The notes beneath the pieces were generated by a model that did no database searches, was not told the DNA's origin, and saw nothing but the letters and a program-made list of their open reading frames with translations. A stretch of DNA of 64,000 nt, from the NCBI GenBank assembly GCA_036925085.1, contig JAUPFP010000023.1, positions 2,121,778 through 2,185,777 of the forward strand, read 5' to 3'. This DNA comes from Brachycybe producta (lineage: Eukaryota; Arthropoda; Diplopoda; Playtdesmida; Andrognathidae). Of the stretch, positions 1-64,000 are shown in pieces. How positions within the stretch are numbered: position 1 is the first letter of the stretch; every line of letters begins with the position of its first letter. Both the position numbers and the translations under genes were made by a program.

Positions 1-313
1 CGCAGCGCCTACATTCGGAGAAATTTTGAACTAAACGATGTATCTAGCCTCTTAAGAAGGATTCGAAGATTATCATATCAGCATTTTTTTGGGTTTAGGC
101 AATTTATCCTGGCGGAAATGATTTGTACACAGCTGATGAAATTTTTTGTTCTGATGGAACAGATGTAACTGGGGTCATAATTTAATATTTCATTTTTCTA
201 CTTACTAGCTATACTTTGCTAGAGTTGTCAACAAAAGTATGTAAAATCATTCTAAATTGACGTGGTTGACGTTCTACAAGCATAATAACCAGCATAATGA
301 CGACGTAGAAAGT
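1..313. other. No recognisable feature
   Basis: No supported coding exon, RNA or repeat seen. It precedes the inverted-repeat element at 314. Confidence 0.5.
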
Positions 314-506
314 ACAGGCATCTGTAGACAGCTTCAGAATTTCTTTGGCTCCGCCCTTTTATGAGCATCATCAATTTCTAATTGGTTTGTTACTGGGTCT
401 GATGTCATATGCCCCGACCCTTTTATTTCTAACTGGTTGATATTTGGTCTGAAACTCATAAAAGGGCGGAGCCAAAGTAATTCTGAAGCTGTCTACAGAT
501 GCCTGT
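314..506. mobile_element. MITE with ~50-bp inverted repeats and perfect 9-bp target duplication
   Basis: Ends are ACAGGCATCTGTAGACAGCT and its complement. The inverted arms run about 50 bp and include GGCTCCGCCCTTTTATGA. The 9-bp duplication GTAGAAAGT flanks it exactly at 305-313 and 507-515. A related copy at 10274-10471 also has a 9-bp duplication. A 9-bp duplication fits Mutator-like (MULE) elements. No coding capacity. Confidence 0.85.
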
Positions 507-515
507 GTAGAAAGT

Positions 516-916
516 TGAGTAGTTATATCAAAATATCGAATCGAAATCGCCCATCACTAGAGCAAACACTCAAGACGTTTTCGTCATAAATATCCATTCT
601 TGCCCAAATGGTTGTTTGCTCTTTTATTGCTGCTCCCACTGTAATGATGTACGTCACATATCATGGAGTAGAACAGATCTATATCAGATCCAGAGTAGGC
701 CATTTGGACAACAATAATTTAACCGATAGTCAGTCCCCAATTCAGAAAATTTAAAAAAACGTCTGCAATAAACCGTCATGTAAAAAAACGACAGGAAATG
801 AAAAGTTGCTGTGAGGTGACACAAAACCCTTATTAAAATAGGCCAAAGTAACAGGCGAATAGAATAGCATTAACAAAGCAAACCACTTGTTTTACAAAAT
901 CCTATTTGAAGAATAT
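516..916. other. Intergenic, nothing recognised
   Basis: AT-rich sequence between the MITE and the poly(A) signal of peroxidase A. No supported feature on either strand. Confidence 0.5.
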
Positions 917-922
917 TTTATT
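917..922 (-). terminator. Polyadenylation signal of peroxidase A
   Basis: AATAAA on the minus strand, about 125 nt after the stop codon at 1048-1046. It is the first canonical hexamer downstream. Confidence 0.6.
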
Positions 923-1045
923 TCTTTATAAAAAAAAAAAATCTCAGCATTGTACTGTTAGTTATTTATACGTGTCTTTTTAACACTTAAGAATACAAAA
1001 TTTTCATGTAAAAAATCATTATGTTGATAATAATCTTGGCTTATG

Positions 1046-4000
1046 TTATGTCCAAACAGGTTCATTCTTCCACGGCCGCGTGGTCGGTTTCGGAATTTCG
1101 TTACTGTCGCACGAAACTCTGGGATTCCTAAAAAAAAATCCAGAAAATTTTACTAGTGCAATAAATGCCTTCTTGCTAATCATCATCACATATAATTACC
1201 AACTGGATGGTTTCAAAAACGCTAAAGGTTGCATTTCTTTCACGTCGGAGTTGTCGCAAAGAATACGAGCCATGCTAGTCTCCTTCAGCTGTTCCAATTG
1301 AGCTACATAAAAATAATTAATCTCCCTCAGTTAAAGCTTTAATTAGCTCATTTTGTGATCAAGGTACAAATAAAACTAGTGGTCCAGATATTATGCGTCT
1401 CTAAGCACCCTTAAGCTTTGCGCCCATGGAAGGTGCCTCAGTCACCTCGCTCTAGCTCTAAACCCGACTTAAATTGGAATTAAAACGATCATCGACTAAA
1501 GCGATTCAAATTACCTTCGCTGAATGAAGATTCGGTGCCACCTATTTCGTACCAAAATCTGTCACCTTTACGAGTTCTTCTAAACTGTTCGGCAATGATA
1601 CAAGCAAAGGTTGGGCCAACAACTGCTCCGGGTAACGGCTTTTCAGAAACACCAGCAATCCAAAGATCAACATCGTCAACGTGTCTATAAAAATATTAAT
1701 AAAATCATATTTTCTTAAAAATAAAATCGTAATTTTTCTTTGTGAATGAATGGTATTCGTACGTATATAAAGTCGAGAGTTTATCTGCTGCACCAGGAAA
1801 CATATGCGGTGCCATGTCGGCAAAAGATGTTATAGTTGGCAAATTGCACATTCTACGTATCTGAATATAAGTAGCAATTGCATGATCACGTCCTCTTTGC
1901 ATATTAAGAGCTGGCAAATCCAAACCAAACAATTTGGTACCACGTTGAAACAAATGGTCTGTCAACTGTAGAGGGGAAAAAAAATCTTTCAGTTAAGATG
2001 ACTTGACTTTGAATATCGTGAGGTTTTTCAATTGTAATAATTCTGAAGAATATTCTGCAGGCAGGCCAGAGGGCATGTGGCAGAGGGACTATTTAGTCCC
2101 AAAGTAGCATAGAGATGCAACAAAACATAAAATTAGGTTTCAATTATATGAAAATAAAATTTGAAACTGGAAGAGGAAACATGAAGGCAATTTTCACAAT
2201 GATACCTTTTAAAGTTGTATTAAAAATGATCGAGTTTTTAACTTATTAAGTTAAGAACAAACTAAGAAAAAGTGGTGACTATTTATGAACTTTTATCAGC
2301 ATCAGAATTCTTTTGTCTTTTCAGTGTTAAGGTGGCTGAAATACAATTTGGATGCAAAAACGCCAAGCAAACGTTTATCAGAAACAACATTAACATTGTT
2401 TTTGAAAACTAGAATGGTAAACGATAAAGTATTTTCATGGCAATATCTTAAAAAAAATAAACATTTTATAGTTCAGTTTAAATATGACCCGTTTTTAGGT
2501 TTTTTTTTAAATTGACATTTCATGAAAAACATATTTTCGCCTTTTTCAAACTGTCATAAAAAGTTTATTTTGAGAGATAGTATCATGAAACAACTTTTAG
2601 CATTATCACCAACTATTCTAGTCTTCAAAGCACTTCGAAATTTTTTGTAATGGTTCTCTAGAAAAACGTCAGCTTGAAAAATATAAATTTTCTCAAAAGT
2701 TTCTTAAATAAAATTTGTTTTGTGAAAAAAAAGTCCAAACAAAAGTTGAGTTCAGTCAGACTAAATAAATATGGACTGGTTTCAAACGTCATCTACCGCA
2801 ATAGATCTAAAGAAGATCGATATAACCATCTTAATGCGTATATATGAAAAAGCTCCCAAAGCAAGGCATCAAAAGCAATCTACGTGCCTCTTTTGTAACT
2901 TCGTTGTCGGTCACGAGACTCCCTTGAGTTGCAAATCCTTCGACGTAACCATTAATCAGGTTTCCGTCGTAAGGCTGCAAGAAGTGGTCTCTAAGTTTCT
3001 GAGCCATAGTATTTTTGTTATCTTGGAATAATTCAACCACGGACTGAAAGAAGAAAAATCCAGAATAAAATTAATAATTCACCAGATTGATTTCACTATC
3101 ATGTGCCATCAAAAGTATACTTTCTGATAAAAAAAATAAACCTACAGGAATATTTGAATGTCCAAATCGGTAGGCAGCAGTAGAAAACTCATTCATTATC
3201 GTTGCATCGGTGAATGCATCGTAATTATTCCAGAATCCAACTTTTTGAAGCTGCAGATCAAATCGTCTCATAACCCGATTGCCTAAATTTCAGTTTCATA
3301 ACTATTGGATCAACTTCAAACCAACTCAACAAGCACTTACTAAGGTCCACACACATTCAAGAAAGAAACTTTTGCATTTGAATTTCAACTTAAAACACCA
3401 CCGCAAAATTAGGATTTCAAGTAAGGTCAAAACTTTTATGCAAAAAAAAATTCACAAACGTGCAAATTGTGCGTTTTATACAAATAGAAAGTGTATACAG
3501 TGTGTGTCCGAAAAATGTATACACACTTTGGTTGTTAATAACTGCCATGTTTATTTTCTTAAATTCAATTTAATAATTTTAAAATTAATAGTAAGTAAAT
3601 GTTACCATAAAGATTACATATACAAGCACTGTATGTTTTCATGTTTAATTTTCTCATTATCATTATCTCAAGTGTTCAAAATCTTCTCCATTCTCGTCAA
3701 CGCATTGCTGACATCGACGAGAAACTGGATCTGCAAACATCAATTAATGTATCTCTTGTGGTACAAATCTTTTTGATTTCTTGCTAAAATTGTATAAATT
3801 AATGAAATCGAAGAGAATTGTTGCACAATTGCAAGAAGTACGTTAATTGGTGTTTGTAGATCATTTTCTTACCTATGTCAACAATGTGAATGGGTGACAT
3901 TTCGAACACTTGAGATAAAGCATCACTTAAAACATAAATCATGTAATGCTGTTATACATTGTCCGCTTTTATCTAATCTTTATTGTAAGATTTCCTTTTT

Positions 4001-7000
4001 AATTATGAAATTATAAAATTAAATTTAAAAAAACTAGTAGTAGAGTAACTAAGAAAACTAGCCTCAAACACATGGGTTCGAGACTGCAAGAAGTAATTCT
4101 TTTTGCCTTAAGTGTTTAAAGGTTTCAAAATTGTTGAAGTTCAACTGTCAAGTTTCCTTTATCACTTTTGGTATAAATTACCTAATACAATAGGAAGATA
4201 TTCGTTATAAGTTATGTGCTGCATTTTAGCACCAAGTATTCTTCTGGTTTCATGATACAAGATTTCATCATTCCATCCAGGATTCACTTCCGCGAGTTCG
4301 GCAGCAATACGGTTATGTTCTCTAAGAAATATTACTTGTAAAGTAGCCAATTGAGGCTGTTCTGCCGAGCGAACATCACCTAATATCGACATTAAATTCA
4401 GTATCAGAAATTTCCATAAAAATTTTAATCATATGGAGGTTTTAACGAGCTAAGTTTACCAGCTAGAAAACAAAACTGCAAAGCATTTGAATCTCCTTTA
4501 CAAGTGCCTGCGTTCGTATGTGGAGGAAATTCACGTCCCGGACTACCATTACTCACTTTCAACCTACCTACAGTATTACAAATAACCATTAAGCTAGACT
4601 TAGCTAGTTTTAAAGTCTAAACACAAGTCCTCGAACTTTAGTAATTCTGTCTTTCAGAAGGAAAATTTAGAGAAACATTTAAGTGTTTTAAACCTAGAGA
4701 GGTCAGCTAAATAACTGAAGGTGGCTGAATAGATATTTATTTTGTTTTTGTCCCCGCTGATGTTTTGTCACGACTTGGAGGTCACTTCCACCACCCTCTG
4801 TTTTTAGAAAATTTATGTTTTTCAAGCGAACGTTTTTTTTAGGAGAAATATTACAAGAAAAAAAAATTCAGAAATGGTTTATAAACTATAATACTTGGCA
4901 ATAATACTAAACATTTTTCAACCTTTAAAAATAAATAAACCTTTTATGACAGTTTGAAAAAGGCGAAAATAGTTTTTCATAAAATATTAATGAAAAAAAC
5001 CTAAAAACTGGTCATTTTCAAACTGAACAATAAAATGTTTATTTTTTAAGATGAAAAAAGTTTCAACAATATCACAAACTATCCTAACATAATGTTGTTT
5101 CTAAAAAAACGTTCGCTTGACGTTTTTGCGTGCAAATTTTACAAACACGTCTATGGAGCTTAGCATAAGCCACTGCAGTTGGGCCATCCGAGAGGACAAA
5201 AACAAAATTTAATTATGGTTTATAAAAAGATTTTGAAATATATAAACATTAAAATACTATTAAGTGATTCGGTTAACGTTCTAATTTCTAAAACACTTGC
5301 AGTTTCTCCTTAGTGTTTGCTCGTCTGAAACACGAAATTACCAGAGTTTGATTTGATAACCAGCTTTTTCATAAAACAACTTGATTGCAATAAAAAAATA
5401 CTAATTACCCTTTTCATTTGATCTTAAATTAGCTGCTTGTTCCTCTGTAGAACCATAGATCATAGATGCATCAATATAAGCAGTCAACTGATTCATTTGT
5501 TCTCTTGGACCTTTTAAATTTCATTTTTTTTTATTATTATTATCAATAAATATAAGAAGTTATGTTATCATCAGTTGAAGATTTTTTTTTTTTCAAAACG
5601 TCACTTTTTCAAAACGTCACATATGTCTAGTAACTCAAATTTTCAGGAAACGCAAAAAACCGAATCTTTCTACATTGATAATAAAATTATTACCAATATC
5701 GATTCAACTCTGAAAACTGATTGCAAAACTGCAATAAAATAGATTAAGCCAAAATATGGACATGTGACGTTTTGAAAGAAAAAAAACCCCTCTTCAAAGT
5801 TTTGTAGGGCTCACCAAGAGTGCATGTAGCTGGAGGCGCCGGTATACTTCGCACGAATTCCATGCAAGTTTGTTTGAACTGGGCATAAAATGGATCGTTT
5901 TCGGGAATGTCGATTTGAAGACATTCTGGATGTCGAAGATTCTCTCGAATGACTGTCGGATCACAGCATAAAATACCAGACCCATTAGCACCTGAAAGAA
6001 AAAATTAAAACATACGTTATATTTATGTAATTTGTTCAGAACAGAGGAAAACAACGAGTAATTTAATACAGTAACTAAATAAAGTAGGAAAAAAAAAGCT
6101 AGAAGAGTTAAAACAATATACATGATTATATTTTTGAAAATAAACTTTATGGCTGTTTTTTTAAACTCTTTTTACCATTTCAAAACTTAATTGGAACTAG
6201 AAGAGTAAAAAGAATGTTCACATTTCTTATATCTTTCAGACAAAAATTTAAACAAAAATTTTAAAAACATCGTCAAAAAGCTCATTTTAAAAGATAATCA
6301 ACTTGAAACTCATAGAAACGATAACAAAATAAGTGAATTTATTATAAAGAAAAAACCCCAAACCTCTTGCTGCAGGTGTCAGCGTCAAATCATGATCCAA
6401 GAATTGTCCAAAGGATGAAAACAGCAAACTGACATCTGGCAACTCGACAACCTTATCTCCGAGAACTGTTGTACTGACAACACGAGGACTTGGTAACGGT
6501 TTACCATCCACAGCTACTCTTGGAGCAGATACACCTATAATAATAACATAAAAATCATTCCAATAAAGCTTATGATGTATAATACAGTACAACAATGATG
6601 ATACCATCAGCATATTGTGGAGAAGCTAATCTCTGAAAAGCTCTGAATGATTTTCCCCAATCTTTTTGTTGCAAGTTATTACAACTGCCATCAAAACTAC
6701 GAAATTTGGTGGCAGGGCAAGTCGGTGTTGGAGGGCACACTTTTGCAATAGGTGAATCGGCAAGACTAACAGCTGGAAGAGAAAACCCTGCAGCTGCGCT
6801 TCCAGGGGCCTGCAAACTATAATAACACATAAATATGTATAAATACGTGAAGTAGATAATAAATATTGTGTACTATGAAACATTTTCGTACCGAACTGTA
6901 AGATCTTTCGACGTTTCGGTATTAAGTAAACCATCTTTACCTAGCCTCTGAGCTTCGTCACTAGCAAAAACAATCTGTTGATGGGCAGCTTCAACACTTC

Positions 7001-7582
7001 CAGGTTGTGTGACAAGTCCTTAAATGTACAAATTTATTATTTCTTGCTAAAGTTCCCAAATATGGGTCAAAGATTTGCAAACCTCTCTCAAGCAATGTTT
7101 GTTCCAACTTTTCTCTAGCTGCAATGTCATCAATAGCAACAGCACTTGCAGAACCAATATCATTATCACTTACAGATGGACCGGATGCCGAACCAGCAAA
7201 TCCGCTTGCAAGTTTAACTGGAGGACTAACAGGAGCTAAAAAAAAGTTACAAAAACCAAACATTACATTTTCAAGTTTCAGACAAAATAAAAACTAGGTT
7301 AATACAATCTCCTGCAGGAATTATGGGCTCATCTGGACAACATACTCCTTTAACATCTGAACCTTCCTCCAGATTACAAACATTATTGGCTATTGTGGTA
7401 ACATCTAAAACCTGACAAGAGGCCAAAGGTGTGCAGTGTCCAGCTGCACCAGTGTTCGTGCTGCAAGTAGCTCGAACAACACGATCCTCTGGATTCACTT
7501 CAGCCTGACGTTTTACGATATTGGCATTGCCTGAATTCAGGCAGTAAACGCCAACGAGTATAAGGCACACTAGTAACCTCAT
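1046..7582 (-). CDS. Secreted animal haem peroxidase A (chorion-peroxidase/peroxinectin type), 15 coding exons
   Basis: Predicted 791-aa secreted haem peroxidase that uses H2O2 to oxidise phenolic or tyrosyl substrates. Exons, in coding order: 7582-7306, 7235-7083, 7018-6892, 6816-6605, 6534-6364, 5991-5815, 5510-5409, 4567-4460, 4379-4182, 3282-3146, 3043-2888, 1965-1763, 1684-1515, 1302-1200, 1127-1046; they sum to 2376 nt, an exact multiple of three. Seen: signal peptide [15 protein letters not shown]; a six-Cys CLIP-like domain ending VCCPD; distal motif QFLDHD (His ~304); GDVRSAEQ with the distal Arg ~446 and the haem-linking Glu ~449; Ca-binding YIDASMIYG; proximal His ~550 in YRFGHS; RGRDH; FWYEIGG. 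It ends soon after the domain, with a short tail finishing NEPVWT, so it has canonical length, unlike its neighbours B and C. Intron 11 has a GC donor. Family membership is certain; substrate and tissue are not. It is transcribed away from the other cluster members. Confidence 0.93.
2045..2160 (-). mobile_element. LINE 3'-end fragment
   Basis: Short segment in intron 11 of peroxidase A. It contains TGGCAGAGGGACTATTTAGT and resembles the 3' UTR of the LINE fragment at 37914-38420 and the piece at 39600-39680. Confidence 0.45.
2327..2740. repeat. Foldback transposon starting TTAAGGTGGCTGAA (3' end decayed)
   Basis: Begins TTAAGGTGGCTGAA. The two inner arms are complementary (for example TTTTCATGGCAATATCTTAA against GATAGTATCATGAAA). 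Same family as 14501-15083; it sits in intron 11 of peroxidase A. Confidence 0.7.
3490..3940. pseudogene. Decayed IS630/Tc1-mariner-like transposase ends, two inverted copies
   Basis: In intron 9 of peroxidase A. The minus strand at about 3735-3665 encodes [19 protein letters not shown] followed by a stop, typical of the C-terminus of mariner/IS630-type transposases. The plus strand at about 3880-3936 encodes a similar damaged end (VNG, stop, HFEHLR, stop). A terminal sequence with TATACA and GTGTGTCCGAAAAA is at 3490-3530. Both copies are too short and broken to be active. Confidence 0.5.
4718..5205. repeat. Foldback transposon, AAGGTGGCTGAAT family
   Basis: In intron 7 of peroxidase A. Starts AAGGTGGCTGAATAGATATT and ends with an inverted GGACAAAAACAAAAT. 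The inner arms are palindromic around 4990. The last part of the right terminal repeat is missing compared with 14501-15083. Confidence 0.7.
5581..5788. repeat. Small MITE ending in CAAAACGTCAC
   Basis: In intron 6 of peroxidase A. Left arm is poly-T then CAAAACGTCACATATGTCTA; right arm TATGGACATGTGACGTTTTG then poly-A. Non-coding. Confidence 0.6.
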
Positions 7583-7733
7583 ACTGAATCTGTAATTTTA
7601 CAAAAAAAATGTATATGAGAAACTATTTAAAATTAAATAATACTTTCATTCACTATCAATTTATGGAACAATCTTAGAATATGGTCAAACTGAATATACT
7701 AAAGCTTGTTTCGAAAGGCCTTGTCGAGCTCAG

Positions 7734-8090
7734 TTTGAATATGCAAAACTTTGTTGGCGTAAACACCAAACGCATTCAAAAGTTAGAATTTGCATAAAGG
7801 TCTATGGCGATTTAAAAAGTTTTTCCTATGTTAATCTAGGTGCAGGATAACCTAATTTTTAAATGAAATCGGGTGATTTTTTTTTACATACTTGAGGAAC
7901 TGCGCCCCAAGATCCACTGCAACAAGCATAATTTAACCTAAATTGAACAAACCGAACTTAGGTTAACCTAACCCATCCATACACCATATAGGGGGGAAAA
8001 AAGTTTAAAACGCCATAGACCTTCATGTAAATTCTAACGTTTGCCCGCGTTTACTGTTCGCGCCAAAAATATTTGTATATTCATATTCAG
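7734..8090. repeat. MITE with long imperfect inverted arms
   Basis: In the 5' UTR intron of peroxidase A. Arms pair over GTTAGAATTTGCATAAAGGT / CTATGGCGATTTAAA and their complements near 8000-8040, with outer parts containing GAATATGCAAA and GGCGTAAAC. The hAT-like element at 8092 abuts it. Confidence 0.6.
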
Positions 8091-8091
8091 G

Positions 8092-8529
8092 CAGTGGCGC
8101 AACCACGAGGGGGGGCTACGGGGCCCAAGCTACACAAGAAGCTGGAAACTCTGGATTTTTAGGAAATTAAAAATTTAATTAGAAAATTCAAATGTGTTCA
8201 AAGATGTGTTTTTTTTTATAAATAGTAAATACTATCATTTTGACGGATCTCGCACGAGAGAATTTAAAAATAAACGGAAAATCCAAGAAGAAATTATAAA
8301 ATTTATGTCACTCGCTGCACTCTCACAGAATGTATTCTACAATCCCACAGTATTTTTTAACTCTGGAAAACATAGACAATTCAGTAAAAATGAAAATTGA
8401 TCTTTGATAAGTAATTCCTATCGGGTACATTTTTATTAAATTTCATAATTAATATAAAATTTTATAAATCATTTCAATCACTGGATGTCGATTAGCCCAT
8501 CCCAGACAAGAATCCTGGTTGCGCCACTG
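8092..8529. mobile_element. Old non-autonomous hAT element
   Basis: Terminal inverted repeats CAGTGGCGCAACCA and TGGTTGCGCCACTG, the classic hAT form. Flanking octamers TATTCAGG and TACTCATC match at 5 of 8 positions, as expected for an aged 8-bp duplication. No transposase recognised inside. Confidence 0.75.
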
Positions 8530-9401
8530 TACTCATCACTTTCCAATAAGCTCTAGTATATTCGATTTCTTCAAGGTCCCATATGCTAGGGGCATGCATA
8601 TCCAATTCATAGATGGGAAAATTAATTTCACATAGCAACCAGTCAGAAACCAATTGAAAGTTACTTTTCAGTGAAATTCTTTGAAAAGTAGAACAATGAA
8701 TGTTTTTCTTTTTTTTTAAAAAATGTAGAAAATCAGACAATAATATTACAATATTGTTAGGTATCAAGAACAGGTAACAACAGTTGGCTAAAGGCAATGA
8801 AAACATAAAAGAACTGGGGTTAAAATACATTAAATATAAAATGTCCTTGTAAATGAAGGACGACTTCTTGGAATATTATGTCTTCAGGTTGAATCTTCTT
8901 ACTGCCCATGAATTCATGATTTATTTTACAATAAACAATACCAAGTAAACAGTTTTTCACCCCAGAAAAAAAAAAAAAAGAAAACGAAATTACCTTGAAA
9001 AGTTCGTAATTCTAAAAATTACAAAAGGGAAAAAAATAATCTCAAATCTAAACAAGTTTAAATAAAAATTAATACAAATACTTATTATTGAAAAGATAGC
9101 TTCAGTTAATGACTTGTTTGTTCTATCAATTATTAACTAATAGATATTATAAAAACAATTTAACATAAAGCAATTAACACATTCGAGATAATCTTAACAG
9201 GATTTTAAAAAAGCTTTCAAGGTTAATTGTTTTTAAAAAGATTATGTCATTTTTATGCAATAACTACCACATTAACACCTACATTTCATTTTACTTAAAT
9301 GAATTTAACTTTAAGGTAGTTTTAACGCGTAAATGCATCTCAAACACTGCATATTCCGTCTTTTACGTGCAAAATATATAAGAAAAACTACAAAGTGATT
9401 T
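8530..9401. other. Intronic AT-rich sequence, nothing recognised
   Basis: Part of the presumed 5' UTR intron of peroxidase A. Only poly-A/T runs are seen, no repeat ends or exons. Confidence 0.45.
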
Positions 9402-9687
9402 AGAAACTTGATGGATAGCTTAATTCCTGAAGCGCATTTTTATATTCGTATCTTTCGAAATAAACGTTTTATGAGTTCAAAAAATGAATCAACTTTTAAG
9501 AAGACGATATTTTTTAATTTTTTTTTAATAAAAAGTTTATTTTGAAAAATAATCAACATGAAAATAGACTTCAGTAATTAAACTACAATTCTAGTTTCTA
9601 AAACTATTTCTAGTTTATTCTGTTTTTACTCTTAAAAACAGAATAATCAAGAGTTCGAAAATCAGCTGTTTATAAATCATTTTAAAT
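9402..9687. repeat. Foldback element, 'TAGAAACTAGAA' family
   Basis: Contains the family core (TAGAAACT, GATATCTTTCAAAATAAAC-like, AAAAAGTTTATTTTGAAA, TTCTAGTTTCTAAAAC) and the right end AATCAGCTGTTTATAAATCA. See 45961-46735 for the family description. Confidence 0.6.
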
Positions 9688-9915
9688 GAAACAAGTTTAG
9701 GACATAAAAATGTAAACACAAATTTAAAAAATGCTAAAAGAAACTTAACAGAAAAAAGGTCAGAAAGACTTACACCAATAAATTTATGCTAAAACCTTAA
9801 GTGTCAACAAAAAAAGGCAAAAGGTCATATAGTAATAGGTTTGAAATGTATACAACTACACAATAATTATCTTAAAACTAAAAAAAAAAATTAAAAATTA
9901 TTAACAGTTAATTAC

Positions 9916-10044
9916 CAAAATCTGTCTTCACTTTTCAGCTAGAAATAAAATAATAATCTTGAAGACAGTCCAGTAAAAACGACAAGCAAATACCAAAAAC
10001 CAAAATTATCAGAATAAGCAATTGGAACAGCTGATACTTATATA
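9916..10044 (-). promoter_or_regulatory. Probable promoter and non-coding first exon of peroxidase A
   Basis: On the minus strand a TATATAAG box lies at 10044-10037. About 100 nt further on, a plausible donor (TTTTG|GTAATT) at 9916/9915 follows. A good acceptor (AATTACAG) lies at 7591-7590, just before the start codon at 7582. The likely 5' UTR exon is therefore about 10013-9916, followed by a 2.3-kb intron. Peroxidase B shows the same arrangement, which supports the reading. Transcript data would decide it. Confidence 0.5.
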
Positions 10045-10273
10045 GAAGAAGGTGAGCCAATGAGATACAGCAGGTAATTTCACTTTCTACTAATAAGGTG
10101 GGAGTAGGACGGGCACGTGACCAGACAGACAATTAAGTGAGTTGTCCTAATAGTTCCATATTGGGGATTATTTTAGCCCAGGGCTAAAAAAAAGAAGCTG
10201 GTTGTCACCGATTTGAACCAAGAATATTCCATTGTTAATTTGAAGAAGTCAACGATGTTAATATATTTAATTT

Positions 10274-10471
10274 ACAGGCAGTTAGAAATAAGAGAGAACT
10301 TCAATTGGCTCCGCCCTTTTTATGACGACTGGCAACTTCTAATTGGTTGGTCTGACGTCACATGCTCCGCCCTTTTCAATGTCGAATCACACAACAAACC
10401 AATTAGAAGTTGCCGGTCGTCATAACAAGGGCAGAGCCAACTGAAGTTCTCTCCTATTTCTAACTGCCTAT
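10274..10471. mobile_element. MITE, second copy of the ACAGGC family, 9-bp target duplication
   Basis: Ends ACAGGCAGTTAGAAATA and its near complement. The inner arm again has GGCTCCGCCCTTTT and AACTTCTAATTGGTTG. ATTTAATTT flanks it at 10265-10273 and 10472-10480. The duplication differs from that of the copy at 314, so the two are independent insertions. Confidence 0.82.
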
Positions 10472-10724
10472 ATTTAATTTATTATTTAAAATTTCAAACA
10501 AGTCCTGTACCCAATTTGGGTCAAATTAAGTTTTTAACTTGTTCATTTTTATGAACAAGTTAAAGACTTTTTATGTTTTTATAATTTAATATCTAGTTTT
10601 GTTTGTAAATTATATTGTCTTACAAATTTGAAAAATTGTACCTGAGCCTCATTACTTAAAAAAATATCATAAAACTACCTTATGATGAAATATATCTGTT
10701 AATGATGTATCAATTTATGACAGT

Positions 10725-10910
10725 CATATTATATTTTAAACCAGTCAATGGCAGTCATAAAAATCAGATAGGCATATGACACTATTTGTGGTATAAAAAT
10801 GTTTTGTAATTTGCTTTTGTAACTGTTAACAAGGTTACCAGCTAGAAATGACAAATTGACTGTCACAACACAGTCATATAATCATTTTCTCTTTCTGTAA
10901 TGCACCCATA
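10725..10910. repeat. Dispersed repeat, copy 1 of a pair
   Basis: Shares blocks such as GTCATATTAT, ATGGCAGTCATA, TTTGCTTTTGTAACT, GCTAGAAATGACAA and TTTCTTTCTGTAAT-like with 23945-24112, in the same order and orientation. Non-coding; class unknown. Confidence 0.6.
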
Positions 10911-11059
10911 GTGATAAAAAAAAGCTATTAAAAGGCCATCGGCATGAATAAAATCTGTATGATGCAATATCAGGTATAGCCACTTAACATGGTGTGTATT
11001 CGGTTTTAATTTAGATTATTCTGTTTTGTGCACAGTTATTTCTAAATGTAATTTAAGGT

Positions 11060-11316
11060 GCAATAAGCACTCAAATATACTGCCCGTCCACGGAACATTT
11101 TTTTATAACAAAATCTTGATTCTTTCTATTTTTAAAATAATTTTGAAAATAGCCTACACGCTGATTTCCATAGACGATTAGAAACGAACTACTAATACAT
11201 GGAAATTAGCATGTAGGCTATTTTCAAAATTATTTTTAAAATAGAAAGAATCATAATTTGATTATAAAAAAAGTTACCAGTGGATGGACAGTATATGTGA
11301 GTACTTACTGCTATAA
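11060..11316. mobile_element. Palindromic MITE, possible TA target (Tc1/mariner-like)
   Basis: Long near-perfect inverted arms. Left: CACTCAAATATACTGCCCGT, then AAAATAATTTTGAAAATAGC. Right: the complement with TATACTGTCCATCCACTGG. The arms close on a short centre near 11180. Confidence 0.65.
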
Positions 11317-12239
11317 CATTTCCAAAAAAAAAAATTATGCGTGAAACAGAAGATTGTAAACGATGCGCGATGCGAAAATGTTGCGCATGCCATCTATTGG
11401 TTGTTATTCTAATCTAGCTCATGCCAATAGCCTCTTAAAAAGTAAAAACCAATGGGTACATTGCTGCTTATACTTTAGCTTTATCATAAAATGCAATAAT
11501 TTATTAAATAAATTAAAATTATAAGTTCAAGTAAAATTACTGAAATTAATTTAAAAAAAACTATAACAATAATACAACATATTTAAATAAATAAAAACAT
11601 GTAAAGTTATAGAAATTGTATGTTTGCATAAATTTGTAATTTAAACCTTGAATATGCTGTAATTCATTTGTTTATTCTTTTGTGTTAGGCAAATTAATAT
11701 TATTATAACAAGATATAAATAGATATCAGCACACAATATTTTTTAATGTAATTCTAATTTTATGTTCATTTTTTTAAAAAAAACTTGTATATTAAATGAT
11801 TCACAAAAAATGTGTTGCATATAATAAAATGGTGGTAAGATTAGAAATATTTAATTCTAAAAACGAATCTTAATGAAAAATTCGGTCGATTTTCCTCGAA
11901 GTCCAGTCAGGTGGACATAAAACATTATAAATATCTATTCAGCCACCTTCCATTTCGTATTAAACAGTTTTCACTGAACCGCAGAATAGAGAAAAATATA
12001 TCTCTATTCTGCGACAGTTCCTTCTAAATAGTACGTACAAGTATAGTAACTTTGTGGCCACTCTGTATATATTTGAAAAATTGTAAGAATAACTGGCTGA
12101 CTTGTGTGACACCAAATCTGAACATACAAAAAGCAGGTCATCAGGTATATTAAAAGTCTACCAATAGATGGAGTCACACGACCTGCGATATTTTATGTTT
12201 CGTCACCTTTAGTTATAAAAATTCAAAAAGATGACAATA
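11317..12239. other. Gene-free AT-rich stretch
   Basis: No exons recognised. A lone right end of the GGTGGCTGAAT family (ATATCTATTCAGCCACC) is at about 11930-11947. Confidence 0.45.
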
Positions 12240-12510
12240 TAATGCTGGGACCACATTAACGTCTAATGCCGTTAATTGTCGCGTTATTTGACATTAAACA
12301 CAGGTGTAGCCACGATATAAAGCGCTAATTTATTATCGTCATTATTAAGGGCGTTCGACGGTAGGCGATAGCTCGGGTGGCAGTCTTTTTGACACATCAA
12401 AGCGAATTAGCGCGTCATTTAAGGCGTACGTAGTTTAATCTATATGTTTGACGCCTTAATTATTGTGATAATGGACGTTAGACGTTAACGTTAGTGTGGC
12501 CCCACCATTA
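12240..12510. mobile_element. MITE with TAATGCTGGGACCACA ends
   Basis: Left TAATGCTGGGACCACATTAA; right arm complements it as TAATGGTGGGGCCACACTAA. Inner GACGTTAGACGTTAACG also pairs with the left arm. Related in its ends to 20297-20598 (CTGGGACACACTATG). Confidence 0.7.
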
Positions 12511-14011
12511 GGCTAAAACCTATAACATTATAAGTGTCATTAAATATTATATACAAATTAGGTCCATATTATATGACGATATTTTTTAAATGTTTTTTTC
12601 TGAGGAAAACACCTTCATATTTAGAATTTAACCATTTCACTATTATTTTTCTGTATTTTCCTCCAAAAAAAAATTATTATATGTAATTGTTGCAGTGTAT
12701 GGGCTTTACGTAACAATGGTATGAAATGTTAAACATTATAAGAATTCATTTTTGCTGTAAAATTTCGTTGCCTGTTTGTTCTGATGTCTTTTATCCATTT
12801 TATTACATAATTTTACAATTTGTAGACTTACACTGATTTATTTTGATAATAAACTAGTAAATAACTATGTGCTCATAGTTTGGCATGTTACCTTTTACTA
12901 TTACTTTACACTTTTACGAAAAATAATTATACATCTTACATTTTAAAAGATATTGCAATATAACTGATGTAATACAATACATATAAATGTATTGTTTTGT
13001 TATCGCTTGCAATGTTAACATCCAAAAAAAGGCCCTACCCTTATTTCAATGAATTAGAAATGAAGCAATTGTATGAAAATAAAAACTTTCCAAAAGTCAA
13101 TGTTTCTTTGTAGGATTTCCGTTATAATAAACGTTTAACATTAAATAAATGATGCACACAGCTCTTTAAAATCGAACAGGATATATTGTAACATTAATCA
13201 AAACTTAAATAGTTTCTTTACGAATAATAATAAATAATCGAGTTTTTTTTTCTTCATAAAATAAACATAAATCAAAAAATGACACATAATAAAATTTAAA
13301 CAATTAACCAGTGTTCATTTAAAATTTTGAGAAAAAATAAGAAATTTTTAATTTAAATTAATTTCTAGACTAGATTATTTCTCTATGCGTGATTGTAGGT
13401 CTATAGGTACAATACTGATACAGTGAGTGAATTAGAATTTAGAAGACGGATGTAGACTTTTTTTTTAAAAAAAATCTACTATAATGATTGTGTTTGGTGG
13501 GAAGAAAGTGGGTCATCTGTATAATGATAGGTCCATATACACACCTGTCTAAAAAAATCTCATCCCGCCTGAAACAGCAAAATCTCCTCCCAATTTTCAA
13601 CAACCAAAAATATTTTCAGTTGATTCTGTGTTTATTGTCAGTCAATAAGTCAGTTCAGTAAACTCTTGTGGTTTTTCTATTTATTTCTAACTAATTTTTA
13701 TAAAGTAGAAAATATATTTATTGTTTTCTATTTTTTAAAAAAAACAGCTCTTCTTTATGAAAATGTTAGTTTTATCAACTCAAAGACAGAGGCCTGAATC
13801 ACCTGACTATTTATAACAAGGATGAAAATGTGAAGTTCATCTTTAGATTTCTTTTGGAATAAGTGTGAATCTTTTCAAATGTAAATGAGTGAAATGAAAC
13901 ATGAATGGGATATAATTGAAATTGTATGAAAAACAAAATTTGTTTAAATTATATTGTTACTGGACATCATACTTTGAGGATAACAAGGTGGGTTTATCCA
14001 TTATAATTTAA
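12511..14011. other. Gene-free AT-rich stretch
   Basis: No coding exon, RNA gene or transposon ends recognised on either strand. Confidence 0.45.
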
Positions 14012-14179
14012 TACAATGTAAGCCGTTTAACACGAAATAGAAGGATTTACTAGAATATTTTTTTTAATGTTAAACGAATTTCACGTTAAAAGAAATAAAT
14101 GTTCTGTTATTATAAGGGGACCGGACTGAACGTATATTTCATGTTAACGGATTTTTCGTGTTAAACGGTTTCCAATGTA
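14012..14179. mobile_element. Tc1/mariner-type MITE (CAGTGGAAACCGTTTAACAC family)
   Basis: Ends TACAATGTAAGCCGTTTAAC and the complement of TACATTGGAAACCGTTTAAC, bounded by TA. Sister copies at 17432-17578, 41691-41780 and about 28205-28695. Confidence 0.7.
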
Positions 14180-14500
14180 TATATATTCATTTTTGTTTAA
14201 AAGCCCATAAATTAAAACTAATTAAATTATATTGTACTGATTGACGTTTCAATGTCTGTTTTCTTTATATATATTCTTATGCAGGTAGTATTTTGATAAC
14301 TCCTTGGGGTTTTTTCATGACCGACTTCTCATCATGACCATTTGACCTTCTTTGTTTGTGGCTTAAAATGCAAGACAAAAAAGTTGTCAGGTGCAAATTA
14401 CCCTAAACGAAGTAGTCAAACAAGTTTTAAAATAAACTTTGAAATACTATAAATGTCAACAAATAAAAATCTGCCAGTGAAATATCATTTTTTTTTAATT

Positions 14501-15083
14501 TTAAGGTGGCTGAATAAATATTTATTTTGTTTTTGTCCTCCCGGATGGCGACACCGCAGTGGCTAATGCTGAGCTCTTTAGATCTTTTTGAAAAATTTGG
14601 ATGCAAAAATGTCAAGCTATCATTTTTAGAAACAACATTACGAAAAAAGTGGAACTGTTTTCAAAACTAGAATGATAAAAAGTTATGTTAAAAGTTTTTT
14701 TCATGGCAATATATCTTAAAAAATAAACAATTTTATAGTTCAGTTTGAAAAATGACCCGTTTTTTTTTTGGTTTTTCCATTGACATTTCATGAAAAATTG
14801 TTTTCGCCTTTTTCAAAAACTGTCATAAAAAGTTTATTTTTAAATACATCAATCATCATGAAAAAACTTTCAGCATCATCACCAGCTATTCCAGTTTCTA
14901 AAACACTTATGAATTTGTTCACAATGTTTTTTCTCTCCTGAAAAACGTTCGCTTTAATAAAAAAAAAACTTTCTCAAAACCGCGGGTTGGGGGAAGACAC
15001 CTCCTAAAGAGAACATAATAGCCACTTTAGTGGAGCCACCCTGAGAGACGAAAACAAAATAAATATCTATTCAGCCACCTTAA
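14501..15083. mobile_element. Most complete foldback element of the TTAAGGTGGCTGAAT family
   Basis: Starts TTAAGGTGGCTGAATAAATA and ends with the complement (TCAGCCACCTTAA). Terminal repeats are about 38 bp, and nearly the whole element folds back on itself around 14770. Both ends carry TTAA, either part of the repeat or a TTAA target. Non-coding. Partial copies at 2327, 4718 and 30835. Confidence 0.75.
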
Positions 15084-15710
15084 GGCTATGAATGCAAAAC
15101 AAAATGAATAGTTAAAAATCAAAATATCAATTTTACCTAAATTAGTGTCATAAAATTTTTTTTTTTTAAAAAAATGTATTTTGTTTTTCGCAACAGGAAA
15201 TGTTGACGACCGTATAAAAAGCAAATCAGTTTTTTTAGGTTGTTGAAATTGTCACACACGAATACTTTTTTGGTGCCCCTCACTTCATAATATTTCCATT
15301 ACTGATTGTGTGTGTTTTCATATATATAAACAACAAACACATTCAATAAAAGGAAACTTTTGTCAAAAAAAAAAAATTAAGCCTATATCAATTGTATAAA
15401 GAAATCAACAACAATCCCTCTTATTGTCATACACTTCCTATACAGAATTGAATGACACAAAAAAATACCAAAATACATTTGTAATATTGAAATGAGGAGG
15501 ACATGTCATGTACATTGTACAAAAACCTCGAAAATAGTTATTTTTATGAATCACAGAAGCGTGTCATGAAAACTACAAATGGACAAATAAATGAATTTTT
15601 TTTAGACATAATATTTAAAAATAAATTTCAATAATTTGAATATTTTACAAAGATCTATTTCAGTGTCTTTAAAAATACTATTTTTTTAAAGATATGATTA
15701 ATAATAATAT
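15084..15710. other. Gene-free AT-rich stretch
   Basis: Nothing recognised between the two foldback elements. Confidence 0.45.
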
Positions 15711-16011
15711 TAAGATGGTTTATGAACAGCTGACTTTCGATTTCTGGTTATTCAGCGTATTCAGGAGTAACACTATGAAGAAACTAAAAGTATGTTAGAA
15801 ACTAGAACGGAAAGCTGAATCACTTAATAGTATTTTCATGTTGATATCTTTCAAAATAAACTTTTTTATAGAAAAAAATTAATAATTGTCGTGACATGAA
15901 AATACTCTTAAATGCAGTACTGAGCTTCAATTCTAGTTTCTAAAACACAAGTTTCTTATGATTTTGCTTCTGAAAGACCAGAGTTCGAAGGGGCGTTTAC
16001 ACTTTAAAACC
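15711..16011. repeat. Foldback element, 'TAGAAACTAGAA' family
   Basis: Starts TTAAGATGGTTTATGAACAG and ends GGCGTTTACACTTTAAAACC. The core arms pair around 15880. It lies just upstream of the serine protease start. Confidence 0.7.
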
Positions 16012-16092
16012 ACAATATAAAAATAAATTTCATGCATAATTAAATAATTAATATTTTTGCTCATATTTCTTTTCTAAATAAAGATATATTTC

Positions 16093-19000
16093 ATGAAGAT
16101 GGGTATATCCAAATTCTCCTTATTTATTGGACTATTACTAATTGCTTATGGTGTTTCTGAGGAAAAAGACAGTAAGTATATTTACTACTAATTAGTAAAT
16201 ATTTAGTAAGTACATTGTACATATATTAGAAGGAAACAAAGAGACTGCAATATTTAGATAATTTCATGCTGTTATGATATTATCTATAATGATCAATAAT
16301 AAATACATTGTATGGAATACGATACTTCCTGATGATTAATATTCAACATTTCAGGAAGTTCAACAAATTATTATCTAATTAATATTCAGAATCCATCATA
16401 TGGGTGCAGTTATACCTTCTAGTAAGACCTAGTTTTCTTAACAACATTTAATAGCTTATTCTTTAGAAAAGGTAGCTTTTAAAAGAAAACCGGATATTTG
16501 ATGATTCCACTTTAAAAATTCAAGAAACAAAATTTCAACTTTGAATTTGGTTTTAACACTACCACATTAGAATACAAATCTAAGTGAAAATATATTTTTT
16601 GTCATGTTTGTTGATATTTATTTCATAACTAAACACCATTAAATGTTACTTCATGTGGTTTATGCTGTTAGCAAACGTGCCAAACGTACTCTATTCCTAC
16701 TAAGACTTACTATTATTGAGCAATTTCGTAAATCTTTCAAAAAACTCTGTAAATTTTTCTTTACTTAAAATGCCAATGACCTGAACAATGAATTAGTTGT
16801 TATACAAAGTTTGTCAAATACTTTATGACTCAGAAGTTGAACAAATGCCCAAATATCTATTGTCAAAATACAGTATACATGTACATGTGTTGGCAGAGTT
16901 TATTGTTTAAAGTTATATTAAAATTCAATTAAATTGAATTAAAAAAAAGAAACTATTGAATTAAAATTAACAACATTTAAATCATTGTTTCCCTAAAAAA
17001 TTAAAAACTTTAGTATTTTAATTTCAATAACTTTTTTATTTTTTTACATATTTATATTTGTTGACATGTTGCTAACAAATTGAAAAGTATAGCAGTTGAG
17101 AAATAATTTACCAAAAGTGATGAATTACTACTGTAAATAAATTACTTATTCAAATAAGCTTACATGCAATTAATAATTCACCAAATTGATTTTGAAACTT
17201 TGTAATATGTGATTGTAAATAATTGCATTTTAAAACTACTTTTCACATTAATTTCGTTTTTGCATTTTACAGTATTTTTGTTGTCAAACTACTCGGAACT
17301 TGAGCTAAGAAGAAATAACTAATTTAATTAGTAATTGTAATTAATTACTTTGAGAAGTAATTTGCAACAACATTGATTTACAGTCTGTTGCTGAGATATT
17401 TAATTTTAAACGGTTTGGCTGCGTCATTATGTACAGTGAAAATCGTTTAACACCAAAAATAGGATAACACGAAATATATTTTTGGTCCAGTACCTTATTA
17501 TAGCAAAATAACTCTTTTCTTTTAACATGAAAAAATATTCTTGTTCCTTCTATTTCGTGTTAAACAGTTTCCACCGTACTTTGATAATAGATTACGTTAT
17601 TGATTCTGAGACATACTGTATATTTCCAAGAAAAGCTACTTTCTTTTTTAGATCACAAGTGTTAGTCATTAACCTGAAACTTAGGTGTAAAATAAAACAT
17701 TACAATATTTTAACAATTTTAAAAATCTATAATTCTCAATTCTAACTAAACTCATAAATTATTAAAATTAATAATAGTTAACTTTGCTAATTATTTTTTT
17801 TTTAGAAAATAAACAAACTAAAGCAACTACCAAACCAACAAGTGCACGAGACGAAAGCAGCCCATGCAGAACACCGTCTGGAGACTTGGGCCAATGTCAA
17901 GACATATCATCGTGCCCTTTCGTACTACTAGATCTTAACAATATAGCTCGTTACTTATGTTTACGAACCTATTTCTTCCCTGGAATATGTTGTCCACTCA
18001 AATCAACTTCAAACAGTACAACTACCACCACCTCTCCTACTACTACCACATCTGGTAACAAAAAATCAACCACAATTAAACCAACGTCGTCTTCAACGAC
18101 AAAACCAACATCAATTTCTGGACCTGTAAAAAAACCTATTGATGATAACCAAGTTTCGGTTAGCTCCAGAGATGGTGAGTTCAATCGAAAGACAAATACA
18201 TCATTTTTGTTGTTGTAAAAATAATGATAATAATAATTGTGAACACTTGACAACAGGATGTGGCAAAAACAATGTGATTACTACAAGAGTGGTTGGCGGT
18301 GAAGCAGCATTGGCTGGGCAATGGCCATGGATGGTAGCTATTATTTGATTGTTCTTAGTGTCGAATACACAGTATTTGCAATTAATGCCACAGTTTTTCA
18401 TGTTACCTTCATTTCTTTATAGGTTGCAATTTACTTACAAAGAAGGAATAGAGAATATTGGTGTGGAGGTGCAATCATAAACAATGACTACGTTCTAACA
18501 GCATCTCATTGTGTTCATGACAGCAGACAGAGAAAGTTGGTTTTAGTTATCTGATAATTAATTATCACGTTCATTAGTCAACATTTCACGATCACCTCCT
18601 CTCTCATTCAATGTGTACAAGGACGACAACCTTGGCACACAGGCGACTTTTAAATGTTTGCCAATGTTGGCGTCTTTCTGTAGAAAAAATACATTGCAAC
18701 GACCCCCTTCCACCACCCGCGACCTTCGACTTCTTTTTGTCGCCGAAAAGTCTTTCAAAAGTCGCCTGTCTGCCAAGTTCTGTAGAGTTTTTCTTCTGAA
18801 ACGCAGAATAACCAGATTTCAAAAATCAGCTGTTCATAAAACATCTTAAGCAACCTTAAAATCATCGTATCATAGATATGACTAAATTGTATTTTTAGGT
18901 ACAGATCGTCATTACTGACCGTTCGTCTAGGCGACAACAACATCAGATCTGCAGAAGACGATGCAATTGAAAACCCAATTGAAAGAAAAGTGACAAACGT

Positions 19001-19637
19001 CATAACTCACGCCGAATTTAAGTTGCAAACTTACTACAATGACATAGCCCTTCTCAAGTTGGACAAACCAGTTACTTACACCGATTACATTAGACCCATC
19101 TGTCTGCCCGATAACGATCTTAAAGGAGAAGATCTTATGGGAGAGTTTGCAACTGTTGTCGGTTGGGGAGCAACATCCTTCGGTAAGACATCGAATGACA
19201 TTTGAAATAAAAGTGTTTCAAAAAAAAAATTGACAAAACTGAAACTTTATAAATAGGTGGCAGTGAAAGTGGAATTTTACGTTACACTGAAGTTCCGATA
19301 TGGAACAACGTTGACTGTGACGCTGTTTACAAACAAGACATAGAGAAAATATACCTTTGTGCCGGACTTGCCGACGGAGGGAAGGATGCGTGCCAAGTAA
19401 CATAATATTCTTTAACCAATCTCGTAACCTGTAATAAAAAATATATATATAACAAGGAATTTATTTATGATTTATCTAAAGGGAGATTCTGGAAGTCCAC
19501 TTATGATCAATATGAATGGACGATGGACTATAGTTGGAATAGTTTCCTTTGGAACTCGGTGTGCGGAACCGGGATTTCCTGGTGTCTATACTAGAGTAAC
19601 AGAATATCTAACATGGATTGCAAATCATAGCACATAA
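16093..19637 (+). CDS. Secreted CLIP-domain serine protease, trypsin-like, 7 exons
   Basis: Predicted 405-aa zymogen. Exons 16093-16171, 17806-18174, 18257-18333, 18423-18535, 18899-19182, 19257-19396 and 19482-19637 sum to 1218 nt in frame. Order of parts: signal peptide ([20 protein letters not shown]); six-Cys CLIP domain at about residues 47-88 ([11 protein letters not shown] to GICCP); Thr/Ser/Pro-rich linker; activation site TTR|VVGG; S1A chymotrypsin domain. The catalytic triad is complete: His ~204 (TASHC), Asp ~261 (YYNDIALLK), Ser ~357 (GDSGSP). Asp ~351 in DACQGDSG sits at the base of the S1 pocket, which predicts cleavage after Arg or Lys. Relatives act in haemolymph clotting, melanisation and development cascades. 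Its place between three peroxidases, two of which carry many Arg sites, makes it a candidate processing enzyme, but that is inference. No promoter could be assigned; the start is the first Met before the signal peptide. Confidence 0.93.
16172..17431. other. Intron 1 of the protease, nothing recognised
   Basis: AT-rich intronic sequence without exon-like or repeat-end signals that I can support. Confidence 0.45.
17432..17578. mobile_element. Tc1/mariner-type MITE in protease intron 1
   Basis: TACAGTGAAAATCGTTTAAC at the left and GTGTTAAACAGTTTCCACCG then TA at the right. Same family as 14012-14179. Confidence 0.75.
18631..18777. mobile_element. MITE with CTTGGCACACAGGCGACTTTT ends
   Basis: In protease intron 4. 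Left CTTGGCACACAGGCGACTTT pairs with right AAAAGTCGCCTGTCTGCCAAG. More diverged relatives carrying ACTTTTGGTGGTCGA are at 24817-25010, 25190-25350, 38621-38787 and 43426-43870. Non-coding. Confidence 0.75.
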
Positions 19638-19973
19638 TAAAAACAGCTCATGATGAAATTAAAAGGAAAAGTACTTAAAAGATGAATACAAACCGTCAAT
19701 TTCTAGCTTGTCAATCCTGAATTGTCTTTCAAAATCGTCACAAACATTCAAACCATTTCTGTCTATTTTTTTTGGGCTTTCTTTTGAATTGTATAGGGAT
19801 GAAGCCTATTTTTATATTTATAAGTTATAACTAATTATTTATGTTCATATCATTGAAAAATATTGCAAGACTTGTCAATCCACACCACACACTTTTGAGA
19901 TTTCTACAGTTCAATCGAAAAATTCGAATTGAATTTCTGGCTAAGCAGATGGTTTGAGCCGCGATTAAACAGC

Positions 19974-19979
19974 AATAAA
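19974..19979 (+). terminator. Possible polyadenylation signal of the protease
   Basis: AATAAA about 340 nt after the stop. Another AATAAA overlaps the stop codon itself and is too close to be the only signal. Confidence 0.3.
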
Positions 19980-20296
19980 AGTTGGATTGAATTTACAAAT
20001 TCCACCACATACATGATTAATTTTTGCATTGAAAAGTCAGAATTGACAAGCCCAAATTGATCGTCTGTGATTCTACTACAGCACTATTGCAATGGTTTAT
20101 TGAAAATTATTGAAACTTTGAAGGAAGGATCATTATTACATCATAATGTTAATATGAATTTCGATTCTGATAAACATATTACAATAACTGTACAGTGTAT
20201 GATATACCCAAATAAGCTCAACTTTGGCAAATTGGCATTTACAAGAAACCACGAAAGTTACTTTCTCGATCATTCCCATTTACGTTTGTCTTAAGT

Positions 20297-20598
20297 CTGG
20301 GACACACTATGCAAGTCTATGCGTCGAATGCCTTCCAATGTTGGACTAATGATAGTTTGACACATAGTGTGGCCGTGAGACGGATGTTGGGTGTTGGATG
20401 CCCAGCATACAAAGTTCGATATTGGAGAGTATTGGAAGGCATTCGGGCAGGTATCAGTTTTCTTGTCCCGCGTCAAAGGTTTCTAATATTTGTCCTAACG
20501 TTAGAACCAATGTTGGACACATAGCCTGACCGGTCTATCAATGGAAACAAATATGGGTACAACGTTGGATTCAACGTTTCACACATAGTGCGTCCCAT
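20297..20598. mobile_element. MITE with CTGGGACACACTATG ends
   Basis: Left CTGGGACACACTATGCAAG; right complement ACACATAGTGCGTCCCATG. Inner ACACATAGTGTGG and GGCATTC blocks also repeat inverted. Similar ends to 12240-12510. Confidence 0.65.
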
Positions 20599-20945
20599 GC
20601 TTTATTTGGAAGCCATACTTATTCCACACATTAGATTAAATTTGTACACAGTCGCACTTTATTTGTAACTTAACTGCCAAAAAAAAGTGAATTTCATTGA
20701 TTTATTTAAATAAAAAAAAAACATTTTCTATCTCAACTGAAGCTTAAAAATTCAAATTAAAACTAAAGCTTGAAGCTACAATTAAGTTTATATAATATAA
20801 GAACCAAAAAATCATAACAAAATTGCTTATTCGAAATTAATAAAAAAAAACGTTTTGACGATGATGATGATGATCATAATCAATTTTTTTTATCCAATCA
20901 CAATTCAACACTTTTGGTTAAAATGAATGGACAGATATAATTGCA

Positions 20946-21079
20946 TATAAATAAGAAGGGCCAAAGATATATTAATTTAATTTCAACAGAGTTACGGCCA
21001 ATAATTAATTATGTGCTATAGACTCAATTTTGAGCTATTTTTCTTCAATTTCGAGAGATTGTATTAAGACTAAAATAAG
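20946..21079 (+). promoter_or_regulatory. Probable promoter and non-coding first exon of peroxidase B, with uORF
   Basis: TATAAATA at 20946-20953 predicts a start near 20976. An exon-like stretch ends in the strong donor AAG|GTAAGA at 21079/21080. The acceptor TTTTCAG at 24254 lies 25 nt before the coding ATG at 24280, giving a 3.2-kb 5' UTR intron. The UTR exon holds an 18-codon upstream ORF (ATG at 21011, TAA at 21065-21067). Peroxidase A has the same promoter, short exon and long intron layout. Confidence 0.55.
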
Positions 21080-21988
21080 GTAAGATCTGTTTTTATCTTT
21101 ACAATTTATATTTTTCTTATTGAATAATTATTAAATTAAATTATTGCATTATAAATGATTTTGTAAAATATGTTTTAATTCTGAGTTTTGGACAAATTCC
21201 TGAGAAAATTTGCGTATTTTTTTGTTACATTCATGTTTATAAATTTATTATTTGATGTAAAAATTCTTTTATAAAATAAAAAAAACAAACCTAATTGTGA
21301 AGCAAATTTAAAGTATTTCATTTTCTAATGGGATAAAATTGGTTGCTGAGCAAAAATGAGCATTGCGCAAAATAAACAAAGGACCGAAAAAAACTTTTCA
21401 AAGTCTCAAAGTTTCTTTATACAAAAAACACTTCTTTTCTATTCATCATAATATGTATAGAGATAATAATTTAAAAACCAATTGAGAGGATCTTCTCTCT
21501 TCTGTTCCATTCTTCTTCTAAGGAACTAAACCAAAGTTCCATCAAAATATTTTGATTCATTATTATCAGTGTTATCATCGATTGAATTGAAACAAAATTA
21601 TGTTATTTCAAATTGTTTTCTAAACAAAATTATTTAACAATGGGGTGTATTTTGTAGTCCACATTTAATTAAAAAAATAACATTTGAGAAAAGTAACAAA
21701 AAAAGTTCAAAGATTCAAAGTTCAACATGTATTTGAATACAAGCAAAAAATAAATATGAACATTGAAACTAAAAATATAATATTTAAGTTTTGTATAAAT
21801 TTCATAAGAAATGTTGTCAAAACCTGTGTGTTTCTATGGGAGGCGTTTTTTTTATAATAAAGTTATGAATTGTATTCTTAATTATTGCGAACTGTAAGAT
21901 AGTCAAAGCTAGTGCTAATCTCTTAAACTTTTACATGACATTTACTACAAGTTCACTTGCTTTGACTATTACACAATTAGCAATTATT

Positions 21989-22345
21989 AAGGTGGGTTTT
22001 AAAGGTGTAAACGCCTATTCGAATTATGACTATTATAAATTTTAAAAGCAATATTAAGAGAATCTTGGTAAGTGTTTTAGAAACTAGAAGGGTAGCTCAA
22101 CACTTATAAGAATGTTTTCATGATAAGCTTTCAAAATAAGCTTTTTATGTGACTTTGAAAATCATATTTAACTTTAAGCAGACGATAATTTTTAATTTTT
22201 GTCGATAAAAAGTTTATTTTGAAAGATATCAACATGAAAAAAAATATTATGAAGTGATTCAGCAACTGTTCTAGTTTTTAACACACTTTCATGATAATTT
22301 TTCATGTTGATATAGTTCAAAATAAACTTTTAAATACTGTAGCTC
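21989..22345. repeat. Foldback element, 'TAGAAACTAGAA' family
   Basis: Starts AAGGTGGGTTTTAAAGGTGT. Core arms TTAGAAACTAGAAGGGTAGC / TTCTAGTTTTTAACACA pair around 22200. Lies in the presumed 5' UTR intron of peroxidase B. Confidence 0.7.
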
Positions 22346-22369
22346 AAAATCAGGTTTTGCATGTCAACT

Positions 22370-22680
22370 AGGGCTGGAGATATTTTGAAAAAATCGAAAT
22401 AGGTCCGATATTTTTTTTTAATCTATTTTTAACAATATATCGAAAAATCGAAAAAAATCGAAAAAATCAAAATATTGAAATACCGAAAAAAATCAAAAAA
22501 AAAATGTAAAAAATATCCAAACATGTATGAATGGCCATTATTTTTTTTTTTTTCAATTTTTTGATATATCGAGTACGATATTATTTTAAAAAATACCGCA
22601 TGAGTTTTAAAAAAATATATATCGATATATCGAAAATGTTGGCAGCCGTAATATCGACCCTATGAGCCAATGATATTTCG
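22370..22680. repeat. TCGATA/TCGAAAAA-rich low-complexity repeat
   Basis: Dense irregular repeats of ATCGAAAAA and ATATATCGA, opening AGGGCTGGAGATATT and closing near TGTTGGCAGCCG. Possibly a decayed element; a smaller similar patch is at 62490-62585. Confidence 0.4.
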
Positions 22681-22778
22681 CAATATTTAAAACATACATC
22701 ACAATATACTACATAGAGAAAGATAGAAAGAGAAAACTTCCTTTCAGCTATTCAATTATAAATGTCGTATGACGTGTT

Positions 22779-22850
22779 GGCCTGTTGGTCTAGGGGTATG
22801 ATTCTCGCTTCGGGTGCGAGAGGTCCCGGGTTCAATTCCCGGACAGGCCC
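22779..22850 (+). tRNA. tRNA-Pro (anticodon CGG)
   Basis: 72-nt intronless nuclear tRNA. Acceptor GGCCTGT pairs with ACAGGCC, plus discriminator C. A-box TGGTCTAGGGG, anticodon loop TTCGGGT giving CGG, anticodon stem CTCGC/GCGAG, T-arm CCGGGTTCAATTCCCGG. A pol III T-run follows at 22857. All stems pair. It lies inside the presumed 5' UTR intron of peroxidase B on the same strand. Confidence 0.96.
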
Positions 22851-22861
22851 AATAACGTTTT

Positions 22862-23940
22862 ATTTCTTAAAAAAATTAATTTAAGAATTTACCCACAATT
22901 TGAATTTTGAAACACAAATAAATAGTTAACTAATAAAAATAATTTTTCAAATTAAGTTTAGTTTCTTATTTTTTTTAGAATTAATTCATATTTTCGCTTT
23001 TTAAAATACTGATAAATAAAACGTTTTAATTCAAAATGATATTTAAGCCATATTTTTTTTTAAAATTAAATATAATTTTAAAAATGTAAGCCTTATTAAG
23101 TAGACTACAGATGCCGAGGATATCCGATCGGATACAAAGCACTATCCGATCGGATCGGATACAAGGCACTATTCGAACGGATATTTTCCAAAACTTTTTC
23201 TTCCTATTTTGACGCTTGTATTCGCTTCTTTTTGATAGACAATCAATTCAGGGAATGCAATGACAAACATTTTATGGTATGGGTCATATAAGTAACTTGA
23301 ATCTCATGTGTATTTTTTCCATATTAAACACACGAAAAAGTAATTTTAATTACAGTAATTCACTACTCTATAGAAAGTATTAGAAAAACTTAAACCACGT
23401 ACACTCATAATTGGCCTAACTTTTGAATCGCGCATAACACACAAGGCATGAAGACATTCTTGTTTTGTAAACCTCACTGGGAATGTATTTGCACGCAACA
23501 TTTCTGTTGTTGCTCTTCCAATTCACGTTCATTGAATTATGGAAATTGAAGTGTAATAAATTCATTAATTTTGGTAACTTATTTATCATCAGCATTTGAA
23601 TGAAATAACGACATTTTACCAATGAAATCGTCCACTTTTAACTTTAAAACTTCAATAATTGTTAGGTTAAATTGTAATAAATACCGCAAACTACTTAATT
23701 CGATTAACTCAATGATTTGTGAGAATACATTCAACAGTTCACCATGTACAACATTTATACTAAATACGTAATTTGTTAATTGTGTAAAAATTGAAGAAAA
23801 AAAAATGATATCCATATGTAAAACATATCTAAGGCGGCACAAATTTAACTGTACACGTCTACCATTCTATGCAATGCTGTTCATGTAAAAAAAGTCATAG
23901 AATTGTAACAATCACACTTTATGATACCACAGCTTGTGCA
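22862..23940. other. Intronic AT-rich sequence with a short degenerate tandem
   Basis: At 23113-23185 a unit like ATCCGATCGGATACAAAGCACT is repeated about three times. Elsewhere nothing is supported. A Leu/Ile-rich minus-strand stretch at 23842-23416 might be a decayed transposase but shows no diagnostic motif. Confidence 0.4.
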
Positions 23941-23944
23941 CTTT

Positions 23945-24112
23945 TCTTTTTTGAATGTCATATTATTTTGCTAACCAGTAAATGACAGTCATATAACATT
24001 ATTTGTCATAGTAATTTGTTTTTGTGACTTGTTGGACGGTTGTGAGCTAGATATGACAATTTATTGTCGTATGACAATCTTATTTTCTTTCTGTAATTAC
24101 ACCCCTGGTTAA
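23945..24112. repeat. Dispersed repeat, copy 2 of a pair
   Basis: Same block order as 10725-10910 (GTCATATTAT, AATGACAGTCATA, TTTGTTTTTGTGACT, GCTAGATATGACAA, TTTCTTTCTGTAAT). Confidence 0.6.
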
Positions 24113-24279
24113 AAGCGTATAATTTGAAGTTCAAGCGCCAAGTTTTTGAGCAAAAAAAACTTTACAAAACACATTAATTTGACCGTGCAGCGATAAAATA
24201 CTTACATGTACATAATTTAACTTAAAATTATTTCTTCAAACAGATAATTTTCAGCTAACCGTCATTTCTGAACAAAGTC

Positions 24280-27200
24280 ATGAAGCAAGGTTGGCTATGG
24301 ATAGCCATATTAGTAGTTGGATTAGTAACCACACCAGCTGTGTTTAGCAATGATGCCAATGAAAACAGTGAGAATTTACCAGAAAGCCATGTTGAAGAAG
24401 TTACAGGACCACCGAATTTGGACAGTCCACCACCATCATCTATGTGTGTGCATTCCAGTCATCCAAACCACGAATGTATCTCCATTGAATCTTGTAATTC
24501 AACTCAGCGTGTTGTGACTCTACAGTGTGACATTGACGGCACCGTTTGTTGCCTATTTGGTAATGTAAAAAAATATTATAAAATTAGAAATACAAATGTT
24601 AAATTATTATATTTTTTGTGCACTTGTATTTACAGATAATTCAACACGAGAGGCAAGAGAATTAAGTGAAGAAGAAAAGAAAGAAGTTAACACTGCTCTC
24701 GATTCTGGACGTGAACAACTCGAGAAAAGAGACGAACTTGAAAAAGTTCTTAAAACAAAAGGTATACTGAAATAATTTTACTTGTTTTTTTTAAGTATTT
24801 TTATAGACGTTTAGAATGATGACAGACAAGCAACTTTCAGTGGTCGAGATAGACTGCAAAAAGTTGTCGGCGTGTGGCCAAAACCGACCACTCGAGTCGA
24901 CGACGACCGGCGATTGGGTAATGGTCCTAGTGTAGTTCGATGACTTGCAAAAAGTGGCCGTATAGAGTCGACTCCAGAGGTCGGTTTCGGCCACACACTG
25001 AACACTTTTAACAATCACCAAATCGACTAGAAAAAAATGCTCATCAGTGATCGCCCAAAACAGCTAGCTCACTTTCGAAACCTGGTTATTCCGCATTTCA
25101 GGAGCAACGTCACTAAATAGAAATTAAAAATGTGTTACAAACCGAAATCGTAGCTCAATAACTTACGCACTTTATCACACAGACCACTTTTGGTGGTCGA
25201 TTTCGACTGTAAAATGAAGTCGAGTTGTCACTCGTGTGCCAAGGTATGGCTTTTTTCAATAGCAATTCATTGCAACCACAGCCAAGCCACCTGCGACAAC
25301 ATCTTGCAGTCGAAATCGACCAACAAAAGTGGTCTGAGTGCCAATTAAAGCCCGTATTTTCCTGATGATATATTTCAAAATAAAACTTCTTATAGACAAA
25401 AATTAGAAAATGTCATCTGCTTAAAAAATAGACTATTTTCAAACTGCCATAATATAAAAAGCTTATTTTAAAACAGATCAACATGGAATTTACCTTTGAG
25501 TGGCTCAGCTAACTTGTTATACCAGCCTCATTTTAAAAAGAAGCTTGTGACGTCATAGTACGTCATACGTAAAAATTTAGTATCGTGTCATATAATCTGA
25601 ACATTTTCAAAAAGATTCTCGAATTCTTTCGATATTGTCCTTTTTATTAGATAAAATGACACAATTTTAAATTTTTCGTCAACCCCTATGACGTCACACG
25701 TTTCTTCTTAGGACGAGGCAGGTATACTTTCTAAAATACTTTCAAATATCCTTTAATTTTCTTCCTGCAAGACAGAATAACCAAAGGTGGAGAAGCGTTT
25801 AGAGTTATTTAAAATCAGCTTAAATTGATTATAATAATTTCAGATCTGTTTGTGAAACCCTACACAAGTGAAGGAATGTACAATGAATATTTGAACTCCA
25901 AAGACAACGCACTGGATGCAGAACGTGATAATTATGTAGTCTTTCAGGCTGTCAAATACTTATCATACAAGTAAAGACAATGTCAAAAGTACCGGTAATG
26001 GTTACGTTTATAGTTGGCACTTTATGCTGATGTCTAGCTACCCTCAAATTGTATACAGTTTAGGAAGGACTCAAACACGAAATGCTGACTACAAACGCAG
26101 CATAATCCAATTTCCTTGTTTTTCATATTTTAATTTTTTTTATCCATTTACAACAGGCTTCCTAATCCTACTGATGTATCGGACGCAGTGCAAAAATACA
26201 TGCAAGTATTTTTTTTTGTAACAAAATTTGAACAAAAATTGCCTGTTTTTGAGTTTACCGAACCTATGCCACTTGTTACATTCTTTAAATACTTACACAT
26301 CGCCGCACATTAATAAGATAAAACATTTAATAAAATCGTGTAATTATTACAGGAATGGAGACCAATCTTCTTTCGACGAATTATTCGCTAATTTTGACAT
26401 GCCATTTGGTGTTCCCAACGGTGAAACAATGGTACATACTCAATTTAATAATGGTGGGCAGGTGGTGGAATCTAGTTCGAACTATACAAGTGCGGGAACG
26501 AGCGGCGACTTCACTGACGGTCAAAGAGAAAGTCAAACGCGTCAAGGAAGAGCAAATGTTTACAGTGCAGGTTACGGCCAGAATTGCGCACCAGTCAAAT
26601 ATCGTTCGGTCGATGGCAGTTGCAATAACTTAAAGCAAAGTCATTATGGAAAATCATTCCGGGTTTACAACCGTCTATTGGCAGCTGATTATGGAGATGG
26701 TTAGTATGAATATAAGTGAAGCGTGTATTTCCAAAACGTTGTAAATGCCAAAATTTAGATTTTTCAAGAAATAGAAAAAACAAATTTTCTACTAAAAAAT
26801 TAAATTAAAGGCAAAAAATATTGTAATAGAATTTATAGGAAGCTAATAAATGAAGAGAATGGATTAAAAATTATTAATCAGTATTAGAATATTTTTTTTT
26901 AAAAAAATTTAAATTTCACTTCAGTTCCAAAATGTTGTAAATGCCAACATCACAACATAAAGTTCTCACTATAGTGACATTGTTGGCATTTACAACGTGA
27001 ATATAATCACCATAAGTGACTAGCCAGGTTGCTACTCGAATTGCTATTGGCTGTTATTATAATGGTATGACTTGCGAAACAATTCTACTTCAGTTTTTAC
27101 CACTAGGAACAGCACTTTCGTGACAAGCAAGTTATCGTACAAAATACATGGCGTTTACAACCCATTTTAGATTAAAAACGTATTTTATCCTTATGTGGCA

Positions 27201-30200
27201 TTTACAACGTTATGGAAATGCACGCTTCAAGTACTGCAAAACATTTATCAAGGTGTAAACTGAACAATATATTTCTAGTATTGAACTACCTTAAATTAAT
27301 ATAAACTTTGCAGTATGCACATTGCACATGCTTGGTAATTTGCCAATGACTGATGAAAATTTCTTTAGGTGTTGCGGCACCAAGAAGAGCTAAGGATGGT
27401 TCCTATCTTCCGAGTGCTAGATTGGTCAGCTCTAACATCGTCATTGATAAAAGTCATGTTTACAAACGTAATTCCTTAATGGCAATGCAATGGGGTCAAT
27501 TCATTGATCATGAAATGAGTTTCACTCCCATTTATAAAGGTGGATTTAAAATTGTTCAAAATATAACATTTACAATGCATAAATAATATTCTTATTAATA
27601 TTCACATAAAGCTCGAGGAACACACGGCATTTTGTGTTGTGCTCCAGAGATCTACAATAATCCCAAACTATTGCATCCAGAATGTTATCCGATTCAGATT
27701 CCAGAAAATGATTACTTTTATAAAAATCATAGATATGCACATCAATCAAGGTGCATGGAATTTGTCAGGTCATTGGCTGGGCCAACTAGCTATGGAGATA
27801 AATATGGTGGTAAGTTTACGAAAAATAAAAATGCCGAAACAATTTGAAATAGAAATTTGTTATTTCACTTTTTAATTTCATTTTTATATTTAAAATAGGA
27901 AAACGACAACAATTAAATCAAGTATCTTCCTACATTGATGGTTCCCTTCTTTATGGTTCATCTTATGATGATTTAAAAGTTTTGAGAAGTTATAATAAAG
28001 GTAATTTTTTTTTTGCAATGGATTGGTGAAAAATCTTTTCAGAAAAATTTCAGATGTAAAAAGCCTTTGATATTTTACAATACAGGTCAATTGAAATCTC
28101 AGCTACTTCGTGGAAAGGAATACATTCCGTTGGAAATTGATCGTAAATGCACGGATCAATCACTCTGTGTCCGTGTGATAACGGGTAACTTCGAGAAATT
28201 TTAAGATAACACGATTAACACAAAAAATCGGATAACGCGAAATATAATTTCTGTTTGGTCCTTTAGATAATCATAAATTGTTTTCTTTTAACACGAAATT
28301 CGTTTAAGATCGTTTTTGAACACCTGAGTTTTCAATAATAATAATAATAACTCTGATTTTTCTGTCTTTCAGAAGAGCAAAATTAAGAAAAATTAGAAAG
28401 TGTTTTAGAAACTGGAAGGGTAGTTCAATCACTTAAGAGAATTTTTTATATCTTTCAAAATAAACCTTTTATAGACAAAAATTAAAAAATATCGTCTGCT
28501 TTAAGTTGTGTCACAAAAAGCTTATTTTGAAAGATACCCTTCTTAGTTTCTAAAACACATTCAAGCTTTTCTTCATTTTGCACCAGAAAAACAGAATATA
28601 ATCAGAATTCGAGAAGCGTTTACACTTTAAAACCACCTTAACACAAAAATTGTCCCAGTCCGTTCCATTTCGTGTTAAACGGTTTCCGCTGTAATTAGGC
28701 TTGCCTCCTGTGGAGGACAGTCCTCTACTCGGAAGAAATGTCCTTCGGCCAGGACCGTCCTCCACGAACGTATTTAAGTTTTTATAAAATTTATTGTGTG
28801 GAGGACATGTTTGCCTTCGTGGAGAAAGGTCCTGACCGGAGGAAGTTTCTTCCAAGTGGAGGACTGTCTTCCACAAAGGAGGAAAGCCTAGTTGTAATAT
28901 TAATAAGTTAATATAATGTGTTTTATGTGTAATCAATCATATAGGTGACTCTCGAGCCAATCAACATCCCTGGCTGACTGTAATGCACAACCTTCTTCTT
29001 CGAGCACACAATTATTACGCTTACGAACTGGCCGCTTTAAATCCTCATTGGGATGATGAATATGTGTACCAAGAAACTAGACGAATCATCGCGGCACAAT
29101 TACAACACATTACTTACAATGAATTCTTACCATCATTATTTGGTACATAAAAAAATTAATGAGAAACTTTTAACGGTTATTTTTTTTGTGTGTGCAAATT
29201 TTGCTTAGACATAGATGCAAAGATTCAAGTAAATAGTTTTCTTAGCTGCACCTTTTAAAAATAAATTCAAAGTTTACTTGAAAATTGACGCGTTAAAGAT
29301 TCGAATGGTAGCATTTTTATGTAGATATCTTTCAAAATATACTTTATATTTCAGTTTAAAAAAGACAAAAAACCTCGTTTCTGATTGCTAATTTGCAACA
29401 AAATATAAAAGAAAAATCGTCGTTTAGAAGTTCTCATGAAGAGTTTATTTTGTAAGAGATCGTCATAAAAATGCTACCACTCAATTCATTTTTACTTTTC
29501 AACTTTCAAATACATCGTGAATTTATTTTAAATTTATTAATTTTAATTAATTCTAAATAGAATTCACAAAATAAAACCACCATAAAATCTGCTTAAAATG
29601 TTTTATGATAAGAAGAAATTGAAAGTTTATTAGAAACTAGAAAGGTAGCTTGAATTACATAATAGTATTTTCAGGTAATATATCTTTCAAAATAACTTTT
29701 TATAACTATTGTCTACATAAAAAAAATGTTGCATAAAAAACTTATTTTAAAAATAAAATATCCTTAAGTGACTGAGCTACCCTTCTAGTTTCTAAAAAAA
29801 TACTTTTAAGTTCTCTTCATTTTGCTCCTGAAAGAAGCAACAATCAAGAAACCTTTACACTTCAAAAATTGCACCTAGAAATTATTTGTATAATTTCTAT
29901 ATTTTGTGTATTAGGTTATGAATTTTTAAACCAATACGGTCTCGGATTAAAAAAATACGGATACTCCAATGATTACGATGAATACATCAATGCGGGATCG
30001 TTAAACGAATTTGCAGCAGCAGCCTTCAGAGTTGGCCATTCATTGATATACGTGAGAAATCTGCTTTCAAACGATAAATCAAAGTAAACTAATCAAATAA
30101 TATTTGCGGATTATTCCCTGAAGGATAACATCGAATATCGCAGTCGAGATTACGGAAACGGCGATTTGGGAAAGTTGAGAGATCATTACTTCACTGCTCA

Positions 30201-33200
30201 TGAATTACACGATGAGGGAGAAGCTGACAAATATTTGCTCAGTCTGATGTCGCAATGGCCCGAACGAGCAGACGTTTCGGTTACAAAAGAGGTAAGGAGT
30301 TCAAGCAAAAACCAGCTTTTATTTTAAATGATTTGTTTTTCCTTTCATTTTCGAAGGTTACAAACTATCTGTTTAAGACAAAGAATGCAACATATGGGAT
30401 GGATTTGGTGTCTCTGAATATTCAGAGAGGCCGAGATCACGGTTTGCCATCGTATAACGAATACAGAAAACTCTGCGGACTTAAAAAAGCTTACAGTTTC
30501 GACGATCTGTACCCTTCGATTGATTTAGACGTAATCTCGAAGTTGAAGTACCTCTACAAGTATAAATAAAAACGTCTTCTTCGTAAAAATCAAATGTTAA
30601 TAATACAATAAATCGCATTTCAAATAGGTCTGTAGATGACATTGACGTTTACATCGGAGGTATTGCTGAGAAACATAACCGTTATGCCATATTAGGACCA
30701 ACATTTTCTTGCATCATTGCAAATCAGTTTCGAAGAGTGAAAAGAGGTGACCGGTTTTGGTATGAATTAGGTGGGCAACCGTCATCATTCACTGCAGGTA
30801 ACCAAAAACGAAGGTGCAAAACGTCACGCAAGCTTTTTTTTTTTTTAGAAACAACATTATGAAAAAAATCAAATTTGTTACAAAACTAGAATAGTAGATG
30901 ATTATGCTTTTTCATTATGATATCTTAAAAAACAAGCATTTTATAGCAGTTTGAAAATGACCCGTTTCTAGGTTTTTCCATTGACATTTTATGAAAAACT
31001 ACTTTCGCCTTTTTCAAACTGTCGTACCACGTATTCTAGTTTCTGAAACACTTTGAATTTTTTTTTGTAATGTTTCTCCTGAAAAACCTTGTGTGTCGTT
31101 TGTGATAACTAATTTTTCCCATAACCTCGGGTGTTGAATTCAACTATCCAACCACCTGAACTATTTTTTTTACCTTACAGAACAACTGCAAGAGATCCGT
31201 AAAACAACACTTGGTTCTGGAATCTGTTTGTTCGCAGACAAAATTAATTATGCCCAAAAATGGGTCTTTAGGTCTCCATACAGCGGGTACGTGTTCGTGT
31301 TGCAATTCATAATGTTGAAACAAAGATTTGACTAACATTGTTCTTTGTTAGAAATCCGATTGTTCCCTGCAAATCACATTATCGACTTGATTTAACAAAA
31401 TGGAGACAGTCTTCAAACAGAGGTTATGGAGGAGCACCTGCTCCAAAATACGATACTACTGTTTTACATAGTGGACCAGCATCAGAATACAATCCTGCTT
31501 ACGGAGCAGATTCCGAATACGGTGGAGATGGAAATCTTTACATTGCTACTGGAACTTACAGTGGACCTGCATCACAATATGAGGGAGCTTTTGCTTCTGA
31601 ATATGATCAAGAAAAACCTGGAGCAACATATGGTAGTAGTGGATCTGTACCAGCCTATGACAGCATTGGTAGTGGATACAGTGGACCGGCCCCAGCCTAT
31701 GACAGTGCTGGAAGTGGATATAGTGGACCTGTTCCAGCATATGACAGTGCTGGAAGTGGATACAGTGGACCTCCTCCAGCATACGATAGTGCTGGAAGTG
31801 GATACAGTGGACCTGCTCCAGCATATGGTAGTCCTGGAATTGGATACAGTGGACCTGCTCCAGCATATGACAGTGCTGGAAGTGGATACAGTGGACCTGC
31901 TCCAGCATATGGTAGCCCTGGAATTGGATACAGTGGACCTGCTCCAGCATATGACAGTGCTGGAAGTGGATACAGTGGACCTGCTTCAGCATATGGTAGC
32001 CCTGGAATTGGATATAGTGGACCCGCTCCAGCATATGACAGTGCTGGAAGTGGATACAGCGGACCTGCTTCAGCATATGGTAGCCCTGGAATTGGCTACA
32101 GTGGACCTGCTCCTGCATATGATAGTGCTGGAAGTGGATACAGTGGACCCGCTCCAGCATATGACAGTGCTGGAAGTGGATACAGCGGACCTGCTTCAGC
32201 ATATGGTAGCCCTGGAATTGGCTACAGTGGACCTGCTCCTGCATATGATAGTGCTGGAAGTGGATACAGTGGACCTGCTCCAGCATATAGTAGCCCAGGA
32301 ATTGGATATGTTGGACCTGCTCCAGCATATGACAGTGCTGGAAGTGGATACAGTGGCCCTGCTCCAGCATATGACAGCACTGGTAGTGGATACAGTGGAC
32401 CTGCTCCAGCATATGACAGCTCTGTTGGTGGATACAGTGGACCTGCTCCAGCATATGACAGTGCTGGAATTGGCTACAGTGGACCTGCTCTAGCATATGA
32501 CAGCACTGTTAGTGGATACAGTGGACCTCCTCCAGCATATGGTAGCCCTAGAAGTGGATACGGTGGACCAGCCCCAGCATATGATAGTACCGGTAGTGGA
32601 TACAGTGCACCTGCTCCAGCATATGACAGTGCTGGAAGCAGTTATAGTGGACCTGCTCCAGCATATGACAGCACTGTTAGTGGATACAGTGAACCTCCTC
32701 CAGCATATGGTAGCCCTGGAAGTGGATACAGTGGCCCTGCTCCAGCATATGACAGTGCTGGAAGTGGATATAGTGGTCCTGTGCCGGCATATGACAGTGC
32801 TGGTAGTGGATACAGTGGTCCTGTGCCAGCATATGGCAGTGCTGGAAGTGGATACAGTGGACCTGTGCCAGCATATGACAGTGCTGGAAGTGGATACAGT
32901 GGACCTGTGCCGGCATATGAAGGTGGTTCTAGTTACAGCTCAAGTTCATCTTATGACAGCAGAGCACCATATAGTGGCGGAGCCTCATACAATTCACCTG
33001 GCTACACTCCTGAACCATATGCAGCAGGATCATATGGAGATAGAAACAACCCCTCTTATGGAGAGTCCAGTCACAGCAGTTCTGACTCAAACTGGGGTCT
33101 GGTGCTGGCTAGAGAAGGTGGTGAAAGAAAAAGATCATACCCTGAACCTGGTTATGGTTACGGTAGCCCTGGTTATGGTTATGATGGTCCTGAGTATGGT

Positions 33201-36200
33201 GCTGAGACAAGTGCTTATGGTGCTGCATCTAAATCGGCTTATGACAGTGCATCCAAAGCGAGCAGTGACTATGACAAGTCAAAGAGTGATTCGTATAATG
33301 CTGACGCAAGGGCATACGACAAAGCAGCCTCATCTTACGGAGCAAGTAAAGATGCTTACAAAGATAAAGATTCCTCCAAGAAATATGCTGAAGCAGACTA
33401 TTATGGTAAAGGAGCAACGTATGGAGATCGTAAATATGCTGCCAATCGTAAATACTACGCATCTAGATATGGAGCTACAAGAGGTTACGAAGATAGCGTT
33501 TATAGTTCTGATCGGTATTCCGCAGAAAAAGCCAAAGCTGACCACAAGGAATACGGAGCTGCTGCATCTCATGACAAGTCTGCTTATGATGCAAGTTCAT
33601 ACGGAGCAAAAGCTAAGGCCGACAGTTACTCTAAAGAAACAGATTCTGCTGCTTCCAAAGCAGAGCATGACAGTGCTTACGATGCAGGCTCCAAATCTAG
33701 TTACGATAGTGATGCCAGTTCTGCCTCCAGTACAACCTATGTTGCTAAACCAACTTATGAAGGTCCCAATTATGATTCTGGCTACTCAGGTAGCGAGTCT
33801 ACTTATGGTGGAAGTTACCCAAGTGGACCTAGTTACAAAGATAGCAGTCCTTCGTACAGTGGCTCAAGCTATGACACCGGTTACTCAGGTAGTGATTCAA
33901 GCTATGGAGGTGGTAGTTACCCAGGATATAGTGGATCCAGTTATGGAGAAGGCGGCCCGGGTTATGGTGGTGCCAGTTATAGTGGTTCAAGCTATGACAC
34001 CGGCTATTCAGGTGGTGATTCCTATGGAGGCGGTTACCCAGGATATAGTGGACCCAGTTATGGAGAAAGCAGTCCAGGGTACAATGGCCCTAGTTACGAT
34101 ACGAGTTACACAGGTAGCGAATCTAACTACGGAGGCAGTTCAGGCTATAGTGGACCCAGTTATGAAGGAAGTGGCCCTGGATACAGTGGACCAAGTTATG
34201 GAGGAAGTGGTCCTGAGTACAGCGGACCCAGTTATGAAGGAAGCGGACCCAACTATGGAGGAAGCGGTCCTGGGTACAGTGGACCAAGTTATGGAGGAAG
34301 TGGCCAAGCATATAGGGGACCTGCAGGTTACGGCCCACAATATGGTTCCTCAGGTTACAGTGATCGGTACACGAGATCACATGATAGTCCAGTTGATGGT
34401 AGCAATATAAATGGAACCGAAATCGAGACTTCATCACTAGATAACAATAACAGAACTGATGAGAATATTAACGAAATAGAACAACCCTTATTTCAATCTA
34501 ACACAACGACTGATGGTGAAACTGTTGTGACTAATTCCACATCCTTTGAAGACACCGAAAATAAAGAGCGAAAGGAAAGAGCATATCCATATACATCTGG
34601 AGTTGGATATGGAAGCTCTCGAGGGTATGAAGGATACGCTGAACCATCATCTGCATCGGCAGCCTACGTAAATAAAGCTTCGTATGACAGTGCCTACAAA
34701 GCCAGTGCTGACCGTGATAAGGCTAAATCCAGCGCCTCTTACTCCGAAGCTGATTCCTACGATAAAGAAGCTGCACGATATGGTGCTGCTAGAGATTCTT
34801 ATGCAGCAGCTGATTACGGCAAGAAACATTCGGAAGCAGATTACTATGGGAAGGATGCTGCATATGGTGACAGAAGATACGGTGCCAGACGAAAGTATTA
34901 CGAGTCATCGTATGGCGCAAAAAAAGCATTTGAAGACTCTGTGTATAGTGCTGATAAGTATGGCGCACGTCACGCCAAGGGAGATCACAAAGAATACGAT
35001 GCAGCAGCTGATCACAAAAAAGCTTCTTACGATGCAAGCTCATATGGTGCAAGAGAAAAGGCCGACGATTACGACAAGAAAACGGGATCAACGTACTACA
35101 ACAAAGAACATGACGATGCTTATGCAGCCAGCAGTAAAGACAGTTACAAAAAAACCGCTGCATCTGAAGAAAAATCTGTTCCGACTTATACACCACCACC
35201 TACGTATTCGGCACCACAAACTTATCCAGCACCTACTTATGCGGCACGAAAACCATCATATGATACCGGCTATGATGCAGGCTCAAGCTATGGAGACAGT
35301 AGATATGCCGGGGGACCAGTGTATGATTCGGGATATGGAAATCGTGGATATGGAGAAGGAGAAGCGAGTTATCCCTCTGCTGGATATTCAGGCAGTTCCA
35401 GCTATGGAAGTAATCCACCTTATGGAAGTAACCCACCTTATGGACGTGGTGCATATGAAAGTGGCCCAAGTTATGGGAGAAATTACGGTGGCGACTCCAG
35501 TTATGGTAGTGGATACGATCAACGTTACCCGAGATCTCACACTGACAAAAATAATTCAGAATCAAATACAGGCCTTGAAGTAGAAGATCAAACTGATAAG
35601 ACAGTTGAATTGGCTCCACACCATGAAACAAATTCTAGCGGTATCGCTGATGGCAACGAAGAAAGTTCTTTCCATGAAACAAACAGCGATTTGGAAATGG
35701 CAGACTCAGTAACACATAATGGCACCGATAGCGGAGACGAGGAAATGAGCAATCGACAAGAAAGAGCTTACGGTGGATATGGTCCATCATATGAACCAGC
35801 CTATGAATCTGCATCATATGCTTCTAAGGCCTCTTATGACAGTGCCTACAAAGGTAATACTGACCATGATGCTGCAAAATCAAGTGCAGCTGATTCTAAA
35901 GTTAGATACTACGACAAAGAAGCTGCACGATATGGCGCTGCTAGAGATTCTTACGCAGCAGCTGATTACGGCAAGAAACACTCTGAAGCGGACTACTATG
36001 GGAAGGATGCTGCTTATGGCGACAGAAGATACGGTGCCAGACGGAAGTATTATGAGTCGTCGTATGGCGGAAGAAAAGCATTTGAAGACTCTGTGTACAG
36101 TGCTGATAAGTATGGTGCACGTCACGCCAAGGGAGATCACAAAGAATACGATGCAGCAGCTGATCGCAAAAAAGCTTCATATGATGCAAGCTCATATGCT

Positions 36201-37400
36201 GCAAGAGAAAAGGCAGATGACTACGATAAGAAAGCGGGATCAACGTACTACAGCAAAGAACATGACGATGCTTATGCAGCCAGCAGTAAAGACAGTTCCA
36301 AAAAAACTGCTGCAGCGGAGGAAAAATCTGTTCCAACTTATACAGCACCTGCAACCTATTCGGCACCCGCAACCTATTCGGCACCTGCAACCTATTCGGC
36401 ACCCCCAACCTATTCGGCACCACCAACATATACAGCACCAGCGCCAGTTACCTATTCAGCACCAAAGCCATCGTATGATAGTGGCTACGACGAAGGTCCC
36501 AGTTACGGTGGTTATCGAGGAGGATCCAGTTATGGTGGAGATAGCTATGGAGGTGGTTATAGGCAAGGAGAAGGAAGATATGGAGGCGGACCCAGATATG
36601 GCGGTCGATATGATCAACGGTATCCGAGATCTCACAAAGAAACTGAGGGTTCTTCCAACGTAGAATCAGAAATGGATGTTGATAGACAAATCGATGGAAT
36701 AATGAAAGAAATTCAGCACCATGCAAAGAACTCTACTAATAAGAAAACGAGTAATGAAAGAACTTACAGCGAAACAACGTATCCTCCAACCACGCTTAAA
36801 CCTTACGAATTAGAAATGAATAACGACACTACAAGTGACGCCGCATTCCCGTATGTCAATACAACTACTGACCAGAATGAAGAAACTAGCGATCGCAAAG
36901 AACGATCGTACGGACAAGACTCCGATTCCTACAGTGGATCACAACCAGCCTACGAATCTGCTTCCTATGACAAGGATGCTGCAGCGAAAGAAGCTTCTAA
37001 TACAGCTGATTACGACAAGAAAGACACTACAGCAGATTATTCGGCAAAAGACGTCGCTAAGGATGGTAACAAATACGGTGCGAGGCGGAAGTACTACGAG
37101 TCATCATTTGGAACAAGAAAAGCCTTTGACGATGCCATTTACGATGCTGACAATGATGACAAACAGGTGGCAACCGGAGACAACAAGGAATATGATGCCA
37201 CTGAAGATCACAAAAAGGATTCCTACGATTCAAGTTCGTATGATACTAAAACAAAAGTTGATGACTACAACAAAGAGAGCGGAACAACCTACAGCAGTTC
37301 CGAACATGACGATACTTACAATGTAGATAGAGAAGAAAGCACTGCAACAGCTGCTGATACCTACGAGGAACAAACACCAGCTGCAGTGTACAGTGCTTGA
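24280..37400 (+). CDS. Peroxidase B: secreted haem peroxidase fused to a ~2000-residue Tyr-rich repeat tail
   Basis: Predicted 2826 aa. Exons 24280-24559, 24636-24761, 25844-25970, 26353-26699, 27369-27539, 27612-27809, 27899-28000, 28086-28184, 28945-29142, 29915-30051, 30124-30291, 30357-30559, 30628-30797, 31181-31286 and 31352-37400 sum to 8481 nt in frame. Parts: signal peptide ([19 protein letters not shown]); CLIP-like six-Cys domain ending TVCCLFG; peroxidase domain at about residues 255-825; tail. Distal His ~341 lies in QFIDHE, where the usual second Asp of DHD is Glu. Distal Arg ~487 is in GDSRANQH, where the haem-linking Glu is Gln. The usual REHN motif is [13 protein letters not shown], proximal His ~591 (FRVGHS) and RGRDH are present. 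The single-exon tail has about 30 units of [14 protein letters not shown], then four conserved modules separated by acidic spacers between Arg-x-x-Arg sites. I infer a peroxidase carrying its own dityrosine substrate. Whether the core is active is uncertain. Confidence 0.92.
24817..25010. repeat. Degenerate repeat of the GGTCGA/GGCACACAG family
   Basis: In intron 2 of peroxidase B. GACAGACAAGCAACTTTCAG, GTGGTCGAGATAGACTGCAA and inverted partners near 24940-25000. Diverged relative of 18631-18777. Confidence 0.5.
25190..25350. repeat. Inverted repeat, ACTTTTGGTGGTCGA family
   Basis: Left CAGACCACTTTTGGTGGTCG; right complement CGACCAACAAAAGTGGTCTG. It is nested in a foldback element that spans about 25076-25500. 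Confidence 0.65.
28205..28695. mobile_element. Tc1/mariner-type MITE split by a foldback element
   Basis: In intron 8 of peroxidase B. Left part AACACAAAAAATCGGATAAC, right part CGTGTTAAACGGTTTCCGCT then GTA. A foldback element (about 28331-28645, with TTTTAGAAACTGGAAGGGTA and GAAGCGTTTACACTTTAAAA) lies between them, so the foldback insertion is the younger event. Confidence 0.6.
28690..28890. repeat. Inverted repeat with GTGGAGGACAGTCCTC arms
   Basis: In intron 8 of peroxidase B. AGGCTTGCCTCCTGTGGAGG and AGTCCTCTACTCGGAAGAAA pair with TTTCTTCCAAGTGGAGGACT and AGGAAAGCCT at 28850-28890. Another small non-coding palindromic element. Confidence 0.6.
29200..29870. repeat. Two adjacent foldback elements in intron 9 of peroxidase B
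   Basis: First about 29200-29590, second about 29590-29870. Both carry the family core (ATCTTTCAAAATA, TTATTTTGTAAGAGATCGTC or TTATTTTAAAAATAAAATA, TTCTAGTTTCTAAA). The second ends near ACACTTCAAAAATTGCACC. Confidence 0.6.
30835..31130. repeat. Partial TTAAGGTGGCTGAAT-family foldback in intron 13 of peroxidase B
   Basis: Core sequences AGAAACAACATTATGAAAAA, TTTTATAGCAGTTTGAAAAT and GACCCGTTTCTAGGTTTTTC match 2327-2740 and 14501-15083. Confidence 0.6.
31644..32920 (+). repeat. 14-residue tandem array (42-bp unit, ~30 copies) in the peroxidase B tail
   Basis: Consensus [15 protein letters not shown] second form, [14 protein letters not shown], alternates with it between units 5 and 16, giving an 84-bp higher-order period. 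Each unit has two Tyr. It resembles elastomeric or adhesive structural proteins in composition (Gly, Pro, Ser, Tyr). The array stops at [18 protein letters not shown]. Confidence 0.95.
33205..37400 (+). repeat. Four conserved Tyr/Ala/Lys/Asp modules and acidic spacers in the peroxidase B tail
   Basis: Modules at about 33205-33760, 34660-35200, 35800-36340 and 36945-37390. Each has the same order of motifs: [67 protein letters not shown], then PTY/YSAP and GGSSYGG stretches. Spacers are 34377-34580 (68 aa), 35535-35765 (77 aa) and 36630-36905 (92 aa). They are acidic, carry N-glycosylation sequons (for example NGTE, NSTS, NSSG) and are bracketed by RYTR or RYPR and by RKER or RQER. A further RKR precedes module 1, at about 33130. 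Module 4 is diverged and the protein ends in it. Confidence 0.9.
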
Positions 37401-37561
37401 AATTCCTATTAGGGCAGAAAACCAGTTTACAGAAGTCCAATCGATACAGAAATGTGGTTCATACAACGACTATCGTAGTCATTATAGCTAAATTTGCCTG
37501 TTTCTTATTCTGAAAATAATTTATAGTTTAAAAAATATAAACATGTCCACTACTGTATGAA

Positions 37562-37567
37562 AATAAA
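37562..37567 (+). terminator. Polyadenylation signal of peroxidase B
   Basis: AATAAA 162 nt after the stop codon. Confidence 0.7.
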
Positions 37568-37913
37568 GACTTAAATATTCTTGGTTTTATCTAAAAAAAA
37601 AGTGTGTTGATTTTTGTCAAATAAAACATTATTTAAGATTTAATAATATGCTTTCAATTCTTTCATTTGTCGTAAATTTATCTATAAAAAGTTTATAAAA
37701 ATCGATGCTATGCAAATACGCTAATATACACTAATCTAGAGATGAAGACCGGAGTTGTCACACTTTTCAGATTTAAATTTTTTAAATTAGGCAAAATTTT
37801 GTAGCGTAATAATAGTCAAAGACAGAAAAGGACGGCTTTAGAGCCTTTTTACAAGAGTCATTTTTTAGTTATTCGAGTCGGACATGACGATCGGTAGTTG
37901 GGGTTGTCATTGA

Positions 37914-38420
37914 CTTTTTTTTTTTTTTAATTACTCTGCAAGCAGCCATAAAGGCCTATGGCAGAGGGACAAGAGTCCAAGTGCAGCATAGAAAATACAT
38001 TGTCAAAACCAGAAAATATAAAACCCCATTGATACTGTATAAACCCAACAGCAATTTCAATATTTTTTTAATACTGCAAATATATGCATTGTCAAAACAA
38101 AACAAAATTATGACTCCCATAAAATACGTTTTTCCTGCACAAAATCCCTGGCAAGCGAGTTCCATTGTTGAATCGCCCTAGTGACAAATGACCAGTAATA
38201 AGAATCTGTTCGTGAAAAAATCTCTCCAACTTTGTTAGAGTGGTCACCCCTACCCAAATATACTGCCCTGCAAAGTTTACTTGAAGTAGGTTTAGCCTTC
38301 TAGCATTCGATTAAAGATATTAAGACTAAAATCTGAACGTCTTGCAAGTAAACTATCCCAACCAAGCTCTGAAAGCATTTTAGTTACACTGTCAGCATAT
38401 CCATATTTACCACAAACAAT
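37914..38420 (-). pseudogene. LINE (Jockey/CR1-like) reverse-transcriptase C-terminal remnant with poly(A) tail
   Basis: On the minus strand 38390-38315 reads SVTKMLSELGWDSLLARRSD. After a frame break, 38250-38150 reads FSRTDSYYWSFVTRAIQQWN followed by SLARDF. These are the hallmark C-terminal blocks of Jockey/CR1-type LINE polymerases. A 3' UTR and an A-run (T-run at 37914-37929 on the plus strand) follow. Broken by stops and a frameshift. Confidence 0.75.
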
Positions 38421-38620
38421 TAACTATGGAAATCGTCTGGACTTGTTCGCACGAACGACACACCTCTAAAAAGTAGTTTATGTGATAAAGTTCGTAACCT
38501 CTAAAGTTTGATCAAACAATTAGTGGAAAGCATGGAATTATATGAATTCACACTCAAACCAAAGTTTCAGGTTTTTCCATCAAACATTTCGCTTGAACTA
38601 TTCGGAAAAAAAACGACTAA

Positions 38621-38787
38621 GGAACTACTTTTGGTGGTCGATTTTGACTGCAAAATGAAGTTGGGTTATCGCTCAAAACCAACCACTTAGAATCTTTCCA
38701 TATTAACCCATCGAAACCATATAGCCCAAACACCTGCTATTTCATTTTGCAGTTAAAATCGCCACCAAAAGTGGTCTGTGTGCCAAG
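38621..38787. repeat. Inverted repeat, ACTTTTGGTGGTCGA family
   Basis: Left CTACTTTTGGTGGTCGATTT pairs with right CGCCACCAAAAGTGGTCTGT then GTGCCAAG. Confidence 0.65.
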
Positions 38788-38789
38788 GT

Positions 38790-40100
38790 GCTAAATTGTA
38801 ATTGTTTCGCATATATTACAAACAAACATTTTACACAAAATTTAAACTTAAAAAAATTGATGGAAGGTCATTATCCAAAGGATTGACAGATTGAAGGCTC
38901 TTTCACGGTTGAAAAAATGTGGTAAACGAGTAAATTGGATAAAAGTAATTGCTATACAAGCTCGTAGAGTCATGCTTTGTTTAACGCTAGGAAAGCTTTA
39001 TGAAAATATAGTATTCTTGTTAATCAAATCATAATTAACTAAGTCATCAATAGAGGTCCATGCAAAAATGTAAAGGCGCTTCTTCTGTACAAAGCTACAA
39101 AGTTTGATAACAACTCGTTATATCGAAGATATTGTTCTCAGAGGTAACGTTAGGCTATAGCTTTAAATTCAAGTATAGAATGAAATGAACTTTACTAAAA
39201 GCACTCGATGACAAAAAAGAAACCGTATTCTTGCATATGCTTCTGTTTCTGTATAGAAATTGTATATGTATTACATGAAAATATCAACATAACGTCACAA
39301 ATTAATAAACCAATGATATGATTAAATAATTTTTATAGAAACTATATAGTCTAAAGTCAAAAATAGAAAAACTTCATTACCATTCTTTGCAATTCATATT
39401 ATAGGAAAGATATATCTATATTTTTTTTTTAAAAATACATTTTTTTGGTTGCATGTTACGTTTTAGAAGCGTTTATAAACAACATTATTCGTTGGTAAGT
39501 AAACGAATTTGTTTTTTCTTATAAGTTTTATACTCGTATTTTAGTTTTCTTTATACATACCTGTATACTATTTATTACTTTAATGCATTCGATCAGTCGC
39601 ATATTGCACAGTAAAGACTGTTGTCCCTCTGACAAAGGCCAATTCTATGGCTGATTTACAGAGTAATTTTTTTCGAATCAAATCGAATAACTTACATAAG
39701 ATGTAATTTCAATACCTGAAATGGCTGTTTGTTGTGCTTCGTAGGACGACATAGCACTTGAGCATCATTCTGTAACATAATGAACCTAAAATAATAATTT
39801 ATTATTAATATTTATTTATTTTTAAATATTAATAACAGTTTCATTTTAACTATCGTATTAGCTCGAATATATAACGCGATGCTTCTTGACCAATTATTTC
39901 TTTTTTTGTATAATAAAGACTCGCGTCGAAGACTATAGTAGTTAATTATCACATGTTTCACTTTTTTTTTCCGGAAATCTTTGATGAAAAAAAATTTCGG
40001 TCGCGTTATATTCGAACTAATACAGTATTCATTTTAATTCATATTTCAATTGTGTTTGTATTTTCTTTATTATTATTAACTTTTGCAATATTATTGACTA
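38790..40100. other. Intergenic, little recognised
   Basis: Between peroxidases B and C. Only a LINE 3'-end scrap (GTCCCTCTGACAAAGGCC, about 39620-39680) could be identified. Confidence 0.45.
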
Positions 40101-40104
40101 ATTT

Positions 40105-40199
40105 CAAGACTGATAAATATAGTCCATTTTCATGTTTGTTTAGAATGTTAAAATGCATTTCCAAACAAACATGAAAATGAACTATATTTATCAGTCTTG
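40105..40199. other. Near-perfect 37-bp hairpin with ~20-nt loop
   Basis: Left arm CAAGACTGATAAATATAGTC then CATTTTCATGTTTGTTT; the right arm is its complement with one internal mismatch that can pair as G-U. Size and shape fit a miRNA-precursor-like hairpin or a young inverted-repeat element. No transposon ends with target duplication seen. Confidence 0.6.
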
Positions 40200-40780
40200 A
40201 TATTTTCAAAATAAAAATTGAAAATTATGAAAGATTTTCAAAATTGAAAATGTTAAAACTACTTGAGTAATATTTTTCAACTCCCTTTAAGAAAAAAAAG
40301 AAGTGAGAAACACACACACACACACATATACAGAGAGAAACACTATACATCAAAATCTCGGAAATTGACAAAACTTAAAAGAATTATGTATTCAAAGTTG
40401 AAATCAAAGTGCAATGTAAATATTTTAGTTTTTCAATGCATTCATTCGCAATCAGTATTAATCCAAATTATCTCAATTGTTTAAGTTTTAAAGTTCTTGC
40501 AAAGTCCGATTTGCTTGTTTGAGAAAAACAGTTTTTCAAAAAAAAGGGTTTCGAAAACCGACAAGGACAAGAAGAAAAAGAATAGATTTTGAAGATTTTG
40601 ATGCTCATCATTGAATACACAGTAAAGGCCAAAGATAAAAGTTCATCTTTTTACAAAATAATATTAATATACAAGAAAGCTTTTTAAACTTTCAAGTAGT
40701 TTTAAAAACCATTCAAGATTTCATAAGCAATTAAAATTTAATAGAATGTCGATGTTACTAACTGAATACAAAACATTTTG

Positions 40781-40788
40781 TATTTAAG
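40781..40788 (+). promoter_or_regulatory. Possible TATA box of peroxidase C
   Basis: TATTTAAG about 60 nt upstream of the first ATG at 40842, which would place the start near 40811 and leave a short 5' UTR without the long UTR intron seen in A and B. Confidence 0.4.
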
Positions 40789-40841
40789 TATATACCTAGC
40801 CACCAATTGTCTGACTGGCAAGGCCTTCAAAGTGGCCTACA

Positions 40842-43800
40842 ATGTCCAATCAGGACAAAATGTATCGTCGAGGGTTCAAGCCGATATTCGTACTGTTACT
40901 TACAGCCGGATTCTTTGCTGTACCATCAGTAGTTGCAGGTTCCGATAATAAAACAATAATTGAAAGTGTGACGATAGATGTTACGAAAACAACAGAAATC
41001 GAGTTAAACGATAATAATAATACAATCTGTGAAAGTACGGACGAATGGATTCGAGAATGTGTTTTTCCTGATGAATGTGATTCGAATTCTCGTGTTTTAA
41101 ACTCAACTTTACTGTGTTCGATCTCTGACACAGTCTGTTGTGAAAATGGTAAGCATTATTGTCGATAGTACCGTTCGACAACTTACTTAAATTTCAAATT
41201 TACAACTATATTAACAGCCACAGATGGGTCACTTACAAGAATCTCTCGAGCGAATCCGTACGGTATTCCAGAATACGGCAGTAGTCCCTACGATGGACCA
41301 AGTTTGCCTTACGTTCCACCTGCAGGGTACGGTACGAGACTACCAGAAATCTACGATGGAAAAGGAGCCCCTTACCACGATGTTAACAAAGCTGTCGATT
41401 ACGGCATGGAATATCTCGGCGAAAGAGACAGTCTCGAAAAGGAACTACTGAACAAAGGTGCTCCCAACTTCACAAGATAAGTTTATTATCAAAAATCTTA
41501 ATGAAATGTATTATCTTCAGGGCTTTACGTGAAACCGTATACCAGCGAAGCTATGTACAATGAATACCTGAAACCGGACGACAAAGCACTACAGTCCGAA
41601 AGAAGATCATTTGTCATTTTTCAGGCCATCAAATACCTTGCCTTCAAGTAAAATATTTTTTGCTGTTGTTCGAAATTGTCAACCAATAAATACAGTGGAA
41701 ACCGCTTAACACAAAAAATCGGATAACACGAAAAAATATTCTTGTCCTTTCCATGTCGTGTTAAATGGTCTCCACTGTTATTTAGAACAATTTGAATTCA
41801 CTTGACATTATTTTGTTCTTTTCAGAGCTGGAGATGAAAGTAAAACCTATGCACAACCAGCATACGGAAGTAATCAGGGGTCCTATAGTAGTGGAGGAGC
41901 ACAGTATGGTGGATCGGATCAATATGGTGCTGGACAATATGGTTCTTCTGGAAGCCAATATGGAGTGGGAGCCGCAAAAAAAGTTGGCGAAGAATACGCC
42001 ACCTCTGAACCTTACGTCACTGGCTCCTATAGTAAAGCCCTGTATGACAGTGTCTCATCTGGTGACTATGCTAAAGGCACCAGTCCTTATCCAGAACGGT
42101 ACACCAAAGAATGTGTCGCAACAAAATATCGAACTCTCGATGGACACTGCAACAATCTTAAGTATCCAGAATGGGGTCGAGCTTTTAGAGTTTATAATCG
42201 TCTAACTGGAGCTAGTTATGGAGATGGTTAGTATACATTAATATTAAGGCTAAAAATTTGCATAAAATGTCCAAAACGCATAATGATGGTTCCAACTTCG
42301 TGACTGACTGCCATATGTGAAATAATAACCAGTTTCACCCCCAAAATAAAAACGCATAAAATGCATAAATTACATAATTGTTTCGAAAATTTGTATTAAT
42401 TTGCATAAATTCACTTATTTCTTTAAAGACTTTAATCCAAAGTTTAAAAAAAAAATGCACAAAACGCACAAATTACATAATATTTTGAAAATTTGTATAA
42501 ATTTGCATAATTTCAAAAAAAATTAGTTAGAAATAAAATGCAAAATTTATATATATATAAAAAATTTCACATTTCTGAATTTGTACTTGCATAAAAACAA
42601 GTTTTGGCCTTAATTATTATGCATCAGTTGACGAAAACAGTGTTTTCAAAACATATTTTTGATGTTTCGAAGTTGATTCTTATCAGGAATTTCTACACCT
42701 CGAAGAGCAAAAGATGGTTATTATCTTCCAAACGCCAGACTGATCAGTAGCAGCATTTGTCACGACAAAAGTTATCCGATTTATCAAAACACGCTCATGG
42801 TTATGCAGTGGGGTCAATTCATAGACCACGATATGAGTTTTACTCCAATTTACAAAGGTATCTTTTGAGAGAACAAAAAGAAAATCAACCTGTGAATACT
42901 GAAACAATTACCATTTTTTTTTGTTCCTTGCTCTCTTTATCAGCACGTGGAAGTAATGGCATATTATGTTGTGCACGAGAGATACAGTATAACCAGAAGT
43001 TATTACATCCCGAATGTTATCCGATTTTGATACCGAAAAACGACTACTTTTATTCGAGACATAATTCCGGATGTATGGAATTCGTCCGTTCTCTGGCAGG
43101 AACTTCGTACGAAAAAACCTATGGCGGTAACTTGTGATTTTGTCGTGAACATTTTAGAAAAACTCTAGAAATAATTTGTTCGGTTACGATCTATAGGTTC
43201 GGGTAAACGTCAACAACTTAATCAAGTCTCATCTTTCATTGATGGATCTTTGATTTATGGATCGTCTTTGGAAGAAACCAAAAGCTTGCGAACATATAAA
43301 TACGGTATAATTTCAATTTGTAGATTTTGAACGATAAGAAACGCTGGAAATTGTTTCGATTAGGAGCCACTTAGCCTCTATGTACGAGCCTGTACAAAGC
43401 TCTTTCGTTTTAGAGCCTTTACAGACAAGCGACTTTTTAGTGGTCGAGTTCTACTGCAAAATGTGGTTGAAAACGACGACTCGTGGCTGTACTATGGTTG
43501 ACAATGTATTACTCTGAAAAGCGTCCGGACCTGTACACATGACCGGCTTCTCAAAAACTGATGAACTGCAGTCGATGGACGGTGGTCAATTTCCGCCACC
43601 GGCAACAGCATTTCTTGTTTTCAGATGGACCACTCGTCAATGACCTACCACCTCTTTTAATCGTCAGAGTTCATTTTGCCTGAATAGCTACAGAGGCCAT
43701 AGCTGTCGCCCTTCACCGCCACTATTAGTAGTTCACTAGACTACACTAGGACCACATTCCAACCACTGACAGTCGACTTGAGTCTTCACTTTCGACGACA

Positions 43801-46800
43801 CGCCGACTAGATTTTGCAGTCTATCCGCAGTTTTAACTGGGAGGCTAACGACTCCTAGTCGAAAGAATACCAGAAAACGCTTTTTCAATAACCACGAAAT
43901 GTATATTTTTACAGGTACACTGATTACTGTGGTCCGTTACGGCAAGGAATACATTCCCATTCATACCGATCCTTATTGTAGGGACCCTTCGTTGTGTTAT
44001 CGTGTCCTTACCGGAGATATAAGAGCAAACATGCATCCATGGTTGACTGTATTACACACGTTGTTTGTTCGTGAACACAATAAGATTGCAAACGCTCTTT
44101 ATAAAATCAATCCAGACTGGGATGATGAGTATTTGTTTCAAGAAACTAGAAGAATCATAAGTGCCATTTTGCAACATATCACGTACAACGAATTCATACC
44201 AGCACTGTTCGGTATTTTATAGAACTTTAAAGATGTTTTATTAAAAGCTGACTTTCGAATTCTGGTTATTCTGCGATTTAGGAACAACACAAATGGAGAA
44301 AAATAAAAGTGTTAAAAACTAGAATGGCAGCTGAATTATTTGATAGTATTTTCATTTTGATATCTTTCAAAATAAGCTTTTTATAGACAAAAAGACATAA
44401 AAAAGCTTATTTTAAATTATATCAACATAAAAATACACTTATAATTGATTGAGCTACTCTTCTAGTTTCTAAAATACTTTCAAATTTCTCTTAATTTTGC
44501 TCCTGAAAACAAAATAACCAGAGTTTGAGAGTTGAGTTTAAAAAAAACGCTTAAAAAAACACAGTAAAAATGAAAATCTCTCATTCTCAATTTGTCTAAA
44601 TTTCATTTTAGGTTATGACCTTATTGAGAAATATGGCATCGGATTGAAAAATTACGGTTACTCGAATGATTACAACGACTATCTTAATCCAACATCTCTG
44701 AATGAATTTGCATCTGCCGCTTTCAGAATGGGACATTCACTAATCTATGTAAACAAGTTTACCCATGATATTAATTTGTGTCGTAAAACGCTTAATTTGT
44801 TTTTGTTTTTAATTCAGGGAACCATTGAATATCGTAGCCGAGAGTATGGTCGCGGAAGTCTCGGTAATCTGAGAGACCATTACTTCAGTCCTTATGAAAC
44901 GATACAACCTGGTGTCATGGACAAATATCTTGTCAGCCTCTTTACTCAATGGCAAGAAAAAGTCGATGTTCACGTAACAAAAGAGGTACTTTTTTTTCAA
45001 ATTAAGGTGCCGGTGGTTTTATTGTGTAAACGCACTTGGAATTCTAGTTAATCGACCTTTCAGAAACAAAATTTAGAAAATCTTGAAAATGTTTTTAGAA
45101 AGTCAATAACTCAGTCACTTAAAAATAATTCTCATGTTCACATCTTTAAAATTAAACTTTATTTATGGCAGTTTAAATAAAACCGAAATTTTATGATTTT
45201 TTTTTAACTGCATTAGACTTTAAAAAGAAAAATTACAAATTTTAATTTTCTAGTTTATGAAACACTTTTATTTTATTTTTAAAGCGGTTTCAAAGTGTAA
45301 ACGCGCTTTCGAACACTCTAGATATTCTGTCTTTCGAAAGCCAAACTTGTCGTTCAAGAAACTTGCGAAATTGTTTTAGAAACTAGAATGGTAGCTCAGT
45401 CACTTAAGAGTATTTTCATGTTGACAACATTTAAAATAAGATTTTTTATTTCGGCTTGAAAATGTCTCAGCTTTAAGCAGGCGATATTTTTTAATTTTCA
45501 TCAAGAAAAAAAAAATTATTCTGAAAGATTTCAATATGAAAATATTACTAAGTGATTCAGTTACCCGTTTTAGTAACAACACGCTTTCAATTTCCAGCAA
45601 TTTAAATAGAAATTCAAATAAAAACATCTTAACCGATGGTTACATTTTTGAGAACCAAAAGAAAACTTTTCCTTGTTTCACTTACAGGTCACAAACTACT
45701 TGTTCAAAACAAAGAACAGTACGTACGGTTTGGACCTGATTGCTCTGAACATTCATCGAGGTCGAGATCACGGTCTACCTGGGTACAACGAATACAGAAA
45801 AATATGTGGTCTCAAGAAGGTCTATTCCTTTGATGAACTTTATCCATCCATCGATAGAGACGTCATTTCAAAACTAAAATATCTTTACAAGTGAGTGAAT
45901 TATCAACTTATCAGTGATGTTACCAGAATGAAATATGTGGCTTTTATATTGTTTCGACATTGGTGGTTTTAAAGTGTAAACGTCCCTCGAACTCTAGTCA
46001 TTCTGTCTGTCTAGCTGAAGGAAAATTAAAAGAAACTTGAATGTGTTTTAGAAACAATATAATAATACTAGTGGGGTAACCCGTCATAAATGACGGGAGC
46101 CAAATTCACAGGCAATTGTGCCCAGCATTAGAATTTCTTTTCCTCCGCCCTTTTATGACGTCAGACCAAGTAACAAACCAATTAGAAATTGATGACGTTC
46201 ATAAAAGGGCGGAGCAAAAGAAATTCTAATGCTTGTGATAAATTCTAGTTTAATTTTGCTACTATTATCCCCTCCCCTTTTTATATTTGAAAGAGAAAAT
46301 GAGTTTTTCATTTTCTCTGGTGTGCGCATGCGCGTCGTTTGTTCCTTATTTACTCCTTTCATTTCAATGAAGTCACATCATCGCATCAGTCACAACAGAC
46401 TTCGAAAAGAAGTTCTAGTCATATTTGCACATCATTCATATTGCACAGTTTTAGAAACTAGAACGGTAGCTCAATCACTTAAATGCTCATGTTCATATTT
46501 TTTTTAAAAAATAAGCTTATTATGAAACTTTGAAAATGAACCAACTTTAATCAGACAATATTTTTTAAATTTTTTTTGTCTATAAAACGTTTACTTTAAA
46601 AGATATCAACATGAAAATGTTATTAAGTGATTCAGCTACCTTTCTAGTTTCTTACATACTTTCAATTTGAACTGTCTAGGATGCAGAATTAACCAGAGTT
46701 CGGAAAATCAGCTCTCCATAAAGTTGCATAAACCAATTCAATTGTTTTTTTATAGATCTGTAGATGATATTGATCTCTATATTGGAGGAATTGCCGAAAA

Positions 46801-49800
46801 ACACAACCGTTATTCTTTATTGGGCCCCACATTTGCCTGCATAATAGCCAATCAGTTCCGTAGAGTCAAAAAAGGAGATCGCTTTTGGTACGAATTAGGT
46901 GGACAACCTTCATCTTTCACACCAGGTAATGTTCAGACATAAGAAGAAAAAAAAAGCTAGGACCTAGTCACAATTTCACTCTTTCGGAAAATATAAACAA
47001 GTATTTATTAATTTTAACATTCAGAGCAACTACGAGAAATACGTAAAGTTCACCTATCGAGACTTATCTGCAATAATGCCGATAATATCAATTATGTACA
47101 ACAATGGGTATTCAAAACTGCGAGTAAAAGGTATCGAAAAACAGGTATTTAGGTGACAACTTATGGAAACATAACAGTGTATTTTTCTACTTTCAGAAAT
47201 CCTTATCTTACGTGCAAAGGAAGTTACATTCCTGCCATTGATCTGACCAAATGGAAGTCTTCGTATCAAAAAGGTTACGAAAGTAAAGACAGCGGCTACA
47301 GTGAAGCTGGATCGTATTCCGAGAAGCAACCCTCTTACGGCCCTACCTATGATACTGGCAAGAGTTACGATGCAGGAACGGCATATGGCGCCGAATATGG
47401 TGCAGGAGCGGCATATGGAGGTGGTGAAAGTTATGGAGAAGCAGCAGCAGGAGGAGGATCCACTTATGATTCAGTTGCAGCTGGAGTGGAATCTGGAGTC
47501 AGCGGAGTGGACAGTTACGGCGGCGGAGCTGCTGAAGTAGGTTCGACATATGATGCTGGTTACAAAGAAGCTGAAACCTATGGAGGAGTCGGAAGTTCTA
47601 GTTATGATTCTGGATATGCCGGTGGAGATAGCTATGGCACACCGGCAGGAGGAGATGCATACGATAAAGGTTATTCTGCTGGAGACGGCTACGTAGAATC
47701 AGCTGGAGGATCTAGTTACGATTCTGGAGTCGTGACCACCTACGGTGATACTGCTGGAGGTGCTGCCTATGATTCAAGTTACGGAGGTGCAGGAGACACT
47801 TATGGCGGCGCCGCTAGTGTACTTGGTGGAGAATCTGCTTATGATTCTGGCTACAATGCGGAATCGTCAGTGGCAAATGTCGGAGATACAGTTTATGCAA
47901 AATTAACAGAAACCATTCCTGAAAGACCCACTTATGATTCTGGCTATACAAGTGAAAGTACTTATGGAGGACCTTCTGGGGGAGCTCCAGAAGCATACGG
48001 AGGAGCAGCGTATGATTCGGGATATAAGGCACCGGAAACTTATGGAGGAGCTGCATATGATTCAGGATATAAAGCGCCAGAAACCTATGGAGGAGCTGCA
48101 TACGATTCAGGATACAAAGTTTCCGAAAGCGCCAGTGGAGCAGCGTACGATTCGGGATATAAGGCACCGGAAACTTATGGAGGACCTGCATATGATTCCG
48201 GATATAAAGCACCAGAAACCTATGGCGGAGCTGCATACGATTCAGGATACAAAGCTTCTGTAAGCTCCAGTGGAGCAGCATACGATTCAGGATATAAGGC
48301 ACCAGAAACCTATGGAGGAGCTGCATACGATTCAGGATACAAAGTTTCCGAAAGCTCCAGTGGAGCCGCATACGATTCGGGATATAAGGCACCGGAAACT
48401 TATGGAGGACCTGCATATGATTCCGGATATAAAGCACCAGAAACCTATGGAGGAGCTGCATACGATTCAGGATACAAAGTTTCCGAAAGCTCCAGTGGAG
48501 CAGCATACGACTCGGGATATAAGGCACCGGAAACATACGGAGGAGCTGCATACGATTCAGGATACAAAGCTTCCGAAAGTTCCAGTGGAGCAGCATACGA
48601 TTCGGGATATACGGCACCGGAAACTTATGGAGGACCTGCATATGATTCCGGATATAAAGCACCAGAAACCTATGGAGGAGCTGCATACGATTCAGGATAC
48701 AAAGTTTCCGAAAGCTCCAGTGGAGCAGCATACGACTCGGGATATAAGGCACCGGAAACATACGGAGGAGCTGCATACGATTCAGGATACAAAGCTTCCG
48801 AAAGTTCCAGTGGAGCAGCATACGATTCAGGATATAAGGCACCGGAAACTTATGGAGGAGCTGCATATGATTCGGGATACAAAGCTGAAGATAGTTACGG
48901 AGGTGCAAAATTGGCAGGCTCAGCTTACGATTCTGTAAATGAAGAGATTGAAAGTCAAGGCGAATATTCAGTAGGACCCTCTTATGAAGCAGGCAACTTA
49001 GGTGCTGAAACTTATGTAGGTCCTTCTCTAGGACATGCAGAAGCCGATAACTATGGAGGAATTTCTACACTTGGCCTAGATGGTGGAGGCTATACAGGAG
49101 GAATATCTAACGTCGGATCCGAATTAGTTGGTGGGGTTGGATACAATGAACCATCTTATTCTTCGGCAGCTGAATCTTCTAAATCAGCTTACGACAGCGC
49201 TTATGCAGCTGGCAGCGAAAGCGACCAGGCTAAAGGAAGCGCGTACGATGCGGAAGCTGAAGCTTATGATAAGGAAGCATCGGTATATGACACGAAAACG
49301 GATTCTTATGCCGATAAAGAATATGCGAAAAAGGAATCAGAAGCAGATTATTATGCCAAAGGTTCGACATACGAGGATCATCAGTATGCTGCCAAAAGAA
49401 AATATCACGAATCTAAATATGGAGCAAACAAAGCATACGAAGACTCCGTTTACAGTTCACAAAAATACGGAACACATCAAGCAAAAGGAGACCACAAAGA
49501 ATCTGACGCTGCTACCGAAGGCGAAAAGGGCTCCTACAGTGCAAGTTCATATGGGGATAAGTACAAAGCAGACGATTCTGATAGAACAGCAGGTTCAACG
49601 ACCTACAGTAAAGAACATGACGATGATTATAAAAGCAGCTCCAAAGATAGTTATTCAAAAACAGCTGCTTCCAAAGAACAATCTGTACCGACCTACACTG
49701 CTCCAGTTACTTATTCAGCACCAGCTGCTGCTTACGATAGTGGTTATGGAGATAGTGAATATAGAGGGCCAACCTATAGTGGTTCAAGTTACGGAGGACC

Positions 49801-52800
49801 AACTGATAGTGGTTCAAGTTATGGAGGGCCGCGTTACGAAGACAGAGATTACGAAGCAGCGCGCTATAGCGAAAGCAGATACGATCCACGTTACCCACGA
49901 TCGCATTCCGATGAAGAAACAACTGAAACAAATATCGAAACTGAAGAAAAAGATACTACTCAGGAAAGTAACGACGACAATGAGAACCTGGAATTATCAA
50001 CAGCTTCTACAGTTGAAGGTGAAGAATTTGAAAAACCTGAAGACGATCGCGAAGAACGGTCTTATGGCGAGTACAATGCTGGTGGATATGGTGAATCGTA
50101 TGAGCCACCACCACCTGCATACGCTTCTGCAGCATCTGCATCAAAGGCCTCCTACGACAGTAGTTCCAAAAGTGCTGCCGATCACGACGCAGCAAAATCA
50201 AGTGACTACGGTGCTGAAGATAGGTACTACGACAAAGAAGCTGCTAAATACGACACCAGCAAAGATTCATACGCAGCTGCCGCTTCAGCAAAGAAACACT
50301 CGGAAGGGGATTACTATGGTAAAGATGCATCCTACGGAGAGAAACGATATGGAGCTCATAAAAAATACCACGAATCACGATACGGAGCAAACAAAGGCTA
50401 CGAAGATTCTGTGTACAGTTCTGATAGGTACAGCACTGAAAATGCAAAAGCAGATCGTAAAGAATACGACGCAGCAGCAGATCGCAAAAAGGATTCTTAT
50501 GATGCAAGCTCATATGGTGCGAGAGAAAAAGCTGATGCTTCTGACAGAAAAACAGACTCGTCGTACTACAGCAAGGAACATGATGACGCTTCCAAAGCCA
50601 GCCAAACAGACAGTTACAGCAAAACAGCAGCTGCTAAAGAACAATCTGTTCCAACATATACAGCTCCGGCACCGGCTTACCCAGCACCAGCTGCATCTTA
50701 TGATACAGGATATGGAGGTCCGAGCTATGAAGGAGGCGGATATGGAGGTCCAACTTACGATGACACAGCATATGGCGGAAGTGGATACGATCAACGTTAT
50801 CCGCGATCACAATCTGTTGAAACCGAAACAGATTATACAAGAAATGACGACGAAACCACGCCTATAGAAGAAGCTGATTCAACTACACATGAGAAAGTAA
50901 CTGACATAACAGAAGATGGCGGGGAAAGCCTTGATGGCACAGACAACACAGAAACGTCAACAGTTAATAGTGACGAATTAGAAAAACCATCAGACGACCG
51001 CGAAGAGCGGTCTTATGGAGAATACAATCCAGGTGGATACGGTGGATCGTACGAGCCACCACCACCAGCATATGCTTCTGCATCATCTGCATCAAAGGCC
51101 TCCTACGACAGTAGCTCCAAAAGTGCGGCAGACCACGATGCTGCTAAATCCAGTGCTTATGGTGCTGAAGATAGATACTACGATAAAGAAGCTGCCAAAT
51201 ACGACACCAGAAAAGATTCCTACTCAGCTGCCGATTATGGAAAGAAACACTCTGAAGGCGATTACTATGGAAAGGATGCATCTTACGGAGAGAAACGATA
51301 TGGAGCGCATAAAAAATATCACGAATCTCGATACGGAGCAAACAAAGGCTACGAAGATTCTGTGTACAGTTCCGATAGATACAGCACTGAAAATGCAAAA
51401 GCAGATCGTAAAGAATATGATGTAGCTGCAGATCGTAAAAAGGCCTCTTACGACGCAAGTTCATATGGCGCAAGAGAAAGAACCGATGCTTCTGACAGAA
51501 AAACAGACTCGTCGTACTACAGCAAGGAACATGATGACGCTTCCAAAGCCAGCCAAGCAGACAGTTACAGCAAAACAGCAGCTGCTAAAGAACAATCTGT
51601 TCCAACATATACAGCTCCGGCACCGGCTTACCCAGCACCAGCTGCATCTTATGATACAGGATATGGAGGTCCGAGCTATGAAAGAGGCGGATATGGAGGT
51701 CCAACTTACGATGACACAGCATATGGCGGTCCCAGTTATGGCGGAAATGGATACGATCAACGTTATCCACGATCACAATCTGTTGAAACCGAAACAGATT
51801 ATACAAGAAATGACGACGAAACCACGCCTATAGAAGAAGCTGATTCAACTACACCTGAGAAAGTAACTGACATCACAGAAGATGGCGGGGAAAGCCTCGA
51901 TGGCATAGACAACACAGAAACGTCAACAGTTAATAGTGACGAATTAGAAAAACCAGAAGCCGACCGTGAAGAGCGGTCTTATGGAGGTTACAATCCAGGT
52001 GGATACGGTGGATCGTACGAGCCACCACCACCAGCATATGCTTCTGCATCATCTGCATCAAAGGCCTCCTACGACAGTAGCTCCAAAAGTGCGGCAGACC
52101 ACGATGCTGCTAAATCCAGCGCTTATGGTGCTGAAGATAGATACTACGATAAAGAAGCTGCCAAATACGACACCAGAAAAGATTCCTACTCAGCTGCGGA
52201 TTATGGAAAGAAACACTCTGAAGGCGATTACTACGGAAAGGATGCATCTTACGGAGAGAAACGATATGGAGCGCATAAAAAATATCACGAATCTCGATAC
52301 GGAGCAAACAAAGGCTACGAAGATTCTGTGTACAGTTCCGATAGATACAGCACTGAAAATGCAAAAGCAGATCGTAAAGAATATGATGCAGCTGCAGATC
52401 GTAAAAAGGTCTCTTACGACGCAAGTTCATATGGCGCAAGAGAAAGAACCGATGCTTCTGACAGAAAAACGGACTCGTCGTACTACAGCAAGGAACATGA
52501 TGACGCTTCCAAAGGCAGTCAGGCAGGCAGTTACACGAAGACTGCAGCCGCTGAGGAACAATCTGTTCCAACATACACAGCTCCAGCACCGGCACCAGAA
52601 CCGACTTACAGAGCTCCGGCACCGACATATGCAAGACCTGCACCATCTTACGATACCGGCTATGAAGGAGAATCTGGATATGGTGGTTCTCCTTATGGAG
52701 GACCATCTTATGATAATAGAGGATACGGAAGTTCGAGCTATGGCGATGTCGGATATGATCCTCGTTATCCACGATCTCATTCGGAAAATGAGGATGCGGC

Positions 52801-53758
52801 AACCGATTCGACACCAATGCCATCACACGATAACATGCAGGAGGAAAGTTCTACTGATGAATCGCCTTCTGAAACGAATCAAGATGAAGACGTCATGTCT
52901 GAAGTTACTACAACTGAAGAAGTCTCTCATTACGATGATGATTCCGATCAATCAGATATCACCGATGAATCTACTGTTGCTCCACGCAATGTAGATGACG
53001 ATAAAAACAGTCACGAATCCAGTAATTTGGATAACGAAAACGAAGAACGCAAAGAGAGATCTTACGGTGGTTACGGCGGATCATACGTACAACCACAACC
53101 ACCAGCCTACGAATCTGCCGACTACGTTTCCAAATCAGCATACGACAGTGCTTACAAAGGTGACGCTGATCATGATGCTGCAAAATCTAGCGCTTACAGT
53201 GCAGAAACCCAATATCGTGACAAGGAAGCTGCCAAATATGCTGCAGCGACTGATTCCTACAAAGCAGCAGATTACGGCAAGAAACATACCGAAGCAGATT
53301 ACTACGGAAAGGACGCTGCGTACGGAGACAAGCGTTATGGTGCAAGACGCAAGTACTACGAGTCGTCGTACGGTGCGAGAAAAGCTTACGAAGATTCCGT
53401 CTACAGTGCTAACAAGAAAGATGACCGTCACGCCAGAGGAGACCACAAAGAATACGATGCAGCTGCCGATCGTAAGAAAGACTCGTACGATTCGAGTTCG
53501 TACGCTTCGAGGTTAAAAGTCGATGATTCAGCCAGAAGAGCAGATTCATCGTCTTCAAGTAGAGAACACGATGACGCTTACAGAGCTAGCTACAAAGATA
53601 GTTCTAGAAAAACGGCTGCAGCTTCAGAAAAGTCCGTCCCAACTTATACATCACCTCCACCAACCTATGCGCCACCACCTGTTTACAGGAGCGGACCACG
53701 TTATCGTGCTCCTACTAGACCGGCTCCTGGTTATGGTTCGCGACCATACAATGGCTGA
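40842..53758 (+). CDS. Peroxidase C: secreted haem peroxidase fused to a ~2170-residue Tyr-rich repeat tail
   Basis: Predicted 3059 aa, tandem paralogue of B. Exons 40842-41148, 41218-41457, 41521-41647, 41826-42226, 42687-42857, 42944-43126, 43197-43304, 43915-44211, 44612-44748, 44818-44985, 45688-45890, 46756-46925, 47025-47130 and 47197-53758 sum to 9180 nt in frame. Start is the first Met; a second Met six codons on (40860) begins the signal peptide proper ([18 protein letters not shown]). A CLIP-like six-Cys domain ends TVCCENG. Before the catalytic domain there are Tyr/Gly-rich inserts (for example [14 protein letters not shown]). Distal His ~407 is in [11 protein letters not shown] and distal Arg ~549 in GDIRANMH, where the haem-linking Glu is Met. 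[14 protein letters not shown], proximal His ~653 (FRMGHS) and [11 protein letters not shown] are present. Exon 8 fuses what are two exons in A and B, so one intron was lost. The tail has a 15-residue array, then five conserved modules with acidic spacers. Probably a cross-linking enzyme carrying its own substrate (inference). Confidence 0.92.
41691..41780. mobile_element. Short Tc1/mariner-type MITE in intron 3 of peroxidase C
   Basis: 90 bp, TACAGTGGAAACCGCTTAAC to GTGTTAAATGGTCTCCACTG then TTA. Best-preserved ends of the family at 14012, 17432 and 28205. Confidence 0.8.
42240..42640. repeat. Tandem-like ATGCATAAAT / GCATAAATT repeats in intron 4 of peroxidase C
   Basis: Repeated phrases such as TTTGCATAA, AAAATGCATAAATTACATAA and GAAAATTTGTATAAATTTGC occur at least three times. 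Class unknown. Confidence 0.5.
43426..43870. repeat. GC-richer repeat block of the GGTCGA family, intron 7 of peroxidase C
   Basis: Contains ACAAGCGACTTTTTAGTGGT and CGAGTTCTACTGCAAAATG, with several partial inverted copies (GACTCGTGG, GTCGATGGACGG, AGTCGACTTGAG). Related to 18631-18777. Confidence 0.5.
44242..44545. repeat. Foldback element in intron 8 of peroxidase C
   Basis: Family core: TAAAAACTAGAATGGCAGCT, TTTCAAAATAAGCTTTTTAT, TCTTCTAGTTTCTAAAATAC. Arms pair around 44390. Confidence 0.65.
45004..45605. repeat. Two adjacent foldback elements in intron 10 of peroxidase C
   Basis: First about 45004-45290 (AAGGTGCCGGTGGTTTTATT to AAAGCGGTTTCAAAGTGTAA), second about 45290-45605. Both carry TTTTAGAAA and TAGCTCAGTCACTTAA-type cores. 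Confidence 0.6.
45961..46735. mobile_element. Foldback element interrupted by a younger 392-bp insertion with 11-bp target duplication
   Basis: In intron 11 of peroxidase C. The host element starts GGTGGTTTTAAAGTGTAAAC and resumes at TTTTAGAAACTAGAACGGTA; each arm is about 150-200 bp. The inserted sequence (46056-46447) begins just before CTAGTGGGGTAACCCGTCAT and is flanked by GTTTTAGAAAC at 46045-46055 and 46448-46458. It contains an inverted repeat with CTCCGCCCTTTTATGA related to the ACAGGC MITEs. A second copy of the insert is at 58473-59130. This family also explains 9402, 15711, 21989, 28331, 29200, 44242, 45004 and 54008. Confidence 0.75.
48003..48902 (+). repeat. 15-residue tandem array (45-bp unit, 20 copies) in the peroxidase C tail
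   Basis: Units are [15 protein letters not shown] and [15 protein letters not shown] in a partly alternating order, with higher-order groups of three to five units repeated almost identically at DNA level. Unlike the array of B it is rich in Lys and Glu and has few Pro. The AYDSGY core is shared with B. Confidence 0.95.
49160..53758 (+). repeat. Five conserved modules and four acidic spacers in the peroxidase C tail
   Basis: Modules at about 49160-49700, 50110-50660, 51070-51620, 52030-52580 and 53110-53660, homologous to those of B ([40 protein letters not shown]). Spacers are 49901-50059, 50807-51010, 51773-51976 and 52775-53059 (53, 68, 68 and 95 aa). Each begins after RYPR and ends at REER or RKER. 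Modules 2, 3 and 4 repeat with a period of about 950-970 bp and are nearly identical, so they were duplicated or homogenised recently. The protein ends GSRPYNG. Confidence 0.92.
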
Positions 53759-53937
53759 ATTAAAAATATAAAGTTCTTTCTTTGATCAATTTTTAGTCCA
53801 ATTGTACACAGTTGATGTAATTACGCGAATTATAAACAGATCTACGTGAATTGAGTTATAAATTAATCTATAAGAACAAATTATTATAGAACAACATTGA
53901 AAATTATTTAAGTTTCACTTCGTGTAAATTTCAGTTC

Positions 53938-53943
53938 AATAAA
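53938..53943 (+). terminator. Polyadenylation signal of peroxidase C
   Basis: AATAAA 180 nt after the stop codon. Confidence 0.7.
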
Positions 53944-54007
53944 GATATGTATAAAAAAAACAGAAATGAAATTTTACATTAGATTATTTTCATTAATGTT
54001 AATGTTT

Positions 54008-54340
54008 AAGATGGTTTATGAATAGCTGATTTTCGAATTCTGATTATTCTGTCGTTCAGAAGAGCAAAATTAAACGAAACTAGAAAGTGTTTTCGAAACT
54101 AGGTTAATTAGGCCTTCTAGAAGTTTAACTTCGTAATCACTTCATATCTTTCAAAATAAACTTTTTTGTCTGCTTAAAGTTGGGTGAATTTTGAAACTAA
54201 CGTAAATAACGTATTTTTAAATAAATCAACATAAAAATACCTGTAAGTTATTGAGCTACCTTTCTAGTTTATAACACACGTTTACAGTTTTGCTCTTCTG
54301 AAAAACAGAATAAATCATGGTTATAAAATTAGCTGTTCAT
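54008..54340. repeat. Foldback element, 'TAGAAACTAGAA' family
   Basis: Starts TTAAGATGGTTTATGAATAG and ends AAATTAGCTGTTCATA. Core arms pair around 54180. Confidence 0.7.
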
Positions 54341-54344
54341 ACTA

Positions 54345-55190
54345 GAAAGGGTTTTAGAAACTAGAAGGGTACGTAGCTCAATCACTTCAGGGTGGTATTT
54401 TCATGTTGATATCTTTCAAAATAAACTTTTTATAGTCGAAAATAAAAAACAAAACATCGTCTGCTTAAAGTTGTGTAATTTTAAAACGCACATAAAAAGC
54501 TTATTTTGAAAGATATCAACAATAAAATTTCCCATCTAGTTTCTAAAACAAATCAAATGGCTCTTCATTTTTCGCTCTACGGAGCCCTGTAAAAGACATA
54601 CAAGATTTTTTTTTAAATCTCGACATGTCGACTTTAATCTCGACATTTCGACTTTAATTTCGAAATTTTGACTTTTTCCAGAATCTCCACATGTCGATTT
54701 TAATCTCGACATGTCGACTTTTAATCTCCTTTACATGGTGTGCGCACCATACTCTTAATTAGTCTAATAAATTATTGCAAGCGACCTCTTGTAGCAGCCA
54801 TAATTTAATTATTAGAGTATGCTGCGCACAACATGGCACAATTAACATGCCGAATAAGAGATTAAAAGTCGACATGTCGAGATTAAAGTCGAAATATCCG
54901 GATTAAAGTCGACATATCGAGATTTAAAAAAAAATGACGCTTGTCCTTTACAGTGCCCCGTATTCACCTGAAAGACAGAAGAAGAAGAAGAAGAATAGCA
55001 TTTATTGCTCTTTGGTCACCAACGTGACTAGCCGACAAGCGACTCAGAATACATATCAATACAATAATGTACATACAGTGAAAACAATTAATCATAAAAG
55101 TGAAAACAAACCAAATAACATAAGATTGAATTAGAAAAGTTTCTATTGTAATCAGCGTGCGAGAGGCGTGTACACTTTTATAAATCATCT
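54345..55190. mobile_element. Foldback element carrying two nested insertions
   Basis: Host core TTTTAGAAACTAGAAGGGTA at the left and GAGGCGTGTACACTTTTATA then AATCATCTTAA at the right. The first insertion is the palindromic MITE at 54578-54962, at TA. The second, about 54979-55150, is a block starting (GAA)n ATAGCATTTATTGCTCTTTG that looks like a retroelement 3' end. Confidence 0.6.
54578..54962. mobile_element. Palindromic MITE with TACGGAGCCCTGTAAAAGACA ends and CTCGACATGTCGA repeats
   Basis: Left end TACGGAGCCCTGTAAAAGAC, right complement GTCCTTTACAGTGCCCCGTA. The arms consist of repeated TCTCGACATGTCGACTTTAA blocks, and a perfect inner hairpin (TGGTGTGCGCACCA) sits near 54740. TA target. 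Confidence 0.8.
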
Positions 55191-55850
55191 TAACATTTAA
55201 CGTTAAACTATTACCTGCACGATAATGTTTCCGCATCTTTTTTTTTTTAACAAAAAACAAAAATCGTAATAGTATTGCGCTACAAACATCAATAGCTATG
55301 AGATTATGAATACGGACGTCATTCTTCCAACAGATAAACAACAGCAACATTTCTCTTTACTGAATGACTCCAGATGGCGCCACATTCGTTACATTAGTAA
55401 TTATTTTCCCTCCTTTTTCTCCAGTTAGTCTCTTATTCGACGATATTTTTCGCGCGTTATGAAGAAAGTTTTCAACTTTTATTTAAAAACCTCATGTACT
55501 TGTTTACTGTTGGATCTTTTTCGATGAAATTTTGTATATTTATAGAAAAAAATGTTTTCTCTATCGAAGTGATTTATATAATGTTTCTATGAACTGAAAT
55601 AAGTGACGACATTGACTTTTCTGTGAATGACATTGGTAAGTTTACGCCTTCCATAGATATTTTTTGTTTCAAGATCGTGAAATTTGCTGAATCTCTCTGG
55701 GTTGTATGCGGTGCGAGACCATCGATTTTTCGGTCACTTTTACCTTTTAACTGTTGTATTATCGGGGTCTTGATCGAAACTTTTCACAATTTAGTCTTAT
55801 ATGACATTTTGATGCCAAGGAGCAGACGCGCATCGCCTATCTTTAACATT

Positions 55851-55881
<31 letters not shown>

Positions 55882-55890
55882 GCTGTTTCA

Positions 55891-56120
55891 TACGGAGCCC
55901 CTGTTAGGACATGCTGTGAAACAATTTCAGTCCGTTATGTCAAGTTATTATCTCGTTGTAGCTCGTTAAAGCGAGATAATAACTTGATATAACGATATGT
56001 TATCTCGATATAACGAGATATTATCTCTTTATATCGAGTTATTATCTCGTTATAACGAGATAACAACTCGACATAACGGACTGAAATTGTTTCACAGTAT
56101 GTCCAAAAAGGGGCTCCGTA
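55891..56120. mobile_element. Palindromic MITE with TACGGAGCCCC ends and TATCTCGTTATAACGAG repeats
   Basis: Left TACGGAGCCCCTGTTAGGAC; the right end complements it (GTCCAAAAAGGGGCTCCGTA). The arms pair through CTGTGAAACAATTTCAGTCC and then a run of short TATCTCG / CGAGATA repeats. Shares its terminal bases and TA target with 54578-54962 but has a different body. Confidence 0.85.
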
Positions 56121-56484
56121 GTTTCGTCGTATATAAAAAAAATTAAAATAATTTGAGAACGTATTGGAATACAACAAAATGTCATCACATAAAAACAAAC
56201 TACACATTTTAGCGATGAACAACACGTTATTTTCATGTTTCTGAGCTAAATATGTTAGTTATCTATTTGTTTAGTTTCGTAAAAGTCTGGTATTGTCCTC
56301 GTTTTGTTTGCGATTGCGCATGCGTCATTCTCATTATTGTCTGGTTCAAGCGGTCATGAAAATTTATTTTTAAAGTTATCGTCATGAAACTTATGTTAAC
56401 AATTATTATCTACTGTTTTTGTTTCTAAAACATTTTGCATCTGAAAAAAGTTATGGTAAAACAAGGGATTCAAGGAACCCTATA

Positions 56485-57760
56485 GACCTCCATTGCTTTA
56501 ATATATGCTTTCATATATCAAATAACCAACTTTTTTTCATTGTGCGCATGTGTACGCACATGTACACACTTGTGCGCATGTGTACGCACATGTACACACT
56601 TGTGTGCATGTGTACGCACATGTACACACTTGTGCGCATGTGTATGCACATGTACACACTTGTGCGCATGTGTACGCACATGTACACACTTGTGCGCATG
56701 TGTACGCACATGTACACACTTGTGCGCATGTGTACGCACATGTACACACTTGTGCGCATGTGTACGCACATGTACACACTTGTGCGCATGTGTACGCACA
56801 TGTACACACTTGTGCGCATGTGTACGCACATGTACACACTTGTGCGCATGTGTACGCACATGTACACACTTGTGCGCATGTGTACGCACATGTACACACT
56901 TGTGCGCATGTGTACGCACATGTACACACTTGTGTGCATGTGTACGCACATGTACACACTTGTGCGCATGTGTACGCACATGTACACACTTGTGCGCATG
57001 TGTACGCACATGTACACACTTGTGCGCATGTGTACGCACATGTACACACTTGTGCGCATGTGTACGCACATGTACACACGTGTGCGCATGTGTATATAGA
57101 TAATCACACATGTATGTACTCATGTACATGACATAGTTACATGTGATGCGCATGCGTCATTCATTTGTAATAATATGGGTTTAAAATGAAAATACGTCAC
57201 ATGTATTCTAATATACAAAAATAATAACAGAACATAAAAAGGAACACCCCTCCTAAATAATAGAAAAGTCCCCCCTTTCGAATGCTACAACTGGAAAGAG
57301 GAAGAATCTCGATTTTTTGAAAAAAAAATTACGTTTTTAAAAAATCGAAATTTTATATATCGAATCGCTCTAAAATTCCAATTTTTTTCCAGTTTCATCG
57401 TCAGAATGTTTACATCATTTTAAGTCTGATGACATTTTATTGTAGGTGGCCCCGTTTTCGAGTTGTTCGACCCACTAAAAATTATGACCAAAAACTCAAA
57501 ATTTGTTTCTAAAAAATTCATAAAAAAATAACCCCTGGGTAAAATTTTCTACTTTTTTGTCAGGAGCTTCATATTGACCCACGGAATCAAATAAAAAATA
57601 CTGCATGTCTTTATCTCATTCCGTTCTTGAGTTGTTCGAGGAACTAAATCGGGTTCCGGACACACACACACACACACACGCAGACACACAGACATCCTTT
57701 TTTTCCCCTTTTCTTGCATGATCCTATATACCTCCATTGCTCTTTAGAGCAATGGAGGTC
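56485..57760. other. Candidate 1.3-kb element bounded by GACCTCCATTGC inverted ends
   Basis: GACCTCCATTGC at 56485 and its complement GCAATGGAGGTC at 57749-57760. Just inside the right end is a perfect 30-bp palindrome, 57730-57759. It contains the minisatellite and a (CA)n run at 57660-57690. Class unknown; a 3' hairpin invites a Helitron reading but the other hallmarks are not seen. Confidence 0.4.
56541..57093. repeat. 30-bp minisatellite, ~18 copies
   Basis: The unit is TGTGCGCATGTGTACGCACA followed by TGTACACACT, with a few C-to-T changes (56601, 56641, 56931). The unit is almost strictly alternating pyrimidine-purine and its first 20 bases are nearly self-complementary. It is open in all six frames because the unit is a multiple of three without stops, so it should not be read as coding. 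Confidence 0.97.
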
Positions 57761-58216
57761 AAAAATGTAAATTTTCTATGAACGTTAATATACCAGCCAC
57801 TTAGTGGTGGTTCTATAAGCAGTGCGCTAGCCTGTATAGAATATAGATATACATTAATATAGGAGCGCTATTCAGCGGTGTGACGTCATGTGTATGTATT
57901 TCTATGGACGTGACGCCACTCCGCTGAAACTGCTGGATCACAGCCTTCCTCATAGGAGATATCCTATGGAGGAGGCTACGGCTGGATCGATGAGGACCAG
58001 AATGTGTATATTGTATACGCATGTATATTACTCTATAGTAGTTTTGATTATAGTTTCTGCTTGAGAGCGTTTTTATGAGGATTTGAGGAATCAATAGGGA
58101 TCGTTTGATTTCAATTACTTTTGTTGTTTAGGAACATAGAATTTTGAGAAGTAAATTTTTCTAACTGATGGAATGTTTTCATTGCCATTCCTGTTAATTG
58201 GTATTGTAGACGTAAT
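57761..58216. other. Intergenic, nothing recognised
   Basis: No supported feature; short inverted fragments such as CAGCCACTTAGTGGTGG only. Confidence 0.4.
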
Positions 58217-58288
58217 TCCTCGATAGTATAGTGGTTAGTATCCCCGCCTGTCACGCGGGAGACCGGGGTTCGATTCCCCGTCGGGGAG
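58217..58288 (+). tRNA. tRNA-Asp (anticodon GTC)
   Basis: 72-nt intronless tRNA. Acceptor TCCTCGA pairs with TCGGGGA plus discriminator G. A-box TAGTATAGTGG, anticodon loop CTGTCAC giving GTC, anticodon stem CCCGC/GCGGG, B-box GGTTCGATTCC. A long T-run terminator starts at 58292. Confidence 0.97.
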
Positions 58289-58472
58289 AAAAGTTTTTTT
58301 TTTTCTTTTTATAAAAAAAAAACGCTTAAAATGAAATGAGTTTTTTTTTTAGAATTTTAAATTAAGATGAATAAATTATAAAAATTTTAAATAATTTTAT
58401 TTTTATAAAAAAAACACTGAAAATTTATTGAGATTTTTTTTGTAGAATTTTAGAATAAGATGAATAAACTAG

Positions 58473-59130
58473 TGTGTAACCCGTCATAAATGACGGGAGC
58501 AAAATTCACAGGCAAATATGCCCAGCATTAGAATTTCTTTTCCTCCACTCTTTCATGAACGTCATCAATTTCTAATTGGTTTGTTACTTGGTCTGACCAA
58601 GTAACAAACCAATTAGAAATTGATGACGTTCATGAAAGGGCTGAGCAAAAGAAATTCTAATGCTGGGCACAATTGCAGGGGCGGATTTACCAATAGGCAG
58701 AGTAGGCAGCTGCCTAGGGCGGCAAATTTTTTGGGGCGGCAAATTGTAAAATTTTTTTTTGGAAATTCGTTTTGGATACAAAAAAAAAGTATTGTAAAAC
58801 AATAAACTGCCTAATATAACTTGGTTGGCAAGAGTAATTGATGTAACAAGAGCCAGAATGACCACTTCTGACAAAACAGTTGACATTACCATTGTTAAAA
58901 GCATACAAAAGTAACTTTATTACTTTAAGAAAGTATAGGCCATGTGTTTTCAGTTGCTGCCTAGGGGCGGCAAAATGGTAAATCCGCCACTGCACAATTG
59001 CCTGTGATAAACTAGTTTAATTTTGCTACTATTATTTCCTCCCCTTTTTTATATTTGAAAGAGAAAATGAGTTTTTAATTTTCTCTGGCGTGCGCATGCG
59101 CGTCGTTTGTTCCTTTTTTTACTCCTTTCA
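58473..59130. mobile_element. Second copy of the GGGTAACCCGTCATAAATGACGGG element, split by a hAT insertion
   Basis: Matches 46056-46370 on both sides of the hAT insert, from GTAACCCGTCATAAATGACG through CTTTCATTTCAAT. It includes the ACAGGC inverted repeat (58508 to 59005) and AGAGAAAATGAGTTTTTAAT. Confidence 0.75.
58676..58992. mobile_element. Non-autonomous hAT element, perfect 8-bp target duplication
   Basis: Ends CAGGGGCGGATTTACCA and TGGTAAATCCGCCACTG. CACAATTG flanks it at 58668-58675 and 58993-59000. The preserved duplication and its position inside another element show that it is the younger insertion. Confidence 0.92.
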
Positions 59131-60144
59131 TTTCAATTTCAGCCACCCCCTCCCACTTTTTTTCAACCCTCCACGTATCTCTCTCCCCCTTCTACACTTT
59201 TCAACCTTTCCCCCCTCTCCAATTTAATATCATGGGGTTCATGTATGGGAAGGTTGCAACATATAGTTGACCTTGAGAAAAAAAAGCTGTTCATTTCTTC
59301 ATTTATTTAAATTTATATAAATTCGTGCTTCAATGGTTTTGTACAGTTACTCCACACACACACATACATACACATACACAGACCTGGGATATTATTTATA
59401 TAAAATAATAATTAAAAAATTTTAAATCACTCAAGACTAAAAAAGGAACATTTTCTCACTTAATTTCAATTTAATATAGTAAAAAATAAAATCCATCCAT
59501 ACAATTAAAAATTTTCATATAATGTCACAAAACAAATATGATTAGAATGTCTCGAATTTTTATGCACTATCAAGCATTATGTTTCTCAAGCTGTGGCCCA
59601 AGAGCCAATTAGTTTTTAAATAAAAAAACATTGCTTAAAGTTAGAGGCTAGAACTCGAGTTGGCAACTGATAGTAAACAGACATCTAGCTTCTAACCAGC
59701 CATTTTTTTTATTAGAATAAGCATTATTGTAGTTTCTTTAATGATTACTTAATAATTGGCACTTAAGGGCCACAAATTGAAAAACACATTTACTTGATAT
59801 ATTGCATAAAAATCCGAGCACTTATTTACAGTGACAATTTGGAACTAACAATTCAAGAAATAAAACAGTACGAAATAATTTGCATATAAAAAGTGAATTG
59901 TGATATTTATTTCATTCTACAAAGTATCTCAGGAAGATTTCCATTGTTACAGAAATGAATGTCTGTAACACTTATAAAAGTCAAAAGTTTTACAAAAGCT
60001 AAAACTGAAATAACTAAATATTATAATAAAAACAGTAATAATAATTCATGTACACAGTTTGTGTATTACCATCTCCCGTGAATAATCTTAAAGGTTTTTA
60101 AGAAACATGATTAATTACTGTAGGAAATCAATTTTTTTCTCGTT
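59131..60144. other. Intergenic, pyrimidine-rich then AT-rich; possible poly(A) signal of the cyclase
   Basis: CT-rich run at 59140-59225 and a (CA)n patch at 59350. AATAAA on the minus strand at 59911-59906 could serve the cyclase gene. Nothing else supported. Confidence 0.4.
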
Positions 60145-62414
60145 TCAAAAAAAGTAAGAAATAGCTTTTACAATAAAACTTGACATTGCAATCTTTCGAG
60201 GATTTTCATTCAAAGAAGCAATGATTCGAGTCGGAGCTCCAGTTCCTCCACGAATTTTCATAGGATATGCTCTAACAATGGCTCCGATCGGAGGCAATTT
60301 GTCTACGTTTGCAACATTTTCTAAAATAAACACGTCGCGTTCGAATAATATAGTATGACAGGGAAACATATGGCGATAACCAGGATCGGTTGCTACAGTA
60401 TCACCACCGACACCGTGGATGTTACGTTCTTTAACTAACCACTTACAAACATCTTGATGAAAACCTGGATAATGCAATTCGTTCAGATCTTTACGATCAT
60501 TACCAAGATATTTGACATCATTCGTCCAATATTTGCCCCATCCCGAGTACATAAGAACGATACTTCCGTCAGGAATGCGACCGTATTTGGTTTCCCATTC
60601 CAGAATGTCACTCATTGTTACTTCAGAATCAGCATTCTTCTCAGCTTTGTTTGCAATGTCAATTACAACAGCTGGTCCTGTAAATTGTTCTATTGGAATT
60701 TGTTCGATGGTCTTTCCATTAACAATGAAATGAAGTGGAGCATCCATATGAGTTCCAGCATGTTCAGATCCAGACACCTCCCGAACTGCAACCCTTAATA
60801 ATAATAATCAAAAGTGTTATAAAAAATCAATTTTTTTATATGCTAGAGCGCGGATTTATATGCACAAAAACCTTCGAAATACGCATTAAATGCTTGAAAA
60901 TATTTAAGAAAATTATCTTAACGAGTATGCTTAGAAGCTTGTGACGTCAGATGGAGTGTCAAAAAAAAAATCTAGGATTGTGTCATTTTTGTCTGATAAA
61001 TAGGGGTCATAACAAAATAATACAAAAAAACCTTTTGTTTAAATTGTTGAAAACATTTCTTGTTACCCCATATTTATAAGACAAAAATAACGCAATTCTA
61101 AATGGCGGTGTAAATATACATGTATTGATGTAATTACGTTTACTATTCATAATTGTGGACTCATTTTGATGATTTAGTAATGTAAGCCTACAAATATTTT
61201 GATTTCACAATTATTTTTCGATTACTATGATTATAGCTCGGATTTTTATGCAATATCAAACCAAATGTTTCTCCATTTGTTGGCCCAAGTGCCAATTGGC
61301 CCAATTATAACTAGATCTATCATTATTAAAGCAACTGCAATTATGCTTTTTCTAATGAAAATGACTGGTTAGAGGTTTGATATTTGGTTACAACCACCAG
61401 TGTTTTTGATTTTAAAAAAGCATAATTGTTGATCTAAATGGAATTGTTAATTCACAATTGGCTCCTGAGCCACAGATTGAAAAACATTTGCTCGATATTG
61501 CATTAAAATCCGAGAAAAAAAAATGTCTTTTTTTTACTCTTTTCATTTTTCTCTAATTTTCACCAATTTAGAAGCAAATTGCTTTTACTATATGCTAGAG
61601 AAAGTTATGAATTTTTTTTTTTCTATTTTGAAAATTAACAATTTTAATTATACTTTCAGACTAATGAACAACAATTATTTTTGTATTAAAATTAATATTA
61701 ATTTTAGTTATTTTTAATTTGTCAAACTTTTTTTAAAAAAATAAATTTTTGTTTAAAATGTGAAATGCGTAAAAAAAACTTAAAATTTTAATTAAAACCT
61801 AAAAGGAAGTTGTTTACGCTTTTCATAATTTACATACAATTATATAGCATTACATCAAGCTGTAAAAGACAAAAATATGCAAAAAAATAATAACATGTGA
61901 ACATGTATAATTTACAAGCTTCATCAAATTTGTTAATTTACATTAAATTATTGTATAGAAATAAGCAAGAAACAAACAATGAAATTTGCATAAAAATCCG
62001 CGCATTAATTTGGAATATTAAAACTGTTCAATATAATATACTGTATTACCGAATGTTAGAACCATCTTCCGACTTTATTGGAATTTCAGCGTAATTGATC
62101 GATTCGAATTTTTTATGTAAAGGAAATATGGACATGTTGTTAGAAAATTCATAAGTCAAATCAATCAGAGTAATTGGACTTCCAATGACACCCGATAACA
62201 AAATGCAGCAGCAGCAAATCAGCCATCTGAAACAAAGGGTTCAATACAAAGTCAAGTTCGTATTCACTTGTATATAAAAAAAAAGTTATGTGGTGGACAC
62301 AACTTCACTCAAGTGAGCCAGCCTCTTTTCTGTTGATTTTCAGAATTTATAGTAAAAATAAATTAAAAAGATTCTTAAATCCTACCTTATAGTTTGCTGT
62401 AAATTATATTTCAT
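60145..62414 (-). CDS. Secreted cyclase-family hydrolase (kynurenine formamidase / isatin hydrolase-like), 3 exons
   Basis: Predicted 284 aa. Exons 62414-62386, 62226-62050 and 60793-60145 sum to 855 nt in frame. N-terminal hydrophobic segment (WLICCCILLSGVIGS) reads as a signal peptide. SPITLIDLTYEFSNNMSIFP starts the fold and matches the family's opening D-L-(S/T) block. The metal-binding motif HAGTHMDAPLHF fits the H-x-G-T-H-x-D pattern that binds divalent metal in bacterial KynB-type formamidases and isatin hydrolases. GGDTVATDPG and the C-terminal region also fit. Characterised relatives hydrolyse amide or lactam bonds such as N-formylkynurenine or isatin. Secretion makes the classical cytosolic kynurenine role less obvious, and I cannot name the substrate. 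No link to the peroxidases other than proximity. Intron 2 is 1.26 kb and holds nothing recognised. Confidence 0.9.
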
Positions 62415-62687
62415 TTTACGATTTCTTATTAAATGCTGTCACACCAAGTTCTATTCAGATACGAAATAAGTCAATAGGGGAATGTTGAAAAAATATCGAT
62501 ATCTAAATGACGATATTCCTCAGATATATCGATATTTTAGTCGATATATCAAAAATATGGATGCTAAGTGTATCGAAAACCGATATTTTGAATGGTCGTT
62601 GGCAATAACTTTGGTGAATTTGATTTTAGCCAATAGGAATGCAGTATTTTATTTTTGCAGCATATAAAACCTGGTCTTCAGAATCAG

Positions 62688-63400
62688 CAGTGGCGTAGTG
62701 AGGGGGGGGCAGGGTGGGGAACGTGCCATGGGCGCCATCATTGGGGGGCGCCAAAATGAATTTTTGGACAATTTTTTTTTTTAATATTGAAAAAAATAAA
62801 GTTTTAAAGAAAATAAGATTTTTTTTTAAAAAAAAATAAGACAAAAAATAAATTATATTGTCATTGTCAATACACTTTTTTTGTTAAAAACACATATTGA
62901 GTTTCTTTTTTGAAGTTAAGCACTTTGCCTCTTTGAAAGGATGAACCAGCTGTAAAACTTTTGTCTATCGCTGTGTCAATTTCTAGCTGTGAAAGGTCCT
63001 TCAGCAAGTTAAAAATTATTCTTTCATATCTGCGCGCATCAATGGGACAAGGTCGTCTTAGTAATTTGGCCCTTCTCAGTGTTGAAAGGGATACTTTGGA
63101 CAAAATTAACTTTGATGATGTCATTGACCAGTTTGCATCAATTAAGGCTCGGAAAATTAATTTGATCTAGGATTGCATATACAACTGCATACGCTCTTTA
63201 TTTTTACTTTTGTTTGAACTTGTTATTTTCTTATTAAACATTCCTTAAGGCTTCAGAACTTAAACCATGCATTATTAAGTGGTTATGAACTTACATTAGT
63301 TAGTGATTTTTATATTTTCTTGAGATTTTTTTTTTGGGGGGGGGGCGCATTTTTGACACTATTCCCCCGGGCGCAAGAAATCCTCGCTACTACGCCACTG
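62688..63400. mobile_element. Internally deleted hAT transposon with perfect 8-bp target duplication
   Basis: Ends CAGTGGCGTAGTGAGG and CCTCGCTACTACGCCACTG, flanked by AGAATCAG at 62680-62687 and 63401-63408. G-runs and GGGCGCCA blocks lie just inside the ends. It carries a transposase C-terminal remnant. Confidence 0.93.
62961..63170 (+). pseudogene. hAT transposase C-terminal (dimerisation) domain remnant
   Basis: Encodes SCERSFSKLKIILSYLRASM, then GQGRLSNLALLSVERDTLD, then ASIKARKINLI and a stop. These are the conserved hAT C-terminal blocks. Only about 70 residues remain, without zinc finger or catalytic core, so it is non-functional alone. Confidence 0.88.
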
Positions 63401-63408
63401 AGAATCAG

Positions 63409-64000
63409 TAGTATACTAAACAGACTACTAAAGCTGATTTTCGCTTTTTGCAGTAAAAATAAAAAAAAATTATTGAATTTAAAATATATAATGATATAAA
63501 TAAAAAAAATAATAAAAAACGAACATATTTAAAAAAATTACGTTTTATCAAGATTTCATCAAAAATTAGATGAAGACTTCTTTGTCCATCATCAAACCCA
63601 ATTAATGCCTTCATGGCTTTCGATAAAGCATGGCTTTTAAAGCTTATGGGAAAATACTGTTCACAAATACTTTTATTGGGGGGGGGGGGGCAATACTGCG
63701 TTCCTATTGGCCAAAATTAAATTGACCAAAGCTATCGCCAACGGCCGCCATATTTTCCCCGTGGGCGCCAAATATAGTCCTAAAAATCTGAATAAGTGTC
63801 AAGCAACAAAGTATTCGATAAATTAAAAAAGTTGTGAAAGAATCGATGGATCTAAATCAAACGGGATGTTCTTCAAGATTTTTGACAAGAATTTATTCTA
63901 CATTTATTCTACATGATGCAATTTATATAATTACAATTAATTACATTTATTACAATTATGTCTTTTTCCGACATTTATTGTTGTTTGCCTGCTGCCTATT
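63409..64000. other. Window end, nothing recognised
   Basis: AT-rich with a G-run at 63680. GCGCC-containing sequence at 63740-63770 resembles hAT subterminal blocks but no ends were found. Confidence 0.4.

Follow-up and report, generated by a model that had tools for sequence, protein, structure and literature searches.

Two tandem millipede peroxidase genes with long tyrosine-rich tails may encode polyproteins of enzyme and cross-linking substrate

Introduction

Two tandem peroxidase genes of the millipede Brachycybe producta, here called B and C, raise the question of whether an enzyme and the substrate it cross-links can be products of one gene and, if so, whether the two remain a single chain. 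Resilin and the Tyr-rich chorion and cuticle proteins carry Gly/Ser/Tyr repeats that are suited to dityrosine formation and are separate from the enzyme, whereas in Peroxidasin and Duox a peroxidase domain is fused to other parts. Insect peroxidases cross-link chorion proteins through dityrosine (PMC13409908). The window analysed is a stretch of 64,000 nucleotides, and all coordinates below are positions on its forward (+) strand.

Gene models and the end of the enzyme fold

Models of both genes were built by hand with GT-AG required at every intron, and their splicing and transcription are predictions. Gene B (24280–37400) has 15 exons encoding 2826 aa and gene C (40842–53758) has 14 exons encoding 3059 aa, each comprising a peroxidase, as identified with Pfam, and a tail; GT-AG is present at all introns, and the frames are uninterrupted after predicted splicing, with no internal stop in B. 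An extra candidate exon in B (26157–26205) was dropped because its inclusion breaks the frame. The rebuilt models agree with the initial annotation, which had proposed two tandem peroxidase genes with tails of about 2000 residues, on where each gene starts and ends, on its exon numbering and on the size of its last exon. In both genes, the tail shares exon and frame with the closing part of the enzyme fold, marked by NPxxxC...DLTKW: exon 15 of B (31352–37400; 6049 nt), which begins at residue 811, encodes the end of the catalytic fold (NPIVPC...LDLTKW) and the entire tail, as does exon 14 of C (47197–53758; 6562 nt; NPYLTC...IDLTKW), which begins at residue 873.

That the tail exons are separate structural-protein genes wrongly joined to peroxidases, a possibility raised in the initial annotation itself, would be in keeping with a joining that rests on predicted models and with a tail composition unlike that of the enzyme. 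This artefact is nevertheless largely refuted and highly improbable, as the fold end lies in the tail's exon and frame in both paralogues, the whole-genome module search revealed no separate module gene, and the fold end in C aligns to the last residues of myeloperoxidase, which makes separate genes very unlikely.

Peroxidase domain

The full peroxidase domain claimed in the initial annotation was recovered, with An_peroxidase (PF03098) matched over 530/530 positions in both proteins (611 bits in B and 638 bits in C); the Pfam match ends at residue 805 (B) and 867 (C), and the NPxxxC...DLTKW segment lies just beyond. C aligns with myeloperoxidase and lactoperoxidase as far as their last residues, the comparison being with solved myeloperoxidase. 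The catalytic residues, namely the distal Gln/Asp/His and Arg, the proximal Arg/His and the Asn-bearing motif, are all kept in both, as judged from a 270-domain alignment and from C against myeloperoxidase and lactoperoxidase. The column of the second haem-ester Glu of myeloperoxidase, a distal position, holds Gln in B, Met in C and Glu in a further peroxidase gene, A, as well as in 220/270 domains. This position is variable, and membership in PF03098 is possible without the Glu. The residue following the distal His is Glu in B and Asp in 258/270 aligned domains. Given these distal-site substitutions, the catalytic activity of B and C may differ.

Within residues 1–920 of B and C, An_peroxidase was the only domain that Pfam detected, and LRR, Ig, VWC and NADPH-oxidase domains were absent there and in the tails, which distinguishes both proteins from Peroxidasin and Duox. 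The N-termini are hydrophobic when read by eye; they gave no Pfam match at E≤1, CLIP (PF12032) included, a six-Cys pattern being seen by eye only, and gene A scored 19.3 bits against CLIP, below the cut-off of 20. The insect setting of the initial annotation was not sustained, since in the tree gene A pairs with a protein of the centipede Strigamia maritima (P0145; support 0.95); no clear orthologue of either B or C emerged (node support 0.41). The centipede protein (T1J8N9, chorion/CG5873-like, PF03098) has a complete domain, sharing 44% identity with B and 46% with C, and a Cys-rich N-terminal segment (by eye); unlike B and C, it stops 12 residues past the domain and lacks a module tail. Drosophila busckii CG5873 is 43% identical to C.

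Organization of the tails

The tails contain 269 Tyr in 1997 residues (13.5%) in B and 278 in 2166 (12.8%) in C, and Cys is absent from both. Seven acidic spacers almost free of Tyr separate nine homologous Tyr-rich modules, of which four are in B and five in C. In B, a Tyr/Gly/Ser/Pro repeat array of 14-residue units (31407–33134; TRF 31638–32920) is joined to the enzyme and ends in a degenerate RKR|S. It is followed by module 1 (33135–34376; 16.9% Tyr), spacer 1 (34377–34580; no Tyr, four N-glycosylation sequons, RYTR|S ... RKER|A), module 2 (34581–35534), spacer 2 (35535–35765; no Tyr, RYPR|S ... RQER|A), module 3 (35766–36629), spacer 3 (36630–36905; 4.3% Tyr, RYPR|S ... RKER|S) and the terminal module 4 (36906–37397), the weakest match among the modules. 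In C, a repeat array (19 protein letters not shown) and then module 1 occupy 47258–49900 with no RxxR in between, the module 1 match lying at about 49193–49744. Spacer 1 (49901–50059; no Tyr, 41.5% Asp+Glu, RYPR|S ... REER|S), module 2 (50060–50806), spacer 2 (50807–51010; RYPR|S ... REER|S), module 3 (51011–51772), spacer 3 (51773–51976; RYPR|S ... REER|S), module 4 (51977–52774), spacer 4 (52775–53059; RYPR|S ... RKER|S) and the terminal module 5 (53060–53755) complete the tail. Both tails are thus laid out, as read from the DNA, like a polyprotein, a new observation that goes beyond the initial annotation; repeated modules between paired basic motifs were found at 7/7 spacers.

Tyr accounts for 7/521 residues of the spacers against 461/3066 of the modules (the C array being included with the modules and the B array left out); the segments compared were pre-cut at RxxR and the module copies are related and non-independent, so that Fisher values for composition overstate the difference. 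N-glycosylation sequons number 10 in the B spacers, and 0 in the C spacers and in all modules. The copies diverge mostly at synonymous sites, with dN/dS of 0.05–0.18 in the five pairs with estimable dS (the lowest, 0.05, comes with a dS of 3.9, near saturation, and four more pairs yielded no dS). Modules 2 and 3 of C differ at 5, 8 and 44 sites in codon positions 1, 2 and 3, respectively, over 206 codons (dN/dS 0.07). Because the copies differ mainly at synonymous sites, the tail is, on its codons, a real protein; a chance frame is ruled out by this bias together with the open spliced frames. AlphaFold2 modelled the module with a mean pLDDT of 44, a weak sign of disorder as the input consisted of nine paralogues, and a folded module is unsupported. 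A tail that is Tyr-rich, Cys-free and of low-confidence fold is plausible as a cross-linking substrate.

The module was detected solely in the last exon of B and that of C, where all 10 matches in the whole 295-Mb genome fall, and no copy was found in the 30 loci examined. The last-exon frames (P0001 and P0002) matched no Pfam family at E≤1, cuticle domains included, which sets the tails apart from the unfused resilin, chorion and cuticle proteins despite similarly dityrosine-suited repeats. The C tail had no match in the PDB at E≤0.01, and a protein search with the module region gave none at E≤0.001 among 7983 candidates scored, all of about 1210–3850 aa. Other peroxidases of the genome were represented by 14 stretches chosen from peroxidase-like pieces. 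In 10/14, a C...[DN][LF]xxW end was followed by a stop within 2–23 codons, a narrower end pattern recovering five of these 10 ends, and in gene A the stop comes 7 codons after the fold end. No clear fold end was located in the other 4/14 (L009, L010, L020 and L022); a Tyr-rich frame in L022 proved to be a tandem-repeat artefact.

Predicted processing of the tails

Each of the seven spacers (7/7) has RY[PT]R|S at one border and R[EKQ]ER|[SA]Y at the other, and 14/15 RxxR motifs of the tails lie at spacer borders. Compared with shuffles, RxxR is in modest excess in the B tail (6 vs 2.0, P 0.015) and in excess in the C tail (9 vs 2.8, P 0.0016). The motif by itself proves nothing, since it also occurs within the folded domain (B 755 and 758; C 343 and 841) and once inside module 5 of C. 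The border sites have the minimal form R-X-X-R, unlike R-X-K/R-R, and in RYPR the P2 position is occupied by Pro; the paired borders are predicted, solely from the pattern of motifs, to be minimal furin-type sites. Eight matches to convertase P domain pieces were found in the genome, in a search that also matched one archaeal control, the P domain not being exclusive to convertases.

We consider it likely, with a probability of roughly 60%, that B and C are secreted polyproteins cut by a furin-type convertase into enzyme and substrate pieces. The precursor would be secreted, as the hydrophobic N-termini suggest, and cut at the paired RxxR motifs. In C, the enzyme would retain an 881-residue arm (repeat array and module 1); in B, the arm would span 576 residues with, and 990 without, cleavage at the degenerate RKR. 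Modules of 164–414 residues would be released, and the acidic spacers would be discarded or would mask the modules until release. The peroxidase and hydrogen peroxide would then generate tyrosyl radicals, and dityrosine bonds between the modules and the enzyme's own arm would harden an extracellular matrix and fix the enzyme within it, eggshell, cuticle, silk and glue being candidates. The stronger proposition is that one gene supplies both a cross-linking peroxidase and its dedicated substrate, the latter in several copies and with none found elsewhere in the genome. The two would be made as one precursor and cut apart upon secretion, so that enzyme and modules arrive in the same place and at the same time in a fixed ratio, 1 to 4 for B and 1 to 5 for C. 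This proposition is held more tentatively, at somewhat less than even odds.

The initial annotation had regarded the likely substrate as covalently part of the enzyme. A single predicted chain with a Tyr-rich, Cys-free tail agrees with this, but the paired RxxR motifs suggest cutting and, with conserved modules and acidic spacers so bracketed, the substrate is probably not a permanent part of the enzyme. Were the tail to remain covalent, the enzyme would become part of the matrix by cross-linking neighbouring chains as well as its own tail, and the RxxR motifs would be linker. The stretch beside the enzyme is indeed free of RxxR for about 880 residues in C and 990 in B (the degenerate RKR at 1403–1405 aside), and a Periplaneta peroxidase tail whose most Tyr-rich 200 residues contain 18.5% Tyr has no RxxR, so that such tails need not be cut. 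We regard an uncut fusion as unlikely, however, given that composition shifts sharply at the RxxR motifs and that the same paired motifs are kept at every spacer of both genes although 30% of residues differ between their peroxidase domains.

Tailed peroxidases in other arthropods

Each with a single peroxidase domain followed by a long C-terminal tail of low complexity, B and C fit among the tailed arthropod peroxidases, and the view in the initial annotation that no described family has such an architecture was too strong. Insect database proteins (from Periplaneta, Hymenoptera, Chrysoperla, Carabus, Orussus, Nilaparvata (A0A220QMD1), Lycorma, Anabrus and Ischnura) join one peroxidase domain to a tail of about 500–3850 residues, in some cases locally Tyr-rich as in B and C. 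These tails differ in sequence from those of B and C (by eye); those of Nilaparvata, Lycorma and Anabrus consist of WSG/WNG-motif repeats (by eye) with 2.3–3.5% Tyr, and in the five insect tails read, Tyr-rich modules do not alternate with RxxR-bracketed acidic spacers. Tails of at least 200 aa were present in 73 of the 230 relatives fetched and tails of at least 1000 aa in 17, figures that represent no prevalence since the first search was limited to proteins from about 1554 aa upwards and hence favoured long ones.

Such tails, whose whole-tail Tyr does not exceed 7.5% where they are longer than 300 aa, lend some support to the idea that the B and C tails are likewise disordered anchors or spacers, in which Tyr would serve binding or phase separation and not as substrate. 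This appears improbable, as the spacers are almost devoid of Tyr and as whole-tail Tyr in B and C exceeds that of each of 143 other tails of at least 30 aa (highest 9.9%, in a 71-residue tail). Among the titles and abstract openings listed, which mostly did not cover subscription papers, no peroxidase fused to a Tyr-rich substrate was mentioned. To our knowledge, the Eimeria GAM56/GAM82 oocyst-wall precursor contains no enzyme. These precursors are likewise cut, in their case by serine proteases, to Tyr-rich peptides that are believed to be dityrosine-linked afterwards (PMC3770453).

Significance

Peroxidase-made dityrosine materials, such as eggshell and resilin-like cuticle, have so far been understood as the work of an enzyme on separate proteins. 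Should the predicted processing of B and C hold, enzyme and substrate would come from a single gene in a constant ratio. This would account for the matching of cross-linking to substrate, and materials chemists would have a natural template of a self-setting protein. The tailed insect peroxidases (the 73/230 of the long-biased set) suggest that their largely unnamed tails are worth testing as built-in substrates.

Gene models of B and C and the join of enzyme and tail

Genes B (24280-37400, 15 exons, 2826 aa) and C (40842-53758, 14 exons, 3059 aa) lie in tandem on the plus strand, between a serine protease gene with a CLIP match and a cyclase-family gene. Their exons were read by hand from the sequence and then joined by script, and splicing is predicted. 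Every intron of the two models is bounded by GT-AG, both frames are open up to the stop, and the exon phases match between the two genes apart from one intron fewer in C, whose exon 8 (297 nt) corresponds to exons 8 and 9 of B (99 and 198 nt). The occurrence of the same regular layout in two paralogues is evidence for the predicted models.

B enters its last exon at residue 811 and C at 873, shortly after the end of the Pfam model (805 and 867, respectively). This exon first encodes the closing stretch of the peroxidase fold, which reads NPIVPC...LDLTKW in B and NPYLTC...IDLTKW in C. In PDB comparisons, this stretch of C aligned to the last residues of the myeloperoxidase chain (740 of 741) and also reached the end of lactoperoxidase (592 of 595). 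The tail follows directly, with neither a stop nor a splice junction between, so that its join to the last fold segment is independent of any guessed splice site. The fusion of a peroxidase domain to a long Tyr-rich tail, as proposed in the initial annotation, is borne out, since the end of the fold and the tail share an open last exon. As read from the sequence, a peroxidase and conserved Tyr-rich modules are part of one predicted polyprotein, which is richer than originally described.

Peroxidase domain and relatives

Alignment of 270 domains, including second domains of double peroxidases and the incomplete gene A, showed that B and C retain the distal residues Gln, Asp, His and Arg, the proximal residues Arg and His, and the NIxRGRDHG Asn. 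At the position of the second haem-ester Glu (GDxRANxH), B has Gln and C has Met, and gene A and 220 of the 270 domains have Glu; both tailed enzymes have lost this residue, whereas the tailless A retains it. The roles of the distal, proximal and haem-ester residues are presumed from myeloperoxidase work. The two tailed enzymes share 70% identity across the 570 codons of their domains and pair in the tree with full support. Gene A (1046-7582, minus strand), which has a short C-terminus, no tail and a near-threshold N-terminal CLIP match, pairs with the Strigamia maritima (centipede) protein P0145 (support 0.95) and groups among chelicerate proteins (support 0.92; 14 of 17 names seen). These placements do not support an insect as the source of the DNA and point weakly to a possible myriapod. 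Across the host genome, 91 peroxidase domain pieces were found, A, B and C included; by position, about a dozen further peroxidase genes lie on contigs C11, C2, C8, C15, C69, C115, C4, C6, C87 and C25, some of them clustered on C11 and C8.

Layout and conservation of the tails

In both tails, the enzyme is followed by a repeat array (unit of 14 residues in B and 15 in C) and then by modules and spacers. Nine module copies, identified by tblastn, are set apart by seven spacers, all of which start after RY[PT]R and end with R[EKQ]ER, the next module beginning with SY or AY. The two tails hold 6 (B) and 9 (C) RxxR motifs, against shuffled-tail means of 2.0 and 2.8; 14 of these 15 sit at spacer borders, the exception being RHAR within C module 5. 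Tyr accounts for 7 of 521 spacer residues vs 461 of 3066 module residues (C array counted with the modules, B array excluded), Asp and Glu make up 30% of the spacers, and N-glycosylation sequons number 10 in B spacers with none in C spacers or in modules, contrasts that are descriptive only because the borders were set at motifs and the copies are related. The mean AlphaFold2 pLDDT of a module was 44, and disorder is predicted. RxxR also occurs upstream of the catalytic domain (residues 98-101 and 241-244 in B, 110-113 in C), where cutting could release this domain from the N-terminal segment, and within it (two in each protein).

Codon-by-codon comparison placed most differences between module copies at third positions. 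For the five module pairs with estimable dS, dN/dS was 0.07, 0.16, 0.07, 0.18 and 0.05, the last with a dS of 3.9, near saturation; for four further module pairs and for the B and C peroxidase domains, dS was not estimable. B_M3 and C_M5, a module of each tail, share 73% amino-acid identity. Together, this divergence pattern and identity suggest that the module array probably predates the B/C split and that its protein sequence has been maintained since.

Distribution of modules and tails

In the whole host genome (295 Mb, 442 contigs; window at G000:C23:2121778-2185777), 17 candidates were all scored, giving 10 module matches, all in the last exons of B and C. When 5.8 billion proteins were searched with the part of the C last-exon frame from residue 600 to 1300, none matched at E<=0.001 within the findable range of about 1210-3850 aa. 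Of 14 other peroxidase ends taken from this genome, 10 have a stop 2-23 codons past the end motif, and no clear end was found in the other four.

Relatives were drawn from two domain searches (best 120 of 252 and best 120 of 485), yielding 230 different proteins. Among these best-matching relatives, tails of at least 200 residues occur in 73, of at least 500 in 70 and of at least 1000 in 17, counts that are not prevalences, as the first search was restricted to lengths of at least about 1554 aa. The highest whole-tail Tyr content among relatives with tails of at least 30 residues was 9.9%, in a 71-residue tail. The best 200-residue window reached 18.5% Tyr in Periplaneta americana (two entries, one tail) vs 19.0% in B and 18.0% in C, followed by windows of 12-13.5%, Chrysoperla, a bee, Carabus and ants among them. 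The suggestion that a peroxidase with a Tyr-rich tail is an architecture without a known family is thus not upheld, such tails being carried by insect peroxidases as well. The P. americana tail (entries P0083/P0120), after residue 658 of P0083, carries SKPHYEYTTHSKPYDEYPS-type repeats and has no RxxR; it represents an uncut parallel to the tails of B and C and is worth a study of its own. In B and C, but in none of the five insect tails examined, modules were seen to alternate with acidic spacers bracketed by pairs of basic sites.

Neighbouring genes and proposed processing

Downstream of C lies a minisatellite (56540-57094), in which a 30-base unit is repeated 18.5 times with 98% matches and several frames are open. 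The cyclase-family gene (60145-60807, minus strand; PF04199, 129 bits), with a possible first exon at 62046-62240 on the same strand, identified by eye, is presumably kynurenine-formamidase-like, and a partial hAT transposase dimerisation region lies at 62937-63170 on the plus strand (33 bits).

The polyproteins of B and C are predicted to be secreted and would then be cut by a convertase at the paired RxxR sites. Convertase P domain pieces gave eight matches in the host genome, in a search where one archaeal control matched as well. The serine protease between A and B (17778-19637, plus strand; Trypsin 155.9 bits, CLIP 22.1 bits) is a possible alternative candidate for the processing enzyme. 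Following the predicted convertase cutting, the Tyr-rich products may undergo dityrosine formation and serve in a matrix, by analogy with insect chorion chemistry (PMC13409908) and with Eimeria, for which a precursor cut to Tyr-rich peptides ahead of cross-linking is described (PMC3770453). By their sequence, B and C are a variant of the tailed arthropod peroxidases, with a putative function in such cross-linking.
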